A DNA stretch of 64,000 nucleotides from Orobanche coerulescens (taxonomy: Eukaryota > Streptophyta > Magnoliopsida > Lamiales > Orobanchaceae), in the NCBI GenBank assembly GCA_033398695.1, contig CM065806.1, positions 36,667,001 to 36,731,000 on the forward strand. Direction: 5' to 3'. The position numbers were made by a program, and so were the translations under genes. A model generated the notes under the pieces. That model saw only the letters and a list, made by a program, of their open reading frames with translations. It was not told the origin of the DNA and did no database searches. Of the stretch, positions 1 through 64,000 are shown piece by piece (positions within the stretch are counted from its first letter, which is position 1; every line of letters begins with the position of its first letter).

Positions 1-589
1 TTTGGTTCCTCCTATTGCTAACTGAGACAGACCTACCGAGTCGCACAATAGGATTGACGACGGAATAAATCGAGCTTATTCTCTCTTTATTAATATTAGA
101 TATTGGATATCTAATTTATTGGGCATTGGATTTCTAATTAATATTGGGACATAAATTAATTTATTGGATAAATTAATTTAGGCCTAATGAATTAAAAATA
201 ATACTGGGTGATTAATTTAATTCATGAATATAATTATTTCTTGGAGAAATTAATTATGTTATTTTGTATTTGATATGATTAATTCATTGGATTAATTAAT
301 TAATATAAATACATTGGAACGGAATTGAAGTTTATCTGATTGGACTCACGGGAGTCCGAAACGAACCAAACTCGTCCGGTTCTTCTAAATGGACGCCCCC
401 CACCTACTCACCTACCTTTGTCTTGGTCTTCAGCTTGATGGGTGGAAGACTTATGACCACCAAGGGGACAAAATCTCACATGATGATGATTCTGGTGATT
501 TTGTCTAAAGTAGGTGATTTGTGATGATATAATTAATAATAAATCTGAAGACTAACACACTCTTGCTCACACTTTGAATCTCACGATCC

Positions 590-640
<51 letters not shown>

Positions 641-890
641 GAGTTTTTCCAAGTCTTTCTCTTGTTCTTCATTTTCATCTTGAGTTTTCTTGGAGAAAAA
701 TTGAGATATAATTTAGAGATATAGATTAAGAACTTAGAGTGTTGTAATCTTGATTCTTCGACTGGTTGTTCTGCAAGTACCCAACTTGAGCTAGCACACG
801 AGGAATGAGGCGAGTAATGGGTCGCACCTGGTTGGATCAGTATCAACCTTCTTGATGTTGGTGTGACAAGGAATCATAAAACTCCACGGT
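1..890 (+). repeat. Ty1/copia 5' LTR, partial (left end outside window)
   Basis: The first about 450 bases resemble 21870-22300 in order and content: a motif around TTGGTTCCTCC, a GAGTCGCACA block, a long AT-rich stretch of TTAATT words, TTTCTTGGAGAAAT, and a TATA-like ATATAAATACATT near 298-310. The other copy lies just behind a copia pol, so this is read as the 5' LTR of the same or a sister element. After about position 420 similarity to the right-hand copy fades, so the 3' edge near 850-890 is an estimate. No primer-binding site is recognisable behind it. The short reading frames in it are not genes. Confidence 0.6.
592..635. repeat. (GA)n microsatellite
   Basis: An uninterrupted AG/GA dinucleotide run of about 44 bases inside the copia LTR, downstream of its TATA-like box, in the likely transcribed leader. 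Confidence 0.95.
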
Positions 891-1116
891 CCATGTTATG
901 ATGTCAATCTTGATAGTTACCCAGTGGCTGTCGTCGAGGCAACAAATGGTTATGATCTATTTAAAAGGATTATCGCATCAAACATAGCTAATTATTTCTA
1001 TATTAATTTCAAATTTACTTCGTCGCAATTTGACCATGGAACTGCATTTGGTGTATCAAGACCTATCATGAAGTCCTCTATGGGTTTAAGCACTTTTCAA
1101 CCCTTGTAAACTCGCT
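891..1116. other. Unassigned stretch between copia LTR and reverse pseudogene
   Basis: A 61-codon plus-strand frame runs through it, but it has no recognisable domain and no copia gag signature. It is probably degraded copia leader or a deletion scar, since the gag and protease expected here are absent. Confidence 0.4.
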
Positions 1117-2045
1117 TCACTCGCGGTGGAGGACTACGCTTACCCAACTGCTGTGGCCCGTCACTCTTACCAACCTCACGACCCTCATCATCCCTATCAC
1201 AACTATAACACTTCGAGACTTGAATAATCGGCTACTCGACCTGGAAAAATAGTTGCTCGATCTGAAATACAAGCTGGTGCTGAGCTGTCTGCCAAGAACT
1301 ACTACTCTGGCTGGAAACATCATACCATAATAAAGCTGGCCCTGAAACCAATCGAACATCGTACCATACTGCTGAAACGACTTGCCAAATGGCTGGTATT
1401 GATGCTCAAAATCCTGAAACTGCAGAATCGGATGAGGAGGTTGCTTAGTCTGCTTAACAGAATGGTGAATATACTCAAATGACTCAAAAGGATGATCGTG
1501 AGCCGCTCGAATAGGGCGTTGACTGGGATGACTTTGAGAATGGTAACTGTGGGTTGCAGCCGAGGCTGAGTGACATGTAGGGTCCAGAATACTCCTCTGG
1601 GCACTGCTAACTGATATGGAGTGACGAGATCGATCAGAAAACCTGTCCTGTCTCCCAATAGAGTAGTGTAGGGGACTCTTAGAATGCATATGCCTAGGTC
1701 CGAAGAAATTCACTATCTCAGAGAGGACCCTGCGAGAAACTCGAGAAATAAAGTATGTCTCAGACTCGTTGTGCAAGATCACCTTCAAATAACGATCGAA
1801 GTACTCATCCCTGCTCGTGTCCTGGGTGTGGCTCCAACAAGGAAGTCTTTGGATACAATATGCCCTATGTGCTCTCTCTCTTGGTAGCCCCAGTCAGCTG
1901 TCTATGTACCATCTATTGGTGGGGTACTCTATAGGCGTCGCTTCGTCACTTATATGCCGGCTCATGTATAATTATTTTCCCGCAGCCTTTTTGAACCTAT
2001 CTATAACTCTTTTCTCTGCTTCGGCGGTCATCTTCCTTATTCTTT
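1117..2045 (-). pseudogene. Unrecognised reverse-strand pseudogene
   Basis: On the minus strand one frame is open for 223 codons (1117-1788) and continues upstream to about 2045 with only a few stops. The readable part has an acidic/basic N-terminal segment (AEAEKRVIDRFKKAAGK), then a hydrophobic segment (DRYLKVILHNESETYFISRV), then a Ser/His/Gln-rich C-terminal region. I do not recognise the family. Its strand agrees with the DUF1985-like fragment at 2676-2918, so both may be parts of one degraded transposon-borne gene, for example a Mutator-type element with Ulp1-like cargo. That link is inference. Plus-strand frames over it are shadows. Confidence 0.3.
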
Positions 2046-2675
2046 AGTCCTATTCATATAGGTTTTATGAACTTAACTTCATACAACAATCCATTCAAAA
2101 CTGTGGTAGTAGTACTCATTCTCATCATTCTCCAGATGTGGTAAATAGAGGAGTACTTTGTGCTGCAAAATAAGTCATTAAATCCAACTATTAGAGTAAA
2201 ATCACATTACGTCGACAAAATGAGTGAAGTCACAAAAAAATAGTTTTATAAATTTACATACCCTTTCGTCGAAGAAATGAGAATCACATAACATCTTTCT
2301 TGTAGTCCACATCAAACATCAGTGAACTTGGACAGCTCGAATTCCACGCAACTCTCCCAATGAAGGAATCATCTCGTATGACCATATCTGTAAACTTCAA
2401 ATAGAACCATGAAAGTGATAGTCCTTATATTCGTGTTCCTCCTTCATGGCCATATTGTCTATGTGTAAGACAAAACCCTAAAGCTGTAAAAATCCCAAGG
2501 AAACAAATCTCACTACTCAAAATCCTCAGCTAATACCCATACCCATTTCTCAACCATCGCGTCATCACGGCATAGGATAAAGTAGTATTATATCAGCAAA
2601 TTGGATATCTTCACATAATTTCCTATGTCTCTACCCAAATCTCAATCATTAAACTTCTTGTGTAGTACACTAACC
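2046..2675. other. Degenerate spacer inside the reverse pseudogene region
   Basis: No long frame on either strand. Short minus-strand stretches near 2330-2420 look like broken coding sequence, but nothing can be assigned. Confidence 0.3.
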
Positions 2676-2918
2676 TTAACATTTTTGGCATGGAGAGTAT
2701 TCTGTGGAAATACTGTCAGGCCGAAGAAGATGGTTGTCCTGTGGATTGAAGTTAGAGTTTTCAAAGTGCAGTTCAGTGATCATGGCAAAATCACATGTAG
2801 TGAAACGAAAGGTCCTCCCGCAGACCTGGAACCACGACTCGTCTGGGGAGATTTGACCCTCAACTGTCGGGTAATCAGGTGATGTAGGGCAGTATTTGTA
2901 CTCCCATTTCTCCTCACT
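2676..2918 (-). pseudogene. Fragment resembling the DUF1985 domain of Ulp1-type transposon proteins
   Basis: The minus strand is open for 80 codons between two stops and lacks a start Met. The middle reads WFQVCGRTFRFTTCDFAMIT followed by ELHFE. This fits the pattern I associate with DUF1985 (aromatic-x-V/I-x-G-x-x-x-R-F-x-x-x-x-F-A-hydrophobic-I-T-G/E-L). DUF1985 proteins are usually transposon-borne and often joined to a C48 (Ulp1) peptidase. No peptidase region is visible. It would be an exon relic; the similarity is judged by eye only. Confidence 0.35.
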
Positions 2919-2959
2919 TTAACCAAACAGCCAGGAACCCCCTCGGTTAAGCTCTTGAT

Positions 2960-4338
2960 ATCTCGCTCACCAAGTGCAGAATTGTGGCTAATATGTCTTT
3001 ACTATCTCAATTATCTCTTTAAGTGGTACCGTTAGGTGACTGTTGTCACGATGATGTGTGATATTGTGTGGTTTCCCATTACGTTGTTCACCCGAGTATG
3101 TCTCGGGGAGGCTTCGAGGTTCGTGGCTTACTAGCACGGGATGCGAATAACCCTTGGGAGGATGTTGATGTGGATATTTGGGTCTTGGACCCCGTGAATT
3201 GTGATCGGATTTGTATTTTGGAAATAATTTCTGGGTTGTGCCCCTAAATGGTTTTCGAAAGATTATATTGTTTGTCTTGCTTGTGTCCGATCGTGGAGGC
3301 CATTATAGTAAGTACTCTGAGTATATGGTTTATAGTCCGTTGCATTGGAAGTCAGATATTACTGCTGAGTGTGAGAGTTATATTCGTTCACTACGGGAGG
3401 GTCTGACGAGACCTCGGAGGGATCCGTGCATTCTCAGGTCCGCAAACATTTGGGTTAGCCACTCCGAGCAGGTCTGATGAGGCTCTGGAGGGATTCGCGC
3501 ATTGTCGGGTCCACGTTTAATCAGGGAGTATTTTTACCCTTGTGGCTTGATGCATTTTTTGTGATATGTCCGGAGTATCACAATGTGTTGACTTTCCATA
3601 ATGCTTGGGATGTAATACATACTTATCAGAGGTGCTTGGACTAGAATGGCTTAAGAATGATGTGTTGTGTGTAATTTGTCCTTAGTCGTGAGTTGATGTC
3701 TGAATACAGTTTTCGTAAATATTTTCCAGAACTCTCAAGAATTGGAATTGTTTTCAAAGTGCTTACTTGTTTCGTTTCTACTTTCAAGACTTGGAATATT
3801 TCAACTAAATGAAACATCTCAGGAAGTCTTTCTAAATTAATCAAATTATTGTATTCCCAGAATATGTTATGTATGGCTCATATTTGCACTTTATACTTGC
3901 ACTAGCATAACAGTGGGGTTTTGCCAACCCCCGAGTAATCGGTGGTGGATGTCTGTATTGCGTCCAGGTATCTGCAGGTTCTTACGGAGCTAATCACAGG
4001 ATCGATACGAAGGATGATGGAAGATGACGATACTAATCACACGAAGACCAGTGCTGCTTATTTCGGGTCAAGACATGTTGTGATGTCTTTTCTACTATTG
4101 TATTTTCTGATTGTAAGACTCTGTTTTATGTATTTAAACCTGGTTTGGGTTTGAGTTGTACCAAGTTATGTGTGTCTGATTTCTATATTGTGATGAAAGA
4201 CCAAATCGGTCTAAATGGTTCGTTATTTAGCCGTGTCGGCATGTAATGTGATGTATTGTTTCTGTATTTAGCCTGGTAGATCCTCACGGAGAGGGTCTGC
4301 GGCGCTGTAATATTCCCGAGTGGTTTGGGGGTGTTACA
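2960..4338 (+). repeat. 3' part of a gypsy-type LTR
   Basis: Its right edge is the shared gypsy U5 ending CGGCGCTGTAATATTCCC then GGGGGTGTTACA, ending at 4338. The block GAGGGTCTGACGAGACCTCG resembles R/U5 blocks at 25620 and 32710, and GCACTAGCATAACAGTGG followed by CAACCCCCGAGTA resembles 6949-6995. The copia integrase frame starts again at the very next base, so this LTR entered the copia pol. The left edge and partner duplication are not found (GGTGG would be expected after 4338), so its left part was probably deleted. Left coordinate approximate. Confidence 0.55.
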
Positions 4339-4597
4339 GGTGGTGAGTACATGAGTACCGAGTTTGATGAGTTCTGAAAAGAACTATGAATAGTGTCACA
4401 ATTCACTCCTCCATCTACTCCACAATTAAATGGTGTATCGGAAAGAAGGAACCGAACCTTGTTGGACATGGTTCGCGCCATGCTTAACTATATTGATCTA
4501 CCAATTTATATGTGGGGTCACGCGCTCCTTACTGCTGCACATATCTTGAGCAGATATCCTTCCAAATCCATTTCTAAGACTCCACATGAGATGTGGA
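4339..4597 (+). pseudogene. Ty1/copia integrase, C-terminal part of the catalytic core (broken)
   Basis: Translates to GGEYMSTEFDEF, then after a disrupted stretch QFTPPSTPQLNGVSERRNRT and LLDMVRAMLNYIDLPIYMWG. These are the classical copia integrase motifs around the catalytic Glu (P-Q-x-N-G-x-x-E-R). The frame is cut at HEMW by the LARD1 insertion and resumes as RGRKLSLNHIRISGCPAYI at 19219. The N-terminal zinc finger and first catalytic Asp are not in the window; the preceding bases are a gypsy LTR end. It cannot be functional. Confidence 0.9.
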
Positions 4598-7402
4598 TGT
4601 AATAATACTATTTTTCACATTTTCGTATATCTCGATTTTTGTGATTTATAATATTATTATCTTCCGTTACGACCTTCCTTCCGCTACATTTCTTTCGGTG
4701 TGTGATTAAAATTGGAATTCGCGATCGAGACTCCTACCGAGCGTTTCATCATGTCGTTTTCATGTGATTACGAAGATCGGGTCGTTGAGTCTTGGCGGCA
4801 CCGGCGCCAAAGTGCGGCAGATGGCCGGCAGTGCGCACGGCGGCCCACACGGACGGGCGCTCGTGCGGAGCAGAAGATTCTTTGGCGATCTCGGCGGCCG
4901 CGCACGAGCATGCGCACGAGAAGGGCGCACGATCCGGCGCTCGTGCGGCCCTGACTGCACGCGCACGAGCGGGTGCTCGTGCATCTCAGCAGACTCCTAA
5001 CAGTGGCGCGCATGACCCGACGCACGACCGGACGCCCGAGCATCATGCTCGTGCATTTCCGGAAGACTCCCAGATATGTCGAGAAGCTTCCGACAGGTTC
5101 TTGGCGCACGAGCCACGCACGGCCGGTGCTCGTGCGTGTCTGCTCGTGCGTCATGTGGGTTTTATATAAATGACTGGGTAGACGTATTCATTACCCGTTT
5201 TCTCAACCTAACTCACCTCTTCCACGGCCAAGACTTGGAGAACCTGAAGGCATGCGAGTTCTAACATCGATTAATCATCCTATAATCTTCTCCGATCGAC
5301 CGAATCAAGGTTAGTTTTCCTAAAATCTTAACTTTGGAAAATTTGGGGATTTTGACTGATTTCGTCCGTTTAAGTCGTATTAACTCAGATTACTGATGGA
5401 TTTTCGAAGATTAAGTTGTATTCTATAGATTTCATCATTTTCCCACGGTTTTATCATCACCGATTCGTCGTTTAATTGAGTTCTCAATTGATGCCTTCAA
5501 GGTGTCTGGGAAAATGTCGCAGAGGGAAATACGGCCGTTTTACGATGTTTTTCCTCGTGTGAATGATTGTTTAATTGATGACAGGATATTAGAGTCGAAT
5601 TCCCTATGAAGAACTGGTGTTGAACTCTTCTGATCATCGTTTTCTTTGGAGTTTCGGAGTTTTCGGATCGACCATGTTTTCTGGAGAATTCGTGAGGGAT
5701 TACCGAGGCAAGTACCTTGTCATACGAATTATATTCCTCTCAAATCCTTACGTGAACAAGTTTGTATCATTTTTATTATGAATGAATGTTTGTGTGGATT
5801 GGTGTGATTCTAGTGGTGGTTGTTCCGAGTACATTCGACTTTGTGACTAGTCGTGATATTGCTATGTGTGAATTGGGGTATGAAACCCTCATGGTTACAA
5901 TATTGATTGTTCGGAAGATTCTGTAGACGTGAATTGTTATGTGACTTGTCTCAAACGTATGTGGATGATACTGTATGAAATGTTGGTTGAATCTTGTGTA
6001 GTTTGCCAATGTGAATAATTGCCGATGTGGTTTGCTAATGTGAATATTTGCTTGTGGGTGACGTCATATCCAAAGCCGCGGAGGGCAGGGATATGTACTC
6101 CGGCCTGTATATGCTGTAATGGGCGGCTCCTGTGTAATGGTGTAGCGATGGTGTTGCATAATGCGCGTTTCAAGGGGCGGCTCTTACAAGAGTGACGCTG
6201 TTGTGGGAAATGAGCAAGGGGCGGCCACCACAGTATAATGAACGCCGGTGCACTGGTGTTTCAGTGGAGGATCCCGGCAGGCTTCAGAGCGGAGGATACT
6301 TGTGTGATAGCTAAGACCCTGATACCGAATGGAATTGTGGCTTTTAAATCACTTTCAAACATCTTCTAAAATATTGGTATTAGTAGAAAGTCAAGGGTTA
6401 AACAATCAAGGAGTTCTGACGAGATCTCTGAGGGTTAGTTAACTATTGATGGTCTTAAGCAGGAATTCGCTGAGAAAGCACGATTTGGTTCGAGGACCCT
6501 GAGAGATTTTTGAAACGGAAGTGTTTCCGTATTTTGGGTCAAGGACCCCGATAGATTTTTTAAACGGAAGTGTTTCTGTGTATTGGGTCGAGGACCCTGA
6601 GATGTTTTAAATTTCTTTCTAGAGTGCCTCCGCTCGGTTTTTAAATCTTTTTAATCCATTTACTTCGAGCTGGGTCAAAAAGGGTGTTTCTAAACTATTT
6701 TACTAAAGTATTGTTTTAAAACATTTTTATAAGTTTAAACTATCTCTCTTGATTCGTTGGAGGCATTTCTAGAAATTCCTGTGTTCTTAATCCTCGGTTG
6801 TGAATGAATGATTTCTATGAATGACTGGTATTCTTGCGTTAATGAATACAATTCGGTGATATGTGTGGGTATTATGATTTGTGTTGAATTTGTGACTCTT
6901 TTGGATTGATGTGAATATTTCTCGCATGGCTTGTATATTATGTACTTGCACTAGCAAAATAGTGGGATTTTGCTAACCCCGGAGTATTCAGGGTGTGGGT
7001 GTCTGTTATGCGCTCAGGTTTTGCAGGTCGGAAGCAGTCACAGAATCGGCTTGACAGAGGATGAAGGGCAATGATGCTAATCACATATGAGTCGAAGTCT
7101 TTTCTTCCATTTGAATGTAATCAAGGGCTATACTTGTTATGTATTCACCCATGTCTGGGTGCGAGTAAGGTTATGGGAGTTGTTTTATTATTTTCTTATG
7201 CATTAAAAGTTCATCCTTGATATGGGATTCTTGGCCATGATAGTCTGTTGTACTGTTGAGTGACCTTCACGATCTGCTGTCGTATCTTTTGGCCTCGGCT
7301 GTCAAATGTGATTGTTGTAATTTAATGTGTTTGTCCAGGTAGATTCTTATGAGAAGAGTCTACGGTGCTGTAATATTTCCGGTTAGAACCGGGGGTGCTA
7401 TA
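4598..7402 (+). repeat. LARD1 5' LTR
   Basis: 2,805 bp, matched nearly base for base by 11754-13990 plus 18622-19213. The end reads GTGCTATA, a decayed GTGTTACA. U3 holds a GCTCGTGCG/CGCACGAGC cluster followed by a TATA box; U5 holds CGAGGCAAGTACC (about 5703) and the shared ending block CGGTGCTGTAATATTTCC. Short frames in the GC-rich U3 reflect base composition, not genes. Confidence 0.9.
4859..5172 (+). promoter_or_regulatory. LARD1 U3: GCTCGTGCG inverted-motif cluster and TATA box
   Basis: About a dozen copies of the half-site TCGTGCG or its complement CGCACGA lie between 4861 and 5150, in both orientations and often as facing pairs, for example 4926-4947 and 4962-4982. The TATA box TTTATATAAAT follows at 5161, the last half-site at 5144. 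The other LTR has the same arrangement at 11999-12340. Spacing here is irregular, unlike the 22-24 bp arrays of other LTRs in this window. A promoter role is inferred from position. Confidence 0.6.
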
Positions 7403-7407
7403 GAATA

Positions 7408-7419
7408 TGGTATCAGAGA
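7408..7419 (+). other. LARD1 primer-binding site (initiator tRNA-Met type)
   Basis: TGGTATCAGAGA lies 5 bases after the 5' LTR end; the canonical plant sequence is TGGTATCAGAGC. A GTAAGT donor-like site (about 7536) and an acceptor-like TTCTTCCATAG (about 7601-7611) follow. Confidence 0.85.
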
Positions 7420-7625
7420 TTAGGTTTGCGAAAAACCTAGGCCGTTGGGTCAAGTCTATGTCCTGTGTAAGTCGCGCGCATCAGAGTTGTGATTAGTATC
7501 GTGGCTCCGACATCATCTTCAGGCGATCCATGATGGTAAGTCTCCCGATTGTTAGTCTCCCCACCTTATGATTGTGATCTGCTGATTTCGCAACAATTGT
7601 TTCTTCCATAGGGGTTTGCACCTTG

Positions 7626-8657
7626 TCAGATTGATTCAGCGATACAAGTAGAGGTGGCCTCTACAGTAACTGCTGCAGGTACTGTAGTCTCAGTCTTGGA
7701 AGACTTCTTTGCCTTCTTTTTCTTCTTCTCGAAAGCATGAGGTGATCGGCTGTTAGAGGCACTTTTTTTCCTTTTCTTCTCCTCGCTTGAGATCCGCACA
7801 GTGACGTCCTTTGGGTCACTTGAGATGGTCATGTCTTGAGGGTGCGGCCTCTTAGCTATCATGGGTGATTTGTTGAATATGGTGGCCTTTATTGCACCAA
7901 TGAATTTACCGGGGCCAATCTTCTTGGCATCGGAAGATTGTTTTACAACGCAGTTAGTGAGGATGTACTTCAGAATGAGGCTGTATGATTTCTTTGTAGT
8001 CTCAGGTTTGGCAGCCTCCTCCTGAATCCTCTTCAATAGAATTTGGCACCAGTTAACCTTTTCTCCGGATATGATGGATACCATCATTCTGAAGCGAAGG
8101 TTAGTGCACATCTCAAAAGCTCTTGTCCGGTTCTCAACAACCCGACAACAGGAGTCATGAAGGTAGACATAGGAGAGGCAGAAATTCCTCTTGTAGCATG
8201 AGGGGTGGAAATTCTGTGCATCCTCATCACCGGTGAGCAACCTCCAGTAGGCTATTAACAACTTCTCCGACCTGAAGGTCTCCAATTTTTCCATTCTCAT
8301 GCCATCATACGGCAGCCTGTAAAGTTTCTCCAGTAAATCTTTATTCACAGAGACCTGAATCCCTTGAACAGTTGCAAATATCTCAAAAATTTCTCCTCCT
8401 TTTATCTGAGACGAGTATTTGAACGAGGCATCCAAATAGAATTCTTCCATTATATGCTCATCATATAACTCAGCATGGTGACTGGCAAGGCGGTACAGCC
8501 CTTGCTGTTTCACCCTTGAAATAACCAATTCCATCCCAACAAACTCTTCTCCTTCGAGATTTATTCTCTCCATTACCACGAACCTGGGAAAGATGCGATC
8601 GTCAATGATTGTTTCTCTCTTCTTCATGGAGAGGGAGGAAGTCTGGGAAGTCGACAT
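7626..8657 (-). CDS. Antisense ORF of LARD1: plant-transposon-associated protein of unknown function
   Basis: An intact 343-codon frame on the strand opposite to the element. It starts MSTSQTSSLSMKKRETIIDD. Residues about 60-230 look like a folded alpha/beta region (FEIFATVQGIQVSVNKDLLE; FRMMVSIISGEKVNWCQILL). Residues about 290-325 are a Lys-rich tail (KKRKKS and EKKKKKAKKSSK) resembling a nuclear localisation signal. The SG-x-KVNW-x-x-IL pattern followed by a Tyr-x-hydrophobic helix resembles proteins annotated in plant genomes as 'putative plant transposon protein', which I recall as extra ORFs of LTR elements. No RT, protease, nuclease or zinc-finger motif is visible. A TATA box lies 143-149 bp upstream (8800-8806). 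It is the only long uninterrupted ORF in the window, which suggests recent insertion or selection. The exact role is unknown; by family it could be a nucleic-acid-binding accessory protein, but that is a guess. Confidence 0.7.
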   Translation of the reverse strand: MSTSQTSSLSMKKRETIIDDRIFPRFVVMERINLEGEEFVGMELVISRVKQQGLYRLASHHAELYDEHIMEEFYLDASFKYSSQIKGGEIFEIFATVQGIQVSVNKDLLEKLYRLPYDGMRMEKLETFRSEKLLIAYWRLLTGDEDAQNFHPSCYKRNFCLSYVYLHDSCCRVVENRTRAFEMCTNLRFRMMVSIISGEKVNWCQILLKRIQEEAAKPETTKKSYSLILKYILTNCVVKQSSDAKKIGPGKFIGAIKATIFNKSPMIAKRPHPQDMTISSDPKDVTVRISSEEKKRKKSASNSRSPHAFEKKKKKAKKSSKTETTVPAAVTVEATSTCIAESI

Positions 8658-8799
8658 TTACGCAGAAAAAGAGTTTGAAGGAAGCTGGGAAATATCGCAG
8701 AAAGTTGCAGAGAATACAAAGAATATGTATACTGTTTTCCTTGAGACTCGTTTAAAATTGCAGAAAGCGTAAAGAGTATAAGGGAGCAAAACACAGTCC

Positions 8800-8806
8800 T
8801 TTTATA
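8800..8806 (-). promoter_or_regulatory. TATA box of the antisense ORF
   Basis: Read on the minus strand the site is ACAATATAAAAGGACTG, a near-ideal plant TATA box with a GC-rich right shoulder. Start of transcription would fall near 8770, giving a leader of about 110 bases to the ATG at 8657. CT-rich runs between fit a plant 5' leader. Confidence 0.5.
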
Positions 8807-8889
8807 TTGTGCAGGGAAGATTAGGGTTTCATACTGTGAACGGTCAGATTTAAAGGATGGGAACCGTCTTTTTAAATGAACGTGCATGA

Positions 8890-10845
8890 TGGATCCAAAG
8901 TAACTTGTACGTCTTATCCATCTATTTTTGAAATGATTACCGGTCTCACTTCTGACAGAACTTACGTGATTCTGTGTAATGAGGTGGAGTTTAAATGTGA
9001 ATTGTGAATATGTGCCCTATGCTTGTTTGATTCTCGTGTTGCGTTTGAATGAATAGTGGTGCCGGTGTATATATTCTTATATAAACTGTTTTTACAGAAG
9101 AAACGACTTTAGAATTCTAAGGCTTTGAACGCTTTTTGGGAGTCATGAAATTTTATTTTAAAATGTCCTCTAAATGAGGAAAAGTTGATTTTCGTATGAT
9201 GACCTCAAGGTCGAAAATTTTTGAGGATTCAACTACCGATATTTCATTTTATCTTGTATTATAAGTTTTAAAAAACATGATTTTTAAGCTCAAATGAGGT
9301 CTACAGAATGTACTCAAGACGTGACTCTCGCTTTCAACTTTTTGGTTTCATGATTGTCAGTCTGAAGTTATACGGTGATGATATTATCGTTGTTTGGGCA
9401 ATAGTGCCCAATTTTATGGTTAAAATGGTGGTGTAAACACTTAATCATTAGGTTTGTACTCGTTGAGATAGCACTCTCTGAGAGGTGAAATTTCGGTTTT
9501 GAATGAAAATTGTCTTTTGATGGTTGCTCGTTAGATGTTGTAATTATGTGAATCGATGGCATTCAGATTCGTATGTTGCTTATTTGTAACCTTCGGTTCT
9601 AGTATTGTCTTGTATATGTTTGCAATCATGTTGCTGAATTAGAGCAGTTAGCGCACGCTAAGTATGAGGATAGCGCGTGCTAATTTGGTATGGGTAGCGC
9701 ACGCTAATCATTGTTGTAGCGCGCGCTAATCAGTTTGGACAGAGGCTATAGAACTGCATTTTTGTAACCGTCAAGCCTAACTTTTGCGGTCGTTAAATCG
9801 ATCATCTACGACCGTATTCTATGTGTGTTGACCAGTGATGACAACCGTTGTGTGTGAATATGTGTTATGACTTTTCGTCGTGCTAGGTGATAATTGATTG
9901 TGTTTGATGAATTGATAAATTATGTTTGCTGTGTGTGTGTGTTCGAAAACGCTTTCCTAAAAATTTCATAAACGTGAGCAAGTTGTGGAAAATCAATTTT
10001 TCGAAAATGTTTTGACGGTGCGATTAATCGGCGGCTTCGTGTGGATTTTGAAATTGTTTAAAAATTGGTGAGCCGGCCTTGAATTTTCAAATGGAACCCC
10101 GACGGTATTTGAAAGAGTTGTCTTAACGTACCTTGGACATTTTGTAAAATGTTACCGTCATTGATTTTTGTCGTGATTGAGAGGATTTTCGAAAATGATT
10201 TTAATACGAAACAGTTATGATAATGGTTCAGGATTTTGATTAAACGGCTGAGGTAATATTTTTTCATAAATTCATTTCAGCAAAATTATTCAAATTCAAG
10301 AATTTTAAAATATTATCGTTTGAACAAATACCTTGGAACATTTTATTCTAAAGAATGTTACCAATGTCTGACCACAATGATATGTGTGTGGTTTTAACTG
10401 TGTTTGTTTTGGTAGAGGTCGTACAATTCTGTTGGTATGGCAATTTGAATTACTTATGAATTTAAGTTCTGTTGTGACGGTGATAGGTCGTGTATTCGTA
10501 AGATGACTCGTTTGTAATCATTTTGAAAATTTCAAACTACATTCTTCTGCTTAATTTTAAACTACCTTGTGTGGATATGTGGGATGTCATTATATTGCGA
10601 AGTCGCTATTAAGATGTTTGGAGAACCGAATTCCTGTTGCCACTCCTGGAGAGCCAAGGGGTAATAAATAAAGATTCCAAGAGTCGTTGGTTGGAATGAG
10701 CTCGGTGTAAAGATTTAAATAATTAATGTCCTGCTTAGCTCTTTTCGATAATTGCTGCTTAATCCCGTTTGTTACACTGCTTGACTTTTTCAGTTTTTCT
10801 TGTCCCGAATATCGGGGGCAGAACCTCTTTCTTTTAAGAGGGGGA
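8890..10845. other. LARD1 internal spacer without genes
   Basis: About 2 kb with no credible coding frame. It is T- and G-rich, with repeated FGFGV-like degenerate gypsy-leader words (for example TTTCGAAAATG near 10001 and 10190). It contains the TAGCGCACGCTA array at 9649-9728, listed separately. The short frames are not conserved-looking. Confidence 0.5.
9649..9728. repeat. Four TAGCGCACGCTA-type near-palindromes at 22-24 bp period
   Basis: Units start at 9649 (TAGCGCACGCTA), 9671 (TAGCGCGTGCTA), 9695 (TAGCGCACGCTA) and 9717 (TAGCGCGCGCTA, a perfect palindrome). Intervals are 22, 24 and 22 bp, and the spacer sequences differ. The same word at the same period recurs in the LTR stub at 50335. 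Here it lies in an internal region, probably a captured piece of another LTR's U3. Confidence 0.85.
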
Positions 10846-11753
10846 TGTAATGTTCATGTTTTTTTCATTTCTCGTACCTTTTCAGATTCTAGTGACCCGC
10901 TTGTGCTCGTCATGATTCTTACGACATATTCTCTTTCTCATGTTTTGTGAAACGAACGAGTTTCGCAATCATTTTGAATTATTTCATGATCTTACTATCT
11001 TGGTCATTCTCGGTACAATTATCCTTCGAACCCATTTTCTGTTATCCCGAATTGATGTTCTTCGGAGTTGCACAACAGAGGCTGTATCTCTTTCTACCCT
11101 TCCGTTTTGGGTGAAATTGAAAGTTGTTCTGGAGTAATCCGGAAATAATACGATTTTTTTGCGTGAATACCGATTACTGTTGATCTCGTATGGTTATATG
11201 TTCCCACACGTTCATTTTAACATGTTAAATCGTGCTATGAACTTGTGCGTTAATGTTTAGTCGCAAAACTCATTTTTCAAACGTTTGGGCCATCTTGGGA
11301 TTTTCCTAAATTTCGTGGCATTTTATTTCGAACCTCTCTTACTCAATTTTGATTCACCATATTTGTATGTATATTTGTTGCTTAGACTTGTTTATCGGAT
11401 CCGAGTCATATTGTCGGATACGGTGAGATTAATGTAGCCGAGAATGTTACGTGTGAAGGGAAGACGCGTTCGAGTTACCCCGAACTTTTTACTTCTTTAA
11501 TTTCGGGACGAAACTTACTTTTTGAGGGGGAGAATGTAGTATCCATATGTTTCTATTTTTGGAAAATATGTATTTCAGTGCTTTTCCAATGTTGACGACT
11601 CGCTTGTAACGATTTCGATATTTCAAAACTATCTCGTTCTGCATTTTTACCATATGAACGAATCTCGGAACCCGATAGTGTTTGTTTTGCCCTTGGTTGA
11701 CTACCTTTCCTTGCCTTAAGTTTCGGGACGAAACTTATTTTAAGGGGGTAGAA
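10846..11753 (+). repeat. Stacked relics of gypsy 3' ends (polypurine tract plus LTR start)
   Basis: Three modules follow one another, each a purine-rich tract followed by an LTR-like start: AAGAGGGGGA then TGTAATGTTCATG (10846); TTTGAGGGGGAGAA then TGTAGTATCCATATG (11534); TTTTAAGGGGGTAGAA then TGTAATAATCC (11754, the real 3' LTR). Two are preceded by TTTCGGGACGAAACTTA. Around 11400-11490 a relic of the gypsy integrase C-terminus is readable (DPSHIVGYGEINVAENV), similar to the same part of the gypsy pol at 31018. These are leftovers of the autonomous ancestor or of template switching. Confidence 0.65.
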
Positions 11754-13990
11754 TGTAATAATCCTATTTTTCACATTTTTGTATATCTCGATTTTTGTGA
11801 TTTATAATATTATTATCTTCCGTTACGACCTTTCTTCTGCTACATTTCTTTCGGTGCGTGATTAAAATTGGAATTCGCGATCGAGACTCCTATCGAGCAT
11901 TTCATCATGTTCGTTTTCGTGTGATTTCGGAGATCGGGTCGTTTAGTCTTGGCGGCTGGGCACCGGCCGGCCAGGTGTGGCAGTGATCGTCCAGGTGCGC
12001 ACAAGCAGCCCACACGGGCTGGCGCTTGTGTGGAACAGGCAGACTGCTGGGCAGTCTCTGGCGACCACGCACGATATGGGCGCACGATCCGGCGCTCGTG
12101 CGGCCATGACTGCACGCGCACGAGCGGGTGCTCGTGCTTGGTGCTTGTGCGTCTCGGCAGACTCTTGATAGTGGCGCGCACGACCCGACGCACGACTGGA
12201 CGCCTGAGCATCATGCTCGTGTGTGTCCAGAAGACTCCCAGACGTGTCCAGAAGCATCCGGCAAGTTCTTGGCGCACGATTCATGCACGACCGGTGCTCG
12301 TGCATGTCTGCTCGTGCGTCATGCAGGTTCTATATAAATGACCGGGTAGACGTATTCATTACCCGTTTTCTCAACCTAACTCACCTCTTCCACGACCAAG
12401 ACTTAGAAAACATGGAGGTATGGTGTACAACTACCGATCCACGTCTGTTTTGAGTTTCTAACATCGATTAATCATCCTATAATCTTCTCCGATCGACCGA
12501 ATCAAGGTTAGTTTTCCTAAAATCTTTAACTTTGGAAAATTTGGGGATTTTGATTGATTCCATCCGTTTAAGTCGTATTAACTCAGATTACTGGTGTATT
12601 ATCGAAGATTATGTTGTATTCTATCGATTTCATCATTTTTCCACGGTTTTATCACCACCGGTTCGTCGTTTAATTGAGTTCTCAATTGATGCCTTCAAGG
12701 TGTCTGGGAAAATGCCGCAGAGGGAAATTCGGCCATTTTACGATGTTTTTTCTCGTGTGAATGATTGTTTAATTGATGATAGGATATTAGAGTCGAATTC
12801 CCTGCGAAGAGCTAGTGTTGAACTCTTCATTTCGTCGTTTTCATCGGAGATTCGGAGTTTTTCGATCGACCATGTTTTCCGGAGAATTCGCGAGGGATAC
12901 CGAGGCAAGCACCTTGTCATACGAATTATATTCCTCTAAAATCCTTACGTGAACAAGTGTGTATCATTTTTATTATGAATGAATGTTTGTGTGGATTGGT
13001 GTGATTCTAGTGGTGGTTGTTCCGAGTACATTCGACTTTGTGACTCGTCGTGATATTGCTATGTGTGAACTGGGGTATGAAACCCTCATGGTTACAATAT
13101 TGATTGTTCGGAATATCCTATGGACGTGAATTGTTATGTGACTTGTCTCGAACGTATGTAGATGATACTGTACGAAATGTTGGTTGAATCTTGTGTAGTT
13201 TGCTAATGTGAATAATTGTCTGTGTGGTTTGCTAATGTGAATATTTGCTTGTGTGTGACATCATATCCAAAGCTACGGAGGGCGTGGATGTGTACTCCGG
13301 CCTATGTATGCTACAATGGGCGGCTCTTGTGTGATGGTGTAGCGACGGTGTTGCATAATGCGTGTTTCAAGGGGCGGCTCTTGCAGGAGTGACGCCGGCG
13401 GGCGACATGAGCAAGGGGTGGCCACCACAGTGTAGTTAAAGTCGGTGCACAGGTGTTTCAGTGGAGGCTCCTGGCAGGCTTCATAGCGGAGGATACTTGT
13501 GTGATAGCTAAGACCCTGATACCGAATGGAATTGTGCCTTTTAAATCACTTTCAAACATCTTCTAAAATATTGGTATCAATAGAATGTCAAGGGTTAAAC
13601 GACCAAGGAGTTCTGACGAGATCTCCGAGGGTTAGTTAACCATTGATTGTCTTAAGCAGGAATTCATTGAGAAAGCACGTTTTGGGTCGAGGACCCTGAG
13701 ATATTTTTGAAACGGAAGTGTTTCCGTATTTTGGATCAAAGACCCCGATAGATTTTTGAAACGGAAGTGTTTCTGTGTATTGGGTTGAGGAGCCCGAGAT
13801 GTTTTAAATTTCTTTCTAGAATGCCTCCGCTTGGTTTTCAAATCTTTTTAATCCATTTACTTCGAGCCGGGTCAAAAGGGTTTTCTAAACTATTTTACTG
13901 AAGTATTGTTTCAAAATATTTTTATAAGTTTAAACTATATCTCTTGACTCGTTGGGGCGTTTCTAGAGATTCCTGTGTTCTTACTCCTCG

Positions 13991-15241
13991 TGTTGGGATA
14001 AGTAATTTTGTTTTGATAATTGCCAAAAGCTTGATACAGCAAGCCCTGTATCGAAAGCCGGTTGAAGTTGCAATCCTGTATCGAAGACCTTATCACAGTG
14101 CCAGCATACAGCAAGCTCTCGCGCTACCAAAATACAGCAACAAAGTCTAAGTAAGCACCAAGTATGGAAGCTGTCTCGAAACCTCAATACAGCACCCTTC
14201 CATACAGCGCCTGACTATTCCATTATGCCTACAGCACTAGTGGATACAGCATTCACATCGGAACAGGACTGAAGACCGTGTGAAAAAGAATCTTTAGTAT
14301 TCACTAAAGTCAAGTACCGTTTGATAAAGAAGTATTTAAATACTGAAAGGATAAAGTATTTAAATACTGAAGCTGTCAGAGATCTTCAAATCCCGCAATA
14401 TCCGGATCCCGGTCTATTCAAGTTATCACGGAATCTCGCCCAACGGATCTATCTCAATGGATATAATATTCAGAAGACTATATATATATATCTCATAAGA
14501 GCGTTGAAGACACATAGATATACATAGATATACACATACCCAAGTTACCAAGTGAAGAAGCTATCATTATATACATCAGAGCAAAACATATCTCCATAAG
14601 CTTTCTGCAAATTAAGATCCAAAGAGATATACAGTGCTCAACATCAAGAACAGCCATCATCAGCTCAAGAACTTCATATTCAAAACTGCTGTTCTTACCT
14701 GGTTACCTACCTCTTACCTTGTGTAAAAACTGAGCTCTGTGTGAACTCAACAAGTTATTCTGACCTGTGTGGGACGAATAAGAGGACGAAGCTTTAGAAC
14801 TGTGTGTGAAGAAGCAAGTCAAGAAGGAAGCTTTAACCAATCTGTGTGAACGGTTGAAAGCGACATTCTTTGTATCAATCTGTGTGAACGATACAAGGAT
14901 AGGTTTGATTATAAATACATAGTTGTGTACGCAGTATTTATAATAAACGTTTTACTCCTGTGTGGAGGACCAGTGGACGTAGAGGGGTTTACCTCGAACC
15001 ACTTAAATACTGTGTTATTTACCTTTCGCCGTTACTGTTTTCATAATTGTAATTTATATAAGTATACCTGCAAAACCACGCCGCACCAAGCTAACAGGAG
15101 ATTAGACCGAGTTGCTGTATCGACGGCAACTTACTATATTAAAGACTTCCGCTACGCACTCAGATTCGAAAACCATACAGCCTGTTGCTTAAACATTCCC
15201 CAAGCTGTATCGAGTATACTTAAAATAGAAAGGGACCAACA
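13991..15241 (+). repeat. TR-GAG1 5' LTR
   Basis: 1,251 bp. U3 is full of the word ATACAGC and its complement GCTGTAT/CTGTATC (14034-14250), followed by a TATA box in a TATATATATATA run at about 14479. The right LTR copy lacks the first 8 bases TGTTGGGA seen here (see 16680-17373). Confidence 0.9.
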
Positions 15242-15243
15242 AT

Positions 15244-15255
15244 TGGTATCAGAGC
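15244..15255 (+). other. TR-GAG1 primer-binding site
   Basis: Exact TGGTATCAGAGC two bases after the LTR, complementary to the 3' end of plant initiator tRNA-Met. Confidence 0.92.
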
Positions 15256-15352
15256 GGTTGATTCTAAAAAGAATCAGTCGTATTTTTAACTGAATTAGAT
15301 CCTTAAAAATACTTATTTTCGAAAACAGTCTTTGTAATTCCCATCTTCTAAT

Positions 15353-16673
15353 ATGGATACCTTTATGTCTAACAAGATATATATGTTTCACATTAACGAG
15401 TTTGATGACTGGAGAAACAGGATGAAGAACAAACTCAAAGCCTTTATTGGAGAATCAAAAGCTCCGCCCACATCAACAAAGACCGAAGAATGTCTTCAGG
15501 TGGTCACTGATAGTGATTCGTCTGATGATGATCTAGAAGATAGAGCCTATGTGTGCTCTATGGCCGAAGTTAAAGAAGAAAATGAAGACGGCGATGATGA
15601 TGAGGTAAGCTCCACCTCAACTATTCCCATAAATGCATCTCATACCTTTGAAAATATGCTGAATGAATTTAATAACATTCAAACGGCCCATGAGATATTG
15701 AAAGGAGAAAACATACAGCTTGAAATTTCTAACTTAGAGCTGAAAGAAGAAAATGACTTGCTGAAGAATAATTACGAAAATATGTCAGTTGATTGCGAAA
15801 ACAGCAAAGTCAATTTAGAAAAACTCATGGAGAGCAATCATCAACTTGCTCATAATCTAAATGAGACCAAGTCTCATCTTGAAAGCAAGACAAATGATTT
15901 GGCTCTACTCGAATCCAAAGTAAAATCTCTCGAGAAACGTGAAGGAGAATTAGAGACAATCTTGAAATCTTTCGAGAAATCCTCTAAAGGAATGGAAGAG
16001 ATCCTAAGCACTGGGCAACATGCTCATGATAAACGTGGCTTAGGGTACAACTCGTTCTCCAACAAAGAAAAATCTAGTACGGTATTCGTCAAGAGTGAGG
16101 AATCCATTCCTGTATCAAAATAAGTTCCGAGTTCTGTGAAGGAACCTGTTGCACCACGAACAGCAAAAGCTGCCATTCCGCCCCCGCAACTCTACTATTC
16201 GAGACAGTGGAAACAACAGCCACTCAGAAGGCGTACTCAACAGCATGCTCCACAAGCATATCATAAACGCCAGCAGTCATTCAGGAAGAAGGCTGTATCC
16301 AACCAACAAAGGCCCGTCTGGCGGTACTCTCAGATAAATGCGCCAGCACTGGATACAAGAGCCCTGTTATCCATCAAGAAAGCAGGTGTCCGCGCAGTAT
16401 CAACAACATCGTTGGGAATCCAATTGGAGACCCAGAAGGCAAGATGTTAGGCCAAAGAAAATGGATCCACCTCCGAGACGACAATCGTACTGGAATAACA
16501 ACTATAATTCTCTATTTTTCATGCATTATAATGATTACAATGACTATGTGTCTGCCCCACGTAGATATCGATATAATGGACCAAAAGTAGCCTACAACAA
16601 ACAAATTGTTGCCCGGCAAATTTGGGTACCGAAAGGCACTATCGGGAAACACTACAGCCAGAAATCCCTGTAA
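15353..16673 (+). pseudogene. copia-type gag-like protein, gag only (one stop, one frameshift)
   Basis: First frame 15353-16123 starts MDTFMSNKIYMFHINEFDDW, the usual copia gag opening (x-F-x-G/N-x-x-F-x-x-W-x-x-R-M). The normal central gag domain is shortened. An acidic stretch (DSDSSDDDLED) follows, then a long coiled coil (about residues 95-215, Leu/Glu/Lys heptads) ending KRGLGYNSF. A single TAA at 16121 is followed in the same frame by a basic Pro/Gln/Arg-rich region to 16450, and after a frameshift by 16338-16673, which ends RQIWVPKGTIG. IWVPK is the sequence that normally precedes the protease in copia polyproteins, so coding ends at the gag/pol boundary. No CCHC knuckle is visible. 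Presumed role: particle protein that packages the element using pol from a relative. Confidence 0.75.
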
Positions 16674-16679
16674 GTTTTT

Positions 16680-17373
16680 ATGCTTTTACTCATTAAGTGA
16701 GGGGGAATGCTGTAAGACCCAAGATTACAGTATCTACCATTAATTAACTGTACACTCAGAACCGTCAATACAGCACTGTAGGACCAAGAAGGCATGAAAC
16801 CTTCCTACAGCTGACGTGTGCATTAATTAAGGGGGAATACAGTACGACCCATGAATACAGCGTTAATCCGAACATAAATTGAATCCTGTATGTACCTCTT
16901 AAGGAAGAACATTACATTATTTTCACTACAGGACATCAATTTTAATTGATAATTTTTTTTATTACTGTAAGAACTCGTCTGCGAACAGTTCATAGGTTAA
17001 GTTGTACTCAACTAGATCACAAATGTAAGATTGTGCCTGCGCGCCAATCATAAGTTTAAGATGTAACAAACTTTCTTGTCATGTCAGAAATTGCCTGCGA
17101 GCAGTTCACATTTCTTTAAAACTAAGTGCTGAAGACCAGATCATTTGACCGAAGATCAAGAAGCCTGCTCAAGAAATTATCAAATAGAGAGGGAATCTGT
17201 TGGGAAGATTAAAACATCTCCTGTATCGAAGTCTTCTCATGTTACCAACAAGTGGTTATCAAAGGGGAAAATTGTTTTTAGCCTGAGAGGTTTTGATATC
17301 AGGAACTTGGCATGATCAAGAAGTTTTTGAATCATCAAAGCAGTTTTGGAAATTATCAAAAAAGGGGGAAATT
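16680..17373 (+). other. TR-GAG1 internal 3' region: five polypurine-like tracts and a mini-LTR look-alike
   Basis: No gene. Purine tracts with GGGAA or GGGGAA cores occur at 16701, 16831, 17191, 17261 and 17363. Directly after the third comes a 53-bp segment (17198-17250) with TGTTGGGA and TTACCAACA ends, followed by AGTGGTTATCAAAGG, which resembles the LTR end plus primer-binding site of this element. The last tract, AAAAAAGGGGGAAAT, directly precedes the LTR-homologous sequence at 17374 and is the best polypurine tract candidate. Confidence 0.6.
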
Positions 17374-18616
17374 TAAGTAATTTTGTTTTGATAATTTCCA
17401 AAAGCTTGATACAGCAAGCCCTGTATCGAAAGCCGGTTGAAGTTGCAATCCTGTATCGAAGACCTTATCACAGCGCCAGCATACAGCAAGCTCTCGCGCT
17501 ACCAAAATACAGCAACAAAGTCTAAGTAAGCACCAAGTATGGAAGCTGTCTCGAAACCTCAATACAGCACCCTTCCATACAGCGCCTGACTATTCCATTA
17601 TGCCTACAGCACTAGTGGATACAGCATTCACATCGGAACAGGACTGAAGACCGTGTGAAAAGGAATCTTTAGTATTCACTAAAGTCAAGTACCGTTTGAT
17701 AAAGAAGTATTTAAATACTGAAAGGATAAAGTATTTAAATACTGAAGCTGTCAGAGATCTTCAAATCCCACAATATCCGGATCCCGGTCTATTCAAGTTA
17801 TCACGGAATCTCGCCCAACGGATCTATCTCAACGGATATAATATTCAGAAGACTATATATATATCTCATAAGAGTGTTGAAGACACATAGATATACATAG
17901 ATATACACATACCCAAGTTACCAAGTGAAGAAGCTATCATTATATACATCAGAGCAAAACATATCTCCAGAAGCTTTCTGCAAATTAAAATCCAAAGAGA
18001 TATACAGTGCTCAACATCAAGAACATCCATCATCAGCTCAAGAACTTCATATTCAAAACTGCTGTTCTTACCTGGTTACCTACCTTTTACCTTGTGTAAA
18101 AACTGAGCTGTGTGTGAACTCAACAAGTTATTCTGACCTGTGTGGGACGAATAAGAGGACGAAGCTTTGGAACTGTGTGTGAAGAAGCAAGTCAAGAAGG
18201 AAGCTTTAACCAATCTGTGTGAACGGTTGAAAGCGACATTCTTTGTATCAATATGTGTGAACGATACAAGGATAGGTTTGATTATAAATACATAGTTGTG
18301 TACGCAGTATTTATAATAAACGTTTTACTCCTGTGTGGAGGACCAGTGGACGTAGAGGGGTTTACCTCGAACCACTTAAATACTGTGTTATTTACCTTTC
18401 GCCGTTACTGTTTTCATAATTGTAATTTATATAAGTATACACTGCAAAACCCTGCTCGCACCAAGCTAACAGGAGATTAGACCGAGTTTCTGTATCGACG
18501 GCAACTTACTATATTAAAGACTTCCGCTACGCACTCAGATTCGAAAACCATACAGCCTGTTGCTTAAACATTTCCCAAGCTGTATCGAGTATACTTAAAA
18601 TAGAAAGGGACCAACA
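17374..18616 (+). repeat. TR-GAG1 3' LTR
   Basis: 1,243 bp aligning with 13999-15241 with only scattered differences. The first 8 bases of the left LTR are missing here, either lost by a small deletion or because the true start is at 17198 and the left LTR lost about 170 bp. Confidence 0.85.
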
Positions 18617-19218
18617 CCTCGGTTGAGAATGAATGATTTCTATGAATGATTGGTATTCTTGTGTATGTGAATACAATTCGGTCATATGTGTGGATCTTAT
18701 GATTTGTGTTGAATTTGTGACTCTTTTGGATTGATGTGAATATTTCCCATATGGCTTGTATATTATGTACTTGCACAAGCAAATTAGTGGAATTTTGATA
18801 ACCCCCGAGTATTCGGGGGGTGGGTGTCTGTTATGCACTCCGGTTTTGCAGGTCGAAAGCAGTCATGGAATAGGCTTGACAAAGTATGAAGGGCAACGAT
18901 GCTAATCACATATGAGTCGAAGTCTTTTCTTCCATTTGAATGTAATCAAGGGCTATACTTGTTATGTATTCACCCTTGTCTGGGTGCGAGTAAGGTTATG
19001 GGAGTTGTATTATTATTTTCTTACGCATTAAGAGTTCATCCTTGATATGGGATTCTTGACCATGATGGTCTGTTGTACTGTTGAGTGACCTTCACGGCAT
19101 GTTGTCATATCTTTTGGCCTCGGCGGTCAAATGTTAATGTTGTAATTCAATGTGTCTGGCCTGGAAGAGTCTACGGCGCTGTAATATTTCCGGTTAGAAC
19201 TGGGGGTGTTACAGTGGA

Positions 19219-21162
19219 GAGGTAGGAAACTAAGTCTTAATCATATTAGGATTTCGGATGCCCTGCTTATATCAAGAAGACGAAAGCATATAAATTGGAA
19301 GCTAGGTTTGTGAAAGGTCGTTTCATTGGATATCCAGGGGATTCCATGGGATATCTATTCTACATGCACGAAGATCATAGGATCATCGTTGCTTTACAAG
19401 CACACTTCCTTGAAGATGAGTTCATTCAGGAAGGAGGCGCAGGTAGAAATATTTCTTTGGAAGAATTAAAAGAAACACCAAATGAGACACCCGTGCAAGA
19501 TATTAGAACCGAACCTTCTGAAATACAAACACAACCTCACAAGTCTAGTATAATTTCTCAAATACCTGAGAGGTATGGCTATATGCATCAAGAGGAACTG
19601 GGTATCCATGAGATGACAGAGAGTAGTCAAGATAATGATCCTTCAACATACGACCAAGTGATGGTAGATGTTGAGTCCGCAAATTGGCAAGAAGCTATTG
19701 AAGCTGATATAGACTCAATGCACGTTAATCAGGTCTGGACTTTAGTAGATCGTCCTAAGGGCATGGTGCCTATTGGAAACAAATGGATCTATAAAAGAAA
19801 GAGTGATGGAGATGGCAAGGTTGATGTCTATAACGCCAGGCTTGTGGCAAAGGGTTATTCCCAAATAGAAGGAATCGATTACTTCGAGACTTTCTCACTT
19901 GTAGCTATGATTGAGTCTATTCGCATGATACTTCCCATAGCAGCCCACTTAGATTTTGAAATATGGCAAATGAATGTGACAACGGTATTCCTAAATGGAT
20001 TCCTCGAGGAGGAGATTTACATAGAATAGCCTAAAGGATTCATATCTGAAACTAATATTCATAAAGTATGCAAACTTCAGCATGCCATTTATGGACTGAA
20101 GCAAGCTTTGCAAAGTTGGAATCTTCGTTTTAACCAGGCAGTCAAAGAGTTTGATTTTGTCCAAAATGAAGAGGAGCCCTGTATTTACAAGAATGTTAGT
20201 TGGAGCAAAATTACGTTCTTAATACTATACATAGATGACATTCTACTTATAGGAAACGACGTAGGAATGCTCAGTTCTCTCAAAGCTTGGATTTCTAAAG
20301 AGTTCTCAATGAAAGACTTGGGAGAAGCTACATATATTCTGGGTATTTGCCTCTATCGGGATAGAGCGAAAAGAATGTTAGGTATTTCCCAAGCCCTCTA
20401 TATAGAAAAGATCCTGAAGTAATTTAGGATGGAAGATTCTAAAAGAGGGTTCCTACCTATGCAACATGGTGCAAAACTTTCCATAGAGATGTGTCATCAG
20501 AGTGAGGAAGACACAAAGGAAATGAGCAAGGTACCCTATGTTTCGGCAGTTGGTAGCCTCATGTATCTATGATTTGCACTAGGTCGGACATTGTCTATGC
20601 TGTGAGCATAGTAAGTCAGTTTTAGTCAAATCCAGGACAGGAACATTGGACTGATGTGAAGAACATTCTTAAGTACCTAAGGAGGACTAAAGACTTTGTT
20701 CTTACACACGGCGGTGGAGAATTTAAAGTGATGGGTTATACTGACTCAGATTTTTCGGGGGACATGGATGTTCAGATGTACACATCAGGGTATATCTTTA
20801 CTCTGAATGGTGGGGCAGTCTCTTGGAGAAGTGCCAAGCAAAGCTCGACTGCAGTCTCTACATGTCAATCTAAATATCAGCCAACCACGGAGGCTGCTAA
20901 AGAAGCTTTTTGGATTAAGAAGTTCATTGAGGAACTTCAAGTGGTTCCTGACGTAGAGAAGCCTATGACGCTGTTTTGTGACAACGACGGAGATGTTGTG
21001 TAGTCTAAGGAGCCTATGTCTCACCACAACACCAAATATATTGAGAGAAAGTATTATTTTGTTAGAGAAATGGTTCAGAAAGGAAATGTTATACTGCAGA
21101 GAGTAGACACAGCAAATAATGTTGCTGATCCGCTTACCAAGCCACTATCACAGGCATTGTGA
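19219..21162 (+). pseudogene. Ty1/copia pol: integrase C-term, reverse transcriptase, RNase H (broken)
   Basis: Resumes the integrase frame with RGRKLSLNHIRISGCPAYI, then FVKGRFIGYPGDSMGYLFY. RT begins with NWQEAIEADIDSM and KWIYKRKSDGDGKVDVYNAR. The first catalytic Asp is replaced by Asn (WQMNVTTVFLNG; codon 19973-19975). The YIDD box at 20228-20239 is intact. RNase H shows GYTDSDFSGD and STAVSTCQSKYQPTTEAAKE, then NTKYIERKYYFVREMVQKG and NNVADPLTKPLSQAL. In-frame stops: TAG at 20027 (where CAG is usual), TAA at 20420, TAG at 21001. A frameshift lies between about 20565 and 20600, with another TAG at 20623. Ancient and dead. Confidence 0.93.
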
Positions 21163-21377
21163 TTTGATATATAAAATAATAGTCCTTGCATTTGAGAGCA
21201 AACATTCCACTCCTTATGGAGATAATGAGATAGGCACTGGAAGTGTTTAGGGCTCGAATACTTAACTGGTTCGCAAGTCGATAAAACTTAACTGAGCAGT
21301 AAGTTTAGACAAGACTTGTATAACAAGTACTTTGACATGTAGAGTGCTTGTGTTCACTAAGGGTTAGTGGGAGCACA

Positions 21378-22309
21378 TGTTATAGGTATGCTAAAGGGAT
21401 TAGAATACTCGAACACGACTCACCTCGATTCGGTTACGTGGATATCACTCTGGGATTGTCAATGACTGAATCGAAAGATTATGATAGGTATACGTGGACC
21501 TTTGACTTGAGTGGGCAAGTAGCAGTCTATACTGAATACGAATATATAATTCTCTCCTGTAAGTGAACAGGTAAATGTCCTATGCGGTTAATGGCAAATG
21601 AGATCATAAGTCTTTGGTTAAAGCAGTTAGAGCTAGTTGTATTTGATACACAAGAGCTTGGTGATCTCGGTTTGCATTAAACAAGTGCATAGAGTCAAGT
21701 TACAATTGGGTTTGACTTTACCGTGACCCTAATACTTGACCGGGACATATAATTGAAGGGCTTATACGTATACGGTATTCACGACATAATGGTTTTAAAT
21801 GACGATCATTCTTTCTTAGTTAGGTTACGGTACGGAGTAATAGACTGGCTAAGTGTTACCCGTACTTCTTGGTTCCTCCCATTACCGACTAATACGAACC
21901 TATGGAGTCGCACACAAGGATTTGATGGATAAAATGTGTATTTATTATCTCTCCATTAATATTATATATTAGATATCTAATTTGATTTACTTGATAAATC
22001 ATGCGATCTAGTGAATTAAAATTAATTACTGGGTGATTAATTTAATTTATAAATAATTATTTCTTGGAGAAATATATTTATAATTTTGTATTTGATAAAA
22101 TTAATTAATTTAGATTAATTAATTAAGTATAAATACATTTGACATAAAATGAAGTGTATTAGACACGCAAACTTTCGGTACACGAACCGAGTGGCTCGGC
22201 TCATTTTTTATCACCTAAAATCAAGGGGGCCGCCCCTTTATCTCCTCCCACCTTGCATGATGCTTACTTGTTTGTCTTTTTGTTGTGTGGGGTGTGCTTG
22301 ACTTGTTTT
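21378..22309 (+). repeat. Ty1/copia 3' LTR, left part
   Basis: Preceded by the polypurine-like AGTGGGAGCACA; starts TGTTATAGGTATGC. From about 21870 it parallels window positions 1-400. TATA-like GTATAAATACATTT at about 22127. Cut at 22309 by LARD2, with the duplication GTTTT at 22305-22309. Confidence 0.75.
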
Positions 22310-22618
22310 TGTAATATCCTGAATTTCTACTACGATTGTTTAATGTTATTTTATTCGGGTTATATTGTACAGTGTGGAATCTGTACAGTATGGATAAAAT
22401 AATTGAAGGATTGAGACAGTTGTATTTGTATAATTGTCGTACTTGGTCGACATTTGCAATTGAGGATATCGTGTATCAGGTTGTTTAATTTTGATATCGA
22501 GTATATCATGTGAGAATGTTATTGGGACGAGTATATGTATTCAGTATGTCGTGTATACGTATTCGGTATGTTGAGACAACAGGCAGGATCATCTATTTTT
22601 GGCTGAGTGCAGAAGCCA

Positions 22619-23150
22619 TTACGTACGTTAAGCTGAGGAGCTTACGTATGTTAAATTGCAAGTGTAACGTACGTTATGTGTTATGCATTACGTACGTTAA
22701 AGTATCAGGTGAGATGCAGTCGTCTTATCAGAGGACTTTGTAAATACAAGTGTAACATACGTTAAGCATAAGAGCTTACGTACGTTAAGACCAAGCCGTA
22801 ACGTACATTATGTTGAGTATATAATGTACGTTATGAATAGAATCGGATAGGATCTGAGGTGTCGCAACTTTCGGCGCAAATGCGGGCAGGAGAAGTCAAC
22901 TTCTAGTTAACGTACATTATGAGTAGTACATTACGTACGTTAAATGGGTATAATACTGTAGCAAGTCAACTCTGTGTTACGTACGCTATGGCACAGGTGT
23001 TACGTATGTAATACAAGGTATAAAATGAGGCAGTAACTTCTGGATTGTCATTACGCATGCTATCAACGTCTGATAACGTACGTAAAGGATGTTACGTATC
23101 TTAATATGGTTTATGTAACGTACGTAATTCCTGAAAGCTTATAAATATGT
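22619..23150 (+). promoter_or_regulatory. LARD2 5' U3: sixteen TTACGTACGTTA-type near-palindromes at 23-bp period, then TATA
   Basis: Twelve-base units start at 22619, 22642, 22665, 22688, 22753, 22776, 22799, 22822, 22908, 22931, 22977, 23000, 23051, 23074, 23092 and 23116. Intervals are 23,23,23,65,23,23,23,86,23,46,23,51,23,18,24; most are exactly 23 or close to a multiple of it. The spacers differ from each other. The TATA box CTTATAAATATG follows, starting 24 bp after the last unit. The 3' LTR has the same array at 42909-43418. Confidence 0.9.
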
Positions 23151-24154
23151 GAGACTCCGTTATTTTGCTATTTTGAGGAGTTCCACCTTTATTTCTTCGT
23201 CCTTCAACCCTCCGAGGCCGATTATGGCTCTTCTAACTCGGTTATGAGCTTGGGGAGCATATATTGGAGTTGTTCTTAGAGTTGATAATGATCATTAGAA
23301 GGAGTTCGATTGTCCTTCATCGTAGTTCTTCAATATCAGGTAACATTCGTATTTCTCTGATTATAGCTCGAGTTCGGAATGATGTTTACATGCTAGGAAG
23401 CATGTTGATCTACCTTATTGTTATTATGATGTTATACATGAATAAATGGTATTGTAACAAGAGATTGAAGATATTGATTAAGGTTATTCATGTCGTAAGA
23501 GTTTCGATTCGTTCAAACATGCTCGTAAGATGGATTATCGGGTTTTGTTGTTGATATATGGGTATTGATGCGATTGTAGTGGTTTTGGATCGTGATGAAA
23601 AGATATGTTGATGTAATTCCCTTCTTCATTTCAGATTCTTGATGTTATCGTCGTTGTTTACTTCATATGATGACGATTATGGTAGTATTTTCGTGATTCT
23701 TGGTGTTATGAATAATGCATGTCGAAGAAGATGATGATATGTGTGTATTGATCGGGTTAGAAGTGAAATGTAATTAGGTTAAAGGTTAGATAACATATTG
23801 GACTATGTTGTCTTAGTAATTATGAACAAGATGATGTTAATTGGATGTGCTTGCGGAATAATTCACGTTCTTGAGGAACTCTTGAATTATGAGATTGATT
23901 TCGGAATTGAGTATGTTATAATCTTGGTTATCGGGTTGAATTGATTGTTGGTATGATTATCGGATTATGGAATCGTATTGTGGTTGTGGATTCGTGATTG
24001 ATTGATTTGGGTTGTTTGAATTTTTATTCAATCGAGATGTTGTGTAACCGTTGGGTTTGTTGATTGGTTATATCGATTGGTGATTGTTATCGAACTTGTT
24101 GTTTATCGATTATTACAATAGGTTGTGAGGATTGATCATTGATTAGAAACGTGC

Positions 24155-26384
24155 TATAATATCCGCATTTTTCTTCTTTTCGTGATATTCCCATTTTGGT
24201 GTATTTTCGGTTTTAGCGACTCGCTTGTAACCATGCCGACATTTTGAATCTATTTTATTCTTGGAGTTTCTCCATTTGGACGAGTTTCGGAGATGTTTTG
24301 ATATTATTCCGTTTTATGTCACGTATTGTTGCATGGACGTTCGATTCTCGTAGAACCCGTTCGATTTGGTAATTTCTTTGGTTGCACGAGTTCGTATGGT
24401 TGAGTTGTTCGTGTTGCAAGTTTCGTTTTATCGATCCGACATCGTATCGCGATTTTTGGATGTTTGGGCCATTATGTAATTTCCCTAAGTTACGGGGTAG
24501 TTTCTATCCTTGTCATTTCCGAACCCCCGGGTAGTCGGAATCACGTTTCATTTTAGTTCTTTAGTCACTGGCTTAAATCCGTCGGAAGTGTATCCGTTGG
24601 TCGTGGATACACCTTGTTATTCCCCGATCATTTCCTCGTCGAGAAGTGATTCAGATTTTGGCCTGCTGTCACAGGCCATGTTACGGCCGTAAGTCGTATA
24701 TGTTACGGCAGTAATACTCGAGATTTACGGCCATAAGTTTTCCTTTATACGGCCGTAACAAGAGTTCGTTTTTCTGCACTTTGGTCCAGTGAGGAGTTAC
24801 GGGTGTAACACGCTAGAGTTACGGCCGTAAGAATTGTTACGGTCGTAACCTCATTTTGATACGGCCGTATGTCGGCTTCGTCAAATTGCCGAGTTTCATT
24901 CCTGGGAATAGTTATGGCCGTAAGGCAGGAGAGTTATGGCCGTAATGTTCCTATGTTACGGCCGTAAGTTATGGATTTTACGGCCGTAACACCTGCCAGT
25001 ATATAAATTGGCAGCAGCCGTATTTTTCTCATTTTCTCACCTCTCTCACTTCTCTTCGCGACGGGAATGACTTGGAGAGCTAGGGTTCGTCTGATTTTTG
25101 CCCAAACACCATTGTAGGGGTATATTCAAGCTTTATATCATCAATCTATCACTAATCATTCATTGTTCATCGTCGAATCAAGGTAAAATTTCCTAGAACC
25201 CTATTTTGGGGAAGATTTGGGGGTTTTCACGTTTTCGTCTGATCCGTTCCGTTTTGTTGGTTAATTCATGATGAATATGATTAATCTTGTTGGTATTCTT
25301 CATTTTCCTACGAATTCATGGTATATTTCGTGGTATCTTTTGTTATCGAGAGGGTTTGGTTGTGGTCTGCCCTCGTTGTTTTCGTACGAATATACATGAA
25401 TCGTAGGCGGGTTTTCAGGTGTATTACATTTCCGTAATCATTTAGAAGTGGTTGTGATTATATTCTTCGAATCGTTAGGTTCGGTTTTGTCGGTTCCTAG
25501 CGGTCACGCTTGATTCCTTCCGTTCGAGTCGTTGTCAATTACTCAAGGCAAGTACTTTTGGAAACCTTTATGCTTAACTTGAAATGGTAATGTATATTGT
25601 GTGCACTTTACTCACCTTGGGAGGGTCCGACGGGGCCTCGAGGGAATCTATGACTTCACTCTGGATTCACGAGTTTGTTTCGCTAGCAAACTCGGGAGGG
25701 TCCTTAGAGGCCTCGGGTGGGATTTGTGGCTTTGTACCGGTCTTAGGCGATGCCTGTGCGTGATTTTTTTTATGATAAGGCCAGCTCGGGAGGGTCCTTA
25801 AAGGCCTCGAGTGGGATTTGTGGCTTTGTCCCGGTCCTAGGCAAATTGATTGACTGTTTGTTTCCAGAAAAGACATGTCTGGTTTAGGTTTTCTGAAATG
25901 AATTTGGTGCATTGTACTATGAAATGTGTAAGCGAATGGTTTGCCTTGATTACTTGTACTAGTGTAAATGCTAACCCCTCTGGGGACCCGTTTTGGGGAA
26001 ATTCTTGTTATGAATTTCAGGTTATGATCAGCCGGGCGAGTGGGCGCTGGGACAGTAAGAGGATGCTGGCCAGGGTTGTTGGCATGTGTATTTGAGTCCT
26101 TTTATTTCTGTTGTTCCATTCGATATGGTTGTTGCCTACTTTCTAAACTTATAGATTGTACTCGTGAGTACTTAAGCTTTTTCTCTTCGAATTGTGATTC
26201 ATATTCATTGGAGTTATTTAAGGTTGTCGATGTGGATTATTCCGCTGGTTGTACCACGTGTGTTATTTGATTTTCATCTGGATGATGTGTGATTTTATTG
26301 TGGTAAATTTGTGTCTAGCCTGGTGGGTTCGATGTGGGGGTCCACGGCACTGTAATATACCTTGAATACCTCGGGGGTGTTATA
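24155..26384 (+). repeat. gypsy 5' LTR
   Basis: 2,230 bp, closely matched by 31273-33459. Contains the TTACGGCCGTAA array and TATA box, CGAATCAAGGTAAAATTTCC (donor-like) at about 25175, ACTCAAGGCAAGTACTTTTG at about 25541, and the repeated phrase GGGAGGGTCC at 25619, 25685 and 25789. Ends with GGCACTGTAATATACC then GGGGGTGTTATA. Confidence 0.9.
24681..25008 (+). promoter_or_regulatory. gypsy 5' U3: twelve TTACGGCCGTAA-type palindromes at 22-bp period, then TATA
   Basis: Units start at 24681, 24703, 24725, 24747, 24797, 24819, 24837, 24859, 24912, 24934, 24956 and 24978. Intervals are 22,22,22,50,22,18,22,53,22,22,22. Several units are perfect 12-bp palindromes with a CGGCCG core; others have one C-to-T-type change. 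The TATA box TATATAAA starts at 25000, exactly 22 bp after the last unit. Confidence 0.93.
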
Positions 26385-26389
26385 GAAAA

Positions 26390-26401
26390 TGGTAACAGAG
26401 A
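26390..26401 (+). other. gypsy primer-binding site, decayed
   Basis: TGGTAACAGAGA, five bases after the LTR end; one internal base and the last base deviate from TGGTATCAGAGC. Confidence 0.8.
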
Positions 26402-26623
26402 ACTAGGTTTATGGATACCTACGCTTGTCGGTTATTTTGGGTCTAGTTGTGATTTGTTTTGCACATTGTCACACCGCTGCCAGCATCTCGGTACTTCCAG
26501 CGCTCGTAAGTTTTCCTTACTCGGTTCTTTATTTTCCCGTAATGTATTTCCATTTCTTGAATTGTGGATGTTTTTTCTCTCTTACTTGTCATCGAGTTGT
26601 TTTTGCTACCTCTTAACACCAGT

Positions 26624-28590
26624 ATGGATGCTGGAAGAGGCTGTGGTCGTGGTCGTGGTCATGGTCGTGGTCGCGGACGCGGCCGTGGACGTAGGGCAGC
26701 CGGTGGGGCATCCACGTCGCATTCTTCGGGGGCCGGCAGCACCGGTGACCGACATAGCCATGCTTCTTCTCAGGATGGCGCCGACCTGGATGTTGCGGCT
26801 GTTATGCAACAGATGGTGAACCAAATGGCGGTGATAGTCCAGTCGGTTCAGAACCCGAATCCGGCCTATGCTGCTCGGGACGGAGCTGATCGTTGGCTTC
26901 AGGATGTCATCAAGATACATCCTCCTCAGTTTACGGGAGCATCAGACCCGATTGACTGGGAAGGGTGGATCAAGGAGATATCCAAAGTCTTTGTTGCCAC
27001 CAATTGTCCCGAGGACCGTAAGGTCCCTATTGCCCAGTATTTTCTCACCGGGTACGCTACTGATTGGTGGGAGGCCGTTGGGCCTAAGGATCACGTTGCT
27101 TCGTGGGTGGAATTCAAGGACCTTATGGAGACTGAGTATTGCCCGTGGCCGGTTAGACAGGCTTGAGTCCATGCCTTCTATGATGCTCAACCGCGGGATA
27201 TTCCTGTCTCTCAAGCTATTGCTGATTTCAACAAGGAGTTGGGCTATGTGAAGACCCAAGTTGTCGAGGAGAGTGATAAAATGTTTCACTTTTCCAGATG
27301 GATGAAACTGTCAATTCAGGACTATATGTCTGGGCTCGTCTGTACTACTTTGAAGGATTATCAGAGTCGAGCTCTTGCCTATGATATGTCTGTGACGGCC
27401 AGTGCGGCGGTTCGGAAGAGTAAGAAACAGAAATCCGTCGGAAATTTCTCGGGTCACAAGGGTGGAGGTCAGCAGAAATCTCAGTCTACAAATATTACTG
27501 GGGGTGGTTCGGCTCGTTTCTCTGGGGGCTATCGAGGTACTATCAGTGCCTCCGTGCGGGATGCCAAATGCTTTAACTGTGGCATGCTGGGCCATCGGAA
27601 CCGGGAGTGTCCTCGTCTGCCTTTGACTTGTCATACTTGTGGGCAGTCGGGCCACAAAGCTTTCTTTTGTGAGTGGGTAGGACGGCTTCTTGGTGCTCAG
27701 ACTTCTTTTCCAGCACTTAAGGAGCCGAGTGTAAACCAGGGCTCGTTTGCTCCGCAGTCCCCACCGAGTGCCAGCCGGGGAAGAGGTCGGGGCCAACCCG
27801 CTAGAGAGGGAGCTTCTAGTGTTGGGTCCGCCCATCCGCGTATCTATGAGATGAGGAGGGCCGATGATCCAGCGGCTACTATGGCGACAAGTACCGTTCA
27901 TATTCATTCTCATCCTGTCAGTGTGCTTTTCGGTTCGGGTGTTACGCATTCATTCATCTCTCTGGAGTGTATACGCCATTTGAGTCTTGACTGTTTGTCG
28001 CCTTGCAAGCCTTTCATCGTTAAACTTCTTAGCGGTGATATAATTGTTGGCGATCGAGAGGTTCGAGACTGTTCTGTGTTTATTTGTGAGAGGGATTGGC
28101 TCTCTAATCTTATTATTGTGGGTATTGAGGGTGAGGATTTGATTCTCGGGGATTATTGGCTCGAGCAGCATGGTGCGATTATGAACTACCGCACGAGGAT
28201 CATCAGTATGCTAGCCGAGGATGGCACCGATCACTCTTTCGCGGGGCGAAAGAGAAACCAGAAGTTCGTAATTAATGCCTTGAAGGCGATGAGACTCCTA
28301 CGAAAGGGGTGTACTGGTTATTGGTGCTATGCCTTGAAGACGGAGAATGGTGGAGTCGAGTTTTCATCGATTCCAATTGTTAATGAGTTTCTTGATGTTT
28401 TTCCTGATGAGTTATCGGGGTTGCCGCCGGACCGTGAGGTAGAGTTTAATATCGAGTTAGAGCCGGGTGCGGCCCCGATTTCGAAGGCGCCGTATCGCAT
28501 GGCACCTTCAGAGATGGCCGAGTTGAAGAAGCAGTTGAGTGAGCTTATGGAGTCGGGGTATATTCGAGTGGTTCGCCTTGGGGCACACCG
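26624..28590 (+). pseudogene. gypsy gag and protease (broken)
   Basis: The ATG at 26624 sits just after an acceptor-like TTAACACCAG. It opens MDAGRGCGRGRGHGRGRGRG, an RG-rich head, followed by the gag core (IHPPQFTGASDPIDWEGWIK; AQYFLTGYATDWWEAV). An in-frame TGA at 27164 stands where an Arg codon is likely; the same frame then continues (HAFYDAQPRDIPVSQAIADF). Two CCHC knuckles are visible: CFNCGMLGHRNREC (27569 on) and CHTCGQSGHKAFFC (27629 on). Aspartic protease: the expected D-S-G-A-T-H-S-F is GSGVTHSF, so the catalytic Asp is Gly (codon 27932-27934) and the enzyme is dead. RT begins with FLDVFPDELSGLPPDREVEF and the frame is lost at about 28570-28590. Confidence 0.93.
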
Positions 28591-29396
28591 GTCCTGTTTG
28601 TTCGAAAGAATGATGGTTCATTGCGTTTATGTATCGACTATCGCGATATGAACAAAATGACCATCAAGGACAAGTATCTGCTGCCGAGGATTGATGACTT
28701 GTTAGATCAGTTGCAGGGAGCTGCGGTATTCTCGAAGATCGACTTGAGATCGGGGTACTATCAGCTTCGGGTGAAGGAGTCCGACGTTCCGAAAACAGCT
28801 TTTCGGACGAGATACGAACATTATGAGTTTGTGGTCATGCCCTTCGGGTTGACTAATGCGTCGGCGGCGTTCATGCAGTTGATGAACAAGGTCTTTATTG
28901 AGTATTTGGATAAGTGTGTCATCGTCTTCATTGACGATATCCTTATTTATTCTAGGAACGAAGAGGAACACGCACATATTTTCCGAGTAGTGTTAGACAT
29001 TATGAGGACCGAGCAACTCTATGCAAAGTTCTCGAAATGTGAGTTCTGGCTGAAGGAAGTGATGTTTCTAGGTCACGTGATTTCAGCCGAAGGGGTCCGT
29101 GTGGATCCGCAGAAGGTTGAGGCTGTGTTGGACTGGGCACCGCCCAAGAATGAGAAGGAGGTCCGTAGTTTCTTGGGCTTGGTTGGCTACTACCGTAGGT
29201 TCGTCGAGGGTTTCTCGAAACTAGCTCGGCCACTTACACAGTTGCTCCAGAAGTCCGAGAAGTTCGTTTGGAATGACGAGAGGCAGTCGAGTTTTGAGGA
29301 GCTGAAGAGGCGTTTGACTTCAGCCCCGATATTGGCTTTGCCATGTGGCAACGAGGGTTTTGTTGTTTATAGCGATGCTTTGGGTCAGGACAGTTG
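28591..29396 (+). pseudogene. gypsy reverse transcriptase and start of RNase H
   Basis: After a frameshift the RT reads [20 protein letters not shown], then [51 protein letters not shown] (FIDD box 28927-28938) and [20 protein letters not shown], all intact motifs, with catalytic Asp residues in KIDL and FIDD present. The connection domain follows ([20 protein letters not shown]). RNase H begins at [11 protein letters not shown] and is cut by a TGA plus a deletion of roughly ten codons. By itself the RT core looks well preserved. Confidence 0.94.
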
Positions 29397-30350
29397 AAGA
29401 CTATTGCATTTTCGTCGAGACAGTTGAGGCCGTATGAGCTTAACTACCCTACTCATGATTTGGAGTTAGCGGCAGTTGTTTTTGCGCTCAAGATTTGGCG
29501 TCACTATCTTTTTGGCTCTGCATGTCAGATTTTTACCGATCATAAAAGTCTAAAGTACATATTTACTCAGCGGGAGTTGAATATGAGGCAGAGGAGGTGG
29601 TTAGAGTTGAATAAGGATTATAATCTCGAAATCCTTTATCACCCGGGCAAGGCGAACATCGTGGCCGACGCCTTGAGTCGGAAACCGGTTGCGTTGCGGA
29701 TGCTTGAGATCCTCACGCCTCAATCTGAGCTTCAGCGGGAATTGATTGAGTTGAGTGTTGAGATTTTGTTGTCTGGGGCTATCGGGCAACTTTGCGCTTT
29801 AGAGATTTCGTCGTCTCTGATCGATAGAATTAAACTGAAGCAGTTGGAGGATCCGATGATCACTCAAATCCGAGAGAATGTTCTTAAAGGAAAATCTCAT
29901 GGGTTTGTGATTCACGAAGATGGGGTATTGAGATTCCAGAGTCGTTTGTGTGTGCCGAACGATTCGAAATTGAGGCAGAGTATTTTGTGTGAGGCCCATG
30001 CTACGCCTTACTCCATTTATCCTGGATCGAGTAAGATGTACAAGTACCTGAGTAGGAATTTCTGGTGGAATGATATGAAGGAGGAGGTCGCACAGTTTGT
30101 ACCAAGATGTTTGACTAGTCAACAGGTCAAAATCGAGCATGAGCGACTGACTGGTTTATTGCAGTCGTTTCCCGTTCCGGAATGGAAATGGGACTATATT
30201 TCGATGGACTTCATCACGAGTTTGCCGAGGTCGAGGTCGGGCATGAACATGGTTTGGGTGATTGTTGATCGTCTGACCAAGTCGGCACACTTTCTGGGCA
30301 TCAAGGATACTTGGAGTCCAGAGAGGTTGGCTCGTGTGTTTATTTCGTAG
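29394..30350 (+). pseudogene. gypsy RNase H and integrase N-terminal half
   Basis: RNase H continues with [20 protein letters not shown] and [18 protein letters not shown] (Glu and Asp of the active site present), then [14 protein letters not shown]. The integrase HHCC zinc site is damaged: the second His is Tyr (SIYPGS, codon 30018-30020) and one Cys is Ser (CLTSQQ, codon 30117-30119). The catalytic region starts [23 protein letters not shown] at 30348, where Gln (CAG) is usual, ends the frame. Confidence 0.93.
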
Positions 30351-31189
30351 ATTGTGAGGCTTCACGGTACTCCGAAGTCTATTGTTTCGGATCGTGACGG
30401 TCGTTTTGTATCGCACTTTTTGGCAGGCGGTGCCTAAGGCATTGGGTACTTAGTTGCGACTAAGCACTTCTTTTCATCCTCAGTCGGACGGGCAGTCGGA
30501 GCGCACTATCCAGACATTTGAGGATATGTTTCGCGCTTGTGCTCTCGATTGGAGCAGTAACTAGGAGGAGCACTTCCATTGATTGAATTTACGTACAACA
30601 ATAGTTGGCACGCGTCGATTTGTATGGCACCATATGAGGCGCTTTATGGGCTTCGCCGATTTGTTGGAACGAGGCATCCTATTTGGTCGAGACCGAACCG
30701 GATATCATTTTAGAGACGAGATGGAAAGTGGAATTGATTCGGGAGAGGATGTTGACTGCTCAGAGCCGACAAAAGTCATATGCCGACGTCCATCGTCGAC
30801 CTTTGGAGTTCGAGGTAGGAGGCCATGTTTTGCTAAAGGTGTCGCCGACGCAGGGAGTTTTCCATTTCGGGAAGAAGGGGAAGTTGAGCCCGAGGTTTAT
30901 TGGGCCCTTTGAGATTCTCGAGAGAGTCGGTGAGTTGGCATACCGGTTAGCGTTAGCTCCGGCTTTGAGCCGTGTTCATAGCATTTTCCATGTTTCCCAA
31001 CTGAGGAAATATGTCCCGGATCCTAGTCACGTCATCGATTATGGTGAGATTGATATTGCCGAGGATATTACTTTCGAGGAGCGTCCCTTGAAGATTTTGG
31101 AGCACCGTGAGAAACGACTAAGGCATAAAACTATTCCCTTGGTCAAGGTGCAGTGGTCGAGGCATGGTGTCGAGGAGGCAACTTGGTAA
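30351..31189 (+). pseudogene. gypsy integrase C-terminal half with chromodomain-like tail
   Basis: Pieces in several frames: LHGTPKSIVSDRDGRFVSHF directly after the stop; an extra T near 30417 shifts the frame; TSFHPQSDGQSERTIQTFED contains the catalytic Glu region; further stops at 30451, 30562 and 30579. The last frame (to 31189) has ADVHRRPLEFEVGGHVLLKV and KGKLSPRFIGPFEILERVGE, the GPF/Y module, followed by SRVHSIFHVSQLRKYVPDPS and a degenerate chromodomain-like end (LVKVQWSRHGVEEATW). In this clade the tail is thought to guide integration to heterochromatin. Confidence 0.9.
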
Positions 31190-31254
31190 ACCGAGGATAG
31201 CATGCGTGCTAAGTACCCCGAGTTGTTTGTTTCTTAAGTTTCGGGACGAAACTT

Positions 31255-31272
31255 ATTTTTAGAGGGGTATAA
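31255..31272 (+). other. gypsy polypurine tract
   Basis: TTTTTAGAGGGGTATAA immediately before the 3' LTR, preceded by the family hallmark TTTCGGGACGAAACTTA. Confidence 0.75.
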
Positions 31273-33459
31273 TGTAATATCCGCATTTTTCTTCTTTTCC
31301 CGATATTCCCATTTTGGTGTATTTTCGTTTTTAGCGACTCGCTTGTAACCATGTCGACATTTTGAATCTATTTTATTCTTGGAGTTTCTCCATTTGGACG
31401 AGTTTCAGAGATGTTATGATATTATTCCATTTTATGTCACATATTTTTGCATGGACGTTCGATTCTCGTAGAACCCATTCGATTTGGTAATTTCTTTGGT
31501 TGCACGAGTTCGTATGGTTGAGTTGTTCGTGTTGCGAGTTTCGATTTGTTGATCCGACATCGTATCGCGATTTTTGGACGTTTGGGCCATTTTGTAATTT
31601 CCCTAAGTTACGGGGTAGTTTCTATCCTTGTCATTTCCAAATCCCCGGGTAGTCGGAATCACGTTTCATTTTAGTTCTTTAGCCGCTGCCGTAGGAAGTG
31701 TATCCGTTGGTCGTGGATACGCCTTGTTATTTCCCGATCATTTCCTCGTCGAGAAGTGATTCAGATTTTGGCATGTTGTCACAGGCCATGTTATGGCCGT
31801 AATACTCGAGAGTTACGACCGTAAGTTTTCCTTTATACTGCCGTAACAAGAGTTCGTTTTTCTGCACTTTGGTCCAGTGATGAGTTACGGGCGTAACACG
31901 CTAGAGTTACGGCCGTAAGAATTGTTACGGCCGTAACCTCATTTTGATACGGCCGTATGTCGGCTTAATCAAATTGCCCAGTTTCATTCATGGGAATAGT
32001 TATGGCCGTAAGGTAGGAGAGTTACGGCCGTAATGTTCCTATGTTACGTCCGTAAGTTATGGATGTTACGGCTATAACACCTGCCAGTATATAAACTGGC
32101 AGCAGCCGTATTTTTCTCATTTTCTCACCTCTCTCACTTCTCTTCATGACCGGAACGACTTGGAGAGCTAGGGTTCGTCCGATTTTCGCCCAAACATCAT
32201 TGTAGGAGTATATTCAAGCTTCATATCATCAATCTATCACTAATCATTCATTGTTCATCGTCGAATCAAGGTAAAATTTCCTAGAACCCTATTTTGGGGA
32301 AGATTTGGGGGTTTTCACGTTTTCGTCCGATCCGTTCCGTTTTGTTGGTTAATTCATGATGAATATGATTAATCTTGTTGGTATTCTTCGTTTTCCTACG
32401 GATTCATGGTATATTTCGTGGTATCTTTTGTTATCGAGAGGGTTTGGTTGTGGTCCGCCCTCGTTGTTGTTTTCGTACGAATATACATGAATCGTAGGTG
32501 GATTTTCGGGTGTATTCCATTTCCATAATCGTTTAGAAGTGGTTGTGATTGTATTCTTCGAATCGTTAGGTTCGATTTCGTCGGTTCCTAGCGGTCATGC
32601 TTGATTCCTTCCATTCGAGTCGTCGTCAATTACTCAAGGCAAGTACTTTTGGAAACCTTTATGCTTAACATGAAATGGTAATGTATATTGTGAGTGCTTT
32701 ACTCACCTTGGGAGGGTCCGACGGGGCCTCGAGGGAATCTATGACTTCACTCTTCACGAGTTTGTTTCGCTAGCCAGCCCGGGAGGGTCCTTAGAAGCCT
32801 CGGGTGGGATTCGTAGCTTCGTCCCGGTCCTAGGCGATGCATGTGCGTGATTTGTTTTATGATAAGTCCAGCTCGGTAGGGTCCTTATAAGCCTCGAGTG
32901 GGATTTGTGGCTTTGTCCCGGTCCTAGGCAAATTGATTGACTGTTTGTTTCCGGAAAAGACATGTCTGGTTTTAGTTTTCTGAAATAAATTTGGTGCATT
33001 GTACTATGAAATGTGTAAGCGAATGGTTTTCCTTGATTACTTGTACTAGCGTAAATGTTAACCCCTCTGGGGACCCGTTTTGGGGAAATTCTTGTAATGA
33101 ATTTCAGGTTATGATCACCAAGGCGGCTTTGAGACGAGACGAGGATCTTGGCGCTGTCGTTGACATGTACATTTGAGTCCTTTTATTTCCGTTGTTCCCT
33201 TCGATATGGTTGTTGCCTACTTTCTAAACTTATAGATTGTACTCGTGAGTACTTAGGCTTTTTCTCTTCGAATTGTGATTCGTACTCATTGGAGTTATTT
33301 ATGGTTGTCGGTGTGGATTATTCCTCCGGTTGTACCGGGCATGTTATTTGATTTTCATCTGGATGATATGTTATTTTACTATGGTAAATTCGTGTCTAGC
33401 CCGGTGGGTCTGATGTGGGGGTCCACGGCACTGTAATATACCTTGAATATCTCTGCGGC
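31273..33459 (+). repeat. gypsy 3' LTR with U3 array 31791-32095
   Basis: Starts TGTAATATCCGCATTTTTC. Array units start at 31791, 31813, 31835, 31885, 31907, 31925, 31947, 32000, 32022, 32044 and 32066 (intervals 22,22,50,22,18,22,53,22,22,22); TATATAAA starts at 32088, again 22 bp after the last unit. Compared with the 5' LTR exactly one 22-bp unit is missing at the left end of the array. The right terminus is eroded. Confidence 0.9.
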
Positions 33460-34194
33460 CGTGTTCGAGGATGTTCGTTGTAACACCCCCAAAACCATAT
33501 GGGAATATTACACGCCGTAAACCCTTTCCGCAAGGATCTACCAGGCTAAACGTCCATAAACAACCAAATGCTTGCCCGGCCAGGGTCAAACAATATAATA
33601 ATACAGACCGTTAAGGTCACTTACACAAAAACACACAGACCGATGAGGTCACACAACTCTATCAACAGGACTGACTAACAACATTACCCACACATGGTTC
33701 GAAATACAATACAACAGAAGACTGAATCAACTCTAACAATACAAATAAACTCTACCAACTCTCAACTCTTGATTAGTATCGCAGCTCGTCATCCCCTTGT
33801 GCCAATCCTGTGTTGCTCCCCGAACTGCATGTACCAGGCCTTGAGCAGAGACATCCACCCCGAATACTCGGGGTTAGTAAAACTCCACTGTTTTACTAGT
33901 GCAAGTATCAAACCATACGAAATGTAACAAGCAAATAGCAACTACAAATTTAATACGTAAATCAATTATCAAAATGTTCAGAAGTTTTAGAATTTCGAAC
34001 TCAAGTAAGAGATATTTGAAAAGGAACACATCATCTCGGGATTTTTAAAGCGTAAATTCTTTTGGACCTCGAGTCCCAATTTACAAAACCTTTTCGTAAA
34101 CATTAGGGCCTTAGCCCGGTTCTCGTTTCAAAGCATACTAAATAATATATCATTATGAGTCCGAGATCCATATTTAAAATGTTACCCGAACAAT

Positions 34195-34590
34195 CATCTA
34201 CACGATCATTGTTCGTACACATCATGTACCGAACTCCGGAGGCCTCGACGGACCTTACCCGACCACACACACTGTTCGTACACATCATGTACCGAACTCC
34301 GAGGCCTCAACGGACCCTACCCGGCCACACACCTGCTCGTACACATCATGTACCGAACTCCGAGGCCTCAACGGACCCTACCCGGCCACAACATCGTTCG
34401 TACACATCATGTACCGAACTCCGCAGGCCTCATCGGACCCTACTGGATCACACACCTTGTCCGTACACGCGTCATGTACCGGACTCCGCAGGCCTCGTCG
34501 GACCTACCCGGATCACACACTTTGTTCGTACACATCATGTACCGAACTCCGCAGGCCTCGCTGGACCTACCCGGAACACACACACATCGA
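34195..34590 (-). repeat. Tandem repeat in solo LTR1 (CATGTACCGAACTCC units)
   Basis: Six units spaced about 60-75 bp, each containing GTACACATCATGTACCGAA, a GAGGCCTC- or CAGGCCTC-like phrase and CGGACC-TACCCGG. Homologous units occur at 40680-40890 in solo LTR2 with GGCCACGACGGA instead. On the LTR strand this lies in the transcribed part downstream of the promoter. Frames running through it are repeat artefacts. Confidence 0.8.
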
Positions 34591-35549
34591 CACGACACAA
34601 TTCATAATCATTAAATGTCAAGCCATTCCACATTACACGAAATGTACAATCAAGTATGTAAACCAAAACAACACAAATATCATGATCATCACAACGACTC
34701 TTAACCAACATAACACACATTCGGTACACAATACATTGAACAACCACGTGTACAACCATCTCATATGTACATCGCAATCCCGCACAAATGGCACGACGCC
34801 TAACACGGATACCAATATATCACTATTATCACAAAGCCTTCAAATTTCGGAAAACACAACCAACTCAAACGGAACATATTTACGGAGGCAAGCAAAATCG
34901 TCATACATATCATACGTAATTACTAGTCACAAGATACAAGTCGTATAATAAGATACTTGCCTTAATAACCGCTACCAAACGTTAGAAGAACACGGTTCGA
35001 CCGAAGCTCGGACCGAAGAAGACAACGAACGGAAGGGTTCCACTCGAGTTCTTCACAAGAATTTCGTCCCTAAGTCATACCAATGATAAATCAACAATCG
35101 TACGATGGATAATAATCATACAACGCCCAATCCCCCCTCTAAGACCTTTTGTCGGACACCTTCAAGGCGTTGACTAAGAACTCGACCAAAATAACGAATC
35201 GAAACGATCCAACCATGGAATAACAAGGGAAATGATAGAATACATCTAAATAATCATCAATACATCACAAATCTAAGTTATTACGGTTAAATCGGACAAA
35301 ACGAACAAAAACCCCAAATTCACCCAAAAGTAGGGTTTCAAGAATTTACCTTGGATTAATGATGAAGAACAATTGTTGGAGTTGTTAATCCACACCAAAA
35401 ACTTGAAGAATATGAAGTTCTCTGGGATTGATGATGCAAAACACCCAAAAATCGCCCATAAGATCGCCCAAGAGGAGGAGGAATGAAGGAAGAGATGAAA
35501 TGAGCATTCATCTCACAAAATCCATGAGAAAATAGGCTAATCGGGTGTG

Positions 35550-35600
35550 TGCCGCGGCCCGGCCTAAGTGTGCCGCGGCACGAGTACAGTGCCGCTCGCC
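35550..35600 (-). promoter_or_regulatory. Solo LTR1 U3 motif TGCCGCGGCA, three copies
   Basis: TGCCGCGG starts at 35550 and 35571 (the latter the palindrome TGCCGCGGCA) and TGCCGCTCG at 35590, intervals 21 and 19 bp. Same relative place in the LTR as the arrays of other families, but few copies and no clear TATA box. Confidence 0.45.
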
Positions 35601-38600
35601 AAAACTGGAAAATGAGTATCTGAGCTATTTCGACCATAACTCTCTCGTCCGGACTCCGATTGACTCACCGTTTGAACCATTGGAAAGCTAACTTGATGCT
35701 CTATAATATTGAAAAGATTCAAAGTATTTGGAGTTTTAAAGAATTTATGGTGATTTTACAAGGTCGACTCATATTTGGGAAAAGTCGTTTAATAACACTG
35801 AACTCAAGAAAACGACACCGAAACCCGAACCTGAATACGAATCGAAGATACGGTCACGAAGTACTCGCAAAGACGAATCTTAGGGCTAAGAGAACACACA
35901 ATTCAGACCACCCGAAGGCTCGGAATTCAACAACGGAAGTAATTACCCAAAACTTTGGGAAATTACGAAAATGGCCCAACACGTCCGAAAATCACGATAC
36001 GCGATCGAAACACCAAACCAAAGCTCACAACACGACTAACAAAGTTAAACGGACTTACGGGAAACTCGAAACAGTAATTTCGGACGAGATTCACAAGAAT
36101 CGAACTCGAGTGCGGAAAAGTTGTTAAGAAACACGGAACTCAACAAAACAATACCGAAAAGAACTCGGATGACAAAAAGTGCAGAATTAATCATTCTCAG
36201 AATGATGATACGGTCCCAAGCGAGTCGTCGAAACGGACCTCCGCCGAAAAAATAAAATTACCAGAAATCCGAAATTGCGGATATTACATTCGTAAATTGC
36301 ATTGGTCAGGGCCGAGGAGCTCGTAGACGAAGGCAATGGGATTGGTAACGGCTTCATCATCGTCGTGTCGGTATCGAGGCAAGTTATTACTTGCTCAGTT
36401 TACAATATTTGATGAATGGTTTCAGTTTCATTCGTTTTTAATTCTTATAGCAATGATATAATTATGAACTCTGGAGACTTGGAATTGTATGTTATTTTTT
36501 CATTTTGGGAATTAAATCCTAATGTATATGATTTACACTTGTTATTGGTATACTTGAGTATCGAGGATACATTATGGTAAAGACGAGGATATGAGTTATC
36601 TATAGTCCTTGGTATTTTGAATCGTCGAACATTGAGGATAATTGTTGGTGATGGTTTTGACATCGAGGTTGCTCTCGAAGGACTCGGGGCAAGTCCTCAA
36701 ATCATTTTTGTCATTTAGTGTCGATCATGTTGTAATACATTTGTGTATTGTTGTTGTCGTGCATTTGTGTATTGTTGTTAACATGCATTTGTGCATTATT
36801 GTCGTATGTCCACCTTGTGTTGGTCCGACGGGATCATCTTGGGTATCTATAGCTATGTGCACTGGATCGCTGGACAGGTACTTCCACCATGTGTTGGTCT
36901 GACGGGATCATCATGGGAATATATGATGCGTGCGCTGAATCGTTGGATTACCATGTGTTGTTGTGCATATGTATATTGTTGGTCATCCACCGCGTGTTGA
37001 TCTAATGGGATCATCGTGGGAATCTATGTTGTGTGCGCTGTATCGTTGGATTACCATAAGTATACATTGTTGTTATCGTGGTGAGCATATTGATGTTGTC
37101 ATATGAGTATGCATTTGTAGGTCTCATGTTAGGACCATGTCCGTACGTTGTATTGATCTGATCTCGGATTAGACTAACGTGATTCGTTGTGGCATTGCAT
37201 ATCTTGAGGTATGTTATGTATTTCCTTCTTGGTTCTTGTCTTTGAATGGACAATTGATTATTGTGTTGATGTTTGATGATGTTATCCGATGGATTGAGTT
37301 GGTCAGAGTTGATACATTTATGTCTTGGTAAGTTATGATGATGTTTTGAGAATCTCGAGTATTGTTTGAGGTACAGTATAGATGTTGTGTATGAGTTCAT
37401 TGTTTAGTGGAGATTACGAGATGTGGAATATGGTAAGGATTATTTTGATGAGGATTATTACGAGCTGGTAATGTTATGACGATAATATTACATTGGTCGT
37501 ATTCTTATTTTGTAATTTCATTGGTATGATATTATTGATGTGATGTGACCGTTATCATTGTTGAGTATTATGGCTGACCCCATCGTGGGATTTATTTTTA
37601 GGTTCTTTTTTCGGATATCGAGCTTGTATCAGTCGTGAAGTGATTAGCTTCCCGGAGGATACTGGCTATGGCGTGTGTTTGTGAATCGAGTACTCTGTCT
37701 AGTTGTTATTTTCTGCTGCAAAAGAGTATTTTGGTTCTTTGTTATATCCGTTGCGAATGTGTTTTAAAATGGGTTGCTAGGATTTGCGAATCTGGGTTCA
37801 TTTTGGAAAATCGTTTTCTAAACTATTTTGTCAGTATGTGTAACGATGGCTTAACGTATACTTTTAGATTGATGAGTTTTGGCATTATGGCCTTGTACTT
37901 TCAAATGAGATTTTTCGACGGTACTGATAAATGGATTTTATAAAGTCTTTGAATATTTATAAAAGATATTACCGTCATCGCCGCTTAGGTGTATTTGAAA
38001 TGTTTGTAAAAATATCTTTTAGCCTTATGGGTTCCGTTTCGAGGCCCACGGCACTGTAATATTCTCGGATGGCTCTGGGGGTGTTACAGAATATGGTATC
38101 AGAGCTTAGGTTGTAGAAACCAAGGCTATCGGGTCGAGTCGAGTCGTGTTTTTATCACATAGTCGGTTGGCAAGTGTTAGAGACCTGGGTTTTTGTTGTT
38201 TACTCGGGCTTGTGTGTTATGTGGTTTACCAGTGTGGTACTGTGGTTGTTTTAAACTTTTCCAAATGGTATTAACGTGCTTCTTCAGAAAGAGATGTGTT
38301 GTGTTCTCGAGTTGAATTGATTTTGCAAAATGTATGTTTTGAGAATATCTGTATCGAGTATTTCCTAGAGTTGAGACATGTGCCAGTATCACGGGGAATC
38401 GTCGGCTTCACGATCTGTAAGTATTTAGATTTTTGAATTGTATTGAGGTTATTTGCGGTTATAAGTTGATATGCTTTGAGATCCAAAAGAATATTATGTG
38501 TTACATTATGAAGGAGCAGAATATGATAGTTGGAACAAAACCGATGATCTTGAGAAACTGTGATTATAGAAAATCAATATGTCGGGTAAACTTGGGAAAT

Positions 38601-39889
38601 GGAGTTGTATATTTGGGAGATATATTGTGGATTGTTGAGAGGAACATGTAGTCATGCTAGTTCATTTTGAGAAATATGAAACTGTTTTTTAACATTTGAA
38701 ATGATACTTTTCAACATGACGTATTTTGAATGAACGATTTCGCTCGCTGTCATGAAAATGTATTTTCTTAAACTTATTTTGAGAGACAGTATTGTTGTCT
38801 AAAAAAAACATGTTTCATCATGGCATAGTTGAGGTGTTGCAGAATGGAATAATGGTCAATAAAGCAATTCATATGTGGGAAATGTGATTTTAAGAAAGTC
38901 TCTATAATATGATTTTGGATTCTATCGTGTGATGTTCCGACCTAATGTCAGTGGAATTGGTGACGAGCCGAATTGGTATACAGGAGTATGAATGTGGTCA
39001 ATCATTTGCATATTTTCATTCTATTTAATCATGACTATTCGAAAAGAATTGTTATCGAGAACTTGACATGAGCGAGCCGGTTTAACTTTTCGAAAATTGA
39101 TTTTGTGGTCTTATAAAAATATGTGTTTTGAGTTTTGAAAGTATGGAAAGAACTTTCGAAATTTTTTTTTTGTTGACGATATAATATGATTTCAAAGACG
39201 TTTTGAAAACGTAATTGGTATGCGTACAAACGCAGTACATAATGCATATCATGGTGAAGTTCTGAGTGAGACTCACAAACTGGATAACACATCAATGGTA
39301 CGATGAAAAGAGATTCGAACTTCAGTATGGTAGTTTGGTTATCCAGGGATGACTGGTTGGTTGATCAGATAAGAGAAATATGTCGCGTGTTATGTTCGTC
39401 GGTTTGCGACTGGTTGTTCATACGCCGAAAGGTATGTTCAAAAGTCGGTGTGTTTCTTTGAGACCCACTGTATGCGATTTGTGTAACGTTTTGAGAATTT
39501 TATTCTTTCGTATATCTGTCTCTGTGGTTCTGTGCTAATAGTGTTGGAGCTTACCATGTGAAGGTATTCTTAGTTATTGTTGATCCTTCGTTGGTAATAT
39601 TGAAGTTTATCATGATAATGATATTCTCGGTTAATTCATTGATTGATCATTGTTATTGATCGTATGAGCGTTCGGACTTTGTGTCAACGTTTTGGGATTT
39701 GTTGCCATTGTTTTGGGCAATTGTTCCATGGATGTATCGTGTATTATTGGTTTTTATCAGGATTGGGACTTGATTGTGCGATCAGGCAGACAGGCTTTGA
39801 CACAGATGAATTATTCCATAATCGAGCCATAATGATGTATTTTGTTGAAATTCGTGAAGTTGCGATTGTAAGCGTATTGAGGCTTTGAA

Positions 39890-42415
39890 TGTAACACCTC
39901 CAAAAACATATGGGAATATTACACGCCGTAGATCCCTCCCACGAGGATCTATCAGGCTAAGCATCACAAAACAACCAAGTGTTTGCCCGGTCGGGGACAA
40001 ACGATACAATAATAGAGACCGTTAAGGTCAATTATAAACAGTTGCACTGATTGATAAGGCTGCACGACTGACACAAATAGACAAATACAATTCCTTACAA
40101 TAAATATCCACGTCGGGTAAAGATATAAAATAACGGAAGGTGGATTACAACTCTATCGATACAACATAACTCGACCAAACTCTCAACTCCTGATTAGTAT
40201 CGTAGCTCATCACTTCCTGCGCCGCTCCTGTGACTGCTCCTACGAACATTCATGTACATGAACGTAATACAGACATACACCTCCCGATTACTCAGGGGTT
40301 AGCAAAATTCCACTATTTTGCTAGTGCAAGTATAATACTATACGAAATATAACAAGCAAATAGCAACCACGAATCAAAATACGACAATCAGTTATTAAAA
40401 ACATTCCCGAGAGGTTTTAGAATTTCGGATTCAAGCAAATAAGTGTTTGTAAATAAACTCCTCATCTCGGGGATTTTGAAAGTAGAAATCTTTTTGGACC
40501 TTGAGTCCCAAATTACAAAACCTTTTTCGAAATCGTTAGAGCCTCAGCCCAGTTCTTGTTTCAAAACATATTAGCTAGGATATCATCACGGGTCCAAAGC
40601 CCAACATCAACATTATCCAGTCAATAATTGTTCTTACTCGTCAAGTAACAAATCCCGGAGGCCACGACGGACCGTACCCGGTTCCACACAATCCCTGTTC
40701 GTACAGATCATGTACCAAACTCCAGAGGCCACGACGGATCCTACCCGGAACACACATACTGTTCGTACACATCATGTACCGAACTTCAGAGGCCACGATG
40801 GACCCTACCCGGAACACACACTGTTCGTACACATCATGTACCGAACTCCAGAGGCCACGATGGACCCTGCCCGGAACACACACTGTCACTTCACAACACA
40901 TATTGATCAACTCAACACATTACCACAAACAACACACATTATTACCAATATGTCAAACCATTCAACAATACACCGCAATACATATTCAAGTATGTAATCA
41001 ATCCGGCACAATTATCATAATCATCATGATAACTCAATCATGAACAATCACGCACAACACAAACAATATGATTAACACAACCAACCCAATTCCACAACGT
41101 TAAACAAGTAAGGATATCATCACTACCATCAAGCGTTCACAATAATCAATTCATAATCAATTCACATGAAGCATATCCACGAAGTAAACCAAATCATCGC
41201 AAACCCAACACGAAGTCTCTATTCACAAGACACAAATCTTATAGCAAGATACTTGCCTCACTAACCGCTACCGAACACTCCGACGAACACGGTTCAATCG
41301 GGAAATCTCGAACACCTGCAATCCTCCGGCAAAAACAACGAAACACGATTACAACGAGTATAAAAACTGGAAACAACACGAAACACGCCCAAGAATCAAA
41401 GTAAAACCCGTTGAGTCATTTAATCGGACATTAAATGCTCAAGGCTCCCTTAGAACACAAAAATCACGGTTGGACTCCAATGAATTCGAGATACGGATAT
41501 ACAATCCGTAGAACACGGTTAATAATACTCAATAACATCAATCGGTTCATCAAAATCGAACGAACAACAACATAAAGAAGGAAATCCCGAAAGTCAACCC
41601 TAGGATATTTCAAGAATTACCTTCGATCCGGACGAATGAAGTGGAAGATGATGATAGATATGAATCAAGCTTCCCAAAATGATGCACGACGATACCTCCG
41701 ATAACCACCCTTGAATCATAGCCGAAAATCATGGAAGAAGAAGGGGAAAGGGGAAAAATGGCAATGAAACCCGTCGCCCAACCTTATATAGCCGGACACA
41801 TTACGACCGTAACCTATAGGGCCTTACGGCCATAACTCGTCACTTACGTCCGTACTCGGAACCTATTTACGTCCGTAACTAGGCCTCCCGGGCCACTGCC
41901 CAAAACGTGCGGGTACATTACGACCGTAACCCAACAATGCATTACGGCCATGCACGGACACTCCTTACGGCCGTAACCATGTTCCGCAGGGCAGTAACAT
42001 GTGCGGATGCCTTACGGCCATACCCGGAAATGCATTACGACCGTACCAGGACATGTCTTATGGTCGTAACTCGACCGTGCCTTACGGCCGTAACTCGGCC
42101 AGGCCTTACGGTCATAACTCGACCATTCTGACAGTCCGATCAGACATTCGACAACGCCTCGGTCACACTAATGCACCATCTATGATTCAAAACAACAACG
42201 AGCATATTATGAAACATAACGTACCACACCAAAAGCACACCTTTAATTAAAGAAGCGCACGCGACAACCAGTTTCACTCGACGAACATGACAACAAAATA
42301 CATCTTACCGTACATAACAGAAAACGAAAACCAATAATCATAACGAAACAAAATAACCGGCACAAAATGATCAAATAGTTCAAGGCAACCGAAAATAAAA
42401 ATCTCGGGTATTACA
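39890..42415 (-). mobile_element. Solo LTR of a second gypsy family, reverse orientation (solo LTR2)
   Basis: 2,526 bp between the perfect duplication TTGAA (39885-39889 and 42416-42420). On the minus strand it starts TGTAATACCCGAGATTTTT and ends GTGTAATATTCCC then GGAGGTGTTACA. It shares its 3' third and the CATGTACCGAAC tandem units with solo LTR1, but the 5' end and U3 differ. Contains GAGGCAAGTATCTTG on the minus strand at about 41250. Confidence 0.92.
41784..42117 (-). promoter_or_regulatory. Solo LTR2 U3: twelve TTACGGCCGTAA-type units at 23-bp period, then TATA
   Basis: Plus-strand unit starts: 41801, 41824, 41844, 41867, 41918, 41942, 41965, 42012, 42035, 42058, 42082 and 42106. Intervals are 23,20,23,51,24,23,47,23,23,24,24. 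The TATA box (minus strand TATATAAGG) starts at 41790, 22 bp beyond the edge of the last unit (41812). The word is the same as in the gypsy LTR at 24681, although the 5' ends and spacer sequences of the two LTRs are not alike. Confidence 0.9.
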
Positions 42416-42603
42416 TTGAAGTTGGGTCATTGCTAGTGTCGAGGAGATCATCGACTTCACGCATTAGTAAGTATAATGTTTTTGTTATTCGTTAATAATG
42501 ATGATTGATCTGTTTCGTGATGATTCTGGAGATTGTGGTTGAACTCTTGGTTGTGACCGGATTGCGAGTTTCGAGGACGAAACTTATTTTACGTGGGGTA
42601 GTA

Positions 42604-45600
42604 TGTATCCTAAATTTCTACTATGGTTGTTTAAAGTTATTTTATCCGAGTTATATTGTACAGTGTGGAATCTGTACAGTATGGATAAAATAATTGAAGG
42701 ACTGAGACAGTTGTATTTGTATAATTTTCGTACTTGGTCGACAATTGCATTTGAGGATATCGTGTATCAGGTTGTTTATTTTGATATCGGGTATATCAAG
42801 TGAGAATGTTATTGGGACGAGTATATGTATTCAGTATGTCATATATACGTATTTGGTATGTTGAGACGACAAGCAGGAGCAGCTATTTTTGGCTGAGTGC
42901 AGAAGCCATTACGTACGTTAAGTCGAGGAGCTTACGTATGTTAAATTGGTAAGTATAACGTACGTTATGTGTTATGCATTACGTACGTTAAAGTATCAGG
43001 TGAGATGCAGTCGTCTGATCAGAGGACTTTGTAAATACAAGTGTAACGTACGTTAAGCATAGGAGATTACATACGTTAAGACCAAGCCGTAACGTACATT
43101 ACATTGAGTATATAACGTACATTATGAAGAGAATCGGACAGGATCTGAGGTGTCGCAACTTTCAGCGCAGATGCGGACAGGAGAAGTCAACTCCTAGATA
43201 ACGTACATTATGAGTGGTACATTGCGTATGTTAAATAGGTATAATACTATAGCAAGTCAACTCTGTGTTACGTACGCTATGGCACAGATGTTACGTACGT
43301 CATACAAGGTATAAAATGAGGCAGTAACTTCTGGATTGTCATTACGCATGCTACCGATGTCTAATAACGTACGTAAATGATGTTACGCACGTTAAGATGG
43401 TTTATGTAACGTACGTAATGCCCTAAAGCTTATATATGTAAGACTCCGTCATTTTTCTATTTTGAGGAGTTCCACCTTGTTTCTTTGTCCTTCAACCATC
43501 CGAGGCCGATTGTGGCTCTTCTAACTCGGTTATGAGCTTGGGGAGCATAGAATGGAGTTGTTCTTAGAGTTGATAATGATCATTGGAAGGAGTTCGATTG
43601 TTCTTCATCGTAGTTCTTCAATACCAGGTAACATTCGTATTTCTCTTATTATAGCTCGAGTTTAGAATGATGTTTACATGCTAGGAAGCATGTTGATCTA
43701 CCTTATAATTATTATGATGTTATACATGAATAAATGGTATTGTGACAAGAGATTGAAAATATTGATTAAGGTTATTCATGTCATAAGAGTTGCGATTCGT
43801 TCAAACATGCTCGTAAGATGGATTATTGGGTTTTTTGGTTGATATATGTGTATTGATGCGATTGTAGTGGTTTTGGATTGTGATGAAAATATATATTGAT
43901 GTAATTCCCTTCTTCATTTCGGATTCTTGATATTATTATCGTTGTTTACTTCGTACGATGACGATTAAGGTAGTATTGCCGTAATTCTTGGTGTTATGAA
44001 TAATGCATGTCGAAGAAGATGATGATATGTGTGTATTGATCAGGTTAGGAGTGAAATGTAATTAGGTTAAAGGTTAGATAACAGATTGGACTATGTTGTC
44101 TTAGTAATTATGAACAAGGTGATGTTAATTGGATGTGCTTACGGAATAATTCACGTTCTTGAGGAACTCTTGAATGGTATATGAGATTGATTTCGGAATT
44201 GAGTATGTTATAATCTTGGTTATCGGGTTGAATTGATTGTTGGTATGATTATCGGACTATGGAATCGTATTGTGGTTGTGGATTCGTGATTGATTGATTT
44301 GGGTTGTTTGGATTTAATCGAGATGTTGTGGTTATATCGATTGTTAATTGTTATCGAACTTGTTGTTTATCGATTATTAAAATAGGTTGTGAGGATTGAT
44401 CATTGATTAGGACCGTGCTTTTCGGTCGTGGAGGATATAAGTTATCTATAGTACGTGGTATTTTGAAACGTCGAACATTGAGGATAATTGCCGGTGATGG
44501 TTTTGAAATCGAGGTTGCTCTCGAAGGACTCGGGGCAAGTCCTCTAATCATTTTTGTCATTTAATGTTGATCATGTTGTAATACATTTGTGTATTGTTGT
44601 TGTCCTGCATTTTTGTATTGTTGTTAATATGCATTTGTGCATTGTTGTCATATGTCCACCTCGTGTTGGTCCGACGGGATCATCTTGGGTATCTATAGTT
44701 GTGTGCGCTGGATCGCTGGACAGGTACTTCCACCATGTGTTGGTCCGATGGGATCATCATGGGAATCTATGATGTGTGCGCTGGATCGTTGGATTACCAT
44801 GTGTTGTTGTTGTGCATATGTATATTATTGGTCATCCACCGCGTGTTGATATAATGGGATCATCGTGGGAATCTATGTTGTGTGCATAAGTATACATTGT
44901 TGATATTGTGGTGAGCATATTGACGTTTTTTCATATGAGTATGCATTTGTAGGTCTCGTGTTAGTACCATGTTCGTACGTTGTATTGATCTGAACTCGGA
45001 TTAGACAGACGTGATTCGTTGTGGCATGCGTATCTTGAGGTATGTTCTGTATTTCCTTCTTGGTTCTTGTCTTTGAATGGACAATCGATTATCGTGTGAT
45101 GGTTAATGATGTTATCCGACAGATTGAGTTGGTCAGAGTTGGTACATTTCTGTCTTGGTAAGTTATGATGATGTTTTGAGAATCTTGAGTATTGTTTGAG
45201 GTACAGTATAGATGTTGTGTATGAGTTCATTGTTTAATGGAGATTACGAGATGTGGAATATGGTAAGGATTATTTTGATGAGGATTATCACGAGTTGGTA
45301 AAGTTATGACGATAAGATTACATTGGTCGTATACTTATTTTGTAATTTCATTGGTATGTAATTATTGATGTGATGTGACCGTTATTATTGTTGAGTATTA
45401 TGGCTGACCCCATTGTGGGATTTATTTGTAGGTTTTTTTTTGGATATCGAGCTTGTATCAATCGTGAAGAGATGAGCTTCCCGGAGGATACTGGCTATGT
45501 CATGTGTTCGTGAATCGAGTACTCCGTCTAGTTGTTATTTTCCGCTGCAAAAGAGTATTTTAGTTATTTGTTATATCCGCTGCGAATGTTTTTTAAAATG

Positions 45601-45918
45601 AGTTGCTAGTATTTTGCGAATCTGGATTCATTTTAAAAAATCATTTTCTAAACTATTTTGTCGGTATGTGTAAGTGATGGCTTAACGTATACTTTTAGAT
45701 TAGTGAGTATTGGCGTTATGGCCTCGTACTTACAAATGAGATTTTTCGACGGTACTGATAAATGTATTTTATAAAGTCTTTGAATAATTTTAAAGATTTT
45801 ACCGTCATTGCCGCTTAGACATATTTGAAATATTTGTAAAAATATCTTTTAGCCTTGTGTGTTCCGTTTCGGGGCCCACGGTGCTGTAATATTCTCGGAT
45901 GGCTCTGGAGGTGTTACA
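42604..45918 (+). repeat. LARD2 3' LTR with U3 array 42909-43438
   Basis: Starts TGTATCCTAAATTTCTAC (three bases shorter at the start than the 5' copy). Array units begin 42909, 42932, 42956, 42979, 43044, 43067, 43090, 43113 and so on to 43407, the same order and gaps as in the 5' LTR; TATATATG starts 24 bp after the last unit. Compared with the 5' LTR it lacks about 280 bp near 44420 and a few dozen bp near 44890. Confidence 0.9.
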
Positions 45919-45923
45919 GTTTT

Positions 45924-46420
45924 CACATGTGGAGATAAGATGGCAAGATCATCACGATCTTAAAATAATGTCACACCATGTTATAAAACAAGACAACACA
46001 CACACACACAAGACTACTACAATTCAGCAAAGGCAAGTGAGAGAGAGGAGAAAAAAACTTTCATCTTGTTCATCTAAGAGAGAGGAAGAAGAAGAAAGGA
46101 AGAGGGAAGAGAAAATACTATATCAATTCATATCCGTATTCTTTGAGAATGAATTGATATAATATTTTTTCTGATCAATATCCATCGCGTGATAATGTAG
46201 AGACATTCGGCTTCTTCGGTGTTTTGATCATTCAGCCAGCTACAACGAATTGGATTTGTGTTCGTGTTGGTGACCAGAAACGATCAAAGCTTGTCTCGGA
46301 AATTGTTCTTCAGGAAGATATTATCAAAGGTCTACGAGGGTATGATCTCTTAATTTTAATTTCATCATTTTATATTCGTTTATACGATGCTTTGATCGAT
46401 CCGTTTTTGGGGTATGGTCA
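45924..46420 (+). repeat. Ty1/copia 3' LTR, right part
   Basis: Follows the GTTTT duplication of LARD2. Purine-rich (AGAGAGAGGAG, GAAGAAGAAAGGAAG) like the GA-rich part of the left LTR, then a U5-like segment with CGATCAAAGCTTGTCTCGG. The end is not defined because a TR-GAG fragment abuts at about 46420. Confidence 0.5.
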
Positions 46421-47335
46421 ACTACTCCTGTAAATGCATCTCATACCTTTGAAAACATGATGAATGAATTTAAAAACATTCAAAAGGCCCATGAGACTTT
46501 GAAATGAGAAAACATACAGCTCGAACTTTCAAATTTAGAGATTAAAGAAGAAAATGACTTGCTGAAAAATAACTACGAAAATATGTCCCTCGATTGTAAA
46601 AACAGCAAAGTCACACTTAAAAAACTCATGGAGAGCAATCATCAACTTACCCATGATCTAAATGAGACTAAGTCTTATAATGAGAGCAAGACAAATGATT
46701 ATGCTCTACTTGAAGCCAAAATGAAAACTCTCGAGAAACGAGAAGGAGAATTAGAGACCATCTTGAAATCTTTCGAGAAATCCTCTAAACGGATGGAAGA
46801 AATTCTAAGCACCGGGAAACATGCTCATGATGAAAGTGGCTTGAGATATAACTCATTCTCCAACAAAGGGAAAACTAGTACGGTGTACGTCAGGGGTGTG
46901 GAACCCATTCCTGTACCTGAAGAGGCCCCGAGTCCCATAAAGGTAACAGTTTCCCCACGTACAGCAAAGGTTGTGATTCCGCCACCAGGTTCATATCACA
47001 GATAGCGAATTATCAGCCTCCCATACCTGTAAGACGTGATCAAAAATTCCAATAGCCGTTCAGAAAGAAGGTTGTATCCAAGTATCAAAAGCAAGCACAA
47101 CAGTACTTTCAACAGTATAGTAGGCCTAAGTATTGGATACATGAGCCCCGTTATCCATCAAGAAAGCTGGTAGCCGCACAATATCAGCAATGCCTTTGGG
47201 AATCCAACTGGATACCCAGAAGGCAAGCTCTAAGGTTTAAGAAATGGCTCCACCTCCGAGATGGCAATCGTACTGGGATAATAATAATAATAACCTTCAA
47301 TTTTGCATGCATCGTAATCATGGTTACAGCACAAT
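46421..47335 (+). pseudogene. Fragment of a TR-GAG1-like gag
   Basis: From 46434 it parallels 15630-16520: NASHTFENMMNEFKNIQKAH, then a TGA codon at about 46507, then ENDLLKNNYENMSLDCKNSK and the coiled coil to LETILKSFEKSSKRMEEILS. The linker reads PSPIKVTVSPRTAKVVIPPP, where TR-GAG1 has its TAA shortly before. A frameshift follows at about 47005. The copy has neither LTRs nor gag start and joins unrelated DNA at both ends, so it arrived by rearrangement. Confidence 0.85.
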
Positions 47336-47503
47336 GCTCTCACTCTCTCATCCTCTGAGTGGCATTCGAGAGCATGTTCCTAACACACGTGGCAAAATCT
47401 ATGCCTCCTTATTTTATCATTAAAGGCTAAGATTGATTCGTAGTTCACACCAGGAATGTTCTCACCGGAACTAATATATATGTATATATATTTACTATAG
47501 ATA
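47336..47503 (-). other. Possible exon relic, unrecognised
   Basis: On the minus strand a frame reads GENIPGVNYESILAFNDKIR then RHRFCHVC and, after a stop, EHALECHSEDERVRAL. This looks like real protein sequence rather than noise, possibly a captured host exon, but I cannot name it. The frame enters an AT repeat at about 47470. Confidence 0.25.
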
Positions 47504-48490
47504 ATAAGAGTGTATGTTCGTCGTCCGTCTCTTGCCTCTTTCACATGCTTGTCGTGTTCGGTCTTCTCCTCTTCTTCCACCAAGCTCTATGCTCTGGCCA
47601 CTCGGATCATGTCTCTCTCTTATTGTATCGTAAGTAATAGGAGACATCTTTCATCGCCCGCCTCCTGCCTTCTTCACCTCCTTCTTATATTTTGACCTAT
47701 TTTTTCGTCGGATGTCTCTTGCTTCTCCTGCCTTCTTCACCTCCTCGCCGCGCGACCTGCCTGCCTCGCCTTTTCCTTCGCCCACGGATGACACCTCCTC
47801 ATTTGTTTGTTTCATATTACCTCCGCTTCTCCCGTTTCATTCTTTTTTTCCTCTCCCAGTCGGCCCAGGCTTGACATCCCCTCCTTCGTTTTTTCTCAAA
47901 TATCCACTCTCACCATCCAGTATGTCAGGTTTCATTTCATTTCAATTCATCATTTCGTTCGTTGTGCTTCAGACTTCAGAGTCTTGGTCGAGGGTTTTTC
48001 ATTTTCCTATGTTCTCTCATGCTTTTGGGTATTCATCGGGAGGTTTCTTCTTCCTTTTCTACGATTTCGTTGATGGTCATGATATTTTTTGTGGTTCGCC
48101 TCTTTTATCTTCTGATATTCTTGATTTCTTTCTTCATCTTGCTTTTTCATTTCAGGCCTCTAGTCAGATGTTAATTTATAATCTATATGCTTTTTTGTGC
48201 TTCGCTGGTTTTTGATAGTTTTATTTTCTATTTTCAGGTTTCTGATTTCTCGCGTTCTTTGACCTGCTCCTATTGATTTAGGATTTTTCTGAGAGTAAAA
48301 AAATTTTGATTTTCTGCTTTGGGTTTCGATTGTCCTTCAATGTTCAAATTTTGTTACTAAACTATAATTTTCTTGAATATAAATTTTCTGTTGTTCTTGG
48401 TTTAGTTCATAGTCATTGATGATTATTACTTTTTCTTTAAAGTTTTTGAACTCATGTTCTGTTTTTTTAAGCCTTTTACTTTGGTTGTTG

Positions 48491-48528
<38 letters not shown>

Positions 48529-48921
48529 TGATGTGTATGTGTGTATATGTTTGTTACTAAACTGTAATTTTGTGGAATAGACTCTCCTGTTCTTGGTTTA
48601 GCTCATAGTAATTGTTGGTGATTCTCGGCCTTTTACTTTGATTGTTGTGTGTGTGTGTGTGTGTGGTGATGTGTATGTGTGTATGTGTTAGGCATTGTTC
48701 TTTTGTGTTTTCTTTTAAAATTATATCATTACTCATTTTCTTCTTCAGATTTGTGTTTTTCTTTGCTGGCAGGTGTTTGTCTTTTGTTGCTGGCTGGTGA
48801 AGTTTTGAGTTGGTGGTCAGGTTTGTTTGAAATGGATGTTTTTATGTTGTGTTGTTTTTTATTCGGTGTCGTTTATTTATTTCAAAAAAGGGTACTTTTT
48901 AGTGTTTTTAAAAAATACCAT
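47504..48921 (+). repeat. Tandem duplicate copy 1: CT-rich leader-like and intron-like segment
   Basis: Starts ATAATAAGAGTGTATGTTCG. Copy 2 begins with the same words at 48926. The unit is pyrimidine-rich, with several acceptor-like TTTTCATTTCAG sites (about 48145 and 48230), a long T-rich stretch and a (TG)n run. It resembles the 5' leader plus first introns of a plant gene. Copy 1 has a 206-bp tail (48716-48921) with no counterpart in copy 2. Start words preceded by ATATAT would fit a Helitron 5' end, but no CTRR end or hairpin is seen. Frames up to 167 codons here are low-complexity and not supported. Confidence 0.6.
48490..48527. repeat. (TG)n microsatellite
   Basis: About 38 bases of TG repeat. 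Shorter TG runs at the equivalent place occur at 48645-48665 and 50050-50064. Confidence 0.9.
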
Positions 48922-50150
48922 ATATAATAAGAGTGTATGTTCGTCGTCCGTCTCTTACCTCTTTCACCTGCTTGTCGTGTTGTATTCTCCTCTTCTTCCA
49001 CCAAGCTCTCTGCTCTGGCCACTCGGGTGATGCCTCTCTCTTATTGTATCATAAATAATAGGATCCATATTTCGTCGCCTTCCTCCTGCCTTCTTCACCC
49101 TCTTCTTATTTTTTGCCCTATTTTTTCGTCGGACGTCTCCTGTCTTCTTCACCTCCTCGCCGCGCGACCTGCCTACCTCGCCTTTTCCTTCGCCCACGGC
49201 TGACACCTCCTCATTGGTTTGTTTAATATTCCCTTTGCTTCTCTCGTTTCATTCTTTTTTTCCTCTCCTAATCGGCCCAGGCTTGACAGCTCCTCCTTCG
49301 TTTTTCTCAAATCTCCACTCTCACCATCCAGTATGTCAGGTTTCATTTCATTTCAATTCATCCTCTTCGTTTGTTGTGATTAAGACTTCAGAGTCTTCGT
49401 CGAGGGTTTTTCATTTTCCGATGTTCTCTCATGCTTTTGGGTATTCATCGGGAGGTTTCTTCTTCCTTTTCTGCGATTTCATTGCTGGTTAGGGTATTTT
49501 TTTGTGGTTCGCATCTTTTATCTTATGATATTCTTGATTTCTTTCTTCATATTGCTTTTTCATTTCAGGCCTCTGGTCAGATGTTAATTTATAATCTATA
49601 TGCTTTTTTTTGTGCTTCGCTGGTTTTTGATTGTTTTGTTTTCTATTTTCAGGTTTCTAATTTCTCGCGTTCTTTGACCTGCTCCTGTTGATTTAGGGTT
49701 TTTCTGAGAGTTGGGTAAAAAAATTTTGCTTTTTGTTTTGGGTTTCGATTGTCATTCAATGTTCAAATTTTGTTACCAAACTGTAATTTTCTTGAATATA
49801 AATTTTCTGTTGTTCTTGGTTTATTTCATAGTCATTGGTGATTATTACTTTTTCTTTAAAGTTTTTGAACTCCTATTCTGTTTTTTAAGCCTTTTACTTT
49901 GGTTTTTGTGTGTGTGGGGGGGTGGTGTTTGTGTGTATATGTTTATTACCAAACTGTAATTTTGTGGAATACATATTATCTGTTGTTCTTGGTTTAGCTC
50001 ATAGTAATTGTTGGTGATTTTAGGCCTTTTACTTTGATTGTTGTTGTTGTGTGTGTGTGTGTATGGTGCTGTGTATGTGTGTCTGTGTATGTGTTCGGCA
50101 TTGTTTTTTTGTGTTTTCCTGTCATTTTCTAACTTCAAGTTGATTTTTGT
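48922..50150 (+). repeat. Tandem duplicate copy 2
   Basis: Parallels 47500-48715 in order: the leader, a CGTCGGACGTCTCCTG segment, the TTCATCGGGAGGTTTCTTC block, acceptor-like sites, and the GTTCTTGGTTTA blocks repeated twice. Homology ends at about 50120. A short unassigned stretch then leads to the LTR start at 50185. Confidence 0.6.
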
Positions 50151-50184
50151 ATTGTTGCCAGCTACACCACCATAGCTCTACTGC

Positions 50185-50500
50185 TGTAATACCCGAGATC
50201 TTTGCTCCGGTTCGTTGAGTTTTCTGCGGGTTATCGGATTGTCGTTGTCCATGTATTTGGGATTTTGTGCCAGGTTTGGACATGTGTTTGGTTGCGATAT
50301 AGATCATCGTGTGGGGTTTGGTTCACTTGGGGTGTAGCGCACGCTATCGTTTGTGGTTAGCGCACACTACTGTGCCACAAATAGCGCACGCTACCTGCTG
50401 GTAACACTCATTATTACACATATTTTTATAAGGTTTTTTCGAATTTTAAGATCTTAAAATGTGTAGAATTGTGTCGTTTGTGCTCATATTATGTTTGTTG
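50185..50500 (+). repeat. Left stub of a gypsy-like LTR with TAGCGCACGCTA array
   Basis: Starts TGTAATACCCGAGATCTTTG, close to the first 15 bases of solo LTR2. Array units start at 50335 (TAGCGCACGCTA), 50358 (TAGCGCACACTA) and 50382 (TAGCGCACGCTA), intervals 23 and 24 bp. The rest of the LTR is gone; Athila LTR sequence follows. Right edge approximate. Confidence 0.65.
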
Positions 50501-51816
50501 GACTCGATCACGCTTGGGTACATTTTATTGATTTTATAGTTGTTTTAAGGACATTATCAAGCAAGAACGAAGTCTCAATCCCCAATACATATCAAGCAAT
50601 TCGGAAACGAAAGATCCCAAAAAAGAAGGAAAAATGGAGTCAAAACAATGCAACACGGACTCGACCGTGTCATTTAACACGGGCCATGTCACTGGATCGG
50701 CCGTGTCATACAACACGGTCGGGTTGCCAGTCCAGAAGCTATTTGCACAATCTATAACACTTTGACACGGGCCGTGTCACTTTTCGGTGCAAAATCACTT
50801 TATTGACATTTTTACAAGATTTGAACAAGAATTTTGGCTTTTTGGATTAATAAAAAGGCCTTGGACTAGACTTGAAGAGGATATCATGAGGTTTGGGGAG
50901 TTGGAGAGAGAGAAAAATACAAGATTTAAGAGAAAACTTACAAAAAGAAGGAGACTTTGAAGGAAGCACAAGGAAGAACACATCAAGAACACTTGAAGGC
51001 TTGAACCAAGTTCACTCAAGACACCATCCGAGTTTTATCTTCTTCCTATATTTTACTCATTTTGTTGTCTTATTTAGCATGATCATGATGAACATGATGA
51101 TTATTAATCTCTCTTTCACTATCATATCCGGCTAAACTTGTTAAATTCCGGGCATGGGAGTACGTTGATTTGCTATGGTTTTGAGGGATTGATGATTCTA
51201 TATATATAGTGTGATTTCTTTATCAAATACTTGGTTTTAATTCATGTTAGGACACTTGATCAATATTTTTACATGTTAAACTTAATTGCTCATAATTCGA
51301 GAGAAGGGGGCATTAATAGATTTCGAGTATTTAACATAGTTAATTACGAGATTGAGAAATCGGTGGTAAACTATAATGATATTTAATCATATGAGTATTA
51401 TGGAGTTAGATTATTTATAATAGACGGAGACGTTGTTATAGGTTGTTTAATCTACCTTTTAATGCATCTCGATAGGGACTTTAGAATAGTGTTGTGATTG
51501 TCATTTTGGAAACGGACTTAGAACCCTTCGACATCAATCCTGACTAAACTTAGTGATCAACGGAAACCTAGCCTTGGAATCTATCTTTCAAAACTTTTAG
51601 AATTCTCTTTAATTCAGATATTTTCACTTGTTTAAATTAATTGTCATTATTTTTAACCATTCATCCACTCTATCGATCGTCTAGATAAAATTGGGATCAC
51701 TATAATCTAGTAATCAACACAATATGAAAAAAATAATCTATGTGGAATACGACCTTGCTCGCCGCTTTCTACATTTACTCCGTACATTTGCAGATTGTTT
51801 AAAAATATAGCGAACA
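50501..51816 (+). repeat. Athila-type LTR (left edge uncertain)
   Basis: Identified by the primer-binding site directly behind it and the Athila gag at 57774. Ends ATAGCGAACA. U3 has ACACGG/CCGTGT words: 50654, 50666, 50679, 50701, 50714 and 50765, the last a perfect ACACGGGCCGTGT-type palindrome. A TATA-like TTAATAAAAAGGCC lies at about 50845. AT-rich remainder without genes. Confidence 0.65.
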
Positions 51817-51822
51817 AGTTTT

Positions 51823-51840
51823 TGGCGCCATTGACGGTGA
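51823..51840 (+). other. Athila primer-binding site
   Basis: TGGCGCCATTGACGGTGA, a slightly decayed form of the TGGCGCCGTTGCCGGGGA site typical of Athila/Tat elements. The undamaged form is present in the reverse element at 56116-56132. Confidence 0.85.
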
Positions 51841-51858
51841 TTAATTTATTTTTATTAG

Positions 51859-53388
51859 TGACCGCGCTGTCGTGACGCGTCAAAATTAGTTATTTATATT
51901 TGTATCCTTGGCTTACTTCTAGTAACTAGTAGTATCAGCAAGTAAGGGTAGATCCCACGGAGAACGGTAAATCAATTATACTTTTTTAAGGGTTAAGTAC
52001 TTTTAGCAATTAAAATAAAACGCAGGGGGGGATTTTAGTTTCTGATCTTAAAAAAATAATTTGCGTAAAATAAATTAAATTAAAATAAGCAAAGGAAATA
52101 AAAATTTGAAAATATCAATTAAGGAATAATCTAGTTCTTAGTTCCGTTATCCACCGTTTCGAATTAATTCAAGGTTCAATGCAGCGCTTATCTCTTCTCT
52201 AATCTCATGAACTCCTATTTCGAAGCCAACAACAAACTCTGTCGACCCAATTATTTCTTAAGTATATTTAATTAAAACAAGCTCTTTAATTAAACCTATC
52301 TATACGGTGGATTCAAAACAAGCTCTTCAAATCTCGCTCGCTAGATGCATTCAAAACCAAAATAATGAAATAGGCGAGATATTAAGTTCATAAGCTCGAC
52401 TTAAGGGATCTCAATTTTGTGTTACTCAATTGAAAAAATTCAATTGTTTGCTACTTGTATAATTAAAATTGCAAAAATTACGGATTACAACTCAATTTCT
52501 AGCATAAGACATAAAACCCCTAATCTAGTTGGCCAAATCAAATCAAGAAATTATATGTCAAAGTAGTGAATTCAATAACACAAAAGTAATTCAAGAGATT
52601 TCGAGTTGAGAATACGCTACGGGATTAAAACATGAATAATTTAAATACGGTTTCAGACTTTACTAAGACCTAGAATAGAAAATTAGCTAGACATGTTGAC
52701 TTTAGAAAACATCAAATTAATAATAGACATAAGAAGAAAGAAATTCAAACGGTGTGGTCTTCTTCCTCGTACGTTGAAAACGGCTCGGTTTTGCCTCGTG
52801 ACAATTTCGGTTCGGTTGTCCGATTTTCCTCCTCTGCTCCAACCGCAAGAATGGTGATAAAGATAATGGTGGTGAATAATAATCTCAGCCCCCCTCCTTT
52901 TATATTAATCCATTATCTATTAGCTTCCTTCTTTAATTGGATCTCCTTCCTTCTTATCCTTCTTGAGTTTTCATTCTTTCGGAGTCTTTCTTTCCAAATC
53001 TATTTAAATTCCTTTCCCCAGCCTAGGGGTCGATTTTATGCCTTTTGGAACTGATTGGGGCGGATTGGAGTCGTTTCTTGGGCCCCAAGTAAGATTATTT
53101 TCGGAATAGGGCCGACACTGGGTCACCGAACCGACACTGGGCCACCCAATGTCGCGCGGCAGTTTCTTCATTAAAGCACAAATCACCTTGGCATGGTCCG
53201 TTTGATGGCCCAAACTATTCCTTAAGCTTAAAAACTCCACCAAATACCTAAATTAAACAACAAATTTCCAAGTGAAGTAAATTGCATCCAAAATATAAAT
53301 AGGTAGAAAATAACTCAGTGTGCCAACATAAAATTCATTAAAACCTTATAATTAACCATAACTTTAGCACACTATTTTCGTCCTATCA
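51859..53388 (-). repeat. Reverse Athila-type element, 3' LTR
   Basis: 1,530 bp. TATA box on the minus strand TATAAAAGG at 52904-52896. Upstream of it (53113-53154) lie two CGACACTGGG words 19 bp apart and a facing CCCAATGTCG. Confidence 0.92.
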
Positions 53389-53402
53389 AATCTCCCCAAA
53401 CT

Positions 53403-54702
53403 TAAACCAATGCTTGTCCTCAAGCAATTTAGAATGAGTTGGATCGAAGCGATAACAAAAGTAGCAATAAGATTTGCACGCCTTGAAATATTAAACCTTC
53501 ATTAACTCAAACAGTGGTGTAATAAACGCCTCTTATGCAGAATTAAAAACATGCTTTGCATAGGCAATTAATGAAAGTTACATAAAATTATCACACATAA
53601 AAATGCAATCCTATTAAATAGTTCCAAGAAGAGAAGTATGGTAAAAAAAAATTCAACTTATGATAAAGACTTTAATCATCTCCCCAAACTTATTACTTCA
53701 ATTGGTTGTTTATTGATAGGGACTTACGCGAACGCACTATCCACAAGCTCCATCATATTTTCTAGGTGATAGCTTTCACACCGTTATTTGCTAACGTGTA
53801 GCTCTTTTCACCAACACTTTTTTCCGTGTGAGGCGGCAGCTACGCACCAACAATGGTTTAGTCCATTATTTTTCGTTGTTACTTATTTCACAACATTTTA
53901 GGACCCCCAAAATTAGGCAGTTGTTGATGCTCAACACCTCTCTCTTTTTTTCAACTAACCTCCTTGCATGCGGTAGCCCCAAAAAATTCAACGACCAACG
54001 GAATTCTAAGAAGAGGGTATATGACCAAGTATAAATCACAAGTGAAATTTTAATAATACTTCCTTCTTGGATTTTCTAATAGTTTTGCTATTTTTATGCC
54101 TTTAATTCAAAGAAAAATCCCATTAACGACCAACATAAAACCATACAATTTCACAAAAACTCGAAGCTACAGACCACAAATTGAATTAGTTCCAACCATT
54201 ATTCCAGACGAGCAAATGATACTCAATACTGTTATGCTTTTCACCAACTATTCACAATTAACTAAAGGATAATTATTATAAATTAAAAATCAAAGTTCGG
54301 GGAAATACAATTTTGGCAACAACACAAAAAAATCTAGGAAAAAGTAACACGCATATCAAGTACAGAAAAGGGAAAAGAGTTCACTAGGTTAGTGCGGTGT
54401 GTTAGTCTTGGAGAGAAAGTAGGTTTTCTTGTAAAATCTCACACTGGGACAGATTCTCGGCACTGGGCCTCCCAGTGTTATTTTCTCTGCACAATAGACG
54501 ACCTCCCCAAACTTGATTCAAATTCCATTGTTGACCAACCATATCCTAGACCATCTGTTACCTACGAAAAACGAAAAGAAATAAATGAAAATTCGATTTG
54601 GTTCTACAACTAAAAAAATAAAAATAAAAATAAATAAACACTGGGTTGCCTCCCAGCTAGCACCTTTATTTTAAGTCGTTGGCTCGACTAAAACTTCTCT
54701 TT
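53403..54702. other. Post-pol non-coding region of the reverse Athila-type element
   Basis: No gene. On the minus strand it contains ATTGCTTGAGGACAAGCATTGG then TTTAAGTTTGGGGAG before the LTR, a hallmark of Athila 3' ends. ACTGGG/CCCAGT words recur at 54442, 54462-54478 and 54642. Confidence 0.7.
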
Positions 54703-55859
54703 TTAACGAATGCACCAAGGAGGTTTTGGTATAGGTATTAAAGCAAGTACATACACCATTATTTTTGTTCTCTTGCACCACTTCAACCCATTAGTGCAAA
54801 GAATACTAATTACAATCATACTCTTTATATAGGGACCATGCAATCGAGAATAGTTCAGTCTTGGTATGATCTCATAGAGCACATATGTATTATTTATCTC
54901 GTCAATCAAGAGTACTTCTTCAACCTTGTCGCTCAAAATTCGCTTAATTGCATCGCTGGATGGTATATGGATTTCCACTTTATGAGACACATCTAAATCT
55001 TGATTTTCCTTGTTATCCATTGGATCCTTCTTTATCCTGGAAGGAAAAGGTACGCTCGCAGCGCCAATATGAGAAGAATTAGACATTATTACTTTGCTGC
55101 CCGACAGTTCAGCACTGGGTGCCGACTGGTTTCCTAGTGTCGATCTGTTCAGTGGGTTTTTCCTCCTCGTTTTCAGCTTCCACCACTTTCTTAGGCTTCT
55201 TAGGCTCCTCAAGCTGCTTCCCACTCCTTAAAGTTAGAGCACTCACGTTCCTTGGGCTCAGTTCAGGTTGGGATGGCAATTTCCCACTATTTTGGCTCTC
55301 CAAACGGCTCACGGTGGTGACCAGTTGACTCACTTGATTTTTGAGAATTTTGACACTCGACCTAGTGTCATGCTGGAACTGATTCATGCCCTGATGGAAC
55401 TGATTCATGCCCTGCTGTAGTTGCATAGTGTTTGCCATGAGGGTCTTCATCATCTCCTCCAAATATTGCGTCGAATTTTCGGCGGGTTGCTTGTAGACTT
55501 GTCCCTTATTTTGTGGAGGCGCTTCTTGCTGGTTTTTTCCATCGAAGGTTAGGGTGATCCCTCCATCCTGGGCTGTATGTGTTTGAGTATGGATCATTCT
55601 TCCTCCCATAAGAATTTTCGATTCCAACCGCATTGGCATGCGCCTCGATTTCATCAAGCAAAATTAGACAATTCTCCATTGTATGCTCTGTGGTTTTGCA
55701 AAGGCGGTAGGGTACAAGTGGCGTGCTATTACCTACAGCAAGTTTTCTGATAAAGGAGGTTAATTCGGTCAGCTTAGCCTCAATGGACGAGTCATGTACC
55801 TCCTTCACCATTTTCATGGGATTGTCACGGCAACAAAATTGTTGTGAATTGGTGGCCAT
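54703..55859 (-). pseudogene. Athila-type gag remnant (several frames)
   Basis: Minus strand. The first piece starts MATNSQQFCCRDNPMKMVKE; a degenerate knuckle region CKTTEHTMENC and the family phrase NDPYSNTYSPGWRDHPNLRW follow. The second frame has LVTTVSRLESQNSGKLPSQP and NVSALTLRSGKQLEEPKKPK, typical of the gag C-terminus. The third frame ends VPFPSRIKKDPMDNKENQDL and KVEIHIPSSDAIKRIL. Then, where protease and RT should follow, sequence jumps to the post-pol region (GCTAGCTGGGAGGCAACCC, about 54660-54642 minus). Two frameshifts; non-functional as it stands. Confidence 0.85.
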
Positions 55860-56115
55860 GTTAGAGATGATGACCTCCGCTTCTCTGCTTTCTTTTGTTC
55901 TTTCCCTGAAAGCTCGGTCTCATTTGGTAATTTTCAGAAAATACTGTAAGTTCTTATCTCCACGTGACCTTGTATTCATGCAAAACTAAAACAAAACGGA
56001 TTAGTGCACAACTGATAATTATAATGAATTTCCAGAACTGACATTGGGTGACCCAGTGTCGAAATTGCAGAAAGTTTTTTTAACCCAAAATAAGTAAAAT
56101 TAATTAAACACTGCT

Positions 56116-56132
56116 CCCCGGCAACGGCGCCA
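56116..56132 (-). other. Primer-binding site of the reverse Athila-type element
   Basis: Minus strand TGGCGCCGTTGCCGGGG, six bases after the LTR end, the canonical Athila/Tat form. Confidence 0.92.
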
Positions 56133-56138
56133 AAATTT

Positions 56139-57667
56139 TGACCGTGCTGTCGTGACGCGTCAAAATAGTTATTTATATTTGTATCCTTGGCTTACTTCTA
56201 CTAACTAGTAGTATCGGCAAGTAAGGGTCGATCCCACGAAGAACGGTAAATCAATTATGCTTTTTTAAGAGTTAAGTACTTTTAGCAATTAAAATAAAAC
56301 AAAGGGGGGGATTTTTGTTTCTGATCTTAAAAAAATAATTTGCGTAAAATAAATTAAATTAAAATAAACAAAGGAATAAAAATTTGAAAATATCAATTAA
56401 GGAATAATCTAGTTCTTAGTTCTATTATCCACCGTTTCGAATTAATTCAAGTTTCAATGCAGCACTTATCTCTTCTCTAATCTCATGAACTCCTATTCCG
56501 AAGCCAACAACAAGCTCTGTTGACCTCAATTATTTCTTAAGTATATTTAATTAAAACAAGCTCTTTAATTAAACCCATCTATACGGTGGATTCAAAACAA
56601 GCTCTTCAAATCTCGCTCGCTAGATGCATTAAAAACCAAAATAATGAAATAGGCGAGATATTAAGTTCATAAGCTCGATTTAAGGGATCTCGATTTTGTG
56701 TTACTCAATTGAGAAAATTCAATTGTTTGCTACTTGTGAAATTAAAATTGCAACAATTACGGATTACAACTCAATTTCTAGCATAAGACATAAAACCCCT
56801 AATCTAGTTGGCCAAACCAAATCAAGAAATTATATGTCATAGTAGTGAATTCAATAACACAAAAGTAATTCAAGAGATTTCGAGTTGAGAATACGCTACG
56901 GGATTAAAACATGAATAATTTAAATACAGTTTCAAACTTTACTAAGAACTAGAATAGAAAATTAGCCGGATATGTTGGCTTTAGAAAACATCAAATTAAT
57001 AATAGACATAAGAAGAAAGAAATTCAAACGGTGTAGTTTTCTTCCTCGTACGTCGAAAACGACTCGGTTTTGCCTCGTGACAATTTCGGTTCGGTCGTCC
57101 GATGTTCCTCCTCTGCTCCAGCCGTGAGAATGGTGATAAAGATAATGGTGGTGAATAATAATCTCAGTCTCCCTCCTTTTATATGAGTCCCTTATCTATT
57201 AGTTTCCTTCTTTAATTGGATCTCCTTCCTTCTTATCCTTCTTGAGTTTTAATTCTTTTGGAGTCTTTCTTTCCAAATCTATTCAAGATCCTTTCCCCAG
57301 CCTAGGGGTCGATTTTATGCCTTTTGGGGCTAATTGGGGTAGATTGGAGTCTTTTCTTGGGCCCCAAGTAAGATTATTTTCGGATCAGGGCCATCACTAG
57401 GTCACCGAACCGACACTAGGCCACCGAGTGTCGCGCGGCAGTTTCTTCATTAAAGCACAAATCACCTTGGCATGGTCCGTTTGATGGCCCAAACTATTTC
57501 TTAAGCTTAAAAACTCCACCAAACACCTAAATTAAACAACAAATTGCCAAGTGAAGTAAATTGCATCCAAAATATAAATAGGTAGAAAAGAACTCAGTGT
57601 GCCAACATAAAATTCATTAAAACCTTATAATTAACCATAATTTTAGCACACTATTTTCGTCCTATCA
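56139..57667 (-). repeat. Reverse Athila-type element, 5' LTR
   Basis: 1,529 bp, differing from the other LTR at scattered positions. The ACTGGG words of the partner read ACTAGG here (57392, 57415), as expected of C-to-T/G-to-A decay. Confidence 0.92.
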
Positions 57668-57773
57668 ATTAGTTTTGATATTACGATAAGTGTTTCTAGT
57701 CTTACTTTAGACATTTTCTTATTTTTGTTACATAACTCATGTTGTGCACATTTAAATCCTACTCAGGGAGTGC

Positions 57774-59465
57774 ATGAACACCCATTCATCTCGAGTGCAT
57801 TTAGAAACTTTCATCCCAGAAGTAGAAGCATTCGACCGAAGAACAAGTGCTACCTCAAGAAAACTAAGAAGGAATCTTTTTGAAGACATGGAGAGAGCAG
57901 GAGACAACACGTGGATGAATAACACGAACGATAATGCAATAATCCAGGACAATGATGGCGGAAGGATTGAAAATCCAACAACTAGGGTGCAATCAATTCG
58001 GGATGGATTTCGCCCAAAGCTTGGCCGAACTTTGGAGGAATCACTCATGTTCCAATCAACGCTCTAAATTTCGAGTTTAAGCCCGCCTTAATTTCAATGG
58101 TTCAACAAAATCAATTTGGAGAATTTTCCGTCGACGATCCACATGCCCATCTCACACATTTCATGCAAATATGTGATACTATCAAGATGAATGGGGTCTC
58201 GGATGATGCAATACGCTTACGATTGTTTCCATTATCTTTGAGAGAGAAATCAAGAAACTAGCTTGGGACTTTAGCTCCGGGAAGTATAAGGACATGGGAG
58301 GATTTGAGCGAAAAAATTTTGTTCAAGTTTTTCCCACCTAACAAGACGATGAAGCTAAAAAGTGAGATTACTCAATTTCATCAACTAGACTCCGAACCGT
58401 TATATGAAGCATGGGAACATTTCAAAGATATACTAAGGCGATGTCCTCGATATGGTTTCCCAGAAGACCAATAAATGTGTTTCTTCTATAATGGTCTTAT
58501 GGGAGGAACGAGGAATTTTATTGATGCTTCCGCGGGAGGTGCATTGCTAGCAAGAAGCACCGAATAAGCTTATGGATTAATAGAAGAAATGGCTATGAAT
58601 AGTTATCAATAGCCAATGGAAAGAGCAAATGTTAGAAGGGTGGCTGAGATATCCAATTCGGACCCTATCAAGGCACTAACCGCACAAATGACGATGTTAA
58701 CTACTCAGTTGGGGGCCCTAACAAAAGGAGGTGATTCGAAAATAGCTCCTCAAGGAAGTTCACTACCGTCCGACCCATTGGAGGAGGCACATTACATTAA
58801 TAATCGGAATTACAACAATTTCCGGAATAATCCACCACCGGGTTTCTACCATCCCTCCAACAGAAATCATGAAAAATTTAGCTATGCTAACCAAAAAAAT
58901 GCCTTACAACCACCGGCCAGATTCTAAGTGTCAAATGGTGAAATAATTGAAGAAGCAAAGCCAACGTCAAATCTCGAGAATATTCTGGCTACCTTTATGA
59001 TGGAAACAAAAAGTTGATTTAGTCGAGATGAGGAAAAATTAGATAAAATCGAAGGCCATGTTACTCAATTAGCTACCACCATGGGAGCTCAAATGAAAAA
59101 TCCTGAAACTCAAATTGTTCAACTGGCTAAAGTTATCGGGAGTCAACATCATCGGGGACAATTGCCAAGCAATAACTAAGTAAATCCAAAAGAATCTTGT
59201 CAAGCTATCACCTTAAGAAGCGGAATGAATTATCAAGGGCCAAAGATGCCAACGGTCCAACAAAGTGAGGGAGCCAAAGAGGATCAAATCAAAAATATAG
59301 AGGAAGAAGTGAAGCATGACACATATAAGGGGGCTGAGAAGCCTAAAATATCTTCTCTACTTTTAAAGTTCCTCTCCCTTTTCCTCAACGTTTTAAAAAG
59401 AAAAGGTTAGATGCATAATTTGCAAAATTTTTAGACCTCTTCAAGAAAATTAACATCAATATTCC
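57774..59465 (+). pseudogene. Athila-type gag (many stops), interrupted by TR-GAG2
   Basis: Starts MNTHSSRVHLETFIPEVEAF in frame 1, shifts at about 58045 to VPINALNFEFKPALISMVQQ, NQFGEFSVDDPHAHLTHFMQ, RLRLFPLSLREKSRN-stop, TWEDLSEKILFKFFPPNKTM, LDSEPLYEAWEHFKDILRRC and FIDASAGGALLARSTE-stop. These are the conserved Athila gag phrases. The later part has LTAQMTMLTTQLGALTKGGD and CQAITLRSGMNYQGP. At least eight in-frame stops, no intact knuckle. It ends at KINI where TR-GAG2 is inserted (59467). Pol, if any, lies beyond the window. Confidence 0.9.
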
Positions 59466-59466
59466 T

Positions 59467-61081
59467 TGTTAGGAATACTTATTAGATTTTGATGATGCCA
59501 TCCTTGTATTTGATTATTCAAATGTATGTTTTAAGTACTTGGCAAAATGTAAAGAAGAACCAAATGAGTATCTTTTGTAGGCCAGATTATGTATAGTTGA
59601 ATACTTGGCAACATGTAAAGAAGAACCAAATGAGTATCTTCTGTAGGCCATGTAAGTTAGGATAAAAATTGGCTAAGTATAAATCATAGAGAAGTTCAAT
59701 ATCAGACGAGTTTTGGTCAAATAGATACATCAGAGAGGTTTGACCAAACACTGCAGAAAACCGAGTTGCAGACAAGTTTAATCAGAGAAGTCTTGATCAA
59801 CTCAACTGTTCAGAAAAGGTTGACCACAGACGACTTATCATCAGACAACGTTCTGCATAAGAGATTTATCAAAGAAGCCCTGGTCAAAATAATTATCAGA
59901 GAAGTTTGACCAAACTGCAGTCAAGTGATCAGACGGAGTCCAAGTCAACTGAAATTTAACCCTCAGATCAGATAAGTTCATCAGGTCAGAAGACTTCAGA
60001 TCAGAGAAGATTAGTCGGGACAGAGAACTTCATCTCAGAGAAGTTACATCAGAGAAGTCCAACATAAGATAAGGATGACTGTACAAGATCAGATAAGTGA
60101 TCAGCTAAGTAATCCAGTCCACGTCACCATGTGTTGAAAAGTCAATAATCACGGAAAGTCACATGCAGGCATAGAGAGACAGACTGGAGAGATTCCCGAA
60201 AAGAAATGAATTAAATATTCATCGAGACCCACCTCTGAAGACTTTATGAATATTATAATCTAAAGATTCGGCGCTACGATGAGAAAGTCTTCACAACGGT
60301 CGGAAATGGATTAAAATAAGGGAATCCAGCCTTGCAACATTCGGAAAGAAAAACAAAGAAGTCTATTTCTCCAACGGACGGATTTGTTACAGGAAATGAA
60401 ACGGCTATGAAGGAAGCTCAAGGATCGACATCTATATATACCTAAAGATTTGAATTGAGCAAAGTACAATGCGAACAACACTTACAAGCGAACAAAGCAA
60501 TCAAAGCGAACAATAGCATCGTGAAGAGCAAGAGTTCAAAGCTCTTATTTGAAGAAGCTCTTAGTTGGAGAAGACAAACCACTCGTGTCTTTAAACCTGA
60601 GTTCCGGGTACTTCATGGTTGAAGTTTGCGAGACTGATAGGCATCCGAGGATTTTAGATCAAGAGGTGCTAGGCAGTCAAAGGAGTTGCAACGATGGGAT
60701 TTCCAGTGGCTGGAAGTTGTTGTAGCTAGGAAGAATCATTGTATTATTTATCACTGGTTGAGAATTATAGTGAATTTATCTCCAACTGGTTTGGAGAAAA
60801 GTGTAGTAGCACAGGATTAACCCACCTCTGAGACCACTATAATTGCCTGCATGTTTTACTACTTCAAACACCATACTTACCTGTTGCATACATATTTACT
60901 GTTCCATTGTTTAGTTATTTGCTTACGTCATCAGCTGTGTCTTTCGCATCCTGTCTACAGACGGCTTCAAGTCACCTGTACTTATCACAGCTGAGAAACT
61001 CCTAACCCTTTGTGGAAAAAGAGTTTCAATAAGTCTATTCACCTTCCCTCTAGACTTATTCCTTATGACTTGTGACCTACA
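59467..61081 (+). repeat. TR-GAG2 5' LTR
   Basis: U3 carries words of the type ATCAGAGAAGTTTGACCAA at 59701, 59729, 59781, 59867 and 59894, and plain ATCAGA words to about 60115. TATA box CTATATATACC at about 60432. Ends CTTGTGACCTACA two bases before the primer-binding site. Right edge inferred from that site. Confidence 0.75.
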
Positions 61082-61083
61082 AG

Positions 61084-61094
61084 TGGTATCAGAG
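61084..61094 (+). other. TR-GAG2 primer-binding site
   Basis: TGGTATCAGAG, initiator tRNA-Met type. Confidence 0.88.
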
Positions 61095-61161
61095 AGGTTG
61101 GTTCAATTTTTCAGAACCAGATCCATATATCGAGGATATATATTTTAATCTCTCATTTATA

Positions 61162-62620
61162 ATGGAACATATGTATTCTAGTCTTCCTGTTTTTTCTATA
61201 TATGACTATGACTTATGGAAGATAAGAATGCAGCCAGATTTATCATCTGTCCACGATGACATGTGGAGTATATTTGAAGAAGGTCCCTTCATCTATATGA
61301 AAGACAACACAGAGAATATTGCAGCTGAAAGCCCAGACAGATTCCCAAGACCAGATCAGAGATGACTTCCGAAGAAAGGGAGCTGGCAAACCTTAACAAT
61401 CGAGCCAGAAATACCTTATACCAAACCTTTGATCAAGCCACCATGACAAAAATCAAACATTGCAGAAATGCCAAAGAAACATGGTATATATTAGCAGCAA
61501 TGTATGAAGAAACAGAGCTGATCAGAGAGAGCGAGGAATCAATGAGTGGATTCCTATATGATGATGATAACGAAGTAATCAACTATATTATGGCCAATCT
61601 TGACAATGAAGCGGTATCATCTAACCCTCGAGCTCCACGAAGTTTCAGTTCAGATTTGTCTGAAGATATCGATCTACACAAATCTGTAAACCAACTTTTA
61701 AAAGATTTTGAAATTCTTAAATCAGCACACCTGGCTGCTACAGTTGAGAATACCCAACTGAAAAATGATAAAATTCAGATACAAAAGGATTTTGACAAAC
61801 TCAGCCAGAATTCCGAAAATTTCAAAACCAGTCAGGCTGAAACTGAAAAATTAGCTTTTGCTGTAATAGAAAGACTAACTGTTTTAAACAATGAAAAATC
61901 AGGTGCACTCATGAATCTTGAAGCTGAACTTTCAAAACTTAGACAATTAAATGATGCTCAAGCTAAAGATCTAACATCTTTAAAAGCATCTATAACCTTA
62001 GATAACGTGTACAAACCAAAGGCCACTTTATTTAAACTCAGGCCTTGGATATGACCCCAACACTCCCTCCACTTCTAAAACAACTTTTATCAAGGGAGAA
62101 ACAATTGTCCAGACTACTGAGCCTACACATAAACCTGTATTTCAAATTAGGCAGAAGCAACAGTCAAAACAATATGCCAACTACTACCAAAGACTCCCTA
62201 AAAACAGATTTGAAAATGGGAGAGGCAAATGGAAACCTCAAGGTTACCCAAGTTTTCAAAATGAGCAGGTGTGGAGACCCCAAAGATTTTATAAATGGTC
62301 TCAGCCAAGATTTAGAAATGGCCCACACCACCAATTTTATAAGGCATATCCAATACACAATCCTAACCGAGCATATAAGCCCAAACAATACTATGCACCT
62401 TTCAGAGGCAACAATCATAATTTTCAAAATATGTGGAAACAACATAACAGACCACATCCATTTAGTTGACAATCATATTATATGCATAATACAGACCAAG
62501 GATACATAGAGCATAAGGATACATATAGGAATGAAGTTCAGAAGAGAATCACTAATCCTAGAGGACCCAAACAAATCTAGGTACCCAAATCGCTTCTTAT
62601 CTGATTGCAGGTAAAATAAG
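61162..62620 (+). pseudogene. copia-type gag of TR-GAG2 (three frames)
   Basis: The chosen ATG (61162) gives MEHMYSSLPVFSIYDYDLWK then IRMQ, the copia gag opening. After a frameshift at about 61363: ERELANLNNRARNTLYQTFD and NAKETWYILAAMYEETELIR, the conserved central gag domain (UBN2-like). An acidic linker (SSDLSEDIDLHKS) precedes a long coiled coil to about 62000. After another shift the basic linker reads LGYDPNTPSTSKTTFIKGET and RFENGRGKWKPQGYPSFQNE. It ends RGPKQI-stop-VPKSLLI at about 62570-62600, where TGG decayed to TAG in the IWVPK border motif. No knuckle and no pol. Confidence 0.8.
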
Positions 62621-63720
62621 AAGACTACTGTGTAGAAACCATAGAGTCATTAGAAAGGGATGAAGAATGACATGAGATCTCAAGATGGTTCAGTCACATG
62701 ACCCGGAACAAGAATGTCAATCAAATGAATTCAAAAGAATGTCAGTATTAGCTAATCAAAAGAGACCCAGGTGAATCAATAGAGGAGAGCTCATATGAAC
62801 AAATTAGCTCAAAGAAAAATCGGGCATCCCAATGAGGGAGAACTTGCTAAAGAACTTGTTAGGAATACAAGCAATGTTGGTAGCAAAAAGTCATCCTGAG
62901 TATGAAGAAATAGATTTTGCTGAAAGCACACGCACCAGCAGCAAGAAATCAAATGCCTAATTGAAGATCTCAAAAGTTAGTGGAAGAATGCCCTAATAAG
63001 AATAAAAGTCATATGATCAGATCCAGACAGGAAAAGTCACCTGATCAGATGCAGTTGAGAAAGCCACCAGAATAAGGAAATAAAAGTTATCGAAAGCAGG
63101 CAAGAAGAGTCACCTGATCTAGGGACCAGACGAGAGAAAATCCATCTGATCGGATCAGAAAAGAAATATCATCTGATCAGAGCCACAGCCGAAACAAATT
63201 ATCTGATCGTAAAAAAAACGAAGGGACAGGCCACCCGATCCAGGGAAAATGACAAGAAACCAGTTAAAGAAACCCACCTGATCAGACCAGTCTCCTAACA
63301 AGAAGAACATACAGGAAGAATAATCTGGCCCGAAGAAGATCAAAAGATATCCGATCTGAAAGAGACAAGAAAGGTTTTTGGAGCAGAGTAGTGAACTTGG
63401 ATTACTAGATTGGGATTCTAGTATAGACGAGAAAGATACATGATGATCAGATCAGACAATGGAAGGAACTTACCTGATGCAAACGAGGAAGAGCTACCTG
63501 AAGCAATCAAGGAGGATCCACCTGATTAGAGTAGTCAATCATTCTACCCGAGCAGATCAGACAAGAAGACGAAGGACAAATGAAGCCGACCTCAGGAAAT
63601 ACATCCTACTTAATGCAGAAAGCTAACTGATGCAGATCAGACAAGGAAAAGTTAGATGTCCCACAGGCGACACAAGCTACCTGATGCAGAGCAGTCAAAC
63701 GGTCAACCAGCTAAGTTTTC
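62621..63720. repeat. TR-GAG2 internal spacer rich in CCTGATCAGA words
   Basis: No gene. CACCTGATCAGA or close variants occur about fifteen times from 63016 to 63690 (for example 63040, 63110, 63148, 63171, 63278, 63443). The palindromic core TGATCA recalls the ATCAGA words of the LTR. Confidence 0.65.
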
Positions 63721-64000
63721 CTATCCCTGACCGACTCTAGAATATTATATTATTATTTATTTACACGTGGCAAATACACGTTCACACGACCGCCACTATG
63801 TCCAAATTAAATTCAACCGTCATTTTTTTCAAATTCTCAAAAGTTTAACCGCCGCTTAAATTAATTATTGTTAAACTCAAAACATCTTTTCAAATGGCTA
63901 TTTAACTCGGCGAACTCATTTCACAAGAACTTTACCGTCTTCAAACTCGAGAAACCCTACTTTTCAAAAAAAAAAAGCAGAAAATTCTTTGAACCTTCAA
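63721..64000 (+). promoter_or_regulatory. Promoter-like region at window edge
   Basis: A G-box (ACACGTGGCA, about 63761), several CCGCC/ACCG words, a TATA-like GGCTATTTAACTC (about 63895) and a leader with CTCGAGAAACCCTACTTTTC and an A run. This resembles the start of a second ORF in such elements, comparable to the promoter of the antisense ORF in LARD1. The ORF itself would lie beyond 64000. Confidence 0.35.

Follow-up and report, generated by a model that had tools for sequence, protein, structure and literature searches.

What are the rows of short, CpG-containing palindromes that stand in neighbouring long terminal repeats (LTRs) of Orobanche coerulescens, and why are different words laid out there in a similar manner? 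The window, a stretch of 64,000 nt within the 3.65-Gb genome of this plant, contains the 12-bp CpG palindromes TTACGGCCGTAA, TWACGTACGTWA and GTGCCGCGGCAC in six LTR copies, with the first two adjoining a TATA box. We distinguish four word classes: W1, T[TA]ACGTACGT[TA]A (e.g. TWACGTACGTWA); W2, TTACGGCCGTAA; W4, GTGCCGCGGCAC; and W5, TAGCGYRCGCTA.

Arrays and the elements that carry them

The arrays, described in an earlier note as a feature of U3, were recovered by script in the window (Table 1) and do lie in U3. Their number exceeds chance, as 23 pairs of CpG near-palindromic 12-mers recur at 19–26 bp in the window, compared to none in each of 20 dinucleotide shuffles. The arrays of A, B and C2 are situated at LTR positions 302–833, in LTRs of 2181–3349 bp. 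The same note counted three different words in at least five LTR or LTR-derived segments; several words are indeed present, but A and C2 carry the same one (W2). No TATA motif match was identified in solo LTR C1 or beside the four W5 units of element D.

Table 1. Array-carrying elements and palindrome arrays in the window
Feature	Coordinates	Strand	Details
Element D 5' LTR	4598..7402	+	LTR pair; target duplication GTGGA
W5 TAGCGYRCGCTA, element D interior	9649..9728	+	four units; steps 22, 24, 22
Element B 5' LTR, 5' part	22310..24155	+	92% match to 42606-44419; resumes at 36585-38089 past nested insertions
W1 array TWACGTACGTWA, element B 5' LTR	22619..23127	+	15 units, step mostly 23 bp; TATA match 24 bp past last unit start
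Element A 5' LTR (Ty3/gypsy)	24157..26380	+	92% match to 31275-33453
W2 array TTACGGCCGTAA, element A 5' LTR	24681..24989	+	12 units, step mostly 22 bp; TATA match 22 bp past last unit start
Element A gag-pol frames, interrupted	26564..31189	+	Pfam on five ORF pieces
Element A 3' LTR	31275..33453	+	pair of 24157..26380
W2 array, element A 3' LTR	31791..32077	+	11 units, step mostly 22 bp
Solo LTR C1	33479..36288	-	target duplication TTCGT
W4 GTGCCGCGGCAC, solo LTR C1	35549..35600	-	one exact, one 1-mismatch and one 4-mismatch unit; steps 19, 21
Element B 5' LTR, 3' part	36585..38089	+	91% match to 44431-45919
Solo LTR C2	39890..42415	-	target duplication TTGAA
W2 array, solo LTR C2	41801..42117	-	11 units, short steps 20-24; TATA match 22 bp past last unit start, minus strand
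Element B 3' LTR	42606..45918	+	counterpart of split 5' LTR
W1 array, element B 3' LTR	42909..43418	+	15 units, step mostly 23 bp

Target duplications of 5 bp flank C1, C2 and D, and LTR pairs delimit elements A, B and D, which identifies the carriers as LTRs; GTTTT flanks element B at both outer ends. Pfam searches of the five ORF pieces of element A identified gag (with a score under the curated cut-off), zinc knuckle, protease, reverse transcriptase (RT), RNase H, integrase zinc and SH3_Tf2-1 domains, and no chromodomain. Since protease, RT and RNase H precede the integrase with SH3_Tf2-1, and an integrase after RT is the Ty3/gypsy order, element A is assigned to this class; it is the one array bearer whose host class comes from coding domains. 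The long LTRs may hint at the Tekay (chromovirus) lineage. In an RT search, the top named matches were from Tanacetum, with 55–72% identity among the best 120 of 7,994 candidates scored. The interior of element B (38090-39889) has no listed ORF of 150 aa or more. In the 5' LTR of element D, the half-sites GCACGA and TCGTGC recur at positions 264–552, upstream of TATATAAA, with one more in the remaining LTR.

Recurrence and layout of the arrays

Genome-wide, TTACGGCCGTAA occurs 184,551 times, compared to 83 occurrences of its reversed control. Exact pairs at 22–24 bp number 40,421 for TTACGGCCGTAA and 138,147 for TWACGTACGTWA, with none for the controls. Arrays of at least four units were present at 14 of 20 preset loci on contigs C1–C5 and at 4 of 10 on contigs C6–C15; the arrays thus recur across the genome. 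In 20 preset 10-kb samples, the four word classes make up 90 of the 97 recurring near-palindrome pairs, and the highest spacing peak in the 13–60 bp range lies at 23 bp (29 pairs); the broad distribution of periods that had been named as the outcome speaking against the idea has so far not appeared there. The view that the cases are chance picks was dropped in light of the shuffles of the window and of reversed words, which yielded 90 single matches and no array in 230 kb. A scan of viral contigs for spaced W2 units returned none. Forty targeted loci were picked, non-randomly, from the first listed places on one contig, and three of these (L021, L037 and L038) contain no array. The array set comprises 73 distinct arrays, counted as 75 in most analyses (one locus was fetched twice, L040 lying within L058, which gives two duplicate arrays); LTR C1 and element D are outside these counts.

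The common period of 22–24 bp proposed at the outset is only part of the layout. Steps of this size are frequent, but steps of 18–21 and 50–53 bp recur alongside them, and W4 arrays elsewhere in the genome step mostly by 21 and 50 bp. The layout is a positional plan, more than a mere period: relative to the last unit, W1 and W2 units tend toward upstream distances of approximately 23, 42, 65, 117 and 140 bp. Among the 67 W2 units at 30–212 bp, 36 (0.54) lie no further than 2 bp from a position derived from W1 arrays. Shuffling the gap order of the W2 arrays gave a mean of 0.32 and never reached 0.54 in 2000 trials, although such shuffle tests overstate significance because the array loci have a common ancestry and comprise LTR pairs as well as near-identical copies. 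The fit of W5 units to the W1 positions is weak (8/23, p = 0.08), and of the five W5 arrays open to this comparison, one also follows the W1/W2 plan. These position tests take the 28 of 75 arrays that have TATA at 18–26 bp on one side.

TATA-like starts are concentrated 20–24 bp past the outermost unit start (38 starts); the two 5-bp bins that follow hold 13 and 12, and every other bin up to 170 bp holds 0–8. This tally counts each overlapping match and covers both ends of 66 W1, W2 and W5 arrays, two of which are one locus. A TATA match at 16–30 bp on exactly one side is present in 30 of the 73 distinct arrays (12/31 for W1, 13/20 for W2 and 5/13 for W5, with none in the nine W4 arrays) and lacking in 43. 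In 26 of the 30 one-sided cases, it lies 22–26 bp past the last unit start. Eight W1 arrays have TATA at 53 bp, instead of 16–30 bp. The suggestion that dimers bind cooperatively on one DNA face receives modest support, since among periods of 9–14 bp, those of 10.4–11.0 bp fit best in all four word classes, above a jitter null; however, the arrays are not independent of one another, being related, and at exactly 10.5 bp the scores of W1 and W5 are near zero.

Words, spacers and LTR backbones

Within arrays, the words are 0.86–0.89 identical, compared to 0.30–0.42 for the spacers, and in only 11 of 540 pairs do the whole units differ at no more than three bases (duplicate locus dropped). Such conservation of the words next to mostly near-random spacers disfavours the idea that a single siRNA of 22–24 nt could target many units. 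Spacers are not always random, as exemplified by their identity of 0.67 in a small matched set of W2 arrays (five array pairs). Between arrays (44 of the 75), pairs with the same word are 0.87–0.90 identical in words and 0.29–0.47 in spacers, whereas pairs with different words are 0.67–0.70 and 0.22–0.26 identical, respectively. These word and spacer figures are ungapped. Flank identities of the same pairs were set aside, as they take in aligned columns only and never drop as low as 0.6, so that related flanks cannot be told from unrelated ones. In the LTR pairs, CpG transitions account for 6 of 10 differences inside words in A and 7 of 11 in B, and for 41 of 117 and 42 of 173 differences, respectively, outside the arrays.

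The earlier note regarded the classes as converging on period rather than sequence, which fits poorly with what they have in common. TWRCGNNCGYWA is found in W1, W2 and W5 (three of the four word classes), and W1 and W2 have in common a spacer motif and, as a tendency, their unit positions upstream of TATA. Because of these common features, common descent is a simpler account than convergence.

Different words also occur in similar LTR backbones. Solo LTR C1 (W4) and locus L046 (W1) are 0.75–0.88 identical over LTR positions 1–480, 0.30–0.63 over 481–960 and 0.77–0.98 over 961–1351; the shuffled control for this profile is uninformative, as it has free end gaps and almost nothing aligned. Eleven W2 loci (L022, L023, L026–L031 and L034–L036) match C1 inside LTR positions 1–478 at 81–90%, and in the eight examined closely the match stops 46–61 bp ahead of the array. 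C1 and L004 both carry W4, yet their identity is only 0.52–0.70 over LTR positions 361–900, with flanks at 0.72–0.93. Thus, the promoter block turns over even without a change of word, which speaks against an exchange of cassettes tied to the word. A comparison of 44 of the 75 arrays, weak because the words were masked, brought up no block common to two backbones.

Probable promoter modules and related systems

The arrays probably serve a group of related Ty3/gypsy LTR retrotransposons as regulatory modules close to the promoter, and are candidate sites for dimeric DNA-binding proteins. Each 12-bp palindrome would dock one dimeric, sequence-specific protein, and several dimers at set positions before TATA would constitute the activator platform of the element, as position and spacing suggest. 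The spacing plan would be inherited, and the different words may be recognised by separate members of a single protein family or reflect a shift in specificity. Words would change as the promoter block turns over, either through replacement of the whole block, e.g. by template switching between co-packaged RNAs, or through very fast local divergence. Modular U3 evolution in Tnt1 offers a precedent for such turnover in the passages compared (PMC1838419). We entertain only tentatively a further reading, in which one inherited layout of dimer sites before TATA would accept interchangeable words, each with its own factor, and the whole cassette would be swapped between backbones, permitting escape from repression or a new expression niche while the architecture is kept. 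That reading is weakened by the difference between C1 and L004 in the block, given that both contain W4.

Among the rival explanations, a role at the RNA level has its basis in folding: the self-complementary words would fold U3 RNA, the 3' end of the genomic RNA, into hairpins leading to small-RNA silencing or RNA dimerisation, with the spacing setting the loops. RNA of six array segments does fold more stably than dinucleotide shuffles (z of -2.5 to -10.9, compared to -1.5 to +1.1 for four controls, two arrays being without a control of their own), and in maize Sireviruses a palindrome-rich LTR region is described as a small-RNA hotspot in the parts of the sources compared (PMC5311732, PMC10760457). 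However, hairpins are a by-product of any palindrome array, and the usual TATA distance and the spacer motif favour promoter function at the DNA level. The W5 centre, moreover, is mostly asymmetric (CA in 77 and TG in 31 of 148 units, frequencies biased by selection within two mismatches of the words), so that two like units pair imperfectly, while pairing is complete between a CA and a TG unit. We regard this role as unlikely.

We also give little credence to the arrays being anti-silencing sites, at which an element-encoded or other trans factor would bind the words and keep the promoter unmethylated, with the words diversifying between families, as in VANDAL-VANC. It is true that short repeated promoter words differ among related LTRs, that VANC proteins bind motifs within tandem repeats in the portion of that report compared (PMC12844716), and that a sunflower Tekay group codes for an additional protein in which a nuclear signal is predicted, according to the passages compared (PMC11728184). 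Yet the five element A ORF pieces yield gag-pol domains only, no ORF of at least 150 aa is listed for the B interior, and the word differences between LTR pairs are mostly CpG transitions, as expected of once-methylated copies. Neutral tandem duplication, leaving functionless, decayed repeats that retain their period, is disfavoured on sequence grounds and very improbable. Tandem Repeats Finder reports tandem repeats of 23–24-bp units in parts of the C2 array, unit number varies among arrays, and spacers are alike in some W2 arrays, but spacers within an array are mostly unrelated while words are kept, and the same positions recur in W1 arrays with unrelated spacers.

The promoter modules envisaged here are not without a name, as had been supposed: the repeated-motif (RM) boxes of the Ty1/copia Sireviruses are a published equivalent. 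In the compared parts of their description (PMC2829016), RM boxes are palindromic, CpG-rich and family-specific, occur in many copies in U3 close upstream of TATA, which is a precedent for promoter placement, and are kept while their flanks diverge. They are reported there to number eight or more per element and to lie mainly in the upper half of the LTR; A, B and C2 agree with this (11–15 units), but C1 does not (at most three). Their location shortly upstream of TATA is matched by A, B and C2 (22–24 bp from the last unit start), but by none of the nine W4 arrays at 16–30 bp. The CGG-CCG core is present in W2 (CGGCCG) and not in W1, W4 or W5; the Sirevirus Tnd-1 is likewise without it. RMs are called Sirevirus-specific in those parts on the basis of comparison with other Ty1/copia elements, whereas element A is Ty3/gypsy and its array would work like RM boxes without membership. 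The shared spacing plan to TATA and the different words in similar backbones, seen here, do not appear in the compared parts of that description.

Other systems resemble the arrays in single respects, as far as the compared parts of their descriptions go. The hairpin region of maize Sireviruses is likewise a palindrome-rich, rapidly evolving part of the LTR, but small RNAs were mapped to it, whereas the present arrays are known from sequence alone (PMC5311732, PMC10760457). Relatives in the Tnt1 superfamily differ chiefly in U3, although the string "palindrom" is absent from that paper (PMC1838419). VANDAL elements also repeat short words in non-coding regions, diversifying between families, but they are DNA transposons with a known element-encoded binder (PMC12844716), and none was found in the five ORF pieces of element A. 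In Retand elements, a region of tandem arrays separates pol from the 3' LTR and DNA-binding proteins may occur, with nothing on U3 palindromes in the passages compared (PMC11963269). A search of published texts for the exact words returned no paper with a relevant title among the matches listed.

Palindromic promoter arrays, previously reported from one copia lineage and regarded as peculiar to it, have a counterpart here in LTRs of a 3.65-Gb genome and in at least one clear Ty3/gypsy element, with a common spacing plan and differing words. This suggests that plant retrotransposons may have settled more than once on arrays of dimer sites as promoters. The named words and distances offer a handle for identifying the binding proteins, and similar backbones with different words provide a natural experiment on whether the choice of word sets expression or silencing.

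Palindromic words in nested elements and across the genome

Nested LTR retrotransposons make up much of the window (contig C6:36,667,001-36,731,000; the genome totals 3.65 Gb over 1,279 contigs), and several carry arrays, detected by script, of 12-bp palindromic words of classes W1, W2, W4 and W5. The domain order of element A is that of Ty3/gypsy, and the closest named RT matches, among those listed, are from Tanacetum. Near-palindromic CpG pairs recurring at 19-26 bp number 23 in the window vs 0 in 20 shuffles. Half-sites GCACGA/TCGTGC, repeated in the LTRs of element D upstream of TATATAAA, may be an additional class of word whose palindrome is longer.

Features of the window and the words or repeats they carry
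Feature	Coordinates	Setting	Target duplication	Word or repeat
Element B (LTR pair)	5' LTR split into about 22310-24155 and 36585-38089; 3' LTR, 42606-45918			W1 array in both LTRs, TWACGTACGTWA
Element A	24157-33453	5' LTR of element B		W2 array in both LTRs, TTACGGCCGTAA
Solo LTR C1	33479-36288	5' LTR of element B	TTCGT	W4, GTGCCGCGGCAC
Solo LTR C2	39890-42415	interior of element B	TTGAA	W2 array, TTACGGCCGTAA
Element D			GTGGA	
Segment	9649-9728			W5, TAGCGYRCGCTA
D-family LTRs	4598-5170 and 11960-12325			GC-rich GCACGA and TCGTGC, some as inverted pairs
62-63 bp tandem repeats	34207-34584	downstream half of LTR C1		6 copies, containing GTACACATCATGTAC
62-63 bp tandem repeats	40629-40882	downstream half of LTR C2		4 copies, containing GTACACATCATGTAC
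LTR pair of another element, 98% alike	13999-15241 / 17374-18616			CpG-free palindrome GTATTTAAATAC
GTATTTAAATAC copies	14332-14367 and 17707-17742	two per LTR, 24 bp apart		

The W2 word TTACGGCCGTAA occurs 184,551 times genome-wide vs 83 for its reversed control, and TTACGTACGTTA 121,648 times forward and 121,110 reverse (control, 7,444 and 7,184). Exact pairs at 22-24 bp number 40,421 for W2 and 138,147 for TWACGTACGTWA, with 0 for either control. In a first preset sample (20 evenly spaced 10-kb stretches of genome contigs C1-C5), W1, W2, W4 or W5 words made up 90 of the 97 near-palindrome pairs that recurred, and 14 of the 20 loci held 27 arrays of at least four units (W5, 10; W4, 9; W1, 6; W2, 2). 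A second (10 loci of 3 kb, contigs C6-C15) held 4 arrays; the reversed-word control gave none across the 230 kb of both samples. Three loci (L057, L003 and L001) combine W1 and W5 units in one array, with hybrid words such as TAGCGTACGTTA, which suggests that these two classes form a continuum.

Spacing and constraint

The 22-24 bp period proposed in the earlier note as common to all words holds for the main peak of recurring pairs in the 20 stretches (23 bp, 29 pairs), but not for W4 arrays, spaced mostly at 21 and 50 bp. Neighbouring exact W2 words in a 2.3-Mb listing lie 19-20 bp (n=5) or 22-23 bp (n=15) apart, with none at 24-29 bp. We compared 75 arrays (6 from the window, 27 from the first preset sample and 42 from targeted loci), 73 of them distinct, two targeted arrays being one locus taken in twice; orientation by a TATA at 18-26 bp was usable for 28. 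Measured from the last unit, most W1 units sit at 23-24, 41-42, 64-65, 115-117, 138-141 or 184-185 bp; W2 units occur at 23, 43, 65-66, 118, 140-141, 182 and 205 bp, among others. The W1-defined positions hold 44/47 W1 units (circular), 36/67 W2 units (null 0.32) and 8/23 W5 units (p = 0.08, p-values being descriptive because the loci are related by descent); W5 array L057 follows the W1 plan and four other W5 arrays differ. A weak GGGCAG-like motif occupies bases 17-22 of the 50-53-bp gap in W1 and W2 arrays (20 rows, 19 distinct, one from W5). TATA-like starts concentrate 20-24 bp past the outer unit; 30 arrays show a one-sided TATA at a distance of 16-30 bp, which narrows to 22-26 bp in 26 of them. 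Eight W1 arrays have a TATA at 53 bp, and none was found at 16-30 bp in W4 arrays.

Comparing units of the same array gives identities of 0.86-0.89 for words and 0.30-0.42 for spacers (shuffled spacers, 0.27-0.30); over the full unit length, three or fewer mismatches separate 11 of the 540 pairs. One 22-24-nt small RNA, as the earlier note had envisaged, could therefore not match many units. In small position-matched sets of five pairs each, words and spacers are 0.83 and 0.26 identical for W1, and 0.94 and 0.67 for W2. The best periods within 9-14 bp are 10.9 (W1), 10.7 (W2), 11.0 (W5) and 10.4 bp (W4), and this periodicity exceeds a jittered null. CpG transitions account for 6/10 and 7/11 word differences within LTR pairs, which fits decay of methylated copies.

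Different words in similar LTRs

Solo LTR C1 (W4) and locus L046 (W1) are alike over LTR positions 1-480 and 961-1351 and unlike between. Eleven W2 loci match C1 inside positions 1-478 (81-90% identity), the match stopping 46-61 bp ahead of the array in the eight checked, and two W1 loci (L049 and L050) match element A (W2) at 84-85% downstream of the TATA. Such similar backbones flanking dissimilar, differently worded middles suggest, from sequence comparison, replacement of a promoter block of ~480 bp; Tnt1 offers a reported precedent for modular U3 change (PMC1838419). However, identity also falls to 0.52-0.70 in that stretch between C1 and L004, both W4, which counts against tying block turnover to word change and makes fast local divergence of the block a live alternative.

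Known systems and a putative role

According to PMC10760457, the regulatory regions of TEs commonly contain repeat arrays, which are sometimes palindromic. The RM boxes of Sireviruses, repeated U3 palindromes, are the same kind of feature, but in Ty1/copia hosts; a comparison with other Ty1/copia elements led to their being called Sirevirus-specific (PMC2829016). Our literature searches, confined to open-licence papers and mostly to result listings, brought up no account of arrays like these in Ty3/gypsy elements. Because element A, unlike the Sirevirus hosts, is Ty3/gypsy, its arrays are by analogy RM-like in their working, rather than RM members. A small-RNA role, reported for the palindrome-rich LTRs of maize Sireviruses, may apply here as well, and computed folding of the array RNA does yield hairpins. 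Docking of protein dimers, with the words as putative promoter sites for a putative binder, fits the dyad symmetry, the usual TATA distance, the retention of words amid diverging spacers and the partial helical phasing.
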